The translations under genes and the position numbers were made by a program. Shown here piece by piece: positions 1 through 39,059 of a stretch of 39,059 nucleotides of DNA (positions within the stretch are counted from its first letter, which is position 1; every line of letters starts with the position of its first letter). Source of the stretch: a virus. The notes beneath the pieces were generated by a model. The model was given only the letters and a program-made list of their open reading frames with translations, did no database searches and had not been told where the DNA came from. The DNA lies in the IMG/VR virus record IMGVR_UViG_3300046675_000268, positions 1 to 39,059 of that record; one strand, 5' to 3'.

Positions 1-211
1 GGCGACCGGACAACAGGGCAGTCCGTCATGTCCAAGTCTGCCCGACTTTGACTAATCCAGTATGCCCGATTGTATCGTTTATATGGCGCTTGATTGAAGA
101 CACTACCCATATGGGGGTGTCATAAGTCTAATGTCCGTTTTGCACAAGACCCGCGCAGGCTTATTTTTTTCGCCGCAAGTTAGACCGACTTTGGTGATGG
201 AGACGCCAAAA

Positions 212-234
212 GGCCCTCCCAGGACTGGAGGGCC
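212..234 (-). terminator. Hairpin, probable leftward terminator
   Basis: Perfect 8-bp stem GGCCCTCC (212-219) and GGAGGGCC (227-234) with a 7-base loop. Read leftward it is followed by TTTT, so it would stop transcription leaving the window to the left. Read rightward the T-run is poor. Confidence 0.5.
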
Positions 235-256
235 ACTTTCGATGACCATCCGGCCC

Positions 257-293
257 CGGGAGGGCCGTGGTTCGAGGATTGCACGGCCTCCCG
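257..293. repeat. 12-bp imperfect hairpin
   Basis: CGGGAGG-G-CCGTG (257-269) pairs with CACGG-CCTCCCG (282-293), with one bulged G and a 12-base loop. There is no U-tract, so a terminator is unlikely. It belongs to the structured left end. Confidence 0.5.
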
Positions 294-332
294 CCATGCG
301 TCAAGCGAGTTATATTCCCTGGTCAGACATGC

Positions 333-595
333 GTGATGCAGATCACACGGCCTAGTGTCCACTCTTCGACGAGACGACAGACCCTATGTCTATGGGGGGT
401 AAGGGGGGGATCTACTTACCTTCATAGGCCCGACAGGGCCATGTGTACTTACCTCATAGCTTTCGGTAACGAGCCCCTGAGGGCTCGCATCTCTGAACCT
501 TCGGCCGCTAAGGCGGCCTCTAAGGAGCCACCCCTTAAGGCTGGCTCTTATAGAGGGTGCTTCAACATCCGGCCGCTAACGGCCTTCCGGCCGTT
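333..595. repeat. Cluster of perfect inverted repeats with 4-base loops
   Basis: Five perfect inverted repeats each have exactly four bases between the arms: GTGAT-GCAG-ATCAC (333-346), GGCCC-GACA-GGGCC (427-440), CGAGCCC-CTGA-GGGCTCG (470-487), GGCCGC-TAAG-GCGGCC (503-518) and AACGGCC-TTCC-GGCCGTT (578-595). A further imperfect one spans 521-550. More follow inside the HNH gene: GCCGAC-GCT-GTCGGC (625-639), GCAGCCGA-N7-TCGGCTGC (681-703) and GCCGCT-AG-AGCGGC (723-736). Confidence 0.8.
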
Positions 596-608
596 TGGGG
601 GTTAACTC

Positions 609-887
609 ATGCCACGGTCGATGTGCCGACGCTGTCGGCGGTTAGTGCCGTTAGGTCAACCCTTCTGCTGGGAACATAGGGCAGCCGATCGTTACTCGGC
701 TGCATGGAACTTAAACAGTAAGGCCGCTAGAGCGGCTAACCCTTTCTGCGTCAAGTGCGGATCGGTATTCGATCTCACGGCTGATCACATCATTCCGCGT
801 TCACGCGGCGGGACTGACCACATGTCGAACATTCAGGTTCTCTGCCGTTCGTGCAACAGCCGGAAGCACAACCGCCCGAGGGGGTGA
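609..887 (+). CDS. HNH endonuclease
   Basis: A 92-residue HNH nuclease. Such genes beside the terminase commonly assist DNA packaging. An N-terminal basic CxxC pair is followed by CVKCGS and then the HNH core (TADHIIPRSRGGTDH, then NIQVLCRSCNSRK), giving the two zinc-binding CxxC pairs and the catalytic His. The ATG at 609 follows a GGGGG run. The small terminase begins 6 bases after its stop. Oddities: three TTA leucine codons (Leu12, Leu15, Leu35; bases 642, 651, 711) in a GC-rich phage, plus several inverted repeats in the coding sequence. In Streptomyces, TTA needs the developmentally controlled bldA tRNA, so production of this protein may depend on host growth stage. Confidence 0.9.
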   Translation: MPRSMCRRCRRLVPLGQPFCWEHRAADRYSAAWNLNSKAARAANPFCVKCGSVFDLTADHIIPRSRGGTDHMSNIQVLCRSCNSRKHNRPRG

Positions 888-893
888 CATCTC

Positions 894-1352
894 ATGCCGG
901 GGCCTCTCCCGAAACCGACCCACCTAAAAATCCTGACCGGTAATCCGGGTAAGAGGCCGCTGCCTGAGCACGAACCCCAGCCCACCAGGGGCGAACCGAT
1001 TCCGCCTGACTGGCTGGACGGGGAAGCCCTGGAGGAATGGCGGCGCGTCGTCCCGGAGCTGGCGGCGCTGGGCCTGACTGCCTTGGTGGACCGGGCCGCG
1101 CTGGTCGTGTACTGCCAGGCATGGGCTTCTTACGTCTCCGCTTCACGTCAGCTCGCGGAGCAGGGGCCGACTTCGACCGGACGCAACGGCGAGATGGTCA
1201 AGCATCCGGCCGCGCAGATCGCGCGGGACTCGGCGGACCTGATGAACAAGTTCGGGAGTCAGTTCGGCTTCACGCCCGCTTCGCGGGCTCGCCTGTCCAT
1301 TCCCGAGCAGGACTCGGGGGCCTTGGACATCGCAGCAATCATCTCCGCGTAG
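894..1352 (+). CDS. terS: Small terminase subunit (P27 family)
   Basis: 152 residues, opening MPGPLPKPTHLKILTGNPG, the typical start of P27-family small terminases, followed by a helical body with a W-rich segment (ALEEWRRVVPELAALG) and a closing stretch GSQFGFTPASRARL that is also characteristic. The protein recognises phage DNA and hands it to the large subunit. It follows the HNH gene directly, but the large terminase is about 2 kb away; three unrelated genes intervene. Composite site S1 begins 2 bases after the stop, and a bidirectional terminator lies at 1416-1442. Confidence 0.9.
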   Translation: MPGPLPKPTHLKILTGNPGKRPLPEHEPQPTRGEPIPPDWLDGEALEEWRRVVPELAALGLTALVDRAALVVYCQAWASYVSASRQLAEQGPTSTGRNGEMVKHPAAQIARDSADLMNKFGSQFGFTPASRARLSIPEQDSGALDIAAIISA

Positions 1353-1353
1353 C

Positions 1354-1383
1354 CCGCGGAGCGCTTTACAGCTTCCGGCCGGC
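1354..1383 (+). repeat. Composite site S1 (full, 3-bp left spacer)
   Basis: CCGCGG-AGC-GCTTTACAGC-TTCCG-GCCGGC, starting 2 bases after the small terminase stop. One of 24 dispersed copies. Strand '+' means CCGCGG lies to the left and GCCGGC to the right. Confidence 0.9.
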
Positions 1384-1415
1384 GCGGGGGTACGGCCGGG
1401 GGACGGTGGTTGAGG

Positions 1416-1442
1416 CCGGGGGTTGAGTCTTGCTCCCCCCGG
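1416..1442. terminator. Bidirectional terminator-like hairpin
   Basis: CCGGGGG (1416-1422) pairs with CCCCCGG (1436-1442). It lies between the rightward small terminase and the leftward gene ending at 1447, so it can serve both. T-rich tails are weak. Confidence 0.5.
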
Positions 1443-1446
1443 TCTC

Positions 1447-1791
1447 CTACTTCCCGATGAAGAGGGCGAGCATCGCGGCGATGCCCGAGAGGAGTCCGCC
1501 AATTGCGCTTACGGCTGTCCACGAAATCTGGCGGGGCGGACGCACGAGCCTGGGTTCTCGTGGGGCGGGTGCACCGTGCCTGATCGGTTCGGAGCGGGAG
1601 GTCTGTTGAGCCGTTCGCACCGCAGCTCTATCGGGGCCGCGCCCGCGCCTCTGTCGCGCGCGCTTCCGCCTGTCCTTCCGGTCGCCCAGTTCAATGACCA
1701 ACCAAAGAATGAACCAGACCACGCCCGTGCCCCAGATCGGCGAGGTCACCAAAGCGATCCCAGCGGCGTCGTTGATTGCGGACCCCCTCAT
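1447..1791 (-). CDS. Small two-TM membrane protein, leftward
   Basis: A 114-residue protein encoded against the surrounding late genes. One hydrophobic helix lies near residues 11-34 (GIALVTSPIWGTGVVWFILW and on), then a strongly basic middle (DRKDRRKRARQRRGRG), then a second helix near 91-113 ending LALFIGK. Codon third positions are GC-rich as expected for a real gene. I chose the ATG at 1791; it has no clear ribosome site, and TTG/GTG codons a few residues in are alternatives. I do not recognise the family. With the basic loop between helices it could be a holin-like or exclusion protein, but nothing proves this. Confidence 0.6.
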   Translation of the reverse strand: MRGSAINDAAGIALVTSPIWGTGVVWFILWLVIELGDRKDRRKRARQRRGRGPDRAAVRTAQQTSRSEPIRHGAPAPREPRLVRPPRQISWTAVSAIGGLLSGIAAMLALFIGK

Positions 1792-1862
1792 CGGCAGCTG
1801 AGCAATAGGCGGATCGTAGCAAAGCTCTGTGATCGAATTTGCCTGGTTGGAGGTGACAAGAG

Positions 1863-2288
1863 ATGCCTCGGTACGTCGCAACGAAGGTTCCCCGTGTTCC
1901 GCGAGTCCCCGGCGTTCACCGGGTGGCGCGGGTTCGCCGCGTGCGGCCTCCGTCCCATGTTCACTACCCGCATTCGCCGGGGTCGGTGGTGCATCGGCAT
2001 CCGCATCAGGGCAACCACAACCCGCGCCCCGGGGCGCATGTTCACCACCATGCCGCCAGCGGCGGCCACCACGCGCACGCGGGCAACCACGGTCACCGGC
2101 ACGTCGCATCGGGCGGGCATCACCCGCACAAGGGTGTGCACGAGCATCACCACGTTGTGGCTGGCCGCCATCACCCGCATAAGGGTGTTCACGAGCACCA
2201 CCACGTCCCGAAGGGGCGACACCACCACCACAAGGGGAGCCACGGCCATCGGAGACACCATCACGCGCACCGGCACCACGGCGTGTAG
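1863..2288 (+). CDS. Extremely histidine-rich repeat protein
   Basis: 141 residues with 44 histidines (31%). The first 35 residues are Arg/Val/Pro-rich and basic (KVPRVPRVPGVHRVARVRR). The rest consists of His-Gly repeats: units HAHAGNHGHRHVASGG, HHPHKGVHEHHHV (twice in tandem) and HHHHKGSHGH. GGAGGTGA sits 7 bases before the ATG, an excellent ribosome site, so translation is likely. There is no signal peptide or membrane segment. Such proteins normally bind Ni, Zn, Co or Cu, or phase-separate; the basic head could bind nucleic acid. It lies in the three-gene insertion between the terminase genes, and composite site S2 starts 7 bases after its stop. Function unknown. Confidence 0.8.
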   Translation: MPRYVATKVPRVPRVPGVHRVARVRRVRPPSHVHYPHSPGSVVHRHPHQGNHNPRPGAHVHHHAASGGHHAHAGNHGHRHVASGGHHPHKGVHEHHHVVAGRHHPHKGVHEHHHVPKGRHHHHKGSHGHRRHHHAHRHHGV

Positions 2289-2294
2289 AGCCGC

Positions 2295-2315
2295 GCCGGC
2301 CGGACGCTGTAAAGC
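2295..2315 (-). repeat. Composite site S2 (no CCGCGG)
   Basis: GCCGGC-CGGAC-GCTGTAAAGC, 7 bases after the stop of the His-rich gene. The CCGCGG side is absent. Confidence 0.85.
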
Positions 2316-2332
2316 TCGCGTCTGTACCTTGC

Positions 2333-2363
2333 TTGACGCATGACGCGTCAAGGGAGTTAGATC
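2333..2363 (+). promoter_or_regulatory. Promoter with inverted-repeat operator
   Basis: Perfect inverted repeat TTGACGC-ATGAC-GCGTCAA (2333-2351). Its left arm can serve as the -35 box (TTGACG), with TTAGAT at 2357-2362 as a -10 at 18-bp spacing. The same 19-bp geometry recurs at 20801. A dimeric repressor bound here would cover the -35 and spacer of the promoter for the leader peptide and HTH gene downstream. Confidence 0.6.
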
Positions 2364-2423
2364 ATGCCTCAAGACACGGAAGACCCCGGCGGGTGCTGGA
2401 CACACCCCCGGGGCTTGGCTTGA
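2364..2423 (+). CDS. 19-residue leader peptide
   Basis: MPQDTEDPGGCWTHPRGLA, with GGGAG 8 bases before the ATG, ending 15 bases before the HTH gene. Its DNA folds as CCCCGG (2384-2389) with CCGGGG (2408-2413). The peptide at 21069-21131, just before the integrase, shares DPGG-x-x-T-(H)-PRGLA and the same hairpin design. The similarity in protein sequence and the good ribosome site support real translation. A role as a cis-acting attenuator or coupling peptide is inference. Confidence 0.5.
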   Translation: MPQDTEDPGGCWTHPRGLA

Positions 2424-2438
2424 GGAGCTGCACTCCAC

Positions 2439-3323
2439 ATGCGCATTCAGCGTACCCCGCAACAAGGTTTCTTCACCATCGTTCCGAACGCGACGGCGCG
2501 TGATCACGGCCTGTCGTTCACGGCCCGGGGCATCCTGGCCTACCTGCTGTCGCTCCCGGCTGGCCGCTCTGAGACGGTCATGAGCCTGTCTGAGAAGTCG
2601 GTGGAGGGTCGCAAGGCCGTTTCGGCTGCGATGACGGAGCTTGAGGAGCGCGGTTACCTGGCTCGCAAGCGGGTTCGCGGTGAGGCGGGGCAGATCACCA
2701 CTGACGTTGTGGTCTTCGACATGCGCGACGGCGCATCTCCCCAGGTCGCGCCGAACGACACTCCAGTGTCGGTCGGTGGCCCGGTCGCCGGTTCGTCGGT
2801 CGATAACCCCATAGAAGACTTGGTAGAAAACTCCCCCCTCCCTACCCCCGTGACGGCCCCGGCTCTGACCGAGTCGGCCCCGGAGGGGCGGGCGGGGGGT
2901 GAGATATCTCGATCGGAAACCCTTCTCGCCGAGGTCGGCCGGGCTGACGCACGGCTACACCTGTCGGTGCGGGATCTGCGCAAGCTGGCCCCGCTGGTCG
3001 AGGCGTGGTTCGAGCGGGGCGCGGACGAGCGCTTGGTGAAGCTGGCGCTTACGGCGGGCCTTCCGGAGCGGGTGCAGCACCCCGCCGGGCTGCTGCGGAA
3101 GCGCCTCGAAGACAAAATGCCCGCAACGGCTCCCGTGGCCCCTGTGGCGGCCCCGCAGGCTCCCCGGCATGAGTGCCCCGAGTGCCAGCGTCCTGTGATC
3201 ACTGCGGGCCTGTGCAAGTCATGCGCCGGGGACGCCCCGGCAACGGCCACCCCCATTTCGGGCCCGGTCTCCTGGCGAGACCTGGCTAAGAGCTTCGCCC
3301 CGGGCGCCTTCGCTACGGCCTGA
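2439..3323 (+). CDS. Helix-turn-helix protein with C-terminal zinc finger
   Basis: 294 residues. The N-terminus (about 1-100) is a winged-helix domain of a type common in actinomycete phage and plasmid DNA-binding proteins: TPQQGFFTIVPNATARDHGL, then LSFTARGILAYLLSLP, then EERGYLARKR. A Pro/Ala-rich linker follows, a second helical region near 165-230, and a C-terminal zinc finger CPEC-x9-CKSC near 245-260. It has its own operator-bearing promoter and a leader peptide, unusual inside a late operon, so it may be made in the lysogen. It could be a replication-initiator-like or regulatory protein, perhaps autoregulated at 2333-2351. Its target is unknown. Confidence 0.8.
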   Translation: MRIQRTPQQGFFTIVPNATARDHGLSFTARGILAYLLSLPAGRSETVMSLSEKSVEGRKAVSAAMTELEERGYLARKRVRGEAGQITTDVVVFDMRDGASPQVAPNDTPVSVGGPVAGSSVDNPIEDLVENSPLPTPVTAPALTESAPEGRAGGEISRSETLLAEVGRADARLHLSVRDLRKLAPLVEAWFERGADERLVKLALTAGLPERVQHPAGLLRKRLEDKMPATAPVAPVAAPQAPRHECPECQRPVITAGLCKSCAGDAPATATPISGPVSWRDLAKSFAPGAFATA

Positions 3324-3349
3324 CGCCCCTCCCCTCTCCGTCGACCAAA

Positions 3350-3379
3350 CCGCGGGGCGCTTTACAGCGTCCCGCCGGC
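3350..3379 (+). repeat. Composite site S3 (full, 3-bp left spacer)
   Basis: CCGCGG-GGC-GCTTTACAGC-GTCCC-GCCGGC in the 75-base gap between the HTH gene and the large terminase, 27 bases after the HTH stop. Confidence 0.9.
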
Positions 3380-3398
3380 CTGATGCGAGGGGGTGTAG

Positions 3399-5048
3399 AT
3401 GCTCCTTGCCCCCCACGCCCCGGCGAACGCTGCATCCGGCACCTTCATATGGGACCAGGCCGCAGCTGACCGAGTCGTCGCGTTCTTCGAGCGCGTCTTG
3501 GTCCACACCAAGGGCAGGCACGCACGGACACCCTTCCTCCTGACCGACTGGCAGAGGGACGAGATCGTACGGCCCTTGTTCGGCACGCTCGCCTATGACG
3601 AGCAGTACGACGAGTACGTACGTCAGTACCGCGTCGCCTGGCTTGAGATGGCCCGCAAGAACGGCAAGTCAGAATTGGCGTCCGGCTTTGCCCTGTATGG
3701 CCTTGTAGGCGATGGGGAAGAGTCCGCCGAGGTCTATTCCGTCGCGGCTGACCGCGACCAGGCGTCGCTAGTTTTCGACGTCGCTAAGCGCATGGTCGAG
3801 CTGTCCCCGGTCCTTTCCCGGCGTCTCGAAGTCGTCGCCTCTAAGAAGCGCATCATCGACCCGGCCACGAACTCTTTCTATGCGGTGCTGCCCGGAGATG
3901 CCTCCGGCGCTCTCGGCACCAACCCGAGCATGGTCCTCTTCGATGAGGTCTTGACTCAGAAAGACCGGCACCTGTGGGACGCGATGCGCCAAGGGTTCGG
4001 CACCCGGCGTCAGCCGATTCTCATTGCTACTACTACCGCCGCGTACACGTCGGCGCGGTTCGCATTGGAGGAACACGAATATGGGGAAGGTCTCCTCAAC
4101 AATCCTGCCGCCGACGCCGCCCGGTTCGTGTTCATGCGAAACACACCGAGGGATTGGGACTGGCGAGACGAAGGGCACCCCGCCAATCCCGAGACCGGAG
4201 AGCCCGCAACCGGCTGGTACCACGCCAATCCCGCTCTTGGAGATTTCCTCTCCATCGGAAACCTCCGATCCGAAGCCGTAGAAGCCGAGTCCAAGCCTTC
4301 GGCTGAGAACGCGTTCCGCGTGTTCCGGCTGAACCAGTGGACTTCTCAGGCCGAACGCTGGCTCGATATGCAGACGTGGGACCGCAACGGGGAAACCCCG
4401 GTTCTGCGTGAGCACCTGGCGGGCCGTTGCTGCTATGCCGGGCTCGACCTGGCGAGCGTTTCCGACTTCACGGCGTGGGTGTTGCTGTTCCCGGGCTCTC
4501 CGGAGGACAAGGACGCCGAGGGGTTCACGATTCTTCCCCGCTTCTGGATTCCGTCGAAGGCGCTTAAGGCGCGTGGTGTGCAGCGTTCGACGCTTGAGTA
4601 CTGGGCGCAAATGGGCTGGCTCACCATCACTGACGGGGACGTTACGGATTATCGGGTTGTTCAGGCGGAAATCGAGAAGGACGCCGAAGATTTCTGCATT
4701 GATCTCTTCGGTTATGACCCGTGGAATGCGACAAACCTGGTTACGGAGCTGGAAGACGGCGGCTTAGAGGGCGTTAAGGCGCCTCAGACGTCTGCCCGCA
4801 TGACGGACCCGTGCAAGTGGATGGAAACCCTCTTGGCTGAGGGAGTCCTTAGGCACGGCGGTAACCCCGTCCTCCGCTGGATGGCGGACAACGTCGAAAT
4901 CCAATACACGGGAGACGGCCTTTTCAAGCCGTCTAAGGCCAAATCTGGCGACAAAATCGACGGCATTTCGGCGCTCTTGAACGCGCTTTTTGTTGCTTTT
5001 ACCGAAGATGACACGGAAGTGGGCTTCATCAGCCTCGAAGATGACTAG
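3399..5048 (+). CDS. terL: Large terminase subunit (ATPase and nuclease)
   Basis: 549 residues, typical for the Terminase_1 family; it powers DNA packaging and cuts the concatemer. The ATPase half has the variant Walker A ARKNGKS (residues 85-91), Walker B MVLFDE (178-183) and an ATTT coupling motif. The nuclease half has GLDLASVSDFTAW, a second acidic motif LFGYDPWNA and a final Asp in KIDGISALLNAL. The ATG at 3399 follows GAGGGGG. Leu456 is a TTA codon (bases 4764-4766), the only one in the gene. I recall that phage phiHau3 and a related prophage carry a TTA in the terminase, suggested to tie packaging to bldA. The small membrane gene overlaps or abuts its end. Confidence 0.95.
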   Translation: MLLAPHAPANAASGTFIWDQAAADRVVAFFERVLVHTKGRHARTPFLLTDWQRDEIVRPLFGTLAYDEQYDEYVRQYRVAWLEMARKNGKSELASGFALYGLVGDGEESAEVYSVAADRDQASLVFDVAKRMVELSPVLSRRLEVVASKKRIIDPATNSFYAVLPGDASGALGTNPSMVLFDEVLTQKDRHLWDAMRQGFGTRRQPILIATTTAAYTSARFALEEHEYGEGLLNNPAADAARFVFMRNTPRDWDWRDEGHPANPETGEPATGWYHANPALGDFLSIGNLRSEAVEAESKPSAENAFRVFRLNQWTSQAERWLDMQTWDRNGETPVLREHLAGRCCYAGLDLASVSDFTAWVLLFPGSPEDKDAEGFTILPRFWIPSKALKARGVQRSTLEYWAQMGWLTITDGDVTDYRVVQAEIEKDAEDFCIDLFGYDPWNATNLVTELEDGGLEGVKAPQTSARMTDPCKWMETLLAEGVLRHGGNPVLRWMADNVEIQYTGDGLFKPSKAKSGDKIDGISALLNALFVAFTEDDTEVGFISLEDD

Positions 5049-5058
5049 GGGGTGGCTG

Positions 5059-5235
5059 ATGCGCCGTCGCGCGATCGTGCTTGAGGTGGTGTCCACGCTG
5101 GTTGAGGGCCTGGGAGCCCTGGGAGTGGCCTACGGTCTGGCGCAGGTTTACCGGCCCCTCGGGTGGATTCTTGGGGGCCTTTTCGTGGCCGTGGTGGGCT
5201 TCTCGCTGTCCCCGAAGCCGGGTGAGCAGCGTTGA
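5059..5235 (+). CDS. 58-residue membrane protein
   Basis: A short protein with two hydrophobic stretches (VVSTLVEGLGALGVAYGLA and GWILGGLFVAVVGFSLS) and a basic N-terminus. The ATG at 5059 has GGGGG 7 bases upstream; an in-frame ATG at 5041 overlapping the terminase stop is an alternative. Its TGA overlaps the TTG start of the portal, so the two are translationally coupled. Small hydrophobic proteins between terminase and portal occur in other actinophages; function unknown. Confidence 0.75.
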   Translation: MRRRAIVLEVVSTLVEGLGALGVAYGLAQVYRPLGWILGGLFVAVVGFSLSPKPGEQR

Positions 5236-6530
5236 GTATCTTCTCCCGCATCGAGGCCCGGACGGGCGGTCTTGGCTGGCTCGCCAGTCAGCCCCCCGTT
5301 GACTGGGTCCGCAATGCCTTCCTCGCGAATGATCCCGTCTACTCGGGTAAGCAGGTCAATGAGCAAACGGCGATGCAGGTTAGCGCCGTCTACTACTGCG
5401 TTGGACTTATCACGGACGCTATCGCGTCTCTGCCTATCGACGTCTTCAAGGACTATCCGGACGGCACCACGGAGAAGGTTCGCGCCCCGGCGTGGCTGCG
5501 AAAGCCGAACTATCGGATGACCCCGTTCGACTTCTGGCAGCGGGTAGTCATGTCCCTTCTCGTGGCCGGAAACGCCTACATCTTCACCCTGCGGAACGGT
5601 AAGGGCGACATCATCGAGGTGTGGCCCATTCACCCGAGCTGGGTCTATCCCTTCCCCGAGGAGGGAACGACCAACGTCCTGTATGACGTGAACGGCGTCA
5701 CCATGGATCAGACCGAGATCATCCATATCCCGGCAATGTCGATGCCGGGCTACCTCACCGGTCTTTCGCCGCTTGAGGCGGCCCGTCAGGCAATCGGCAT
5801 CTCGATGGTGACGGAGGAGTTCGGGGCCCGGTTCTTCAGCCAGGGCGCCTACATGTCCGGCATCATCCAGCACCCGGGCAAGGCGAACCCGGAAGAGGCT
5901 CGGCGCCTCAAAGAGGACTTCGTCAAGAAGCACCAGGGCGTAGCGAACTCGCATGCCGTGGGCGTTCTGACCGGTGGCGCCTCTTGGCACCCGATCACCA
6001 TCACGCCCGAGCAATCCCAGTTCCTTCAGACCCGGAACTTCACGAAAGCCGACATCGCGTTGTTCTACCGGGTGCCCGCCTATCGGGTTGACCCGGCGGT
6101 CACGTCCTCTTGGGGCCGTGGCGTCGAAGAGCAGAACTACGCCATGGCTCAGGACACGTTGCACCCGTGGGCCGCACGTATCGAGCAGGCCATATCGACG
6201 TTCCTTCTGCCGGGCTTTCAGACCATGCGTTTCAACATGGATGCCCGCTTGAGGGCGAAGCTTTCCGAGCGCTACGCGGCACATGCGCAAGCGATCAGCT
6301 ACGGCATCAAGAGCCCGGATGAAGTCCGCTCCGAGGAAGGCATGTCGCCCATTCCTGACGGCAAGGGCGATGTGTGGTACCGCCCGGCGAACATCATCGG
6401 CATTGATGAGGATCTGCCGACAACGAACGATTGGAAAAAGCTTCCGGACGCGGTCGATGGGGGAACGATGGTTGTTCCCCCGCCTCCCCCGGAGCCTAAC
6501 GGGGGTGGTGGCGAGAATGAGCCTGCTTGA
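5232..6530 (+). CDS. Portal protein (HK97/SPP1-like)
   Basis: 432 residues, the usual size for the HK97-type portal, which forms the dodecameric DNA entry ring at one capsid vertex. It opens with an N-terminal helix followed by QVSAVYYCVGLITDAIASLP, a hallmark of the family. The central wing has WQRVVMSLLVAGNAYIF and an IIHIPAMSMPGYLTGLSPL segment, then the clip/stem region, and a Pro-rich C-terminus (PPPPPEPNGGGG). It starts with TTG in a TTGA overlap with the preceding gene, and the protease starts inside its 3' end, as expected for a capsid operon. Confidence 0.95.
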   Translation: MSIFSRIEARTGGLGWLASQPPVDWVRNAFLANDPVYSGKQVNEQTAMQVSAVYYCVGLITDAIASLPIDVFKDYPDGTTEKVRAPAWLRKPNYRMTPFDFWQRVVMSLLVAGNAYIFTLRNGKGDIIEVWPIHPSWVYPFPEEGTTNVLYDVNGVTMDQTEIIHIPAMSMPGYLTGLSPLEAARQAIGISMVTEEFGARFFSQGAYMSGIIQHPGKANPEEARRLKEDFVKKHQGVANSHAVGVLTGGASWHPITITPEQSQFLQTRNFTKADIALFYRVPAYRVDPAVTSSWGRGVEEQNYAMAQDTLHPWAARIEQAISTFLLPGFQTMRFNMDARLRAKLSERYAAHAQAISYGIKSPDEVRSEEGMSPIPDGKGDVWYRPANIIGIDEDLPTTNDWKKLPDAVDGGTMVVPPPPPEPNGGGGENEPA

Positions 6531-7167
6531 GCGCAGGTCGGTTGAGACCCAGTTCGACATTGCCGCTAAGGGCGATGGGTGGACGTTCACCGGATACGCC
6601 GCGAAGTACGGAACCAGGTCTCACGACCTCGGGGGCTTCAAGGAAACCATTCGGTCGGGCGCGTTCACCCGCGCCCTCGGTGAGGGCCAAGACGTGAGGG
6701 CCCTTATCAACCATGACGCCGGTCTGATCCTGGGGCGTACAGCCTCCGGCACGCTGAAGCTGGCCGAGGACAGCACGGGCCTTCACTACGAAGTGGACGC
6801 GCCAGACACCAGCTATGCCCGTGACCTGGCGGAGTCCATGAAGCGGGGCGACGTCACGCAGTCGTCCTTTGCTTTCCGTGTCCGTGAGGACGACTGGCAG
6901 AAGGAAGGCCGCTCGCGGCTCCGGACCCTCATCGACCTTGACCTACTCGACGTCTCGCCGGTCACGTACCCGGCGTACGAGGACACAGAGTCAGGGGTCA
7001 CCGCGGCGCGTGCTTTACAGCTCGCGGCCGGCCGACTGGGTTGGGATGAGGAGAGAGACGCGCTTGCGGCGCGTGACCTGGTGGGGGCGTGGAATCCGCT
7101 CCCACCGGAGGACAACGAAACGCTTCGGCTTGCCCTTCGGGCGATCCGGCTTAGGGGCCGTGCCTGA
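6517..7167 (+). CDS. HK97-type prohead protease
   Basis: 216 residues of peptidase family U35/S78, which removes the capsid scaffold. The start of the fold (TFTGYAAKYGTRSHDLGGFKE) is clear. The catalytic His is in INHD (His66), the nucleophile in QSSFAF (Ser116 or Ser117), and the terminal DVSPVTYPAYEDT motif is conserved in the family. The ATG at 6517 lies within the portal gene, overlapping by 14 bases. Composite site S4 is embedded near the 3' end and encodes AARALQLAAGR. No separate scaffold gene is visible; the capsid N-terminus probably serves that role. Confidence 0.93.
   Translation: MSLLERRSVETQFDIAAKGDGWTFTGYAAKYGTRSHDLGGFKETIRSGAFTRALGEGQDVRALINHDAGLILGRTASGTLKLAEDSTGLHYEVDAPDTSYARDLAESMKRGDVTQSSFAFRVREDDWQKEGRSRLRTLIDLDLLDVSPVTYPAYEDTESGVTAARALQLAAGRLGWDEERDALAARDLVGAWNPLPPEDNETLRLALRAIRLRGRA
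7001..7032 (+). repeat. Composite site S4 (full, 5-bp left spacer)
   Basis: CCGCGG-CGCGT-GCTTTACAGC-TCGCG-GCCGGC inside the protease gene. The site is kept despite coding constraint. Confidence 0.85.
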
Positions 7168-7191
7168 CGGCACCAGCTCCAAACACATACA

Positions 7192-7222
7192 GAGGCTCAC
7201 CCCTGACGGGTGGGCCTCTTTC
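7192..7222 (+). terminator. Terminator between protease and capsid genes
   Basis: GAGGCTCACCC pairs with GGGTGGGCCTC (11 bp with one T-G wobble, loop 7203-7207), followed by TTTC. Partial termination could set the dose of capsid transcript relative to the protease, or end a processed message. Confidence 0.65.
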
Positions 7223-7263
7223 GTTTGGCCGCGAACGGCGGCCCCTTGGGGGAGGTACCAGTT

Positions 7264-8532
7264 TTGAGTTACGCACAGCAGGCCGAAGAGATCCTGACTC
7301 AGCGCGCGAACATCTTCGAGCAGCGCAAGGCGATCACGGATTCTCTGACGGACGGCGCGGAGCCGACTGCGGAGCAGCGGACCCAGCTCGACCGAATGGA
7401 CACGGACCTGAACCGCCTCGGCGCGGAGGCCCGCTCCATCGTGGAGGAGGGCGAGCGGGAGGCTGAGGCGGCGGAGCTGCGGGACCGTGCGGCCCGGCTC
7501 GGCGTCAAGTCCGGCGTGTTCAACGGCGATCAGCAGCGCCAGAACGCGGGCGTGTCCCTGTCGGACGAGATCCGAAACCTGAACTACGGCGAGACGCTGA
7601 CGGTCGGCTCGGACCTCTACATGAAGCCGGGCAGTGACGAGGTTCGGTCCGCGCTTGAGTCGCGGGTCGCGACCACCGGCAGCGCCGCGAACGCTGGCGC
7701 CACCATCCCGACGACCTTCGTCGCGCGGGTCCTGGACTACATGCTGCCGCAGATCGGCGTGTGGCAGGCAGGCCCGACCATCATCACCACTTCCGGCGGC
7801 GAGCCGATGACCTTCCCGCGCCTGACCGGTCGGCCGACTGTCGCGCCGGTCGCGGAGAACAGCCCGTTCCCGACTTCCGACGCCGCATTCAACAATTTCA
7901 CGCTGAATGCCAAAAAGTATGGCGTGATCGTTCAGGTCTCCAAGGAAATGGTGCAGGACAGCGGCATTGACATTGCTGGGTTCATCGCTCAGCAGGCGGG
8001 CATCATGGCGGGCCGTCAGGTCGCCCATGACCTGACCGTCGGCTCCGGTACCGGCGGCGTGCCGACTGGTGTTCTGACTGCCACTGTGGCGGCGAATGCC
8101 GGTACCACCATGGGCACTGTCGGCGCCATCTCCGGTGACGACATCATCGCGCTCTACTACAGCGTGATTGACGCCTACCGGCGGAACGCGAAGTTCATGA
8201 TGAATGACGCGACCGTGGGCAAGCTGCGAGGCGTCAAGGACGCCTATGGTCAGTACCTTTGGCAGCCCGGCTTGGTCTCCGGCGCCCCGGACATTCTTCT
8301 CGGCAAGCCGGTTGTGACCGACGTCAACATGCCGACCGTGGCGACCGGCAATCAGTCGGTCATCTTCGGCGACTTCTCCACCTACTTCGTTCGCCAGGTC
8401 AACGGCGTTCAGGTCGAGAAGTCTTTCGAGTTCGGTTGGGGTTCCGACCTGGTGTCGTACAAGGTGACTTGGCGCGGCGACGGCAACCTGTCGGACACCA
8501 CGGGTGCGCTGAAGACTCTGGTCGGCAAGTAA
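7264..8532 (+). CDS. Major capsid protein (HK97 fold)
   Basis: 422 residues. The N-terminal 115 residues are a coiled-coil delta domain (AEEILTQRANIFEQRKAITDS and on) that acts as built-in scaffold and is removed by the protease. The mature HK97 fold follows: GATIPTTFVARVLDYMLPQIGVWQAG, E-loop and P-domain stretches, KKYGVIVQVSKEMVQDS, then FMMNDATVGKLRGVKDAYGQYLW and a closing EFGWGSDLVSYKVTWRGDG. I chose TTG at 7264 because GGAGG lies 8 bases upstream; an upstream in-frame start at 7210 falls inside the terminator. Confidence 0.95.
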   Translation: MSYAQQAEEILTQRANIFEQRKAITDSLTDGAEPTAEQRTQLDRMDTDLNRLGAEARSIVEEGEREAEAAELRDRAARLGVKSGVFNGDQQRQNAGVSLSDEIRNLNYGETLTVGSDLYMKPGSDEVRSALESRVATTGSAANAGATIPTTFVARVLDYMLPQIGVWQAGPTIITTSGGEPMTFPRLTGRPTVAPVAENSPFPTSDAAFNNFTLNAKKYGVIVQVSKEMVQDSGIDIAGFIAQQAGIMAGRQVAHDLTVGSGTGGVPTGVLTATVAANAGTTMGTVGAISGDDIIALYYSVIDAYRRNAKFMMNDATVGKLRGVKDAYGQYLWQPGLVSGAPDILLGKPVVTDVNMPTVATGNQSVIFGDFSTYFVRQVNGVQVEKSFEFGWGSDLVSYKVTWRGDGNLSDTTGALKTLVGK

Positions 8533-8549
8533 GCCGTTAGCGGGTTAGG

Positions 8550-8576
8550 GGAGGGCCTTAGGGTCCTCCGCTTTCT
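8550..8576 (+). terminator. Terminator after the capsid gene
   Basis: GGAGGGCC-TTAG-GGTCCTCC (8550-8569) with a 4-base loop, followed by GCTTTCT. It lies 18 bases after the capsid stop, so the most abundant transcript would be trimmed here. Confidence 0.6.
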
Positions 8577-8596
8577 CATGCCCGGAGGGGGTGCCT

Positions 8597-9469
8597 ATGA
8601 GGCTCGTTCGCGGCTATGCCGGAGTACTGAGCGCAACGTTTATGACGGACGAAACCCCGATCGATGCCGGGGCGGTCACGGTCACAGTTACTAACGCGGC
8701 TGGCGTGGTTGTGGCGTCGGGTGCCGCATCGACTCCGAGCACGGGGATCTACACGTTTCCCATGGCTCCGCTAACCGCCCTCGGGCCGTTAGTCGTTAGC
8801 TGGGTTAGCGCGACGCTAACGCAGACAACCACCGCTGAGGTGGTCGGCTCAACCCTGTTTGCTTTGCCTGACCTGCGGGCTTCAGACCCCGCGTTCTCTA
8901 ACACCACTAAGTTCCCTACGGCCGCCCTGGCGGCGGCGAGGGATGCGGTAACGGACGAGTTCGCCCGCATCTGCGGACGCTCCTTCATCCCGCGAGGCAA
9001 CACCTACACGGTAACGCTCGACAACACGGGCTATGTCCTATTGCCCGATGCCGACCTCACGAAGGTGGTTAGCGCATCGGTCGATGGCGTTACGCAAACG
9101 GGCATGACCACTGACCCTATCGGGCTGGTCTACGGGCTTCCGACTATGCAGGCGCTAACGCTGCAAGAGCTTTGGAGCGGGGCGATAGGCTCCGGGGCTC
9201 CCGGCCCCGGTTTGTGCGTCATCACATACGAGTACGGGTTTACTCAGGTCCCTAACGACCTTTATCGGGCTGCGATTCAGCGCGGCCGGTTCATCCTCGC
9301 GGCTATCGCGTCGGGCATCCCCGACCGCGCAACGTCATTCGTGGCGACCGAGGGCGGATCGTTCACTCTGGCGACCCCGGGGTCTGGGGTTTGGCAGACC
9401 GGCATCCCTGACGTTGACGCAGTGCTGGCCCGATACACCATCGCGCCTAAGGGCGTGGTCGTGGCATGA
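8597..9469 (+). CDS. Head-tail connector with N-terminal beta domain
   Basis: 290 residues. Residues about 75-290 resemble head-tail adaptor proteins of the HK97 gp6/SPP1 gp15 type (FPTAALAAARDAVTDEFARICGRSF, then ITYEYGFTQVPNDLYRAAIQRGRFIL, then GSGVWQTGIPDVDAVLARY). The first 70 residues are instead a Thr/Val-rich beta domain (DETPIDAGAVTVTVTNAAGVVV) like an Ig-type fold, an extension I would not expect in the basic adaptor. Leu65 is a TTA codon (bases 8789-8791). The ATG at 8597 has GGAGGGGG 5 bases upstream. Its stop overlaps the next ATG. Confidence 0.8.
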   Translation: MRLVRGYAGVLSATFMTDETPIDAGAVTVTVTNAAGVVVASGAASTPSTGIYTFPMAPLTALGPLVVSWVSATLTQTTTAEVVGSTLFALPDLRASDPAFSNTTKFPTAALAAARDAVTDEFARICGRSFIPRGNTYTVTLDNTGYVLLPDADLTKVVSASVDGVTQTGMTTDPIGLVYGLPTMQALTLQELWSGAIGSGAPGPGLCVITYEYGFTQVPNDLYRAAIQRGRFILAAIASGIPDRATSFVATEGGSFTLATPGSGVWQTGIPDVDAVLARYTIAPKGVVVA

Positions 9470-9888
9470 GCACTAACGCGTTGCTCGTCAAGGCTGCCAT
9501 CCAGACCGCTTTACAGCAGTCGGCCGGCCTGGTGGACGTGCCGATCATCTGGGGGCCCGACCCGAGACACCAGCCTCAGCGCTGGATTCTCCTCGGGCAA
9601 ATCCACTGGGATCACGAACGCTGGGCCACGAACAGGTCCAAAGAAGAGACGTTCACTATCGACCTGATCTCAGAGGTAATGCTTACTGCCTCTACGGCGT
9701 TCGACGCCGAAACTCAGGCCGCTGAACTCTCAGGGATTGTCGAGGACATCGTCAAGGCATCCCCCGGCTTCGGGCTCTCCGGAGTCGTCACATCCATCTA
9801 CAGCCCTGGGCGGCTGCTCTCTTTTCCCGCTGATGACCGCTGGGTTGGCCAAATGCACGGCGAACTCAAAGTCACAGCCCGCGACTAA
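9466..9888 (+). CDS. Head-tail joining / tail terminator protein
   Basis: 140 residues, starting in an ATGA overlap with the connector. Length, position and pattern (ALLVKAAIQTALQQS, then WGPDPRHQPQRWILLGQI, then ERWATNRSKEETFTIDLISEV) fit tail terminator or head-closure proteins that cap the tail tube. No catalytic motif is expected. Composite site S5 is embedded near the 5' end and encodes TALQQSAGL. Confidence 0.7.
   Translation: MSTNALLVKAAIQTALQQSAGLVDVPIIWGPDPRHQPQRWILLGQIHWDHERWATNRSKEETFTIDLISEVMLTASTAFDAETQAAELSGIVEDIVKASPGFGLSGVVTSIYSPGRLLSFPADDRWVGQMHGELKVTARD
9508..9528 (+). repeat. Composite site S5 (no CCGCGG)
   Basis: GCTTTACAGC-AGTCG-GCCGGC within the tail terminator gene. 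The CCGCGG side is missing. Confidence 0.8.
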
Positions 9889-9903
9889 CGGGGGGTTCTT
9901 ACC

Positions 9904-10281
9904 TTGTCTCAGGTCCTCTACACGGGCCCGCTGGCTGGCGTCGTGACGCCGGACGGCACCGAGTTTCCGAAGGGCGTTCCGGTCCTGGTCTCTGACGAGC
10001 TGGCGGCGTCGCTTCTGCTTCAGACCTTCGTCGATGCGACTTCGACCCCGGCGGCTACGACCGCTACGACCGACACCACCACCACGGCGCCTACGCCGGC
10101 CGCGAGCTTTACAGCTCCCGCCGCGGTTCCGGCCCCGGCTCCCGCTCCCGCCCCGGACCCGACTCCGGCGGCTCCCGTTGCGGACCCGGCTCCGGCTGCG
10201 CCTGCTCCCGATCCGACTCCGGCCGCTGCGCCGGACCAGACCGCGACCGTCCTTGCTCCGGTTAGCGGGGTGACCGCGTAA
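9904..10281 (+). CDS. Small virion-region protein with Pro/Ala tail
   Basis: 125 residues. Residues 1-42 form a compact segment (YTGPLAGVVTPDGTEFPKGVPVLVSDELAASLL) of a type often found between connectors and tail tube in actinophages. The rest is a low-complexity Thr, Pro, Ala and Asp tail (PAPAPAPAPDPTPAAPV). TTG start with GGGGGG upstream; its last base is the first base of the tail tube ATG. Site S6 lies in the low-complexity part and encodes ASFTAPAA. Exact role unknown. Confidence 0.7.
   Translation: MSQVLYTGPLAGVVTPDGTEFPKGVPVLVSDELAASLLLQTFVDATSTPAATTATTDTTTTAPTPAASFTAPAAVPAPAPAPAPDPTPAAPVADPAPAAPAPDPTPAAAPDQTATVLAPVSGVTA
10095..10126 (-). repeat. Composite site S6 (full, 5-bp spacers)
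   Basis: GCCGGC-CGCGA-GCTTTACAGC-TCCCG-CCGCGG within the Pro/Ala-rich gene, in the opposite orientation to S1-S5 except S2. Confidence 0.85.
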
Positions 10282-11264
10282 TGGGCACGTACACAGTTCA
10301 TGACAGTTACCTCGGCATGTCGGCGGAGACGACCTACGCGACCGGCGTTGCCGCGTCCCGGTTCTTCGAGTTCGAGACGGAATCCATCACCGGCAAGTAC
10401 AACCGCATCGACTCCAAGGCGGCGCGGGCCGGTACCCGCGTGCTGCGGACCGACCGGTGGGCCCCGAACCCGAAGGGCGCGGACGGCTCGATCAAGCTGG
10501 AAGTCCTGGACTCCGGGTTCGGCCTCCTGCTCAAGAACATGCTTGGCGCGGTGTCGCTCGGCATCGTGACCGGTGGCTACACGCCGATGACGTTCACCAT
10601 CGGTTCTCTCCTGGGGATCTCGTCCACCTGGCAGGTTGGCCGGTACAGCACGGACGGCTCTCTGACGCCGTTCACGTACATGGGCGGGAAGTGCCACAAC
10701 TGGGAGCTTCAGTCCGCCGTTGACGGCATCCTGGGCCTGACCCTGAATATCGACTTCGCTACGGAGACGATCGGCGCGGGTTCCGGCGCCACTGCCCTGT
10801 CTACTCCGACCTACCCGACCGGCGCGCAGCTCTTCACGTACATCGGTGGTTCGGCCACCGTGGCGGGGACGCAGTTCGCCGTGCATGACGTGATGGTCAA
10901 GGGCGACAACAAGCTGAAGGTTGACCGGTACTTCATGGCCAACAACGGCGTGAAGAAGGAGCCCCTTGAGCAGGAGCTTCGCGCGATCAACTGGGAGATG
11001 AAGGGCGAGTTTGACGGGATCGCTCAGTACAACCGGGTTGCGTCCACGACCAACGCCGGGGCTACAGCGTCCATCGTCATGAACTGGGCGACTCCGCAGG
11101 GCGGCGCGCTTCAGGTCACGATCCCGAATGCTCGTTTCGACGGCGGCGCTCCGCACGTGGACGGCATGAAGATTCCCGAGATCTCGTTCACCGGCCTGGC
11201 TCTCGATGACGGCACGCTTCCGCCTATCAGCGTGGTTTACACCACGAAGGACGCGGCGCCCTAA
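10281..11264 (+). CDS. Major tail tube protein
   Basis: 327 residues in the expected position for the siphovirus tail tube. The opening DSYLGMSAETTYATGVAASRFFEFETESI and the following segment rich in beta strands are typical. It forms stacked hexameric rings through which DNA passes. Overlaps the previous stop by one base (ATGGG) and is followed with no gap by the GTG of the next gene. No obvious added Ig-like C-terminal domain. Confidence 0.88.
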   Translation: MGTYTVHDSYLGMSAETTYATGVAASRFFEFETESITGKYNRIDSKAARAGTRVLRTDRWAPNPKGADGSIKLEVLDSGFGLLLKNMLGAVSLGIVTGGYTPMTFTIGSLLGISSTWQVGRYSTDGSLTPFTYMGGKCHNWELQSAVDGILGLTLNIDFATETIGAGSGATALSTPTYPTGAQLFTYIGGSATVAGTQFAVHDVMVKGDNKLKVDRYFMANNGVKKEPLEQELRAINWEMKGEFDGIAQYNRVASTTNAGATASIVMNWATPQGGALQVTIPNARFDGGAPHVDGMKIPEISFTGLALDDGTLPPISVVYTTKDAAP

Positions 11265-11780
11265 GTGCCGTACCAGGCTGGCCAGGGCCGGGGCAGCCAG
11301 TTCACTAGTAGGTACTCCAACGACTTCAGCCAGAAAATCCAGGTCGAGGGCCTGTATGAATTCCTGGCGCAAGTCAAGACCACGGCCCCGCAAGTTGTGG
11401 GGCAGGTCTCGGAGACAAACAAGTTGGCTGCCGACATGGTGAAGGACGCGGCCAAGTCGAAGGCGTCCGGCCTTGGTGGCGTCGCGAATAAGGCTGCTGG
11501 GTCGCTGGCGACGTCGAAGGCCACACGGCAGGCGTCCGTCCGGCTCGGCATGGGAATGGCCTTCGCCTTCGGTGCCGAGTTCGGCGCCAAGAGATACAAC
11601 CAATTCAAGCCGTGGCGCGGCAATCAGTGGGTGGCCGGTGACGGCCCCGCTAGTGGCGTCGGCTACTTCCTGTATCCCGCGATTCGCGAACAGCGCGCGG
11701 ACGTAGAGCGCATCTACATGGCTTCCATGATGCGGCTCATGAGAGAAGCGGGCTTCCGGGTCAACGACCTGGCGGAGTAG
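11265..11780 (+). CDS. Tail completion protein (gp10-like)
   Basis: 171 residues starting with GTG immediately after the tail tube stop. A helical, Lys/Ala-rich middle is followed by VAGDGPASGVGYFLYPAIREQRADVERIYMASMMRLMREAGF. The FLYPAIRE pattern recalls HK97 gp10-like minor head/tail completion proteins. There is no membrane or signal segment. Composite site S7 begins 3 bases after the stop. The functional name is by context and is moderately secure. Confidence 0.6.
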   Translation: MPYQAGQGRGSQFTSRYSNDFSQKIQVEGLYEFLAQVKTTAPQVVGQVSETNKLAADMVKDAAKSKASGLGGVANKAAGSLATSKATRQASVRLGMGMAFAFGAEFGAKRYNQFKPWRGNQWVAGDGPASGVGYFLYPAIREQRADVERIYMASMMRLMREAGFRVNDLAE

Positions 11781-11782
11781 TA

Positions 11783-11812
11783 CCGCGGTTCGCTTTACAG
11801 CGCCCCGCCGGC
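11783..11812 (+). repeat. Composite site S7 (full, 3-bp left spacer)
   Basis: CCGCGG-TTC-GCTTTACAGC-GCCCC-GCCGGC starting 3 bases after a stop codon. Its right end supplies the 5' arm of the hairpin at 11802-11828. Confidence 0.9.
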
Positions 11813-11832
11813 CAAGTGTCGGCGGGGCTTCC
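11802..11832 (+). terminator. Hairpin overlapping site S7
   Basis: GCCCCGCCG (11802-11810) pairs perfectly with CGGCGGGGC (11820-11828), followed by TTCCT. It could be a weak terminator upstream of the tail chaperone genes. A protein bound at S7 would compete with or modulate it. Confidence 0.5.
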
Positions 11833-11854
11833 TACTTTCAAGAGGAGTCCCCCT

Positions 11855-12163
11855 ATGTCTGAAGTTCTGAGCCTTGACCCCGAAGACCTGAGCATTGGCG
11901 ACCTCGAAGACTTCGAGGAGATCACCGGCCAGGCGCTCACTGAGGCGCTGAAGTCGCGTCCCGTGCTCGACGCGGACGGCAATCGGACGTTTGACGAGAA
12001 GGGCCGCCCCCTGTCTGAGGCGCAGCTCTCGGCGAAGGTCATCAAGGCGCTGGTCTTCCTGGTCAAGCGTCGTGACAATCCGGCTTTCACGCTGGAGGAC
12101 GCGCGGCATGTCCGCATCTCCGATCTGAAGTTCGCTGAGGCGGACGCGGAGGGAAACGGCTAA
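11855..12163 (+). CDS. Tail assembly chaperone, short form
   Basis: 102 residues, the counterpart of lambda gpG. It is acidic and helical (SLDPEDLSIGDLEDFEEITGQALTEALK), with AKVIKALVFLVKRRDNPAFTLEDARHVRISDL, the usual ending of this family. ATG at 11855 with AGAGGAG upstream. It lies directly before the tape measure gene and ends in a -1 slippery sequence that fuses a fraction of the product to the next frame. Confidence 0.88.
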   Translation: MSEVLSLDPEDLSIGDLEDFEEITGQALTEALKSRPVLDADGNRTFDEKGRPLSEAQLSAKVIKALVFLVKRRDNPAFTLEDARHVRISDLKFAEADAEGNG

Positions 12164-12315
12164 AGCTGGACCGGCTTAAGGAATGGGCATTGCTGGCCCG
12201 TTTCTACGGCTGGACCCCAGCACAAATACGGGGGCTAACGCTGTCCGAGTACCGGGTGTTTCTCGGGTATGCGGAAGCGCTACGGGATTCGGGGGTAGAC
12301 CGTGGCGGCTGGTGA
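11855..12315 (+). CDS. Tail assembly chaperone, frameshifted long form
   Basis: Predicted 153-residue fusion, the counterpart of lambda gpG-T. After codon 101 (AAC, 12155-12157) a -1 slip re-reads C12157 and continues for 52 codons to a TGA at 12313-12315. The added part contains RLKEWALLARFYGWTPAQI, LTLSEYRVFLGYAEALRDSG; the ARFYGWTP segment is the hallmark of this family. This frame has no plausible start of its own. The short-to-long ratio controls tail assembly around the tape measure protein. Confidence 0.85.
12151..12157 (+). promoter_or_regulatory. -1 ribosomal frameshift slippery site
   Basis: G-GGA-AAC is in the correct phase (X XXY YYZ) in codons 99-101 of the chaperone gene, two codons before its stop. 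It has the same form as the lambda G-T slippery site. The frameshifted frame encodes a recognisable chaperone C-terminus. Confidence 0.85.
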
Positions 12316-15226
12316 GAAGATTCTCCGCGTCATCATCGCGGGTGACGCGCTCGGCGCGGTCGGCGCGCTTGAGTCGCTGTCTCACGGGCTTGAGCGAGCA
12401 CATAGCGAGGCGGACACTCACGGCGGCGGGATCATGTCGTCTATGGGCGGTGCCGCTAAGGGCATCGGCCTTTTCGCTGTAGGCGCGGCGGCGTCGCTCG
12501 GGGCGGTAGCGGCCGAGATCTACCATCTCGGCTCGGGCTACGAGCAGAACCTAAACGCGATTCAGGCCTTCACTCATTCGACTAACGATCAGATGAAGTC
12601 GCTTGAGTCTCAGCTCTACTCGCTGTCGCCAAAGTTCGCGCAGATGGGCCAGACCGTTAGTGACGGCTCGCAGGCCCTTTACGAGCTGACTAAGGCGGGC
12701 GCGTCGTCTAAGGACGGCATGGCGGAACTCGTGCCGACTATGGCTCTGGCTAAGGCGACGAACACGGATTACTCCGAGTCCGCTAAGGAGATGACGCGGG
12801 TCCTTGACTCGTTCGGCCTTAAGGCGTCGGACGCATCGACGGTTGCGGACGTCCTGACGAATGCCACTCACACGAGCACGCAGACGCTTCAGGACATGGC
12901 CGATGGCCTGAAGTACACATCCGTCGCGGCGCATGACTTCGGCATTGACCTTCAGACGACGGCCGCCGTTACTGCCATGTACGCGAATGCGGGTATTCAG
13001 GGCACGCAGGCCGGTACGGCATTCCGTCAGATGCTTCTGAACCTGTCGGCTCCGACGAAGCAGGCCAAGGACGCAATCAAGGCCATTGGCCTTCAGGCGT
13101 TCGATGCTCAGGGCCACATGAAGCCGCTGTCAGACATCTTCCAGCAGTTGCAAGATAAGTTCGGCAAGGGCCTGGACACCCATAGCCTTGAGAAGATCGC
13201 ACCGGACCTTAAGGCGATATTCGGGGCCCGTGGCGTTGAGCCCATCATGGCCGCCATCAAGCAGGGCGGCGGAGGCCTTGACCAGTACATCAAGCTGATG
13301 AACCGGACGGGCGAGGCGAGCGCGATTGCGCAGGCCAAGAGCAAGGGCCTCTCGGGTACGTTCAACATGCTCAGTGCCACCATGGAGTCCGCCGCACAGC
13401 ACTTCTATATGCAGGTTGGCCCGAAGCTGGCAAACTTCCTGGACCCGTTTGTGGAGGCCCTTCCGGGCTACCTGTCGAAGGCGGCGAAGTACGGGCAAGA
13501 GATCTGGACTGCGCTTTCCGATCCGGGTAAGGCCGCGAAGGGTCCGGATGGCGGAAGCGGTTTCACGAAGGGCCTTGTTGAGGTCGGCAAGGTCGTGCAC
13601 GGCGAGGTGCTTCCGGCCCTCGGCGAGATAGGCCGCTTCGTGAAGTCGGACGTTATCCCGGTGGTTGTTCAGTTCGGGAAGATGTTCGCCACTCAGGTAG
13701 TTCCGTTTGTGGCTCGCGTGGCATCCGACATAGGCCGGATGCTGATTCCGATCCTGCGGGATGTCGGCCGATTCGTAAAGACTGAAATTGTCCCTGCGCT
13801 GAAGCAGTGGGGCGAGTTCGTTTCTACGGTCGTGATTCCGAAGATGGAACTTATCTGGACGAAGGTCCGCCCGATTCTGCAAATGCTGGCCGACTACATC
13901 CAAAAGAAGGTCGTCCCACTTCTTTATTGGGCGTTCGAGCAGATGAAGCCGCTCATGAAGGATTTCGAGGCGCTGATCTCGCAGGTCCTTGACGCGCTGG
14001 CCTCGCTCTACGGATTCCTGGCGCCGGTGATCAAGTGGCTGATTGACACTTTCGGCGGCCCGCTGATCGACGTGGTTAAGGGATTCCTTCTCGGCGTGTT
14101 CCAGATGGTTAAGGGCGTGATCGAGGTAGCGCTCGGACTTCTCGATTTCCTGAAGGGGATTTTCACCGGCGACTGGGGGAAGATCTGGCACGGACTGGCC
14201 GAGATCGTCTCTGGAGTCTTCAACTTCATTGTTGGACTTCTCCGGGCGGTAATCTTCGGCAAGATTGTGAAGATATTCGTCGAGGGCGGAAAGCTTTTGA
14301 TGGATGCCATCGAAGCGCCTTTCGAGTGGATTGCCGCACGGGTCGAATCTTTCGGCTCGGATATAGCCTACGGTTTTACGCGGCTGAAGCAGGTTGCCGG
14401 AGCGATTTGGAAGACGCTTTGGGATGACGCGACTTCGCTTCTTTCTAACGCCATGAAGTCTATGAGCGACAATGTCGTGCGGATCGGTGCGGATATCCTG
14501 AAGTGGTTCCAGGATTTGCCGGGCGAACTGGGTCGGCTTCTCGCGAACGCCGGACAGTGGCTTATCGACACCGGTACGAAGCTGCTTACCGGCCTGAAGA
14601 ATGGCCTCCTCTCCGGCGTGAAGGCGGTCTATTCGTGGTTCACCTCGGATCTGCCAACCGGGGTGAAGGGCGTCCTTTCGGACGTTGGTTCGTGGCTCGA
14701 AGACTCCGGCCTTCACATGATGGAAGGCTTCATCAAGGGCATAGAGGATATGGCCGGGAAGGTGAAGGATTCGGCCGTGGGCGTCGTCAAGGGCGCCTAT
14801 AACGGGGTGAAGTCCTTCCTAGGCATCAACAGCCCTTCGCGCCTGTATACGGAGGTCGGCGGGCACACGGGTCAGGGCTACGTCAACGGAATCGCGGCCA
14901 AGACACAGGCAGTCCATGACGCAGTGGTGGGCATGGTGACTGTGCCGGCCAACCGCTTTACAGCGGCCTTCCGTCAGCAGCAGCAGACCGCGACCACGGC
15001 GGCGGCAACGGCCGCCAGGAACGCCGGTCAACTGTGGGCCTCTACCGGAGTCGGCGGCCCGGCTCAGCCGGCCGGAGGCTTTACAGTGCCCGTCACTATC
15101 AACGTGGCCGGGAGCATCCAGGCTGAGCGGGATTTCGCTCGCACCATGTCTCAGTCGATCCGAGACGAGATCCGCCAGATAGCCCGCCGTAACGGCGGCA
15201 AGACAGGCCTTACGGGGGCCTTCTAA
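12302..15226 (+). CDS. Tape measure protein
   Basis: 974 residues, setting a tail of roughly 150 nm by the usual scaling. The N-terminal 340 residues carry the TP901 tape-measure domain (LTKAGASSKDGMAELVPTMALAKATNTDYSESAKEMTRVL and TAAVTAMYANAGIQGTQAGTAFRQMLLNL). A hydrophobic, helical centre follows, then a C-terminal SPSRLYTEVGGHTGQGYVNGI motif. It starts with GTG at 12302, overlapping the frameshifted chaperone by 14 bases, with GGGGG upstream. Sites S8 and S9 lie about 100 bp apart in the 3' end. Confidence 0.95.
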   Translation: MAAGEKILRVIIAGDALGAVGALESLSHGLERAHSEADTHGGGIMSSMGGAAKGIGLFAVGAAASLGAVAAEIYHLGSGYEQNLNAIQAFTHSTNDQMKSLESQLYSLSPKFAQMGQTVSDGSQALYELTKAGASSKDGMAELVPTMALAKATNTDYSESAKEMTRVLDSFGLKASDASTVADVLTNATHTSTQTLQDMADGLKYTSVAAHDFGIDLQTTAAVTAMYANAGIQGTQAGTAFRQMLLNLSAPTKQAKDAIKAIGLQAFDAQGHMKPLSDIFQQLQDKFGKGLDTHSLEKIAPDLKAIFGARGVEPIMAAIKQGGGGLDQYIKLMNRTGEASAIAQAKSKGLSGTFNMLSATMESAAQHFYMQVGPKLANFLDPFVEALPGYLSKAAKYGQEIWTALSDPGKAAKGPDGGSGFTKGLVEVGKVVHGEVLPALGEIGRFVKSDVIPVVVQFGKMFATQVVPFVARVASDIGRMLIPILRDVGRFVKTEIVPALKQWGEFVSTVVIPKMELIWTKVRPILQMLADYIQKKVVPLLYWAFEQMKPLMKDFEALISQVLDALASLYGFLAPVIKWLIDTFGGPLIDVVKGFLLGVFQMVKGVIEVALGLLDFLKGIFTGDWGKIWHGLAEIVSGVFNFIVGLLRAVIFGKIVKIFVEGGKLLMDAIEAPFEWIAARVESFGSDIAYGFTRLKQVAGAIWKTLWDDATSLLSNAMKSMSDNVVRIGADILKWFQDLPGELGRLLANAGQWLIDTGTKLLTGLKNGLLSGVKAVYSWFTSDLPTGVKGVLSDVGSWLEDSGLHMMEGFIKGIEDMAGKVKDSAVGVVKGAYNGVKSFLGINSPSRLYTEVGGHTGQGYVNGIAAKTQAVHDAVVGMVTVPANRFTAAFRQQQQTATTAAATAARNAGQLWASTGVGGPAQPAGGFTVPVTINVAGSIQAERDFARTMSQSIRDEIRQIARRNGGKTGLTGAF
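14944..14964 (-). repeat. Composite site S8 (no CCGCGG)
   Basis: GCCGGC-CAACC-GCTTTACAGC in the tape measure 3' region, encoding PANRFTAAF. The same left half (GCCGGC-CAACC-core) recurs at S18 in an unrelated gene. Confidence 0.8.
15067..15087 (-). repeat. Composite site S9 (one core mismatch)
   Basis: GCCGGC-CGGAG-GCTTTACAGT, encoding AGGFTVP in the tape measure gene. S17 carries the same GCCGGC-CGGAG-GCTTTACAG block and encodes AGGFTAP. Confidence 0.75.
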
Positions 15227-15241
15227 TAACGGGGGGAGGTC

Positions 15242-15270
15242 GGGGCTCCGCGCTATGCGCGGGGCCCCTT
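15242..15270 (+). terminator. Strong hairpin just before the minor tail gene
   Basis: GGGGCTCCGCGC-TAT-GCGCGGGGCCCC (15242-15268) is a 12-bp stem with one T-G wobble and a 3-base loop, then TTCTGT. It lies between a GGGGGGAGG ribosome-site-like run (15231-15239) and the ATG at 15275. It may be an attenuating terminator or a structure that brings the distant ribosome site to the start. Confidence 0.6.
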
Positions 15271-15274
15271 CTGT

Positions 15275-18200
15275 ATGTCTACAACTCTTGGTGTTCACAT
15301 CGGCTGGGATGCGAACCTTCCGGACCAGTACGTCAAGTACAGCGACGTGTCCGGCTACGTGACGCAGGTGGATACGCAGCGGGGCCGCTCGACGGAGCTG
15401 GACGACATCCAGACCGGTACCGCAACCGTCGCGCTCGACAACTCGGACGGCCGGTTCACTCCGGGCCGCGCCTACGGCAAGGAACTGCTTCCCGACAACA
15501 TTCGGACCTCGACCGGTTGGACCAGCCACAGCACGGGGTTCACGGGGGGAACGAATACGACCCTGAGTTCTGCATCCGCGCACACGCTGTCGTGGACAGC
15601 CAGCCTCAAGGCCGTTGTGTCCGCAGGGGTGGCGGGAAACCGCATCGTCCGGACTTCGACTGTCCCAGTGACTCCAGGACTCCAGTACCGGGCCTCGGCA
15701 ATGTCGATGGCGCTCACGGGGACGCTTCAGGCTCAGATGGCAATCCGGTTCTACGACTCTTCCGGGAACGACCTCGGCAACGGCACCGACTACGACACGA
15801 CATGGAAGCAGTACGCGGACGTCGTCCGCGCATCGATGCCGGTGGCCTACCACCGGATGAACGACGCCGGAGGCAACTCCTGTGCCCCGACTGCGGGGCG
15901 GGACCCGATGGTCACGTACAACGTGACGGCTGGCGCCGCTGGCTCCTCGTGGGCCGCTGGCGGCACCGCTTCGGCAGGCGCGTTCAATGGCACGTCTTCC
16001 GTTGCGGAGCCTTGCGGTATCCCCCTGGCGACTGTCGTGAACAACGCCGCGTCGGCCGGGGTATCTTCGGTCGAGTTGTGGTTCAACACCACCACCCCGG
16101 GCGGTCTTCTGGCCGATGCCCCTTCGGCGCTGATGGCTAGCGGTGGCTACAACCCTCCCGTGCAGTACACCATCAGCAGCGCGGGCACTCCGGTGACCGG
16201 CGGCGCGCTGTTCCCTGTGGCCTACATCGGCACGGACGGCTACCTGTACTGCCAGCAAAACGGGTACATGGCGAGCCCGCCAAAGAGCACATTCCCGGTT
16301 AACGACGGCCTTTGGCATCACCTGGTGATTGCTGGCAGTGCTTGTTACCTCGACGGGGTTCAGTTCGGCACGGGGACCGTGAGCCTTTCGCGCCCAGTCC
16401 TCGGCTATGTGGACTTCTCCGCCTCTGCGCCGTCGGGTGCGTGGGTCGCTAAGCCGACTACGGGCTGGTTCAAGGGCAGCATGGCCGATGTGGCGCTGTA
16501 CCGCCACGCGCTGACGCCTCAGACAGTCGCAGACCACTACCGGCATGGCGTGGCAGGGCTCCGTCCCGTGCAGTCCACGGGCAGCGCGTACCCACTCCCG
16601 TGGGGGCTCCTCACCAGTGGGGTCACCGCGCCGGCGAATGCCTTTACAGCGGCCGTTGAAGTCGTCACCGGCAACGCGGGGACGTTCTACTTCGACTCGT
16701 TCTCTCTGCGCACGGTCTCACCGTTCTACGGCCGTATCCGGCCGCGTCGGCGGGTCCGGATCTTCGCCACGACCGGACAGAACTTGATGCCTCCGGGTAT
16801 GAACCTCGGCTATCAGACGTACAGCGGCATCCCCGCTGGAGTGGATGACAACGAAACCGGGACGTGGATTCTCGCGAGCGGGACGAACCTTTCGTTTGAC
16901 CCGTCGAGCGGCGTGACAACGTATGCCGCTAACTCGTCGTCGGTTTCAGGGCTCTCGCTCTATGGGCCATCAGGCAACGGGATTTCGGTCCCGTGGATGT
17001 TGCTGCCCGGGAACACGTACACCTTCCAATGCCAGGTTGCATGCTGGCGGTTCGCTGCGAACAGCACAGGCGTAACCATCGGCATCAACACGACCGTGAA
17101 CTCTCAGCCGGGTTCTTCGACGTACTTCAACGGCTCGGTACCGACTCAGCACATCACCGTGGGCGACGTGTCTTGGAAGACGGTTTCGTGGACGTTCACG
17201 ATCCCCACGACCTACACGCAGCCCGAATTTCTGCTCACGGTCTTCACCAGCGAAACCGTGTCCTCGGGCACGACGTTTGGATGGCAAACCGCCCTCAGGA
17301 ACCTTCAGCTCGTCGATGTGACCAACGGCCAGACCATCCCGGCCTATCAGGCCGGTGACGCCACCATGCCCGTGTTCGTGGGCGTGGCGGACAAGTGGGA
17401 GAGCACCACGGAGTACGACCAGGTTGCGCAGATGCAACTGTCGTGCTCGGACATGATGCGGGCTCTCGGCGAGTCTCAGATGTCAAGCGCGCCTCAGTCG
17501 CTGGGCTTCCGACCTGACTGGAACTGCATAGGCTCCTGGGACCTCAGCCAGCAACTCGACCTAAACGGCGACTGTGCGAATGTCGCCCCCAATCAGCTAT
17601 TGGGTACGGCTCAGGTCTACTCGGCTAACACCGCGTCCGTGAGCAACATGTTCATTAGCGAGGCTCCGAACGTCAGCCTTCCGGGGCGCTATCTTCCCCA
17701 GGGGAACGGCGGCATCAACTTCCAAACGGCGCTATGCCAGTACTTGCTTTCATTCGGGAAGCTTCCGGCTAAGGGCTCGGTCGAGTTCTGGTTCCGGCCG
17801 TTCAACAACGCGGGGACTAACGACGTCTGGAACGGCGGCGACAACCTGATCTGTGGGTCAGGGCCTTTCTTGAGCATGTATATCGGGTCCGGCGGGGTTG
17901 GCCAGGTGTCGTGTGGGTGGAACGGCCGTAAGGCCACTTCGACTAACGTCGCGCCGGGTTCCCCGGCGAACCTGATGACCCGTGGTGGCCACGTGGCTAT
18001 GGAGGTCATCACCTCGGGCGGTGCGTCGCCCACGGCTTCGGTGCAGGTCTTCTACAACGGGATATCTGTCGTCTCGTCTAGCGGCGAGTCGTTCGGCCCG
18101 GTCGCCGAGCAGTACAACGGCCACTCTTCGGCGTTCTCGATCGGCGGTGACCGAAATTTCACCGACCCGATTTCGGGGGTTTCGCTGGCTCAGTTCTGTG

Positions 18201-19036
18201 GCGAGGTCTATTCACCGGCCATGTACGGCAACACCGGTATGGACTGGGCTACCAGGGTCAACCTGTTCTCTGTCTCGGTTGGCTTTGCCGTCAACACTCC
18301 GGTGAACAACGGCAGCGTCATCAGCGCGACGCAAACCCAACTGCCTTGGATTGTGGCCGCTTCGGGCATGACGTTTCCGCTCACGGTCGGGTCTGCATCC
18401 TCGCCCGCCGATGTGCCGATCTTCAGCAGCGGGACCGGTCTTGACGCGTTCAAGACGCAGGCCGCTCAGACCATGGGCATGGTCGTGTTCAATCGGTACG
18501 GCGCCTTGTCGATCCAAGACAGTTCGTTCCGGCAGTCCGGGAACGACGTGTATTCGTTCGACTGCACGGGGGCTACCGGGCCGGATAGCGCAATGCTGTA
18601 CGTGAATGACATCGACCGGACATGGACTTCCGTTCAGCTTAACGGAGATGACGGATCGACCACGTGGAACAGCTTTGCCGGGTGGTCTCAGTACGGGTGG
18701 CATCAGCAGGCGCAGACCGTTCAGAACTACACAGCCGCGACCGGCGGCTATGCGTGGGGCTTCCTGGCGAACTATCTGCAACCGACTGCACGAATCGACT
18801 CGGCGACGTTCACCGTGGCCAACAACGCTCTGGCTGCCACGGCGCTGTTGGTGGATATCGGTTCGCACGTTCAGTTCCTCGACCTCCCCGACAACGCCCC
18901 GGGAGACGGCCCCTATGGGGCCTACATGTGTTGGGTGGAATCGGTGAAGGTCACGGCGCAAGCCCAGGGCGGCGTGATCGTGCCAACGGTTCAGATCACG
19001 CTTTCCCCGGACTTCACCTATGTACCGATCATGTAA
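15275..19036 (+). CDS. Large minor tail protein with two LamG-like domains
   Basis: 1253 residues, placed where host-recognition tail proteins follow the tape measure. The N-terminus (GYVTQVDTQRGRSTELDDIQTGTATVALDNSDGRFTPG) is the usual tail-tip start. A first LamG/concanavalin-type jelly roll spans about 180-420 (SSVELWFNTTT, DGLWHHLVIAG, YLDGVQFGTG, FKGSMADVALYRHALTPQTV). A second lies near 830-1000 (KGSVEFWFRPFNN through SLAQFCGEVYSPAMYG). The C-terminus has a phage tail-hub-like region. LamG folds bind sugars, so adsorption to wall carbohydrate is likely. ATG 15275 is the only start in frame after the tape measure stop. Site S10 is embedded. Confidence 0.85.
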   Translation: MSTTLGVHIGWDANLPDQYVKYSDVSGYVTQVDTQRGRSTELDDIQTGTATVALDNSDGRFTPGRAYGKELLPDNIRTSTGWTSHSTGFTGGTNTTLSSASAHTLSWTASLKAVVSAGVAGNRIVRTSTVPVTPGLQYRASAMSMALTGTLQAQMAIRFYDSSGNDLGNGTDYDTTWKQYADVVRASMPVAYHRMNDAGGNSCAPTAGRDPMVTYNVTAGAAGSSWAAGGTASAGAFNGTSSVAEPCGIPLATVVNNAASAGVSSVELWFNTTTPGGLLADAPSALMASGGYNPPVQYTISSAGTPVTGGALFPVAYIGTDGYLYCQQNGYMASPPKSTFPVNDGLWHHLVIAGSACYLDGVQFGTGTVSLSRPVLGYVDFSASAPSGAWVAKPTTGWFKGSMADVALYRHALTPQTVADHYRHGVAGLRPVQSTGSAYPLPWGLLTSGVTAPANAFTAAVEVVTGNAGTFYFDSFSLRTVSPFYGRIRPRRRVRIFATTGQNLMPPGMNLGYQTYSGIPAGVDDNETGTWILASGTNLSFDPSSGVTTYAANSSSVSGLSLYGPSGNGISVPWMLLPGNTYTFQCQVACWRFAANSTGVTIGINTTVNSQPGSSTYFNGSVPTQHITVGDVSWKTVSWTFTIPTTYTQPEFLLTVFTSETVSSGTTFGWQTALRNLQLVDVTNGQTIPAYQAGDATMPVFVGVADKWESTTEYDQVAQMQLSCSDMMRALGESQMSSAPQSLGFRPDWNCIGSWDLSQQLDLNGDCANVAPNQLLGTAQVYSANTASVSNMFISEAPNVSLPGRYLPQGNGGINFQTALCQYLLSFGKLPAKGSVEFWFRPFNNAGTNDVWNGGDNLICGSGPFLSMYIGSGGVGQVSCGWNGRKATSTNVAPGSPANLMTRGGHVAMEVITSGGASPTASVQVFYNGISVVSSSGESFGPVAEQYNGHSSAFSIGGDRNFTDPISGVSLAQFCGEVYSPAMYGNTGMDWATRVNLFSVSVGFAVNTPVNNGSVISATQTQLPWIVAASGMTFPLTVGSASSPADVPIFSSGTGLDAFKTQAAQTMGMVVFNRYGALSIQDSSFRQSGNDVYSFDCTGATGPDSAMLYVNDIDRTWTSVQLNGDDGSTTWNSFAGWSQYGWHQQAQTVQNYTAATGGYAWGFLANYLQPTARIDSATFTVANNALAATALLVDIGSHVQFLDLPDNAPGDGPYGAYMCWVESVKVTAQAQGGVIVPTVQITLSPDFTYVPIM
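16630..16650 (-). repeat. Composite site S10 (one core mismatch)
   Basis: GCCGGC-GAATG-CCTTTACAGC, encoding PANAFTAA in the minor tail gene. It is the weakest core match, but the 5-bp spacing to GCCGGC is exact. Confidence 0.65.
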
Positions 19037-19047
19037 GGGGGGGGGTC

Positions 19048-19359
19048 TTGTCTTACGAGACCGTGATTTCAACGGTGGCAGTCATCGCGGGTGGCCTGGG
19101 CATCAGCTCGGGCGCCCGCGCCCGTGTGAAGGCCGCTGCGCACGTTTCCACCATCGAGGTGTGGCGGGAAGAGGCGGAGGCCCAGAAGGCCCGTGGTGAC
19201 CGTCTAGAGGCGGGCATGGCGAGTATGCGCGAGGAGTTCAAGCGCGTTTCTGACGAACTGACCCTAGTCAAGGGCGAACTTGTCCGCCTCACAAAGATGC
19301 TTCGGGCTGTAGCTCCGGAGCTGGTTTCAAACAAGGGGGAGTTTGATGACGACGACTGA
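19048..19359 (+). CDS. Membrane-anchored coiled-coil protein, lysis cassette
   Basis: 103 residues from a TTG start after a run of nine Gs. One N-terminal transmembrane helix (ETVISTVAVIAGGLGISSGA) is followed by a long charged coiled coil (EVWREEAEAQKARGDRLEAGMASMREEFKRVSDELTLVKGEL) and an acidic end. The endolysin start lies inside its 3' end. This architecture resembles the single-TM coiled-coil proteins that accompany lysins in actinophages; it may be a holin partner or antiholin. Not a recognised family. Confidence 0.75.
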   Translation: MSYETVISTVAVIAGGLGISSGARARVKAAAHVSTIEVWREEAEAQKARGDRLEAGMASMREEFKRVSDELTLVKGELVRLTKMLRAVAPELVSNKGEFDDDD

Positions 19360-20323
19360 GACTGTTCTCAACGTGGCGCGGGGCCAGGTCGGGACCACTG
19401 AGAATTCAGCCGGCGACACGCTTTACAGCGACTGGTACGGGCTGCCGTCCGAGTCGTGGTGCGACATGTTCGTGTCCTGGGTCGGTAGCACTGCCGGTGC
19501 TACGGACATCATCGGCAAGTTCGCGTACTGCCCGGCTCACGTGAACTGGTTCAAGGGCCGGGGCCAGTGGGGCTCTGAGCCCCGAGTCGGGGCCGTGGTG
19601 TTCTTCGACTGGAATGGGGACGGGGAGGCCGATCACGTCGGCCTGGTCGAGAAGGTCAACCCGAACGGCTCCATCGGCACGATCGAGGGCAACTCCACGA
19701 ACCCCAGCGGGGGCCGCTTCGGCGTGTTCCGGCACACGGAAAGCGCGCCGTACATCCTGGGCTACGGCTACCCGGCATATGACGCTCTGGGCAACGTGAC
19801 CGCTGGCGGGGCGAAGACCTACACGGTTCGGAAGGGTGACACTCTCTGGGGTATCGCGGCCGTCCTGGGCGTGTCCCTGTCGGCTCTGCTCGCAGCGAAC
19901 CCGGGCGAGGCGAAGCACCCGAGCGCGATTCAGCCGGGAGACGTTCTCAAGGTTCCTGCGGCCACGGCCCCGGCAACCGCGGGGCCGACTGTAAAGCCTC
20001 CGGCCGGCTCTCCGACTCCGACGAAGCCGACCACTCCGAAGCCTCCGGCTCCCGTGAGCAAGCCTCCGGCATCGGCTCCGCCGACCAGTCCCGCGCACAC
20101 GCGGGTGCTGTCCTACGGCGCGTCTGGTGACGACGTCCGGCGCATTCAGCAGTGCCTAGCGGATCGCGGCTACAGCCAGCCTGTCACGGGCTGGTACGGC
20201 TCTATCACGACCGCGAACGTCCGCTACTTCCTGTCGCTGCGCTCTTGGCTCTGGACCGGGGGCGTAGGCGGTCCGGACGGCGTCGCCGGGCCTCTCACTC
20301 AGTCCGAGATCTGCAAGTTCTAA
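19346..20323 (+). CDS. Endolysin: CHAP, LysM and peptidoglycan-binding domains
   Basis: 325 residues. The CHAP amidase/endopeptidase (1-145) has catalytic Cys39 in SESWCDMFVSW, His97 in ADHVGLVE and Glu114 in GTIEGN; the usual residue after the Cys is Ala, here Asp. A LysM domain (158-204, TYTVRKGDTLWGIAAVLGVS) binds peptidoglycan. A Pro/Thr/Lys linker leads to a C-terminal peptidoglycan-binding-like domain (GASGDDVRRIQQCLADRGY). The ATG at 19346 has GGGGGAG at the right distance; a TTG one codon earlier is too close. There is no signal peptide, so a holin is needed. Sites S11 and S12 are embedded. Confidence 0.93.
   Translation: MTTTETVLNVARGQVGTTENSAGDTLYSDWYGLPSESWCDMFVSWVGSTAGATDIIGKFAYCPAHVNWFKGRGQWGSEPRVGAVVFFDWNGDGEADHVGLVEKVNPNGSIGTIEGNSTNPSGGRFGVFRHTESAPYILGYGYPAYDALGNVTAGGAKTYTVRKGDTLWGIAAVLGVSLSALLAANPGEAKHPSAIQPGDVLKVPAATAPATAGPTVKPPAGSPTPTKPTTPKPPAPVSKPPASAPPTSPAHTRVLSYGASGDDVRRIQQCLADRGYSQPVTGWYGSITTANVRYFLSLRSWLWTGGVGGPDGVAGPLTQSEICKF
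19409..19429 (-). repeat. Composite site S11 (no CCGCGG)
   Basis: GCCGGC-GACAC-GCTTTACAGC, encoding AGDTLYSD in the CHAP domain of the endolysin. Confidence 0.8.
19977..20008 (+). repeat. Composite site S12 (full, 5-bp spacers, one core mismatch)
   Basis: CCGCGG-GGCCG-ACTGTAAAGC-CTCCG-GCCGGC in the linker region of the endolysin gene. Confidence 0.8.
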
Positions 20324-20338
20324 TCCAAGGGGGAACGC

Positions 20339-20713
20339 ATGAACCTGTCTCTGTTCAAGTTCAAGGCCGCTACTGAGCCGGTCTGGGTAGTTCAGGGCCT
20401 GTCGGCCCTGGTGTCGATCGGCTCCGCTGTCGCGGGTGGGGATGACTGGCGGTCCTACATTCCCGCTCTGCTCACGGCGGCGTCCGCGCCGCTTCTGCGG
20501 TCCCGGGTGGTTCCGATTCAGAAGACTGCCGATCTGCTGAACATCGCCCTTCACACCCCGGCGCCGGGCGGCGGCCCGGTCATCGTCCAGGACGTGAAGG
20601 CCACCGTGAAGGACGCGGAGAAGACCATCCAGGACGTCATGAAGGCTGCGGCTACGTCGGGCCTGACCGTGTCCACGCCTTCGGGCCCGGCGGTCCTGCC
20701 GCCTCAGCACTAA
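20339..20713 (+). CDS. Probable holin
   Basis: 124 residues directly downstream of the endolysin. Two hydrophobic segments (VWVVQGLSALVSIGSAVAG and YIPALLTAASAPLL) are separated by a short polar turn (GDDW), followed by a charged, partly helical C-terminus. This is the layout of small phage holins that open the membrane for the endolysin. ATG with GGGGGAA upstream. Site S13 begins at the base after its stop, then a strong terminator ends the late operon. Identification is by topology and position. Confidence 0.7.
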   Translation: MNLSLFKFKAATEPVWVVQGLSALVSIGSAVAGGDDWRSYIPALLTAASAPLLRSRVVPIQKTADLLNIALHTPAPGGGPVIVQDVKATVKDAEKTIQDVMKAAATSGLTVSTPSGPAVLPPQH

Positions 20714-20743
20714 CCGCGGAACGCTGTAAAGCGCTCGGCCGGC
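20714..20743 (+). repeat. Composite site S13 (full, 3-bp left spacer)
   Basis: CCGCGG-AAC-GCTGTAAAGC-GCTCG-GCCGGC, beginning at the base after the holin stop and 18 bases before the operon terminator. It is the only 3-bp-spacer copy with the TGTAAA core in this orientation. Confidence 0.9.
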
Positions 20744-20760
20744 CTACTGGAAACGGGTAG

Positions 20761-20788
20761 CCCCCTGCCTTCGGGCAGGGGGCCTTTT
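20761..20788 (+). terminator. Late operon terminator
   Basis: CCCCCTGCC-TTCG-GGCAGGGGG is a perfect 9-bp stem with a TTCG loop, followed by CCTTTT. It separates the late arm from the integrase promoter. Confidence 0.92.
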
Positions 20789-20800
20789 GTCGTATCTCCC

Positions 20801-20831
20801 TTGACACGTCGTGCGTCAAATGGGTTACACT
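20801..20831 (+). promoter_or_regulatory. Integrase-region promoter with inverted-repeat operator
   Basis: TTGACAC-GTCGT-GCGTCAA (20801-20819) has the same 7-5-7 geometry as the element at 2333, with one arm mismatch. TTGACA is a consensus -35; TACACT at 20826-20831 is a good -10, though 19 bp is a long spacer. One repressor could control both promoters. Confidence 0.65.
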
Positions 20832-20875
20832 TGAGCTTGTTCCCGCAGGTGGCGGGCCTGATTGGAGGTATCCGG

Positions 20876-21058
20876 GTGACCATTCAGCGCCGTATCAACT
20901 CGACAGCAGTGGATAGCGACGGCAATGAGAACACTGCTAGGTTTCGACACGGCGCACGGTCCGGCCCGCACGTTACCTCTTGGACGTGTGCGGCGGAGCC
21001 CGACTCCGCCAAATATCGCAGGCTCCTGGGGCTGCTCTTCGACGTGGACCAGCCGTAA
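20876..21058 (+). CDS. 60-residue protein upstream of the integrase
   Basis: GTG start at 20876 with GGAGG at a suitable distance. The product begins TIQRRINSTAVDSDGNENTA and ends KYRRLLGLLFDVDQP; it is small, basic at the front and probably soluble. It is the first gene from the operator-bearing promoter, followed by the leader peptide and integrase. A regulatory or excision-related role would fit the place, but no family is recognised. Confidence 0.6.
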   Translation: MTIQRRINSTAVDSDGNENTARFRHGARSGPHVTSWTCAAEPDSAKYRRLLGLLFDVDQP

Positions 21059-21068
21059 GAGCCTGAAC

Positions 21069-21131
21069 ATGGGTGACCCCGGCGGTGCGCTAACACCCCG
21101 GGGTCTGGCCAGTCTGGAAGGACTGACATGA
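21069..21131 (+). CDS. 20-residue leader peptide overlapping the integrase start
   Basis: The peptide MGDPGGALTPRGLASLEGLT ends in TGA overlapping the integrase ATG (ATGA), so its translation would couple to integrase translation. It shares DPGG-x-x-T-PRGLA with the peptide at 2364-2423. Its DNA has a perfect 8-bp stem, GACCCCGG (21075-21082) with CCGGGGTC (21098-21105). No strong ribosome site precedes the ATG. Confidence 0.5.
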   Translation: MGDPGGALTPRGLASLEGLT

Positions 21132-23200
21132 CGAACGGTACTCGTTTTCGTGACCCCGGCCTCCGCAACGCGCAACTTCGCGCGGCGGCATACGGGCGGG
21201 TGTCTACGGCGGATCAGGTACTCGGCTACGGGGTTGCAGATCAAGATCATTCGTTCGACCAGTGGGAGCGCGAGAACCCCACGGCTGCCGTGGTCGGCCG
21301 GTTCTATGACCTGGCTGTTAGCGGTGCGCTCGAAACCCGCGACGAGATGGAAAAGGTCGAAGCGCTCGCCCACGCGAAAAAGGTCAACTGCATCGTTGTC
21401 CCCAAGGTGGACCGCATCGGCCGGACCGTCCGGGCATCCCTTCAGTGGGTTTGGCGAATGCAAGACATCGGCGTTCACTTCATCTCGATTCATGAGCGCA
21501 TTGACACCAGCGAGCCGTTTGGCATGGAGCGCTTCATGCGCTATGTCGAGTTCGCCGAGATGGAGTATCAGCGCATCCGTGAGCGCACCATGGGCGGCAA
21601 GGAGATTAAGGTAGCCCTTGGGGGCTGGCCTGGCGGTCCGGCGCCGTATGGCTGTGAGATCGTGGGCAAGGGGCAGCGGGGATCGACTCTTGGCCCCTGC
21701 GCTGCCGAGATCACCGTCTTGGAAGAGGCCGTCTCCCTGCTGGTGGACGAGGGGTTTACCTACGGCCAGACGGCCACGGCGCTGAACTCGCTGGGCCTCT
21801 TCAATCGGTCCGGCGGGCCATGGGACGGGGCGAACCTTCATCTGCGACTGCGGCACACCGCCCTTGACGGCTACGTGACGTACCGCAAGACCACCGGGTA
21901 CGGCGCGAACAAGACAAAGGTGTGGGAAGACGGAACGCCGGTCTACGGCGAGTCGATACAGATCCCCGTCCCGCAGATGCTTCCGGCCGAGAGGGTTACG
22001 GCGCTCAGGGCAGCCATGAAGCGCCTGGAGCCGAAGAACGCTCGGCGCCCGAACGAGCAATACCCGCTGTCGAAGCGCATCCATGGCTCATGCGGCCACG
22101 TGTACGTGGGCAACATGGCGCGGGCAAGCTACAACAAGCGTGGATACGTGTGCCAAGGAGGGCTCGCCTTCTACGTGAAGAACAAGGAAGAGCGCTGCAA
22201 TGACGGACGGCTCGACGCTGACGCTGTTGAGCAAGCCGTGTGGGAACAGGTCGTCAAGCTCCTGGGCGACGACAAGCGGCTTCGCGCCCTCGCCCAAGAC
22301 TGGATAGCTGCGCTGCCCGGGAACCGGGAGAAGTACCAGGAACGCGAAGCGTCCCTGATGAAGCAGGTTAAGAAGCAGAAGGATCTTATTGAGCGGCAGG
22401 TCATCGACTACGTGAAACAGGGCGTCGATGCAGAGATTATGGCTGCCGCAACCAAGACGCTGAAGAAAGAGCTTGCGGACATGGAGACGCAGCTTGCTGA
22501 GGCTCAGCACTGGCTTCAGCAGAATGAGCAGGCCACCGGGCAGATTGAACGCATCAGCGCCCTAGCGTCTGGCGCTGCGGGCCGCCTGCTGTCGATGGAG
22601 CGGCCCGAGCGGGCCGAGATCATCGCCATGTTTGACGTCGAGGTCACCCCGCAGGATCACCGGGTGATGGTGGACAACGGCGGGAACAAGGGCGAAGCCG
22701 TGGACTGGCACTTGAAGACCGGAAGCCTTATCCCCGCAGAGGTGTCTGAGGAGGAGTGGCCGGAGGTCGAGGCGTTCTTGTCCCAGTGTGGAAGCATGCC
22801 CAATCTCCGGGGAGGGTCGCACCCGCGATTGGTCGTGAACGGAATCCTGCTGAAGCTTCGCACAGGCATCGCCTGGCGTGACCTCCCCGAGGAGTACGGG
22901 TTTTGGCGGAAGGTGCAACGCTGGCAATTCGATTGGATGAAGCGCGGCACCTGGCCCGAACTGGTGGCGCTTCTGAATGAGCGGGGAGGCGGTAGCCCTA
23001 TCTACCGGGTGCCGCTGGTTCCGCCGCTCGTCATCACGGGGAAGCTGTTCGCGGACCTCATCACGTCCCTGGACGCTGTGCCGGCCGAGAGCTTTAAAGC
23101 GGAGAACGGAGTGGGACACGCCCCGTATGGGCTAACCGGCCTCTCCAGCCCAGTTACGTCATACGGTCCGTGTACCTTTAGCCTCACCTACACCGGCTGA
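21128..23200 (+). CDS. int: Large serine integrase with C-terminal DUF4096-like fusion
   Basis: 690 residues, longer than most phage serine integrases (roughly 450-620). The resolvase domain starts AAYGRVSTADQ with nucleophile Ser26, then KVDRIGR. The recombinase domain follows (GKEIKVALGGWPGGPAPYGCEI), then a zinc-ribbon region (GSCGHVYVGN, then CQGGLAFYVKNKEERC) and a coiled coil (about 390-490). Residues about 540-619 match the N-terminal domain of IS5-family transposases (DUF4096): SEEEWPEVEAFL, then VVNGILLKLRTGIAWRDLPE, then YGFWRKVQRW, then WPELVALLNE. About 70 unassigned residues end the protein. Translation is coupled to the leader peptide. Site S14 is near the 3' end. Confidence 0.95.
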   Translation: MTNGTRFRDPGLRNAQLRAAAYGRVSTADQVLGYGVADQDHSFDQWERENPTAAVVGRFYDLAVSGALETRDEMEKVEALAHAKKVNCIVVPKVDRIGRTVRASLQWVWRMQDIGVHFISIHERIDTSEPFGMERFMRYVEFAEMEYQRIRERTMGGKEIKVALGGWPGGPAPYGCEIVGKGQRGSTLGPCAAEITVLEEAVSLLVDEGFTYGQTATALNSLGLFNRSGGPWDGANLHLRLRHTALDGYVTYRKTTGYGANKTKVWEDGTPVYGESIQIPVPQMLPAERVTALRAAMKRLEPKNARRPNEQYPLSKRIHGSCGHVYVGNMARASYNKRGYVCQGGLAFYVKNKEERCNDGRLDADAVEQAVWEQVVKLLGDDKRLRALAQDWIAALPGNREKYQEREASLMKQVKKQKDLIERQVIDYVKQGVDAEIMAAATKTLKKELADMETQLAEAQHWLQQNEQATGQIERISALASGAAGRLLSMERPERAEIIAMFDVEVTPQDHRVMVDNGGNKGEAVDWHLKTGSLIPAEVSEEEWPEVEAFLSQCGSMPNLRGGSHPRLVVNGILLKLRTGIAWRDLPEEYGFWRKVQRWQFDWMKRGTWPELVALLNERGGGSPIYRVPLVPPLVITGKLFADLITSLDAVPAESFKAENGVGHAPYGLTGLSSPVTSYGPCTFSLTYTG
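23080..23100 (-). repeat. Composite site S14 (perfect palindromic core)
   Basis: GCCGGC-CGAGA-GCTTTAAAGC, encoding PAESFKA in the tail of the integrase. The core is a perfect palindrome, as in S23. Confidence 0.8.
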
Positions 23201-23266
23201 CCTGCTCTAAGGCGGCTCTGCGCGTGTCCTCAGGGCCGTCTCAGCGACACCAATTATTCTGACGCC

Positions 23267-23641
23267 ATGGATGAGAACCGTGCCCGCCGCGTCGTGGATG
23301 CCCTCCGCGAACGCGGCGTGGACGCACACATGGCGAAGGTGAGCGTCTACCAGTTCGGCGTGCGCGTGATGCTCCCCGATGGTCGGCAAGCAGAGTGGGA
23401 TACAGACAACACCGTCGCGCTAGAAGCGCAGGTGCTTCGGGATGGGGTATTGGTGGGCTTCGTCCCCACGCTCCCGGGCTCCGAGGACTTCGACGAACAG
23501 CAGACCATCGACGCGATTCTGACCACGGACTATGACCAGCCGATAGCGACTCGTCGGACTGCGCCGCTGCCGCCCCTGAAGCCGCTGCCGCGCGAGGGCG
23601 GCGTGTTCCGCCGGTTCCTCGAAGGGTTCCGGGAGCGCTAG
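23267..23641 (+). CDS. Hypothetical protein downstream of integrase
   Basis: 124 residues, acidic in the middle and basic at the end (MDENRARRVVDALRERGVDAHMAKVSVYQFGVRVMLPDGRQAEWDTD, then FRRFLEGFRER). The first half looks like a small alpha/beta fold; the second is Pro-rich. No ribosome site precedes the ATG, but TATTCT ends 6 bases upstream at 23260, so the message may be leaderless. Site S15 starts 3 bases after its stop. Family not recognised. Confidence 0.7.
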   Translation: MDENRARRVVDALRERGVDAHMAKVSVYQFGVRVMLPDGRQAEWDTDNTVALEAQVLRDGVLVGFVPTLPGSEDFDEQQTIDAILTTDYDQPIATRRTAPLPPLKPLPREGGVFRRFLEGFRER

Positions 23642-23643
23642 CC

Positions 23644-23664
23644 GCTTTACAGCGCATGGCCGGC
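23644..23664 (+). repeat. Composite site S15 (no CCGCGG)
   Basis: GCTTTACAGC-GCATG-GCCGGC, 2 bases after the stop of the gene at 23267-23641. Confidence 0.85.
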
Positions 23665-23762
23665 ACGGTGCCCTACCCTCTCATGGTCTGCTCACACTGT
23701 TTTGCCGATCCTTTACTGAGCGGATTCGAGGGGTGCTCCGTGGTATTGACGGGGCGTCCTTG

Positions 23763-23784
23763 GTTCTAGAACGCGCGTTCGAAC
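23763..23784. promoter_or_regulatory. LexA/SOS-type box in overlapping palindromes
   Basis: GAAC-GCGC-GTTC (23769-23780) fits the Gram-positive/actinobacterial LexA box (GAAC-N4-GTTC). It overlaps two more palindromes, GTTCTAGAAC (23763-23772) and GTTCGAAC (23777-23784). GTTC (23791) and GAAC (23806) half sites follow. Host LexA or a phage repressor of similar specificity may bind here, so DNA damage could trigger early transcription. Confidence 0.6.
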
Positions 23785-23903
23785 TCATTAGTTCTGACGT
23801 GCAACGAACCCAGTCGCTCGGCCCGCTGGTTTATTTGCTACAGCGTGTAATAGTTGCCCCCCGTAAACGCAGGACCCTTATAGATTTAATGAGCATAACC
23901 CCC

Positions 23904-23934
23904 TTGACCTGCGGCGTAAGGCAACGCTTTAGAT
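23904..23934 (+). promoter_or_regulatory. Probable promoter for the HTH gene and early arm
   Basis: TTGACC (23904-23909) and TTAGAT (23929-23934) at 19-bp spacing, or TTTAGA at 18 bp. The same TTAGAT -10 occurs in the 2333 promoter. Transcription would start near 23941, about 110 bases before the HTH gene. Confidence 0.5.
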
Positions 23935-24051
23935 TTAGGCTCGCTTGTCAAGGGAGATAGGATCGCTTAGAGTAATCCCCATGCGGTCGGCAAACCGGCC
24001 CGCGCGGCCCGCAGGGGGCATGACTATTGGTTGGATGGGACATCGGTAGCC

Positions 24052-24534
24052 ATGGGAACCGAACGAGTGATCAAGGCTTCTAATGCCGAGATCGCGGCGC
24101 AGCTTGAGGCCGGTAAGACCACGGCCGAACTCGCCGAGAAATACGGTGTGCAGCCTCAGTCGATCAGACGTGTCGCCCGGCTGGCCGGATGGGGCCCTGG
24201 GCGTGCCGCCAGCACTCGCGTGCTGCCCTGGCAGGGCATCGGCCCGGCCGCTCACTCGCCCGCTGCGAGGGGTCTCCGTGCGGCGCTCCGCGTTGAGGCT
24301 GTAGCCGAAGAGCAGGAGATCAGCCGCGAGGAGGCGGCAGAGCTGGAGCTGAAGGGCCGCAACCTGGTCACCTTCCGGAACTGGAAGGCGGAGCGGGACG
24401 CCACGGACACTGTCGTCATGCTTGACCGGGACCTTGGTCCCGACCCCGGCAACCCGGCGTCGCCGGAGCATGGGCTCCTGTACTACGCCAAAAGGCGGCA
24501 GGACACGCCCAAGGATCAGTATTACCAGCTGTAA
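24052..24534 (+). CDS. HTH DNA-binding protein, immunity repressor candidate
   Basis: 160 residues. A helix-turn-helix near 18-46 (KTTAELAEKYGVQPQSIRRVARLAGW) is followed by a linker and a charged helical region (VEAVAEEQEISREEAAELELKGRNL). It is the first gene of the early arm, follows the regulatory region with the SOS-type box and promoter, and is closed by its own terminator. From memory, cluster A phages keep their repressor close to the Cas4-type nuclease, as here. I therefore rate it the best candidate for the protein that binds the 24 composite sites; no direct evidence. ATG chosen because the upstream frame stops at 24049. Confidence 0.75.
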   Translation: MGTERVIKASNAEIAAQLEAGKTTAELAEKYGVQPQSIRRVARLAGWGPGRAASTRVLPWQGIGPAAHSPAARGLRAALRVEAVAEEQEISREEAAELELKGRNLVTFRNWKAERDATDTVVMLDRDLGPDPGNPASPEHGLLYYAKRRQDTPKDQYYQL

Positions 24535-24556
24535 CCAGTAAGTCAGCGAAAAGTAA

Positions 24557-24587
24557 GGGTGCCCGCGTGGAGCGGGTGCCCTTTTTT
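24557..24587 (+). terminator. Terminator after the HTH gene
   Basis: GGGTGCCCGC-GTGGA-GCGGGTGCCC with two wobble pairs, followed by six Ts. It makes the HTH gene a separate transcription unit. Confidence 0.9.
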
Positions 24588-24755
24588 GTGGGCGCCGGTA
24601 GGTAAATTTTGGGTCAACGAAGTGCCTTGTACAGCTTTGAAGTAAGGCCCTAGGGTGTGGTCCACGGCGGACAGCCGACCCGGCAGGGCTCCAGGTCAGG
24701 CAGGAAGTTAGCGCATCGGTACGGCCGGACCGCGTCCGGAGAACGGAGTCAGTCA

Positions 24756-25085
24756 GTGGCGGGGACGGCGGTGCAAGCGGACGTAGTTGTGTCCGCATTG
24801 GGCGAAATGAAATGCGCCGTATGCGGGGTGGGTTCGGGCGCAGCCCTAGGCCGCTTTCTCGGTGAGTACCAGCTTCACGTTGACCTCGGCGCGGAAGCGT
24901 GGGAGTGGAGCTTTGAACGGTCAACCCTCATCTTCATAGCCGGTAGCCGCACCCTCGCGGAAAGTAGTTATCGTAACTCGATTGACGCAGGCGTACGAGT
25001 GCCCTACTGTTCTACTTGTGCCGCTGAGACAGCGGCCGACAGAGGGCTTCTACCGGGCACGACGATTGTCGTCTACGCCGAGTAA
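24756..25085 (+). CDS. Small protein with two CxxC pairs
   Basis: 109 residues from GTG at 24756, with ACGGAG 7 bases upstream. It has CAVC near residue 19 and CSTC near residue 87, a zinc-knuckle arrangement around a beta-rich middle (YQLHVDLGAEAWEWSFERSTLIFIAGS). A promoter may lie at 24628-24656 (TTGTAC, 18 bp, TAGGGT). The gene is isolated between two terminators. Likely a zinc-stabilised protein; function unknown. Confidence 0.65.
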   Translation: MAGTAVQADVVVSALGEMKCAVCGVGSGAALGRFLGEYQLHVDLGAEAWEWSFERSTLIFIAGSRTLAESSYRNSIDAGVRVPYCSTCAAETAADRGLLPGTTIVVYAE

Positions 25086-25094
25086 AAGAATTCA

Positions 25095-25126
25095 GGGCCT
25101 CCCGCACTAGCGGGTGGGCCCTTTCT
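25095..25126 (+). terminator. Terminator after the zinc-knuckle gene
   Basis: GGGCCTCCCGC (25095-25105) pairs with GCGGG-T-GGGCCC (25110-25121), ACTA loop, then TTTCTT. Confidence 0.85.
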
Positions 25127-25139
25127 TGCGCCCTCTGTG

Positions 25140-25155
25140 TAACTCACTTGACGCA
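25140..25155 (+). promoter_or_regulatory. 16-bp upstream element, copy 1
   Basis: TAACTCACTTGACGCA occurs here and again at 34740-34755, each just after a terminator and before an operon. It contains TTGACGC, the half site of the inverted repeats at 2333 and 20801. It may be a -35/activator or operator half site. Confidence 0.6.
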
Positions 25156-25167
25156 GGGAGGTCACGT

Positions 25168-25476
25168 TTGAGTAAGACGGTTGAGGTTGGGGCCCGGCAC
25201 GAGTTCAGGTCCGGCGAGTACCCCGAGGACACTTTCGGCTTCCAGGCGATCACCACGTCAAGCGGTGACGTGGTCCTGGCGCTGTCCCTCACGGAGGGAT
25301 CAAGCGTCTTCGCCGAAACGTCGATCACGCTTCCGCAGCTCGACGAGTTCGCCCGGAGCCTCGCGGCAGCGATCCGCCAGGCAAGAGAGCTGGACGAAGC
25401 CAAGCGGTACGGCTGGCTCAACGACTACATGCGGTCCGGCATCTTCGAGTTCAAGTCCTCCGAGGACGGGTCCTGA
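25168..25476 (+). CDS. Hypothetical protein, first gene of the recombination operon
   Basis: 102 residues from TTG at 25168, with AGGGAGG 6 bases upstream. A beta-rich first half (FGFQAITTSSGDVVLALSLTEGSSVFAETSITLP) is followed by a long helix (LDEFARSLAAAIRQARELDEAKRYGWL). Its TGA overlaps the start of the nuclease gene (CTGA). The context suggests a role with the exonuclease or in DNA replication. Family not recognised. Confidence 0.7.
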   Translation: MSKTVEVGARHEFRSGEYPEDTFGFQAITTSSGDVVLALSLTEGSSVFAETSITLPQLDEFARSLAAAIRQARELDEAKRYGWLNDYMRSGIFEFKSSEDGS

Positions 25477-26324
25477 CGGCCACACACCGGTCCGTCTCAC
25501 AGCTCACCACCTGGGCCCGCTGCGGAGAGTCCTACAGGCTCGAACGAGTCGCTAGGGCCCCGCAGACGCCCGCCGCGTGGACACTCCAGGGCACGGCCGT
25601 ACACGCGGCCGTAGAAGCCTTCGAGCGCTCCGGGCGGGTGATCGGTCATGACGGCGCGCTGGAGGTCTACTACGCGGCTTGGGACGCCGGTCTAGCAGAG
25701 ATGCAGGCCCGGGAGCCCGACATGTCGAAGTGGCTCACCGGCTCGAAGACGACAGGCTTTACAGATGCTGGCCGGCGCCGCTCGCGCGGAGCCGATCAGG
25801 TCATCGGCTACTGCCTTGCTGTCCGGTCAAGTCCGTTCGTGATCTGGGAGTCCCCAGACGGCCCCGCCGTCGAGTTGGAGTTCCGCATCACGCTCGGTGG
25901 CGTCGAAGTCGTCGGCTTCATCGACCAGGTTCTAGAAGCCCCTGACGGGGGCTTGCATGTGCGAGACCTCAAGACCGGAACCAAGCTTCCCGACAGCCCG
26001 CTTCAGCTCGGCGTCTACGCCGAAGCCATAGAGCAGCAGTACGGGATTCGCCCCCGCTGGGGCGACTACTTCATGTGCAAGAACAACGCACCGACCAAGC
26101 CAGCCGACTTGAGCGGCTACACGGCGGACCGTCTGGGCCGCTGGTTCGCGCGGCTGGACCGCGCAGTCAAAGCAGGCGTCTTCATCCCGTCCCCCGGGGA
26201 CGCCTGCCGAACGTGTGCCGTGGCGCGCTGGTGCGACGCGGTGGGGGAAGACCGAGACACCTACGGAGGCTCAGACCTTGACCCTGAAGTACAACACGTC
26301 TCTGAAGTACGGCCCCGGGCATGA
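25473..26324 (+). CDS. Cas4/RecB-type PD-(D/E)XK exonuclease with Fe-S cysteines
   Basis: 283 residues if read from CTG at 25473. The nuclease core has Asp151 in GFIDQV and Asp165/Lys167 in RDLKTG. Cys17 (WARCGES) with Cys245, Cys248 and Cys254 (CRTC-x5-C) makes the four-cysteine set of Cas4/AddB Fe-S nucleases. The N-terminal part (QLTTWARCGESYRLERV, GTAVHAAVEAFE) lies upstream of the first conventional start (GTG 25638), so that start would remove Cys17. In frame upstream only CTG remains, overlapping the previous stop as CTGA, with GAGGA upstream. Probably a 5'-end-processing enzyme for replication or recombination. Site S16 embedded. Confidence 0.85.
   Translation: MTATHRSVSQLTTWARCGESYRLERVARAPQTPAAWTLQGTAVHAAVEAFERSGRVIGHDGALEVYYAAWDAGLAEMQAREPDMSKWLTGSKTTGFTDAGRRRSRGADQVIGYCLAVRSSPFVIWESPDGPAVELEFRITLGGVEVVGFIDQVLEAPDGGLHVRDLKTGTKLPDSPLQLGVYAEAIEQQYGIRPRWGDYFMCKNNAPTKPADLSGYTADRLGRWFARLDRAVKAGVFIPSPGDACRTCAVARWCDAVGEDRDTYGGSDLDPEVQHVSEVRPRA
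25756..25776 (+). repeat. Composite site S16 (one core mismatch)
   Basis: GCTTTACAGA-TGCTG-GCCGGC in the exonuclease gene, encoding GFTDAGR. Confidence 0.7.
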
Positions 26325-26676
26325 CGCTCCCTGGCTGACCGTCGAGTCCGACAACGAGGAGGAGCTACACGCCGCGTTGGCGTCGCTCGCGGCTCCGGAC
26401 TCTGACTTCTTCGCTGTGCTCGGCCGTGCCATCGGCGCGTTCAAGACCGGTGGCGTCCTGGGTGAGGTTCTGGGGGCTCAGGTGCTTCCCCCGGCTCAGG
26501 CTTCGGCTGTGCCGGCCGGAGGCTTTACAGCTCCCCCCGCGGTTCCGCAGGGTGGCGGTGAGGCGAAGTACTGCGCTCACGGGCTGCGCAACTTCAAGAG
26601 CGGCACCAACAAGAACGGCAAGGCGTACAGCGGCTATTTCTGCTCGGCGAACCAGTGCCCGCCCGAGTGGGGCTGA
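26278..26676 (+). CDS. Protein with C-terminal Cys/His motif
   Basis: 132 residues from TTG at 26278 with GGAGG 8 bases upstream, overlapping the nuclease end. The N-terminal 85 residues form a small domain (LKYNTSLKYGPGHDAPWLTVES, then EELHAALASLA). A Pro/Ala linker leads to a C-terminal zinc-finger-like segment, CAHGLRNFKSG then YFCSANQC, seen in actinophage proteins next to recombination nucleases. It may be a single-strand-binding or nuclease-partner protein. Site S17 lies in the linker. Confidence 0.7.
   Translation: MTLKYNTSLKYGPGHDAPWLTVESDNEEELHAALASLAAPDSDFFAVLGRAIGAFKTGGVLGEVLGAQVLPPAQASAVPAGGFTAPPAVPQGGGEAKYCAHGLRNFKSGTNKNGKAYSGYFCSANQCPPEWG
26511..26542 (-). repeat. Composite site S17 (full, 5-bp spacers)
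   Basis: GCCGGC-CGGAG-GCTTTACAGC-TCCCC-CCGCGG, encoding PAGGFTAPPAV. The surrounding peptide resembles that of S6 and S9, as expected if the DNA site rather than the protein is conserved. Confidence 0.88.
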
Positions 26677-26684
26677 TTCGCTGA

Positions 26685-27482
26685 ATGCTGAGTCTTGCCC
26701 GCGCACGCTTCACGCGGGGCTCAGCCGGTGAACCACTTCCCGCAGTCTTCAAGGCCCTCTCCGGCCAAGGTGTCCACTTCCGCCAGGGGCAGCTAGCGCT
26801 CATCGCGGCTGCCCCCGGTGTGGGCAAATCCCTGCTCTCCCTCACGCTCGCTATCCGGGCCGGTCTGCCATGCCTGTACTTCTCGGCGGACACGGACCAG
26901 GCCACCATGACTATTCGCGCTGCCGCGATGGTCTCGGGCTGGACGACGTGGGACATAGAGCAGGCCCTAGACGCGGGAATGACGGAAACGCTTGATGTGC
27001 AGCTACACAAGTGGTCGCACATTCAGTTTGACTTCAAGGCGTCGCCCACGGCGACGGACGTCGAAGAGGAACTGAAAGCGTTCCGTCAGGTTTACGGCGA
27101 CTGGCCCTCACTCATCGTTGTTGACAACATCTCGAATCTCGACAACGAGCTGAACACGGATGGTTTCCAATCCCTTGAAGGGACCTGTGACTTTCTGCAT
27201 GAGCTGGCCCGGGAAACCGGCGCTTGTGTGGTCGGTCTTCACCATGTGACAGGCGACTTTGACGACGGCACTAAGCCCCCGTCTCTGTCGTCTCTCCGGG
27301 GCAAGGTGTCGAAGGTCCCGGAGTTGGTCTTGGCGCTTCACCGCATCGGCGGAGATTCCTTCGAGGGCTCTCGGTCTATCGGTGTGAGCCCGGTGAAAAA
27401 CCGGACCGGAAAGTCTGACCCCTCCGGCGGATGGTTCCTTCCGCTGGCTGTCGATCTCGAACGAATGGCGGTGACCGGATGA
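26685..27482 (+). CDS. RecA/DnaB-like ATPase
   Basis: 265 residues with Walker A AAPGVGKS (42-49) and Walker B SLIVVDNI near 140, followed by the LHHVTG and KVPELVLALHRIGG motifs of RepA/DnaB-type hexameric helicases and RecA-like recombinases. It lacks a DnaB N-terminal domain, so it is a core-only ATPase, typical of actinophage helicase/recombinase proteins. It probably works with the primase and resolvase genes downstream. Its TGA overlaps the next ATG. Confidence 0.88.
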   Translation: MLSLARARFTRGSAGEPLPAVFKALSGQGVHFRQGQLALIAAAPGVGKSLLSLTLAIRAGLPCLYFSADTDQATMTIRAAAMVSGWTTWDIEQALDAGMTETLDVQLHKWSHIQFDFKASPTATDVEEELKAFRQVYGDWPSLIVVDNISNLDNELNTDGFQSLEGTCDFLHELARETGACVVGLHHVTGDFDDGTKPPSLSSLRGKVSKVPELVLALHRIGGDSFEGSRSIGVSPVKNRTGKSDPSGGWFLPLAVDLERMAVTG

Positions 27483-27868
27483 CTAATGGTCGCGCCAGCA
27501 AATCCAAGGGCTACCGGGGCGAAACAGAATTCGTCCAGGCTGCCGCCGAACACGGATATGAGGCCGGGCGCAACGGCAACGTCTACGGCAACAAAGACCG
27601 GGGCGATATCCACGGAATCCCCGGATGGGTCATTCAGGTCAAGAGCGTAGCCACCCCCAAGATTCCCGAGTTCATCAAGGACGCCGGGGAGCAGGCCAAG
27701 AACGCCGGGGTCCGGCTCTACTGCGTCGCGCTCAAGCTCAGAGGCAAGCACATGCGGGATGGGGTCATTCTCATGCCCGTTGGCCAGTGGTTCGAGATCG
27801 TGAAGGAACTGGAGGAGTTGCGCAATGACAAAGAAGCGCTCACAAGGCTTCTCCGCTCCGAAGCTTGA
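27479..27868 (+). CDS. Holliday-junction resolvase-like nuclease (Hjc type)
   Basis: 129 residues starting in an ATGA overlap. KGYRGETEFVQAAAEHG, then GNKDRGDIHGIPGWVIQVKSV gives the PD-(D/E)XK pattern (Glu in RGETEF, Asp in GDIHG, Gln-Val-Lys) and the Arg/Lys-rich start of archaeal-type Hjc resolvases. It would clear branched DNA before packaging. The primase start lies 44 bases before its end. Confidence 0.82.
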   Translation: MTNGRASKSKGYRGETEFVQAAAEHGYEAGRNGNVYGNKDRGDIHGIPGWVIQVKSVATPKIPEFIKDAGEQAKNAGVRLYCVALKLRGKHMRDGVILMPVGQWFEIVKELEELRNDKEALTRLLRSEA

Positions 27869-28241
27869 CATCGCTCAGGTACTCGAACATTACGGCGCAT
27901 CGCACGTCCCAGAGGGCCGGGAACGGCCCATGCGATGCCCCTTTCACGGGGAGGACCGATCGCCTTCCGGCTCGGTCAACACGGATACCGGGCTGTTCTT
28001 TTGCTTCACCTGTGGAATCGGTGGGGACGGTTGGGCACTCATTCAGGCAAGGGAGGGATTGAGCTTTCGTGAAGCTCGCGAGTTCGCGGCTGGCGTATTT
28101 GGCGCAGGCGACGGAGACATACAGCAAGGCCCTTCGCGGGTCACCCGCCGACGAGTATTTGACGACGATGCGGGGACTGAGCGCGGACAGCAAGACATAT
28201 TTTCGGCTGGGCTACGTCGCCGACCCTTTGCCGGGTCATGA
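27825..28241 (+). CDS. DNA primase, N-terminal zinc-binding part
   Basis: 138 residues. The CHC2-type zinc finger is complete (MRCPFHGEDRSPSGSV, then LFFCFTCGIGG), followed by ALIQAREGLSFREAREFA. After about residue 88 the sequence loses any primase character while the next frame takes over, so the last 50 residues are probably either an untranslated tail of a frameshifted gene or a junk C-terminus. It overlaps the Toprim half by 173 bases. Confidence 0.85.
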   Translation: MTKKRSQGFSAPKLDIAQVLEHYGASHVPEGRERPMRCPFHGEDRSPSGSVNTDTGLFFCFTCGIGGDGWALIQAREGLSFREAREFAAGVFGAGDGDIQQGPSRVTRRRVFDDDAGTERGQQDIFSAGLRRRPFAGS

Positions 28242-28716
28242 GAAGTACCGGGGTCACCTGGCAGTTCCCTATGTGACTAGGGCCGGGATCGTGGCTACGA
28301 GGTTCCGTCGCATCGGCGACGGCACAGGCCCCAAGTACCTATCCGAACCCGGGGAAGAATCCCGCCTCTACCACCCTGAGGGCTTCTTTCGGCACGAACG
28401 CTATATCTGCCTCTGCGAAGGCGAGATAGACACGATGACCGCCTTTCAGGTCGGGCTACCGGCCGTGGGCGTACCGGGTGCGAATTCGTGGGCCCGGTTC
28501 TTCTACCGGGCCTTTGACGGCTACGACGCCGTGTTCATCCTCGCCGACCAGGACGACAAGGGAGCCGGGCAGGGCTTCGCCGAGAAGGTAGCTGGCCAGA
28601 TCAAGGCCGCTCGCATCATCCCCATGACCCATCAGGGCCAGGGCCACGACGTCAATTCGCTCGTCATGGAGCACGGCGCGGAAGCGCTGATATCGAAGAT
28701 AGGAGTCGAGCTTTGA
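28069..28716 (+). CDS. DNA primase, Toprim part in another frame
   Basis: 215 residues from GTG 28069. AYLAQATETYSKALRGSPADEYLTTMRGL is the usual segment after the zinc finger; then LAVPYVTRAGIVATRFRRI, the Toprim motif LCEGEIDTMTAFQVG and DQDDKGAGQG. Catalytic residues are present. The frame relation to the first half is +1. GGGAGGGA lies about 11 bases upstream of the GTG, so separate initiation is possible. From memory, primases split over two frames occur in cluster A phages; a +1 frameshift or a sequencing error are the alternatives. Confidence 0.85.
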   Translation: MKLASSRLAYLAQATETYSKALRGSPADEYLTTMRGLSADSKTYFRLGYVADPLPGHEKYRGHLAVPYVTRAGIVATRFRRIGDGTGPKYLSEPGEESRLYHPEGFFRHERYICLCEGEIDTMTAFQVGLPAVGVPGANSWARFFYRAFDGYDAVFILADQDDKGAGQGFAEKVAGQIKAARIIPMTHQGQGHDVNSLVMEHGAEALISKIGVEL

Positions 28717-29018
28717 GTATCAAATACCCGCCTGGCCTGATGAACTTCGGGATCTCGTCGTCTGATCTGGGCTTGGCCGTGAACATATTCCTGTTCGGCG
28801 CGGTCGAGCGCATCAGCGGGACTGGCGCAGAGCAGTACGAGAAGCGCGACAAGAACGGCAACCCCTTCCAGGCGTTCGAGGAGATGACCCCGCTCGAACT
28901 CATCAAGATGGCCCGGGAAGAGGTTCAAGACCTGGGCGTCTACGCGGCGATGACGGATCTCCGGTTGGCCCGGATGCAAGCGGCCCTCGCCCGGTCGGTC
29001 GTGGGTGATGCCCGATGA
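28713..29018 (+). CDS. Hypothetical protein (101 aa)
   Basis: TTG start in a TTGA overlap with the primase. The product (YPPGLMNFGISSSDLGLAVNIFLFGAVERISGTGAEQYEKRDKNGNPFQAFEEMT) has a helical N-terminal half and a charged centre; I see no known domain. It belongs to the replication operon by tight coupling on both sides. Confidence 0.7.
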   Translation: MSIKYPPGLMNFGISSSDLGLAVNIFLFGAVERISGTGAEQYEKRDKNGNPFQAFEEMTPLELIKMAREEVQDLGVYAAMTDLRLARMQAALARSVVGDAR

Positions 29019-29374
29019 GTGACATCCGGGTTGAGCTGGACTTGGAACCGGCAGCCCTCGCCGGTATCTACCGGTGGATGAGCTGGCCCCTGGCCCTGTG
29101 CGAGGAATCCACGCCTACGGCGGATGACCTCACGGAGCTGGTGACACACGTGGTGACGGAGGTTGCCGCTGTTGACCCCGGCTCGTACGTCTCGCTCGGC
29201 CGAGTGCTGGCCATCCGAGACACGGAGATGCCCGACGCGATCGAGGTCGCGCTAGTCATCGGCGTTGCCTGGATCGGCGACGACAACGACCCCGACGCCG
29301 CGCCGGCCAACCGCTTTACAGCAGGCGCCGCGGACTGGACCCACGACATTCTGAACGAGGGGGAGAGCAAGTGA
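29015..29374 (+). CDS. Hypothetical acidic protein (119 aa)
   Basis: ATG in an ATGA overlap. Acidic product (IRVELDLEPAALAGIYRWMSWP, then DDLTELVTHVVTEVAAVDPGSYVSLGRV) with no recognised motif. Site S18 is embedded near the 3' end and encodes PANRFTAGAAD. Its stop overlaps the start of the phosphoesterase (GTGA). Confidence 0.7.
   Translation: MSDIRVELDLEPAALAGIYRWMSWPLALCEESTPTADDLTELVTHVVTEVAAVDPGSYVSLGRVLAIRDTEMPDAIEVALVIGVAWIGDDNDPDAAPANRFTAGAADWTHDILNEGESK
29302..29333 (-). repeat. Composite site S18 (full, 5-bp spacers)
   Basis: GCCGGC-CAACC-GCTTTACAGC-AGGCG-CCGCGG near the 3' end of the gene at 29015-29374. Confidence 0.88.
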
Positions 29375-30135
29375 GCGACTGGAAGACGATTCTTTGCCTG
29401 CCGGACTACCAGGTTCCCTATCATGACGCGCGGCTGGTCCGGACGCTGACGCGGCTGGTGGGCGACCTTCAGCCGGACAAGGTCGTTCACGTCGGGGATT
29501 TCCTCGACAGCCCGGAGCCGTCGCGCTGGAACAAGGGCGCGGCGGGTGAGTACGCCGGGACCCTTCAGAAGTCGCTCGATCAGGCGTCGGACGTCCTCAT
29601 AGACCTGCGGGTGGTGTATGACGGCCCGATCGTGCTGAAGCTGGGCAACCACGACCGGCGCATTCAGGACTACGTCCGCCGGTACGCCCCGGCGCTAGCG
29701 CCCCTGAGAGCCCTGGACTTCGGGCGGCTCATCGGTGCTGACCGCCTGAACGTGGAGATCTGCCACGGCGTCTATGAGGTCGCCCCCGGCTGGCTCGTCG
29801 CCCACGGCGATGAGGGTTCGTTGTCGCGGTACGCGGGCGGCACGGCCGCCGGTCTGGCTCAGAAGTTCGGCAAGAGCGTGGTCTGTGGGCACACGCACCG
29901 CGCGGGCCTGATCCCCCACTCGACCGGCTACAACGGCCGGACCCGGGCTCTGTTCGGGATGGAGGTCGGACACGCCATGGACCTGAAGCGCGCGGGCTAC
30001 CTGAAGGCCGGGGCCGCCAACTGGCAACAGGCTTTCGGGATCTTGAGGACGAACGGCAAGACCACCATCCCGACCCTTATCCCTGTGGTTGATCGGCGGT
30101 TCACCTTTGACGGCGCCGTCTACGACGTGAAGTGA
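29371..30135 (+). CDS. Metallophosphoesterase, excision-factor candidate
   Basis: 254 residues of the calcineurin-like phosphoesterase fold: LCLPDYQVPYHD, VHVGDFLDS, KLGNHDRR, VAHGDEG and VCGHTHRAG give all metal-binding motifs. Bxb1 gp47, about the same length and of the same family, is a phosphoesterase that also acts as the recombination directionality factor of its serine integrase. The position in the early arm together with a serine integrase makes a similar dual role possible here, but the integrase is of a different subtype, so this is only inference. GTG start in a GTGA overlap. Confidence 0.85.
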   Translation: MSDWKTILCLPDYQVPYHDARLVRTLTRLVGDLQPDKVVHVGDFLDSPEPSRWNKGAAGEYAGTLQKSLDQASDVLIDLRVVYDGPIVLKLGNHDRRIQDYVRRYAPALAPLRALDFGRLIGADRLNVEICHGVYEVAPGWLVAHGDEGSLSRYAGGTAAGLAQKFGKSVVCGHTHRAGLIPHSTGYNGRTRALFGMEVGHAMDLKRAGYLKAGAANWQQAFGILRTNGKTTIPTLIPVVDRRFTFDGAVYDVK

Positions 30136-30144
30136 GGTGAGCTG

Positions 30145-30726
30145 TTGCTGACGCATGACGACTATGAGCGGGTGTCCGAGATCGTGAAGCGGGCCGCACG
30201 CGGCCTCGCGAAGTCTTGGCCGGGCATCGACGGGGAGGACATCGAGCAAGAGATCTGGGTGGGCCTGGTCAAGGACTGGCCCAAGCTCCCGGATGACGAC
30301 GGCCTGATTCGGCATCGCGCCTGGAAGCACGGCCTGAAGTACTGCCACGACGAGCGGTATTTCTATACGCTGCGTTCGGCGGAGTGGGTCTACACCCCGA
30401 GCGAGGTGCGGGCCCTGTTCCGGGACTGCTTCTTTGACCCGGTGTGGTGGGAGGACATGCCCACGAAGGAGGCGGACAACTCCCTCAAGGCCGGGGGCGT
30501 GGTGGTGCTTCTCTGGGACCTGCGGAACGTCTGGGACTCGCTGAGCGACGACCAGCGGGAGGACATTGCCCGCGTGTACCGGGACCAGGTCGAAGTGACC
30601 TCGGCGGAGCGGAAGGCGTGCCAGAGGGCTGTTGATGTCGCTACGGAGAAGCTGAACCGGCGCATGGAGTTTCAGACGTTGGTCCGCCGTGGTGTGGACG
30701 CGGACCGGGAGGCGCTTCGAGTGTGA
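30145..30726 (+). CDS. Sigma-factor-like protein
   Basis: 193 residues from TTG at 30145 with GAGGTGA upstream. The first 75 residues (VSEIVKRAARGLAKSWPGIDGEDIEQEIWVGLVKDWP) resemble sigma-70 region 2, where the D-x-E-Q-E-x-W helix binds the core polymerase. A second helical part (LSDDQREDIARVYRDQVEVTSAERKACQRAVDVATEKLNRRM) resembles region 4. It may direct middle or late transcription. Site S19 begins at the base after its stop, then a terminator. Confidence 0.75.
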   Translation: MLTHDDYERVSEIVKRAARGLAKSWPGIDGEDIEQEIWVGLVKDWPKLPDDDGLIRHRAWKHGLKYCHDERYFYTLRSAEWVYTPSEVRALFRDCFFDPVWWEDMPTKEADNSLKAGGVVVLLWDLRNVWDSLSDDQREDIARVYRDQVEVTSAERKACQRAVDVATEKLNRRMEFQTLVRRGVDADREALRV

Positions 30727-30756
30727 GCCGGCCGCGAGCTGTAAAGCGAACCGCGG
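30727..30756 (-). repeat. Composite site S19 (full, 3-bp spacer)
   Basis: GCCGGC-CGCGA-GCTGTAAAGC-GAA-CCGCGG, beginning at the base after the sigma-like gene stop. Its last base is the first of the terminator stem. Confidence 0.92.
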
Positions 30757-30789
30757 AGCCCCCTAGCCTTCGGGCCGGGGGGCTCTTTT
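30756..30789 (+). terminator. Terminator of the early operon
   Basis: GAGCCCCCTAGCC-TTCG-GGCCGGGGGGCTC (30756-30785), one mismatch and one wobble, then TTTT. It overlaps site S19 by one base. Confidence 0.85.
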
Positions 30790-30869
30790 GCGCTCTTGAC
30801 GAGACGCCGTTCCCCCGTGAGGCTCCATAGGGCGCAACATTCGACAACCTTCGAGGCAGGGGACAGGCA

Positions 30870-31088
30870 ATGCACCTAACATTCATCGGCAAGGACCCGG
30901 AGTCGAATCCGAACGGCTCGCCAACCGTGTACCGCACGGACCGAGGAACCTGGGTGGTGCAGGGCTGGGACGTCAGTGATCCCGCTGTGCTCGCCCAGAT
31001 GAACATCCCCGAGGGCGAGACGTGCGTGGAGATCCCGGATCGGATGCTTCAGTTCTTCAGTCAGGAAGGTCATGGAGTCGATCAGTGA
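30870..31088 (+). CDS. Small protein of the Scr1/DUF6879 cassette
   Basis: 72 residues (MHLTFIGKDPESNPNGSPTVYRTDRGTWVVQG and on, ending MLQFFSQEGHG). I recognise it as the small first gene that often precedes a DUF6879 gene and an Scr1-family regulator in Streptomyces chromosomes. AGGGGACAG upstream of the ATG. A weak promoter (TTGACG near 30796) follows the early terminator. It overlaps the next gene by 17 bases. Confidence 0.75.
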   Translation: MHLTFIGKDPESNPNGSPTVYRTDRGTWVVQGWDVSDPAVLAQMNIPEGETCVEIPDRMLQFFSQEGHGVDQ

Positions 31089-31590
31089 GGGTGAGTTCGG
31101 CGAGCTGCTGACCACGTTCAAGCGCGATGCGATCCACCTCGAACAGCGGGACGCCTACGGCACTGAGATTGAACTGCCGTATATGGCGAAGTGGGCGGCC
31201 GGGGAACCGGATGACCTGGCGTGGCTTAACGAGTGGTGCGAGTCGCTGCGGGAGCATGTTGCGGCTGGCCGGTCGGTGCGGCGTGCCCGCATCGTCTCCG
31301 AACCTTTGAGTGACTATCAGCGCTGGTCGTACAGCATCGCTCAGCCGATGGTCGATGCTGGCGAAGATATCCGTTGGGTTCCTCGCCGCCGGGTGTCGTT
31401 GCTAGCCCTGCCGGGGAACGACTACTACCTGTTTGACGATCGACTTGCCGTGTTCCTGATCTACGCGGGTAGTGGGCTCGCGGTCGATCGGCTCGCTTCC
31501 ACTGATCCCGCCGACCTGAAGCTATGCAGATCGGCGTTCGAAGAGGTGTGGAAGCTGTCCATCCCGCACCGTGACTACGAAGCCGTCTAG
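31072..31590 (+). CDS. DUF6879 family protein
   Basis: 172 residues (GEFGELLTTFKRDAIHLEQRDAYGTEIELPYMAKWAAGEPDD, RARIVSEPLSDYQRWSYSIAQPMVDAGEDIRWVPRR), the clear pattern of DUF6879, a family of unknown biochemistry almost always encoded beside an Scr1-type helix-turn-helix regulator. Possibly an effector held in check by its partner, as in a toxin-antitoxin-like pair, but this is not proven. It overlaps the regulator by 20 bases. Confidence 0.85.
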   Translation: MESISEGEFGELLTTFKRDAIHLEQRDAYGTEIELPYMAKWAAGEPDDLAWLNEWCESLREHVAAGRSVRRARIVSEPLSDYQRWSYSIAQPMVDAGEDIRWVPRRRVSLLALPGNDYYLFDDRLAVFLIYAGSGLAVDRLASTDPADLKLCRSAFEEVWKLSIPHRDYEAV

Positions 31591-32440
31591 CGCTGCGCAG
31601 CAAGCGCGCGAGGCACTTGGGGTTCGTCTGCGCGATCTGCGCAAAGACGCTGGCCTGACTGCCCGTGCGCTTGCTGCGCAGACCGGCATTCACTACACGC
31701 GGATCAGCAAGGTTGAGAACGGTTCCGTCTCCCCCTCTGAGCACGAGGTTCATACCTGGTGCCGGGCGTGCGGGTCTGAGGACCAGGACCCGGACCTTAT
31801 CGCCACTCTGCGGACCGTTGAGTCAGCCTACGTCGAGCACCGACGCCAGAGCCGATCAGGCATGAAGCGCGTCCTTGGTGCGCATACGCCCCAGCTCTAC
31901 GAACAGACCCAGGTGTTCCGGATCTATGAACACAACGTCGTGCCGGGGCTGTTCCAGACGGCTGACTACACCCGGTCCATGCTGGAGTTCTGGATCAGGT
32001 TTCTCAACACCCCGAACGACGTTGACGAAGCGCTGGCCGTCCGCGTTCAGCGTCAACAGGTGATCTACCGGCCGGATAAGCGTTTCTTCGTCGTGCTGGA
32101 AGAACAGGCGCTTCGGACCTGGTTCGGGAGCGCGGAAGTCCAGGCCGGTCAGCTTGACCGGTTGTTGACTGTGATGGCCCTGCCGAACGTGTCGCTAGGG
32201 ATCATTCCCTTGATGATTGAGCGTGACGGTGTTGCCTCCGCTGGGTTCTGGATCTTCGATGATCTGCTTGTCGCGTTGGAGACTCCGACAGCTGGTATCG
32301 AGGTGACCCGCCCTCAGGAGATCGGGCTCTATGCCCGCATGTTTGACCACATGAAGGCTTCCGCCGTCTATGGCTCAAGCGCCCGTGCGCTAATCACACG
32401 AGCGTCCGAGGAGACCATGAATGGTCGCGAGTACGGGTGA
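31571..32440 (+). CDS. Scr1-family XRE regulator (DUF5753)
   Basis: 289 residues. An N-terminal XRE helix-turn-helix (14-75, LGVRLRDLRKDAGLTARALAAQTGIHYTRISKVENG) is followed by the DUF5753 domain (FRIYEHNVVPGLFQTADYTRSML, then VVLEEQALRTWFGSAEVQAGQLDRLL, LPNVSLGIIPLM). Streptomyces chromosomes hold many such WhiJ-like regulators, often with a DUF397 or DUF6879 partner. On a phage this cassette may be an acquired defence or lysogeny-control module. GTG start within the DUF6879 gene. Confidence 0.88.
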   Translation: MTTKPSSAAQQAREALGVRLRDLRKDAGLTARALAAQTGIHYTRISKVENGSVSPSEHEVHTWCRACGSEDQDPDLIATLRTVESAYVEHRRQSRSGMKRVLGAHTPQLYEQTQVFRIYEHNVVPGLFQTADYTRSMLEFWIRFLNTPNDVDEALAVRVQRQQVIYRPDKRFFVVLEEQALRTWFGSAEVQAGQLDRLLTVMALPNVSLGIIPLMIERDGVASAGFWIFDDLLVALETPTAGIEVTRPQEIGLYARMFDHMKASAVYGSSARALITRASEETMNGREYG

Positions 32441-32502
32441 CCGATAGGCAACATCTGTCAACTTCGTAGACGCGGTCTCAGTGCCCTTCTTAACGTCGGA
32501 CC

Positions 32503-32829
32503 ATGACGCAGAGGAGCGCGAGCGCACCCACGAGTGAAGAGAACCCCACCCCTCGCGGCGTCCTAGCGCTGCTTGCGGAGGAACCCTCCTATCTGCCCCT
32601 GCGGACGGTACGGCTTCCTGACGGGCTGACCCTCGGCGAGGTCACCTCGGGCGACCTGATCGGGGTTGAAGGCCGTTGGTATCCGGTCCTCGGGTGCACG
32701 TCGGTCAACGGCTGGGTCACGGTGGACCGGTCCGGCGCAACGAATCTGACGGCGCACGAGTCCACGCCTGTCTACCTCGCGCGCAGGGAGCCGGTCCGTG
32801 AACCGGTGGCCCAGGGCCAGCGGCCATGA
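32503..32829 (+). CDS. Hypothetical protein (108 aa)
   Basis: The first 25 residues are polar and low complexity; then YLPLRTVRLPDGLTLGEVTSGDLIGVEGRWYPVLGCTSVNGWVTVDRSG reads as a small beta domain. The next gene starts in an ATGA overlap at its end. The ribosome site is weak. Not recognised. Confidence 0.65.
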   Translation: MTQRSASAPTSEENPTPRGVLALLAEEPSYLPLRTVRLPDGLTLGEVTSGDLIGVEGRWYPVLGCTSVNGWVTVDRSGATNLTAHESTPVYLARREPVREPVAQGQRP

Positions 32830-33065
32830 GCGGGACGGCGGCAACCGCGAGAGCGCGGGACCTCAAGGCCGGTCAACGCGTCTACATCGGCCACCTCAAG
32901 GCCTGGTACAGCCTGGCCGCTGACGCCAAGACGCATCGTCTCTCAAAGGACGTGATCCGGCTGGAGTTCAGCCAGATACCCGATGAGTACCGCCACGCCA
33001 ACACGGCTATGCGGGTCCGGCCGCCGCGCCGAAGGGTCGGCGCCGACGCCGGCCGCGAGCTGTAA
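32826..33065 (+). CDS. Small basic protein (79 aa)
   Basis: RDLKAGQRVYIGHLKAWYSLAADAKTHRLSKDVIRLEFSQIP, then an Arg-rich tail. It may form a partner of the gene it overlaps. Its TAA stop (33063-33065) lies within the core of site S20, so stop codon and site are one sequence. Confidence 0.65.
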   Translation: MSGTAATARARDLKAGQRVYIGHLKAWYSLAADAKTHRLSKDVIRLEFSQIPDEYRHANTAMRVRPPRRRVGADAGREL

Positions 33066-33077
33066 AGCGCGCCGCGG
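33048..33077 (-). repeat. Composite site S20 (full, 3-bp spacer) containing a stop codon
   Basis: GCCGGC-CGCGA-GCTGTAAAGC-GCG-CCGCGG; the TAA in the core ends the gene at 32826-33065. The left 21 bases match S19 exactly, although the genes are unrelated. Confidence 0.92.
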
Positions 33078-33165
33078 CCTCTTGAACCACCCGCCTGCTC
33101 GTAGCTTCCCCCCGTGGCGCGGGCGGGCGGGTGTTCCACAACCACCCCCGAAGGAACGAAGCCCG

Positions 33166-33345
33166 TTGAGCGAGAAGAACGCCCCGCCGAACATCAGCGG
33201 GATTCCGCAGTTGGACGCCTACCTTGCAACGCGCCTGACTGACGAGGAGCAGGAGCAGATGCGGCAGACCTACGTCGATGGAGACCCGGAGGGCAGTCAG
33301 GCGATCGTGAACAAGGCGAACATCCGCAACGAGAACAAGAGCTAG
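33166..33345 (+). CDS. Small polar protein (59 aa)
   Basis: TTG at 33166 with GAAGGAA 9 bases upstream. SEKNAPPNISGIPQLDAYL, then TRLTDEEQEQMRQTYVDGDPEG; probably a short helical protein. No known family. Its neighbours are likewise small and accessory. Confidence 0.55.
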   Translation: MSEKNAPPNISGIPQLDAYLATRLTDEEQEQMRQTYVDGDPEGSQAIVNKANIRNENKS

Positions 33346-33349
33346 AGCC

Positions 33350-33538
33350 GTGGTTTACGAACCGCCGCCGAATCCTGACGACTGGATCTGTGACGCACTG
33401 CCCTCGCGCCACATATCCGCGTCAGCGGACACGCGTCATGCGGCTCCTTCCCGCCAGGAGGCGCCGCATCCATGGGCGGCGCTGATTGCCTTCCGGAACA
33501 CCTACAGAGCCCGTCACGGCGCACCAGTGCGCTATTAG
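33350..33538 (+). CDS. Small Pro-rich protein (62 aa)
   Basis: GTG at 33350, 4 bases after the previous stop. The product VYEPPPNPDDWICDALPSRHIS, then HPWAALIAFRNTYRARHG, resembles short phage proteins of unknown role. No strong ribosome site; kept because it fills the gap in the operon with sensible composition. Confidence 0.45.
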   Translation: MVYEPPPNPDDWICDALPSRHISASADTRHAAPSRQEAPHPWAALIAFRNTYRARHGAPVRY

Positions 33539-33615
33539 ACCCCCGTCCGTCCGATGGTCCCCCCGACTTCGGGCGGGCGGGTTCATGTCCTGCCCGGCCA
33601 CGCAAGGGAGAGCAC

Positions 33616-34170
33616 ATGAACAGGAAAGCAATCGCGACGCTCGTCCTTGCCGGATTGGTCATTGTCGCCACAAGCGGCGCGTCCGGCGGGTGCGGCAGCG
33701 GCGGCGACGGAGGCACGTCTGCACCTGCGGTGGGAGCAGGCGGCGAACAGTCCCCGCTGCCCGAGGAACACAGCTCCAGCTCCGCCGAGGAGACCCCCAA
33801 CGGGCCGAGCGAATCGCCGGACGAGGGACACGACCCGTGCAACGCCCACCTGTCGCCGATCACGGTAGGTCACAAAGTGTCGGCAACCCTGACGGTCGGG
33901 CCGTGCGCCGACCAGCCCGAGGAGTACAGCGGGTCTTTGACGCTCCAGTACGGAACCGGCGACCTGCCTAACGTGAAGTGGACGACGGCGACTCTGATCC
34001 CGATCTACAGTGAGAACGCGACGCAACCGATCTCGGCTCCGTGTCAAGATGCGTATTGGGTGGTCGTGTACGACGCGTCTGGACGCGACGCCCACGGGAA
34101 AGACTTCCAGAGCACCCATTCCGTCTTTCTGGAAGAGAACCAATTCCCACGGAAGGCGAACTGTCCATGA
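33616..34170 (+). CDS. Predicted lipoprotein
   Basis: 184 residues with a signal peptide: MNRKAIATLVLAGLVIVATSGASGG and then Cys26. The lipobox is weak (Ser at -3) but the hydrophobic run and the Gly/Ser-rich segment after the Cys are typical of actinomycete lipoproteins. A Glu/Ser/Pro linker (55-80) precedes a beta-rich extracellular domain with three cysteines (HDPCNAHLSPITVGHK, GPCADQPEE, APCQDAYW) plus the C-terminal NCP. ATG 33616 has AGGGAGAG upstream. A surface lipoprotein on a temperate phage suggests superinfection exclusion or lysogenic conversion. Confidence 0.75.
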   Translation: MNRKAIATLVLAGLVIVATSGASGGCGSGGDGGTSAPAVGAGGEQSPLPEEHSSSSAEETPNGPSESPDEGHDPCNAHLSPITVGHKVSATLTVGPCADQPEEYSGSLTLQYGTGDLPNVKWTTATLIPIYSENATQPISAPCQDAYWVVVYDASGRDAHGKDFQSTHSVFLEENQFPRKANCP

Positions 34171-34571
34171 GTGAAGATCCCCCCGCCCCTGTCGTGACGC
34201 TTGAGGGCGTGCCCGCCGAAACAGGTAGTGCCTTCATCCCCGACTATAAGTTCCCCGGGACCACGCGCCTGCGGACGGCGATCGGCTCGACACTGCTTTT
34301 CGCGCTCATCAATGACCCCCGAGTCACTGATCCCGAGGTGCGAGAGCGGTACCAGAGCCATCGTCACGACTTCCAAGACACAGAGCTTGTGGTGAACGGC
34401 GAGACCTATCCGGCGGTCGAAGTCCAAGACCCCGAGATCGGTATCCGCGTTCGTGCTGCGACCGTGAACGGCTTCACCGTGGTTACCACGTCCCCGGTTG
34501 ATCAGGACGTCCCCGGCGTCCGCGTGACGTGGCCGGAGAGTGGCGACGCCGACGCCGGCGAAGCGCTGTAA
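34167..34571 (+). CDS. Hypothetical protein coupled to the lipoprotein
   Basis: 134 residues starting in an ATGA overlap with the lipoprotein. FPGTTRLRTAIGSTLLFALINDPRVTDPEVRERYQSHRHDFQDTELVVNGETYPAVEVQDPEIGIRV reads as a mixed alpha/beta soluble protein, possibly a cytoplasmic partner. Its TAA stop lies inside the core of site S21. Confidence 0.65.
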   Translation: MSEDPPAPVVTLEGVPAETGSAFIPDYKFPGTTRLRTAIGSTLLFALINDPRVTDPEVRERYQSHRHDFQDTELVVNGETYPAVEVQDPEIGIRVRAATVNGFTVVTTSPVDQDVPGVRVTWPESGDADAGEAL

Positions 34572-34574
34572 AGC
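34554..34574 (-). repeat. Composite site S21 containing a stop codon
   Basis: GCCGGC-GAAGC-GCTGTAAAGC. The TAA in the core ends the gene at 34167-34571. The CCGCGG side is replaced by the hairpin at 34575-34601. Confidence 0.88.
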
Positions 34575-34601
34575 GCGCGTGTGAGCCGTACCCCACACGC
34601 G
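34575..34601. repeat. Perfect 9-bp hairpin after site S21
   Basis: GCGCGTGTG (34575-34583) and CACACGCGC (34593-34601), with a 9-base loop. No T-run follows; it begins at the base after the S21 core. Confidence 0.65.
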
Positions 34602-34682
34602 CTATGCTGGCCCTGCTTCCCGCGCCTTCCTAGCCTTTCGGCCGTGTGGGTAACTTGCTGGCAACCGAGGGGAAGCGCAGAA

Positions 34683-34707
34683 CCCCCGCCCTAGTGGCGG
34701 GGGTTTT
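34683..34707 (+). terminator. Terminator of the lipoprotein operon
   Basis: CCCCCGCC-CTAGT-GGCGGGGG (34683-34703), followed by TTTT. Confidence 0.9.
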
Positions 34708-34739
34708 CTGCTTTCTACCTGCGGGTTAAGAATTCTCTA

Positions 34740-34778
34740 TAACTCACTTGACGCAAGATAGCTGCGGGCCTTATTGTT
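34740..34778 (+). promoter_or_regulatory. 16-bp upstream element, copy 2, with promoter
   Basis: TAACTCACTTGACGCA (34740-34755) repeats the element at 25140. Here TTGACG (34748-34753) can pair with TATTGT (34772-34777) at 18-bp spacing as a promoter for the genes from 34820. Confidence 0.55.
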
Positions 34779-34819
34779 TTGCCATGCCCGAGGGGGCATG
34801 GAAACGGACGGTTGCCAGC

Positions 34820-34924
34820 ATGTCTAAGAGTTTCAGCAAGGGCGAGCGCAAGGCCTCCGGAAAATCTGATCGGGAGTTCCGCCGGATGCGGAAGACGGCC
34901 CGAAAGGCGGAGGGGGAGAAGTGA
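34820..34924 (+). CDS. 34-residue basic peptide
   Basis: The peptide MSKSFSKGERKASGKSDREF and on is rich in Lys and Arg, and its TGA overlaps the GTG of the membrane gene (GTGA). No strong ribosome site, but the tight coupling and codon use support it. It may be a small nucleic-acid binder or just a coupling frame. Confidence 0.5.
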   Translation: MSKSFSKGERKASGKSDREFRRMRKTARKAEGEK

Positions 34925-35643
34925 AGGCCCCAAAGAACAAGAAGAAGTCCGCCGGGCGGTACCCGGTCGCGTTGGTGTTCACGCTGCTTGCGGCCGGTGT
35001 GTACGTGAACGTGCGGCACGGTGCGGCCCACGGCAAGCCGCTGAAGCTGTATCCGGCGGAGGCCGGGGTCATATCGGCCCTGCCGACGCTGATCACGGCG
35101 GCGGCTATTCACCTCCTCGTCCTCACGTTCGAGGGGAAGCGGCGTCCCGCGACGCTCCACGGGTTCATCGCCCGCCTGGGTGTCCTCGGCATCTCTGCGG
35201 CAGCGTTCCGGGTCTCTTATGACGCCTGGACGACGGTAAGCAAGGCGGCGGGTATCCGGGGCAGCCTGAGCGGCTATCTCCCCTGGATCACTGAGGGGTT
35301 CTTGGCCTTCGCGGTCTATGCGGCGTGGGTGGTGCAGATGCAGAACCGGGATGAGGAAGCGCCGGAGGCGCCTCAGGCTCCTGCCGCGCCGGTCATCCCG
35401 AACACGGTGGAAGAGATGCAAGACGAGTGGGCTAAGGAGCCCCCGCAGGCGGAGCCTATGCCCGAGCCTGCGATACCGGAACCGGAGGTAACGAGCCCTT
35501 CGGCGAGCCAGTTTCCGGGTCCCGCAGCTCCCGCCCTTCGCGGGGCCGCTGACTTCATGGCCATGGCCAACCAGGCGACGCACCCCAATACCCGCGCCTA
35601 CTGGATGAGGCTTCACAACGCTCAAGGCAAGACCCAGATCTGA
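34921..35643 (+). CDS. Multi-TM membrane protein, DUF2637/SpdB-like
   Basis: 240 residues with about four helices: YPVALVFTLLAAGVYVNV, AGVISALPTLITAAAIHLLVL, GFIARLGVLGISAAAF and WITEGFLAFAVYAAWVV. A Pro/Glu-rich cytoplasmic tail (APEAPQAPAAPVIPN) and a terminal segment (AADFMAMANQATHPNTRAYWMRLHNAQG) follow. This layout resembles DUF2637 proteins of Streptomyces plasmids, including SpdB spread proteins beside Tra translocases. No Tra gene is in the window. GTG start, overlapping the basic peptide. Confidence 0.6.
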   Translation: MKAPKNKKKSAGRYPVALVFTLLAAGVYVNVRHGAAHGKPLKLYPAEAGVISALPTLITAAAIHLLVLTFEGKRRPATLHGFIARLGVLGISAAAFRVSYDAWTTVSKAAGIRGSLSGYLPWITEGFLAFAVYAAWVVQMQNRDEEAPEAPQAPAAPVIPNTVEEMQDEWAKEPPQAEPMPEPAIPEPEVTSPSASQFPGPAAPALRGAADFMAMANQATHPNTRAYWMRLHNAQGKTQI

Positions 35644-35657
35644 GAGGCGCTGAACGA

Positions 35658-36026
35658 ATGGAAATCGTGATTCGACGGGTGGCTGACGACTTGGACAACA
35701 CGCAGGACGCGACGGAGACCATTCCGTTCGCCTTCGACGGGATGGACCTTGAGATTGACCTCTCGGAGGCCAACGCTCTTGAGTTCCGGCTGATGATGGC
35801 GAGGTACGTGAACGCGGCCCGGCCCCGCGTGAAGAAGGCCCCGAAGGGGAAGGCCCGCAAGTCCGCGTCTGGCTATGACGTGCCGAAGGTGCGGGCCTGG
35901 TGGTTCGATGAGTGGGAAACGTTGGGCCTGCCGGAGGCGTCGGACCGAGCCCGTATCCCCAATGTGGTCAGGGACGCAGCGATAGACCACGGCGTGATCC
36001 CGCCGCTTCTGCAACTGGCTGCCTGA
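35658..36026 (+). CDS. Lsr2-like nucleoid protein 1
   Basis: 122 residues. The N-terminal dimerisation half (VIRRVADDLDNTQDATETIPFAFDGMDLEIDLSEANALEFRLMM) aligns with Lsr2, and the C-terminal half (YDVPKVRAWWFDEWETLGLPEASDRARIPNVVRDAAIDH) keeps the RxRIPxxV pattern, though the AT-hook-like RGR is changed to RAR. Lsr2 silences AT-rich horizontally acquired DNA in actinomycetes, so a phage copy may counter or co-opt host silencing. Confidence 0.82.
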   Translation: MEIVIRRVADDLDNTQDATETIPFAFDGMDLEIDLSEANALEFRLMMARYVNAARPRVKKAPKGKARKSASGYDVPKVRAWWFDEWETLGLPEASDRARIPNVVRDAAIDHGVIPPLLQLAA

Positions 36027-36035
36027 GAGACAGGG

Positions 36036-36066
36036 AACCCCCGTGGCTTCGGCTTCGGGGGTTTCT
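36036..36066 (+). terminator. Terminator between the two Lsr2 genes
   Basis: AACCCCCG (36036-36043) pairs with CGGGGGTT (36056-36063), followed by TCTTCG. It separates the two paralogues. Confidence 0.75.
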
Positions 36067-36083
36067 TCGTGCTCTCACACTGT

Positions 36084-36104
36084 GCCGGCCAGGTGCTTTA
36101 AAGG
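36084..36104 (-). repeat. Composite site S22 (one core mismatch)
   Basis: GCCGGC-CAGGT-GCTTTAAAGG in the gap between the two Lsr2-like genes, a likely promoter region. Confidence 0.7.
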
Positions 36105-36191
36105 TAGTGGCATGGGTGATTCGGGTTGCTTGGATGTGCGTGGGTCGGGCATCATCACCGACGACAGGCTTTCTACAGAATGGTTGGACCA

Positions 36192-36533
36192 GTGGCGAAG
36201 CGGGTTATCGAAGTTTTTCACGACGACTTGGACGGCGCCGAGGGTGCCAGCACCGTGAAGTTTGGTCTTGACGGCAAGTCGTATGAGATCGACCTCGGGT
36301 CGAAGAACGAAAAGGCGCTCAGGAAGGTCCTGGAAAAGTACGTGGCAGCGGCCACCCCGGCACGGGCGAGCGACTCGGCGCCGGGGCGCCGGAAGTACGG
36401 CACCGGCCCGGTTCGCCGGGACACGAAGCACATTCGTGCGTGGCTTCGCGGTCAGGGTGTCGAGATCAGCGACCGGGGCCGCATCCCTACGGACCTCATG
36501 GACCGCTACCAGGCGGCGAACCCGGGTCGCTGA
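36192..36533 (+). CDS. Lsr2-like nucleoid protein 2
   Basis: 113 residues from GTG 36192, the closer of the two to canonical Lsr2: VIEVFHDDLDGAEGASTVKFGLDGKSYEIDLGSKNEKALRKVLEKYV, a basic linker, then IRAWLRGQGVEISDRGRIPTDLMDRYQAA with the DNA-binding R-G-R tripeptide intact. An ATG at 36180 (four residues earlier) is an alternative. With its own upstream region holding site S22 it is regulated apart from paralogue 1. Confidence 0.88.
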   Translation: MAKRVIEVFHDDLDGAEGASTVKFGLDGKSYEIDLGSKNEKALRKVLEKYVAAATPARASDSAPGRRKYGTGPVRRDTKHIRAWLRGQGVEISDRGRIPTDLMDRYQAANPGR

Positions 36534-36546
36534 GGGCAAACGTTGA

Positions 36547-36572
36547 GGGCCAGCCTTCGGGCTGGCCCTTCT
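36547..36572 (+). terminator. Terminator after the Lsr2 gene
   Basis: GGGCCAGCC-TTCG-GGCTGGCCC is a perfect 9-bp stem with TTCG loop, then TTCTTGG. It ends the rightward genes; the leftward gene begins beyond. Confidence 0.9.
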
Positions 36573-36578
36573 TGGTTT

Positions 36579-36704
36579 TCAGCTCTTAGCCCTCTGGCCC
36601 TCTCGGGCCCTCCGCGCCTTCTTCTTCTGGACTGCCCAATAGATCCATCCTGGGATGCCCACCCAAACCGCAATGAGCGTGATCACGTCAAGGGTCGTTC
36701 CCAC
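36579..36704 (-). CDS. 41-residue single-TM protein
   Basis: GTG start at 36704 with AGGGGG upstream. VGTTLDVITLIAVWVGIPGW and IYWAVQ make one transmembrane helix, then a strongly basic tail (KKKARRAREGQRAKS). Convergent with the Lsr2 gene and last of the leftward operon. Small membrane peptides of this kind are common in phage accessory regions; function unknown. Confidence 0.6.
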   Translation of the reverse strand: MGTTLDVITLIAVWVGIPGWIYWAVQKKKARRAREGQRAKS

Positions 36705-36799
36705 GGTCCCCCTGGGGTCGGTAGCGCCTGCGAGGCGCGGACAGGCCCCCACTGTATGGCTTGCCGTGCGCGACGTCAGCGTTTCCCGAGCACGCCGAC

Positions 36800-37024
36800 C
36801 TAGGCAAGCTCGGTCGAGTAGACCTCCGGCGTTGGGTGGCTCGCCTCTTGACGCGACAGGTGTCGCTGGGCGTTGAACTCCGCATCAGCCTTGATGTCTG
36901 CACCGCGAGAGTGAGCACCGCACTCACAGCGCCAGTGATATATCGGCGGATTGAATGGACGGCTAGGCAGGCTGCTCGCTTGCGGCCCGGCGCCGATGAG
37001 CGTCCGCAGAACCTTCCCGATCAC
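36800..37024 (-). CDS. Small protein with a Cys/His cluster
   Basis: 74 residues from GTG 37024. The middle YHWRCECGAHSRGADIKADAEFNAQRHL has a C-x-C-x-x-H pattern with a later His, like a very small zinc-binding domain. GGAG is 11 bases upstream. The first 25 residues are less convincing. Confidence 0.5.
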   Translation of the reverse strand: MIGKVLRTLIGAGPQASSLPSRPFNPPIYHWRCECGAHSRGADIKADAEFNAQRHLSRQEASHPTPEVYSTELA

Positions 37025-37043
37025 ACCTGGTCTCCTGTCTCTT

Positions 37044-37676
37044 TTACCAGAGCCCGTCTTGGCCTACGGCTTCGGCGTGGCGCTCCAGCTTGATTGGGAC
37101 CATGAGGCCCCGGAAGTAAGGCCCATACTTCACGAGTATCGGTTCCTCGGGGTCACGAATCATCCAAGCGGCCCGGCGTTCGCTCTTGTCCGACTTCACC
37201 AGCCGGAAGCGGGACGTGAGGCCCATGTCCAACACGAACACGCTCGACGGGTCCTCGTAGCGCTCGAACAATGCGGCCAGGCCGCGCCAGGCGGCATCCG
37301 GGGTCATGCCGGTGGCGTCCTCCACGGCCTCACGGGACGAGCCGATCTGTAGCACCAGCCCGTCACCGGGGAACCAGGACAGCACGACGTCTTGCTTCGG
37401 GTGCTGGCGACAAAACGAGGTCACGGCATCGAGCCCTTCGCGGGGGATCTCGATCCTGACGGTTCCGCGGTTCGCTTTAAAGCCTTCGGCCGGCGTCCAG
37501 TCGTACGCGGCGGCGTACGGGTCGCCCCCGAGGATCGTCACGCCGTCGGCGTCCACGGTGAAAAGGACGCTGCGGATGGTGGCGTTCTTCTTGTGGACGT
37601 GGGCGACGTTGCCCGCAACGCGGCAAAGCGCGGCGGCGTCCATGGTCCAGGTGGCTTGAGGCTCGCTCAGGGCCAT
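37044..37676 (-). CDS. DnaN-like sliding-clamp protein
   Basis: 210 residues, shorter than bacterial DnaN (about 370), so probably two of the three clamp domains. TIRSVLFTVDADGVTILGGDPYAAAYDW and RIEIPREGLDAVTSFCRQHPKQDVVLSW fit clamp subdomains, and PEEPILVKYGPYFRGLMVPIKL resembles the conserved DnaN C-terminus. The start is uncertain: AGGAGG directly abuts the ATG at 37676, while a CTG two codons on would have normal spacing. Site S23 is embedded. Confidence 0.7.
   Translation of the reverse strand: MALSEPQATWTMDAAALCRVAGNVAHVHKKNATIRSVLFTVDADGVTILGGDPYAAAYDWTPAEGFKANRGTVRIEIPREGLDAVTSFCRQHPKQDVVLSWFPGDGLVLQIGSSREAVEDATGMTPDAAWRGLAALFERYEDPSSVFVLDMGLTSRFRLVKSDKSERRAAWMIRDPEEPILVKYGPYFRGLMVPIKLERHAEAVGQDGLW
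37465..37494 (+). repeat. Composite site S23 (full, palindromic core, 3-bp spacer)
   Basis: CCGCGG-TTC-GCTTTAAAGC-CTTCG-GCCGGC in the 5' half of the leftward clamp gene. It is the only 3-bp-spacer copy wholly inside a gene. Confidence 0.9.
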
Positions 37677-37687
37677 CCTCCTATCAG

Positions 37688-37715
37688 ACGAGAAAGGCCC
37701 CGCCGAAGCGGGGCC
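37688..37715 (-). terminator. Leftward terminator upstream of the clamp gene
   Basis: GGCCCCGC (37696-37703) pairs with GCGGGGCC (37708-37715); read leftward it is GGCCCCGC-TTCG-GCGGGGCC followed by TTTCTC. It ends the gene at 37729 and means the clamp gene needs read-through or its own promoter. Confidence 0.88.
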
Positions 37716-37728
37716 ATCTAGGGGGCGT

Positions 37729-38010
37729 CTATCTCATGTGCTCGGGCCGGTCATTGGCCTTGGCGAACAGGTCCGCGACCATGGCCGGATCGGCCAAGCT
37801 GGGGTCATAGAACGCGTCTGTGTAGCTGGGTCGCTGCTTGCGTTCGTCCAGGACCGCGCGCAGCGCCTTGACGGGCTCTAACCGCTCGTTGCGACGCTCG
37901 CAGTGCCTCAGCGTGGTGCAGTAGATAGAGGTGTCACACGCGTACTCGTGGTCACGGATGATCCGTGCCTCTTGCTGGTCGAGCCACGCATAGAGCTCGC
38001 GGTCATTCAC
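37729..38010 (-). CDS. Hypothetical helical protein (93 aa)
   Basis: GTG start at 38010, overlapping the end of the zinc-ribbon gene. NDRELYAWLDQQEARIIRDHEYACDTSIYCTTLRHCERRNERLEPVKALRAVLDER is helical with three cysteines, and it ends FAKANDRPEHMR. It resembles short actinomycete phage proteins of unknown function. It is followed by a strong terminator. Confidence 0.6.
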   Translation of the reverse strand: MNDRELYAWLDQQEARIIRDHEYACDTSIYCTTLRHCERRNERLEPVKALRAVLDERKQRPSYTDAFYDPSLADPAMVADLFAKANDRPEHMR

Positions 38011-38188
38011 AGTCGGCCCCGTAGCGCTGGGGGAAGTCGAGGGCGCACTCATCGCACACGAACTCGTCGTCCAGCTCGGAGAGGATGCCGTGCTCGGTCC
38101 AGTTGCCACACTCGGAGCACTGATCCAAGCCGTCCGGTTCGTCTACCTCGTACTCTCCCAAGTCGTCACAGTCGCCTATGGTGAACAA
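38003..38188 (-). CDS. Zinc-ribbon protein, start uncertain
   Basis: About 60 residues. QCSECGNW then FVCDECALDF gives two CxxC pairs, a zinc ribbon, in an acidic protein. GGAGG (38189-38193) lies directly against an in-frame TTG (38188), too close; the codon at normal spacing is ATA (38179), a rare start. It overlaps both neighbours, so translation is coupled. Confidence 0.6.
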   Translation of the reverse strand: MFTIGDCDDLGEYEVDEPDGLDQCSECGNWTEHGILSELDDEFVCDECALDFPQRYGADCE

Positions 38189-38334
38189 CCTCCTTCGCAG
38201 CAGTCCGGGTAGCAGGCCAGGCAGCATGCGCAGTCTCCGCAGAAGTCCACGCCGCATTCGTAGACGACGGAGGCCCGCGACTGGCGGGCCTCTCGCACCA
38301 TCTGTTCAACTGTCCGGGCTTGGACGATTGCCAT
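38176..38334 (-). CDS. Cys-rich small protein (52 aa)
   Basis: ATG 38334. A helical start (AIVQARTVEQMVREARQSRAS) is followed by a cysteine-dense tail, ECGVDFCGDCACCLACYPDC and on, with eight cysteines. It may bind zinc or an Fe-S cluster. Its stop overlaps the ribbon-protein start region. Confidence 0.65.
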   Translation of the reverse strand: MAIVQARTVEQMVREARQSRASVVYECGVDFCGDCACCLACYPDCCEGGCSP

Positions 38335-38347
38335 CCCTAGCCCGCCC

Positions 38348-38368
38348 TCTGTAAAGCTCCCCGCCGGC
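38348..38368 (+). repeat. Composite site S24 (one core mismatch)
   Basis: TCTGTAAAGC-TCCCC-GCCGGC, ending at the base next to the stop codon of the leftward gene at 38369-38875. Confidence 0.75.
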
Positions 38369-38875
38369 CTAGTCGTGGTCGTACCAAGCAACGTCGATGC
38401 CCCCGGCCGTCACGGTGATGATGGCGTGGTCTCCGAAGGCCGCCCTCAGGACGTGGTCGGCGGAGCCAGACCGAATCGCCTTGCTCAGGGCCTCCGCGAG
38501 CGCGTTCACCTCGGGGTAGAGGCCGTGCCGCGTCACGAACCGGCCGGTCCGGTCGTCCCACCGCTGCGTGCCCATCGTCGGGTGGTAGTCGCCCACCTCG
38601 AAGCCGTCCCCGTCGAAGTCGTCCGGGTCCTCCGGGTCCGCGTCGGCAACGGTCTGCACCCACACGTCGTAGGCGGAGAACTCGCACGGCTCCCCGTCGT
38701 TGAAGTACGGGACGTACTGACGCCAGCCGAACGCCTTCACATCCTGGTGGCCGACGAGCGGCCGGAGCAGATCGGCGAACTCCTCATCGGTGAGGACCGG
38801 GACCCGGTCGCGCTTGTTGTACGGGTAGACCTCGCCGGACAGGGGGATTCCGTGGAACGTCAGGGCAGGCTTCAA
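38369..38875 (-). CDS. Hypothetical acidic protein (168 aa)
   Basis: TTG start at 38875 with AAGGAG 8 bases upstream and a TTGA overlap with the gene before it. KPALTFHGIPLSGEVYPYN, LLRPLVGHQDVKAFGWRQYVPYFNDGEPCEFSAYDVWV, an Asp-rich loop, then ADHVLRAAFGDHAIITVTAGGIDVAWY. It looks like a well-formed alpha/beta protein from the leftward operon; family not recognised. Confidence 0.72.
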   Translation of the reverse strand: MKPALTFHGIPLSGEVYPYNKRDRVPVLTDEEFADLLRPLVGHQDVKAFGWRQYVPYFNDGEPCEFSAYDVWVQTVADADPEDPDDFDGDGFEVGDYHPTMGTQRWDDRTGRFVTRHGLYPEVNALAEALSKAIRSGSADHVLRAAFGDHAIITVTAGGIDVAWYDHD

Positions 38876-39059
38876 GCTGGGATCTCCTTCAACAGGTGGG
38901 ACAGGGGGAGGGTTTTGCGCTGCGCGCCGGACATCCACGGCTCAAGTGGCATGCCCTTGATGTAGTCGGTCGGGCTGGGGAGCCAGCCGAGATCTTCGAT
39001 GATGTGCCGCTCGGCGATGAGCCGGACCGGGATCAACTTCCGGCCGACCTTCAGCGTCG
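38872..39059 (-). CDS. Unidentified protein, cut by the window edge
   Basis: The last 61 residues of a leftward gene: LKVGRKLIPVRLIAERHIIED, then LGWLPSPTDYIKGMPLEPWMSGAQRKTLPLSHLLKEIPA. Its TGA overlaps the next TTG. The start lies outside the window. Codon use is normal; family not recognised. Confidence 0.65.
   Translation of the reverse strand, partial: TLKVGRKLIPVRLIAERHIIEDLGWLPSPTDYIKGMPLEPWMSGAQRKTLPLSHLLKEIPA

Follow-up and report, generated by a model that had tools for sequence, protein, structure and literature searches.

Composite sites with otherwise purged GC palindromes as candidate stoperators of an actinobacterial phage

Repeated operator systems and the composite sites

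Stoperators have been described in a small number of phage groups, each known site being one asymmetric sequence. The repressors of the cluster A phages bind 20–30 scattered sites, some of which are located in promoters and most of which block transcription elongation (PMC6550527), and one site is read by two domains (PMC9283540). In the cluster A mycobacteriophages (L5, Bxb1, TipsytheTRex), the site is about 13 bp long, bound by a monomer and mostly oriented with transcription. Another form of repeated operator is the conserved inverted repeat (CIR) of phiC31, a palindrome distributed across a Streptomyces phage genome. In the GANTC/CcrM system of Alphaproteobacteria, a palindromic word whose methylation is proven is generally rare but persists at regulatory positions (PMC3973325).

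The whole stretch of DNA analysed here, referred to as the window, comprises 39,059 bases of an actinobacterial phage; about 6 kb of the genome is missing, and the relatives place the promoter-type cores in this missing part. The window contains 24 composite sites in 39 kb, which corresponds to the copy number in cluster A, and the site density in relatives is similar. As in cluster A, some copies of the element lie in promoters, here those of relatives, and most lie elsewhere. Unlike the single asymmetric cluster A site, the composite site joins a palindromic core with one or two purged GC palindromes at a fixed distance, and the sites occur in both orientations, with 11 on the plus and 13 on the minus strand of a window whose genes are nearly all rightward.

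The gene order is similar to that of the R4-like Streptomyces phages, with the repressor ahead of the exonuclease, helicase, primase and sigma factor, and the R4 repressor is likewise encoded close upstream of the R4 exonuclease. Comparison with the R4 sites revealed no similarity to the composite sites and, unlike in the window, GCCGGC is not avoided in R4 (97 copies vs. 65 expected). The phiC31 operators share the palindromic form and the repetition across the genome, but they are CCTACTCACGTGAGTAGG-like, mostly intergenic and free of a hexamer module, and the phiC31 repressor is unrelated. A phiC31-type system, composed of the c repressor and CACGTGAGTAG-type inverted repeats, was rejected on the different CIR sequence and the lack of phiC31 early-gene homologues.

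Architecture and placement of the sites

All 24 sites of the first-pass annotation are present at the positions given there (Table 1), and the composite-site observation is real and stronger than was stated there. The sites are 21–32 bp long and consist of a near-palindromic 10-bp core and one or two GC hexamers. A search without the GCCGGC anchor recovered 24 cores matching at least 9 of 10 positions (block-shuffle mean 2.2, maximum 5). Each of them lies exactly 5 bp from GCCGGC, as had been reported, with zero cases at other offsets, and cores and GCCGGC pair one to one in the window (24:24). The pattern matches 27 times, compared with 0.57 expected; none of 100 dinucleotide shuffles gave more than 3 matches. 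The earlier core tally stands at 16 exact TTTACA/TGTAAA cores, three TTTAAA forms and five others with one mismatch, with the correction that one TTTAAA form carries a further mismatch. The positions of CCGCGG were also reproduced, at 3 bp in S1, S3, S7, S13, S19, S20 and S23, and at 5 bp in S4, S6, S12, S17 and S18.

Table 1. Composite sites and selected genes in the window.
Feature	Position	Strand	Structure	Context
S1	1354..1383	+	CCGCGG-N3-core-N5-GCCGGC	directly past terminase small subunit
S2	2295..2315	-	core-N5-GCCGGC	
S3	3350..3379	+	CCGCGG-N3-core-N5-GCCGGC	precedes terminase large subunit; conserved in relatives
S4	7001..7032	+	CCGCGG-N5-core-N5-GCCGGC	within head protease gene
S5	9508..9528	+	core-N5-GCCGGC	in gene
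S6	10095..10126	-	CCGCGG-N5-core-N5-GCCGGC	in gene
S7	11783..11812	+	CCGCGG-N3-core-N5-GCCGGC	intergenic
S8	14944..14964	-	core-N5-GCCGGC	within gene of tape-measure size
S9	15067..15087	-	core-N5-GCCGGC	within gene of tape-measure size
S10	16630..16650	-	core-N5-GCCGGC	in gene
S11	19409..19429	-	core-N5-GCCGGC	in gene
S12	19977..20008	+	CCGCGG-N5-core-N5-GCCGGC	in gene
S13	20714..20743	+	CCGCGG-N3-core-N5-GCCGGC	past gene end
S14	23080..23100	-	core-N5-GCCGGC	within integrase gene
S15	23644..23664	+	core-N5-GCCGGC	past gene end
S16	25756..25776	+	core-N5-GCCGGC	within exonuclease gene
S17	26511..26542	-	CCGCGG-N5-core-N5-GCCGGC	in gene
S18	29302..29333	-	CCGCGG-N5-core-N5-GCCGGC	in gene
S19	30727..30756	-	CCGCGG-N3-core-N5-GCCGGC	adjoins end of sigma-like gene
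S20	33048..33077	-	CCGCGG-N3-core-N5-GCCGGC	overlaps stop codon
S21	34554..34574	-	core-N5-GCCGGC	
S22	36084..36104	-	core-N5-GCCGGC	between two Lsr2-like genes
S23	37465..37494	+	CCGCGG-N3-core-N5-GCCGGC	within leftward gene
S24	38348..38368	+	core-N5-GCCGGC	end of leftward gene
Integrase	21128..23200	+		large serine integrase (temperate lifestyle)
Candidate immunity repressor	24052..24534	+	160 aa; N-terminal HTH, bridge helix, C-terminal helical/beta domain	
Exonuclease	25638..26324	+		downstream neighbour of repressor, as in R4

The GCCGGC arm has the geometry core-NNN-Y-S-GCCGGC, and the opposite arm is either core-NNN-CCGCGG or core-NNN-C-S-CCGCGG, which makes the two arms quasi-symmetric. 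The GC arms beside the core are exact in 114 of 121 cases, and the CCGCGG arm is all-or-none, with 48 exact copies compared with 3 five-of-six matches at offset 3. The core-to-GCCGGC spacing, whose loss in relatives had been named in advance as grounds for dismissing the family, is conserved in them. Clade-wide column identity averages about 93% in the core and about 97% in GCCGGC, compared with about 75% in the spacer and flanks, and the site positions are fixed across relatives. The shuffles, the fixed spacing and the conservation above the flanks rule out both chance and a compositional effect of GC-rich DNA.

In bacterial and archaeal DNA (about 257 Gb, about 85,000 genomes), the full pattern occurred only four times, each time singly, in favour of the first-pass annotation, which had named equal frequency in unrelated Streptomyces DNA as a refuting result. 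A cellular role unrelated to the phage was rejected on these four lone matches and the lack of any multi-site locus. Retention of the arms around a varying core was also rejected: the scan with CCGCGG-N3-GCTNNNNAGC-N5-GCCGGC returned the same clade and lone matches in GCCGGC-rich contigs, the latter probably due to coding chance.

Sites occur in every functional region. The reported relation between architecture and gene context holds, with all five 5-bp CCGCGG forms inside genes and six of the seven 3-bp forms at gene ends (Fisher p = 0.015); S20 overlaps a stop codon, and the exception, S23, lies inside a gene. The description of the in-gene sites as lying in unrelated reading frames applies to only part of them, since 8 of 13 share the same frame and encode xPAxxF(T/K)(A/V) peptides. 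The reversible core, previously regarded as unusual, has a simpler explanation: the core is near-palindromic, and its orientation inside genes fits the avoidance of in-frame TAA. TTTACA, the version without a stop in any frame, is on the coding strand in 10 of 11 asymmetric in-gene cores.

Candidate repressor and promoter-type cores

The candidate repressor gene is located between the integrase and exonuclease genes and was found in every relative covering the region, with 38–91% identity. BLAST of its product detected no similarity to known repressors. The predicted model (pLDDT 82) has a sole PDB match with E < 1e-3, namely 7R6R (E 5e-5, probability 1.00), the repressor:DNA complex of a cluster A2 phage, with a moderate TM-score of 0.46, and its best BFVD matches include the SWU1 immunity repressor. 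By predicted fold, the protein combines an HTH with a Stoperator domain, like the small two-domain repressors of cluster A. The DnaB-like helicase is also closest to that of cluster A mycobacteriophages (47% identity).

Bare cores without GCCGGC occur in the relatives' early region, which corresponds to DNA outside the window. They follow TTGACA/TTGACG on the 3′ side at a distance of a few bases, i.e., in the −35/−10 spacer. Promoter-spacer cores are also present in the type B sister clade and in the outgroup G015 (about 0.01 expected per core). The 24 sites are interpreted here, with a probability of about 0.7, as stoperators that belong to an immunity system of the cluster A/R4 type and whose GC palindromes are read separately; the repressor probably keeps the phage silent in the host. 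The stoperator parallel suggested in the first-pass annotation is well supported by the promoter-spacer operators, the cluster A2-like repressor fold and the fixed positions, and the interpretation as a whole is partly supported.

According to this stoperator model, the repressor would bind the near-palindromic core GCTTTAAAGC, with GCTTTACAGC and GCTGTAAAGC as one-sided variants. In early promoters, a repressor bound to the bare core between −35 and −10 would block initiation. At the remaining sites, which lie at gene ends and inside genes on both arms of the genome, the bound complex would act as a roadblock for RNA polymerase, leading to prophage silence. Such roadblock sites would require GCCGGC as a second module at exactly 5 bp from the core; in about half of them, CCGCGG is added opposite, at 3 or 5 bp.

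The occurrence of sites in all functional regions and both orientations, together with two Lsr2-like proteins encoded in the window, would also fit a non-transcriptional role, in which another protein of the phage or the host uses the sites for partition, packaging, recombination or nucleoid organisation. This role is improbable in view of the relatives' promoter-spacer cores, the association of 3-bp CCGCGG with gene ends and the cluster A-type repressor gene recognised by predicted fold.

Confinement of the hexamers and their possible readers

All 24 copies of GCCGGC in the 39,059 bases lie inside the sites, with 0 elsewhere (about 36–52 expected), as do all 12 copies of CCGCGG (0 elsewhere, about 27–38 expected). 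With the sites excluded, the depletion amounts to 6/427 for GCCGGC and 1/292 for CCGCGG. This exclusivity, overlooked in the first-pass annotation, is the unusual part of the system, and the literature search found no paper describing GCCGGC in phage operators.

Both words are cut by Streptomyces enzymes. The depletion has the form of restriction-site avoidance, in which the exact word is depleted and its one-letter neighbours are not (O/E 1.17–1.21); CTCGAG, CTGCAG and other exact words are depleted as well. Such purging is common in Streptomyces phages, with both words purged in phiC31 and Shawty, and CCGCGG in phiBT1 and R4. Unlike in ordinary avoidance, every surviving copy here has a fixed place in one repeated, putatively regulatory site. 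Graded avoidance by a transcription factor was rejected on the undepleted neighbours, and deamination of methylated C as the sole cause was rejected because the depleted words drifted to many neighbours beyond the C-to-T ones. The stoperator model alone leaves the purging unexplained; with a site module that is otherwise wholly removed, lysogeny control would be exclusively linked to apparent restriction pressure.

The sister clade and the outgroup provide a natural experiment. In type B, the core is switched to GCTGTACAGC, which is still found in the early promoter spacer, the repressor is also changed (45%), the composite sites are gone and GCCGGC is no longer avoided, with CTCGAG, CTGCAG, GGATCC and GTCGAC still purged. 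The outgroup G015 avoids GCCGGC and keeps most surviving copies in a different repeated motif, away from cores. Since type B lost sites and avoidance together and G015 retains the word in another motif, GCCGGC probably functions as a module of its own. The type A/type B contrast is a single evolutionary change, and a change of host could be its cause.

The joint loss in type B would also be expected if the hexamers were host methylation targets, retained only where methylation beside the core can gate repressor binding and otherwise removed, since copies lacking the modification would be cut on entering restricting hosts. The recogniser would then be of restriction/modification type, e.g., a host methyltransferase; the silencing sites would respond to the DNA modification state, and the dangerous words would be kept only for the switch, as G015 and phiC31/Shawty seem to place the same words in other repeated regulatory elements. 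The depletion of exact hexamers only and the nearly invariable arms agree with this mechanism, as does the GANTC/CcrM precedent of a methylated word rare overall and kept in regulatory DNA (PMC3973325), although the bias there is around two-fold, whereas the confinement here is near complete and modification is hypothetical. No methyltransferase was recognised among the scanned phage proteins and the A/B contrast has the host-related alternative, so the mechanism is considered unlikely.

Within the preferred stoperator model, a separate recogniser of the GC palindromes is proposed because the hexamers are all-or-none, purged elsewhere and, in the case of GCCGGC, present without a core in the motif of G015. 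It would read them with enzyme-like strictness and might be a second domain or another protein, possibly one of the host; the earlier idea of two proteins is plausible. A tentative alternative is that one protein reads everything, with two repressors back to back on the core, the second domain of each on a GC arm, and the purging an unrelated avoidance. Quasi-symmetric arms, the two-domain reading of one site in cluster A (PMC9283540) and the wide purging of the same words speak for it. It would, however, make both arms purged words only by coincidence, restriction should work against 24–36 retained sites, and it agrees poorly with the all-or-none arms, the G015 motif away from cores and the promoter cores without GCCGGC. 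Were the hexamer read by a second protein or a DNA modification, immunity of the phage would involve more than the repressor alone.

Among the compared genomes, no phage gene tracking the GCCGGC module cleanly was found. The HTH_31/DUF5753 protein (31571-32440) was rejected as the GCCGGC reader, as the type A genome G005 lacks its gene, yet has composite sites and the flanking genes. The Lsr2-like proteins may be candidate readers; none of the type B contigs analysed covers the corresponding region.

Composition and conservation of the sites

The 24 composite sites are present as the first-pass annotation described them, and the pattern of the core followed after 5 bp by GCCGGC lies far above its level in shuffled sequence: the window holds 27 matches, including second-strand echoes of near-symmetric sites, against 0.57 expected and at most 3 in any of 100 shuffles. 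A search of the window without the GCCGGC anchor recovers 24 cores that match in 9 or all 10 letters, where shuffled sequence gives 2.2 on average. Each of the 24 is accompanied by GCCGGC at offset 5, never at a different one. Beyond that description, both hexamers are confined to the sites. All 24 GCCGGC and all 12 CCGCGG of the window fall within them, and outside neither word occurs, against Markov estimates of 36–52 and 27–38, respectively.

The anatomy of the site was derived from 161 sites (129 distinct) in the window and eight relatives. The core consensus is xCT[T/G]TA[A/C]AGx. Its centre does not vary, and its two central variable positions in the window are T..C, G..A or T..A, and never G..C. 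The two bases ahead of GCCGGC are Y and then mostly S. CCGCGG, where present, lies at 3 bp (n = 48) or 5 bp (n = 28), with one exception, and is all-or-none: exact copies outnumber five-of-six matches 48 to 3 at offset 3 and 28 to 5 at offset 5. Starting from exact cores, the near-GCCGGC arms are exact in 114 of 121 cases. GCCGGC, together with CCGCGG where present, looks like a separate strict module.

In the window, 3-bp forms do go with gene ends and 5-bp forms with gene interiors, as proposed (p = 0.015, gene boundaries being ORF calls). The core had also been called reversible. Inside genes its two orientations have a simpler reading, because TTTACA contains no stop in any frame and TGTAAA gives TAA in one: TTTACA is on the coding strand in 10 of 11 asymmetric in-gene cores of the window (p = 0.012). 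The order TTTACA-then-GCCGGC is found in 8/10 cases between genes and 3/11 inside them (p = 0.03). Eight in-gene sites (S6, S8, S9, S10, S14, S17, S18 and S23) are read in a common frame, in which they contribute a PAxxF(T/K)(A/V) peptide to proteins unrelated to one another. The TTA codon is rare in high-GC actinobacteria; the core provides one in two structural genes.

The relatives are metagenomic contigs throughout, many in IMG/VR and several from related data sets. Since IMG/VR contigs 100% identical to the window (L122, L182) carry ~6 kb between its ends, 39059 and 1, the window is an incomplete genome; the absent part contains several early promoters. IMGVR_UViG_3300046678_000420 (L132-L135; 89,947 bases) contains two related ~45 kb phage genomes one after the other, as a tandem or an assembly join; the latter of the two is identical to the window. 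Among relatives with composite sites (type A, ~77–89% nucleotide identity), most sites occur at the same places. Column identity is ~93% for the core and ~97% for GCCGGC; spacer and flanks remain at ~75%, as the background. Outside sites, GCCGGC occurs 6 times against 427 expected and CCGCGG once against 292 (287 kb), the leftover coreless GCCGGC lying mostly at two recurring early-region places. A full-pattern scan of ~257 Gb of bacterial and archaeal DNA found no cellular prophage.

The core as a predicted operator

Cores without GCCGGC in the early region of relatives sit a few bases 3′ of TTGACA/TTGACG, within the promoter spacer, and do so also in the sister clade with a switched core (type B) and in the outgroup G015. 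Judged from sequence, this position is that of an operator. The AlphaFold2 model of the candidate repressor (pLDDT 82) shows an HTH of three helices, a bridge helix and another helical domain, which closes with two strands. Its one Foldseek match in the PDB below 1e-3 is 7r6r, a DNA complex of the cluster A2 immunity repressor (E 5e-5); because the TM-score is moderate (0.46), this match points to the family only. The SWU1 immunity repressor is among the viral structure-library matches. The gene sits between those for integrase and exonuclease, and the repressor of R4 is likewise close to the exonuclease. The DnaB-like helicase is closest to those of cluster A mycobacteriophages, in which 20–30 scattered repressor sites are known; some of these are in promoters, and the majority block elongation (PMC6550527).

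Given the promoter-spacer cores, the repressor fold and gene order, the helicase kinship and the cluster A parallel, the earlier comparison with stoperators is the best reading, for sites of altered design. It is very probable that the core is the operator of the predicted repressor and that the composite sites are its stoperators, at which it would bind and silence transcription.

Positions of features in the window, its relatives and reference phages
Feature	Sequence	Position	Strand	Remark
Candidate repressor gene	window	24052-24534	+	160 aa; kept wherever region covered in relatives
DUF6879 gene and HTH_31/DUF5753 regulator	window	31072-32440
Two Lsr2-like genes	window	35658-36533
Histidine/glycine-repeat open frame	window	1863-2288
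TTA codons from core	window	7015, 9511
Coreless GCCGGC	L124 (type A)	13754, 15056		matching early-region places
Coreless GCCGGC	L128 (type A)	6069		matching early-region places
Coreless GCCGGC	L129 (type A)	10278, 11680		matching early-region places
Coreless GCCGGC	L135 (type A)	11480		matching early-region places
Paired GCCGGC/CCGCGG element	phiC31 (L142)	18217-18264, 37075-37121
Paired GCCGGC/CCGCGG element	Shawty (L162)	17003-17051

Purging of the hexamers

Restriction can be a reason for word purging, and enzymes that cut GCCGGC and CCGCGG exist. Only the exact words are purged here (O/E of one-letter neighbours 1.17 and 1.21), which would be the mark of restriction avoidance and not of a graded binding protein. 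Restriction should, however, act against the 24–36 retained sites as well, and it would be a coincidence that both flanks are purged words. As in the window phage, both words are purged in phiC31 and Shawty; only CCGCGG is purged in phiBT1 and R4, and neither in VWB and phiSASD1, so that purging also takes place in the absence of composite sites. Just two copies each of GCCGGC and CCGCGG are left in phiC31, and one of each in Shawty; all are in pairs with a spacing of ~43 bp, within one conserved intergenic element.

Type B phages (terminase 86–88% identical) have the core GCTGTACAGC and no composite sites. GCCGGC is not purged in them (e.g., 34 against 61 expected in G014), and CTCGAG, CTGCAG, GGATCC and GTCGAC still are. 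The terminase tree, rooted by G015 on one long branch and with the composite-site change as a single event, recovers type B as a single clade flanked on either side by type A; composite sites were therefore more likely lost than gained in type B, along with GCCGGC avoidance. GCCGGC is purged in G015 (9 against 58 expected), and 7 of the 9 belong to a recurring motif, (A/G)TTACTCTGCGCTCA(C/G)-GCCGGC, whose second half is partial and inverted (L258-L260); this motif is located away from the G015 cores and is unrelated to the core of the window. Since type B lacks both features, the tree favours their joint loss and G015 holds GCCGGC in a motif of its own, a causal link between composite sites and hexamer purging is suggested.

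Candidate readers of the hexamers

The hexamers may be read by the second domain of the same repressor, a version with less than even odds; in cluster A, a single repressor uses two domains to recognise its site (PMC9283540). Reading through DNA modification is unlikely. A second protein may be the reader, and the comparison of type A, type B and G015 contigs found no phage gene cleanly tracking the GCCGGC module. The HTH_31/DUF5753 protein was rejected as reader, being missing from the type A contig G005; the Lsr2-like proteins are still candidates, as the matching region is not covered in type B contigs.

The DUF6879 gene and the HTH_31/DUF5753 regulator stand side by side in the window and also in G015, and are missing from type B. 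The two Lsr2-like genes of the window follow each other with site S22 between them, and the open frame with many histidine and glycine repeats is partly conserved in relatives.
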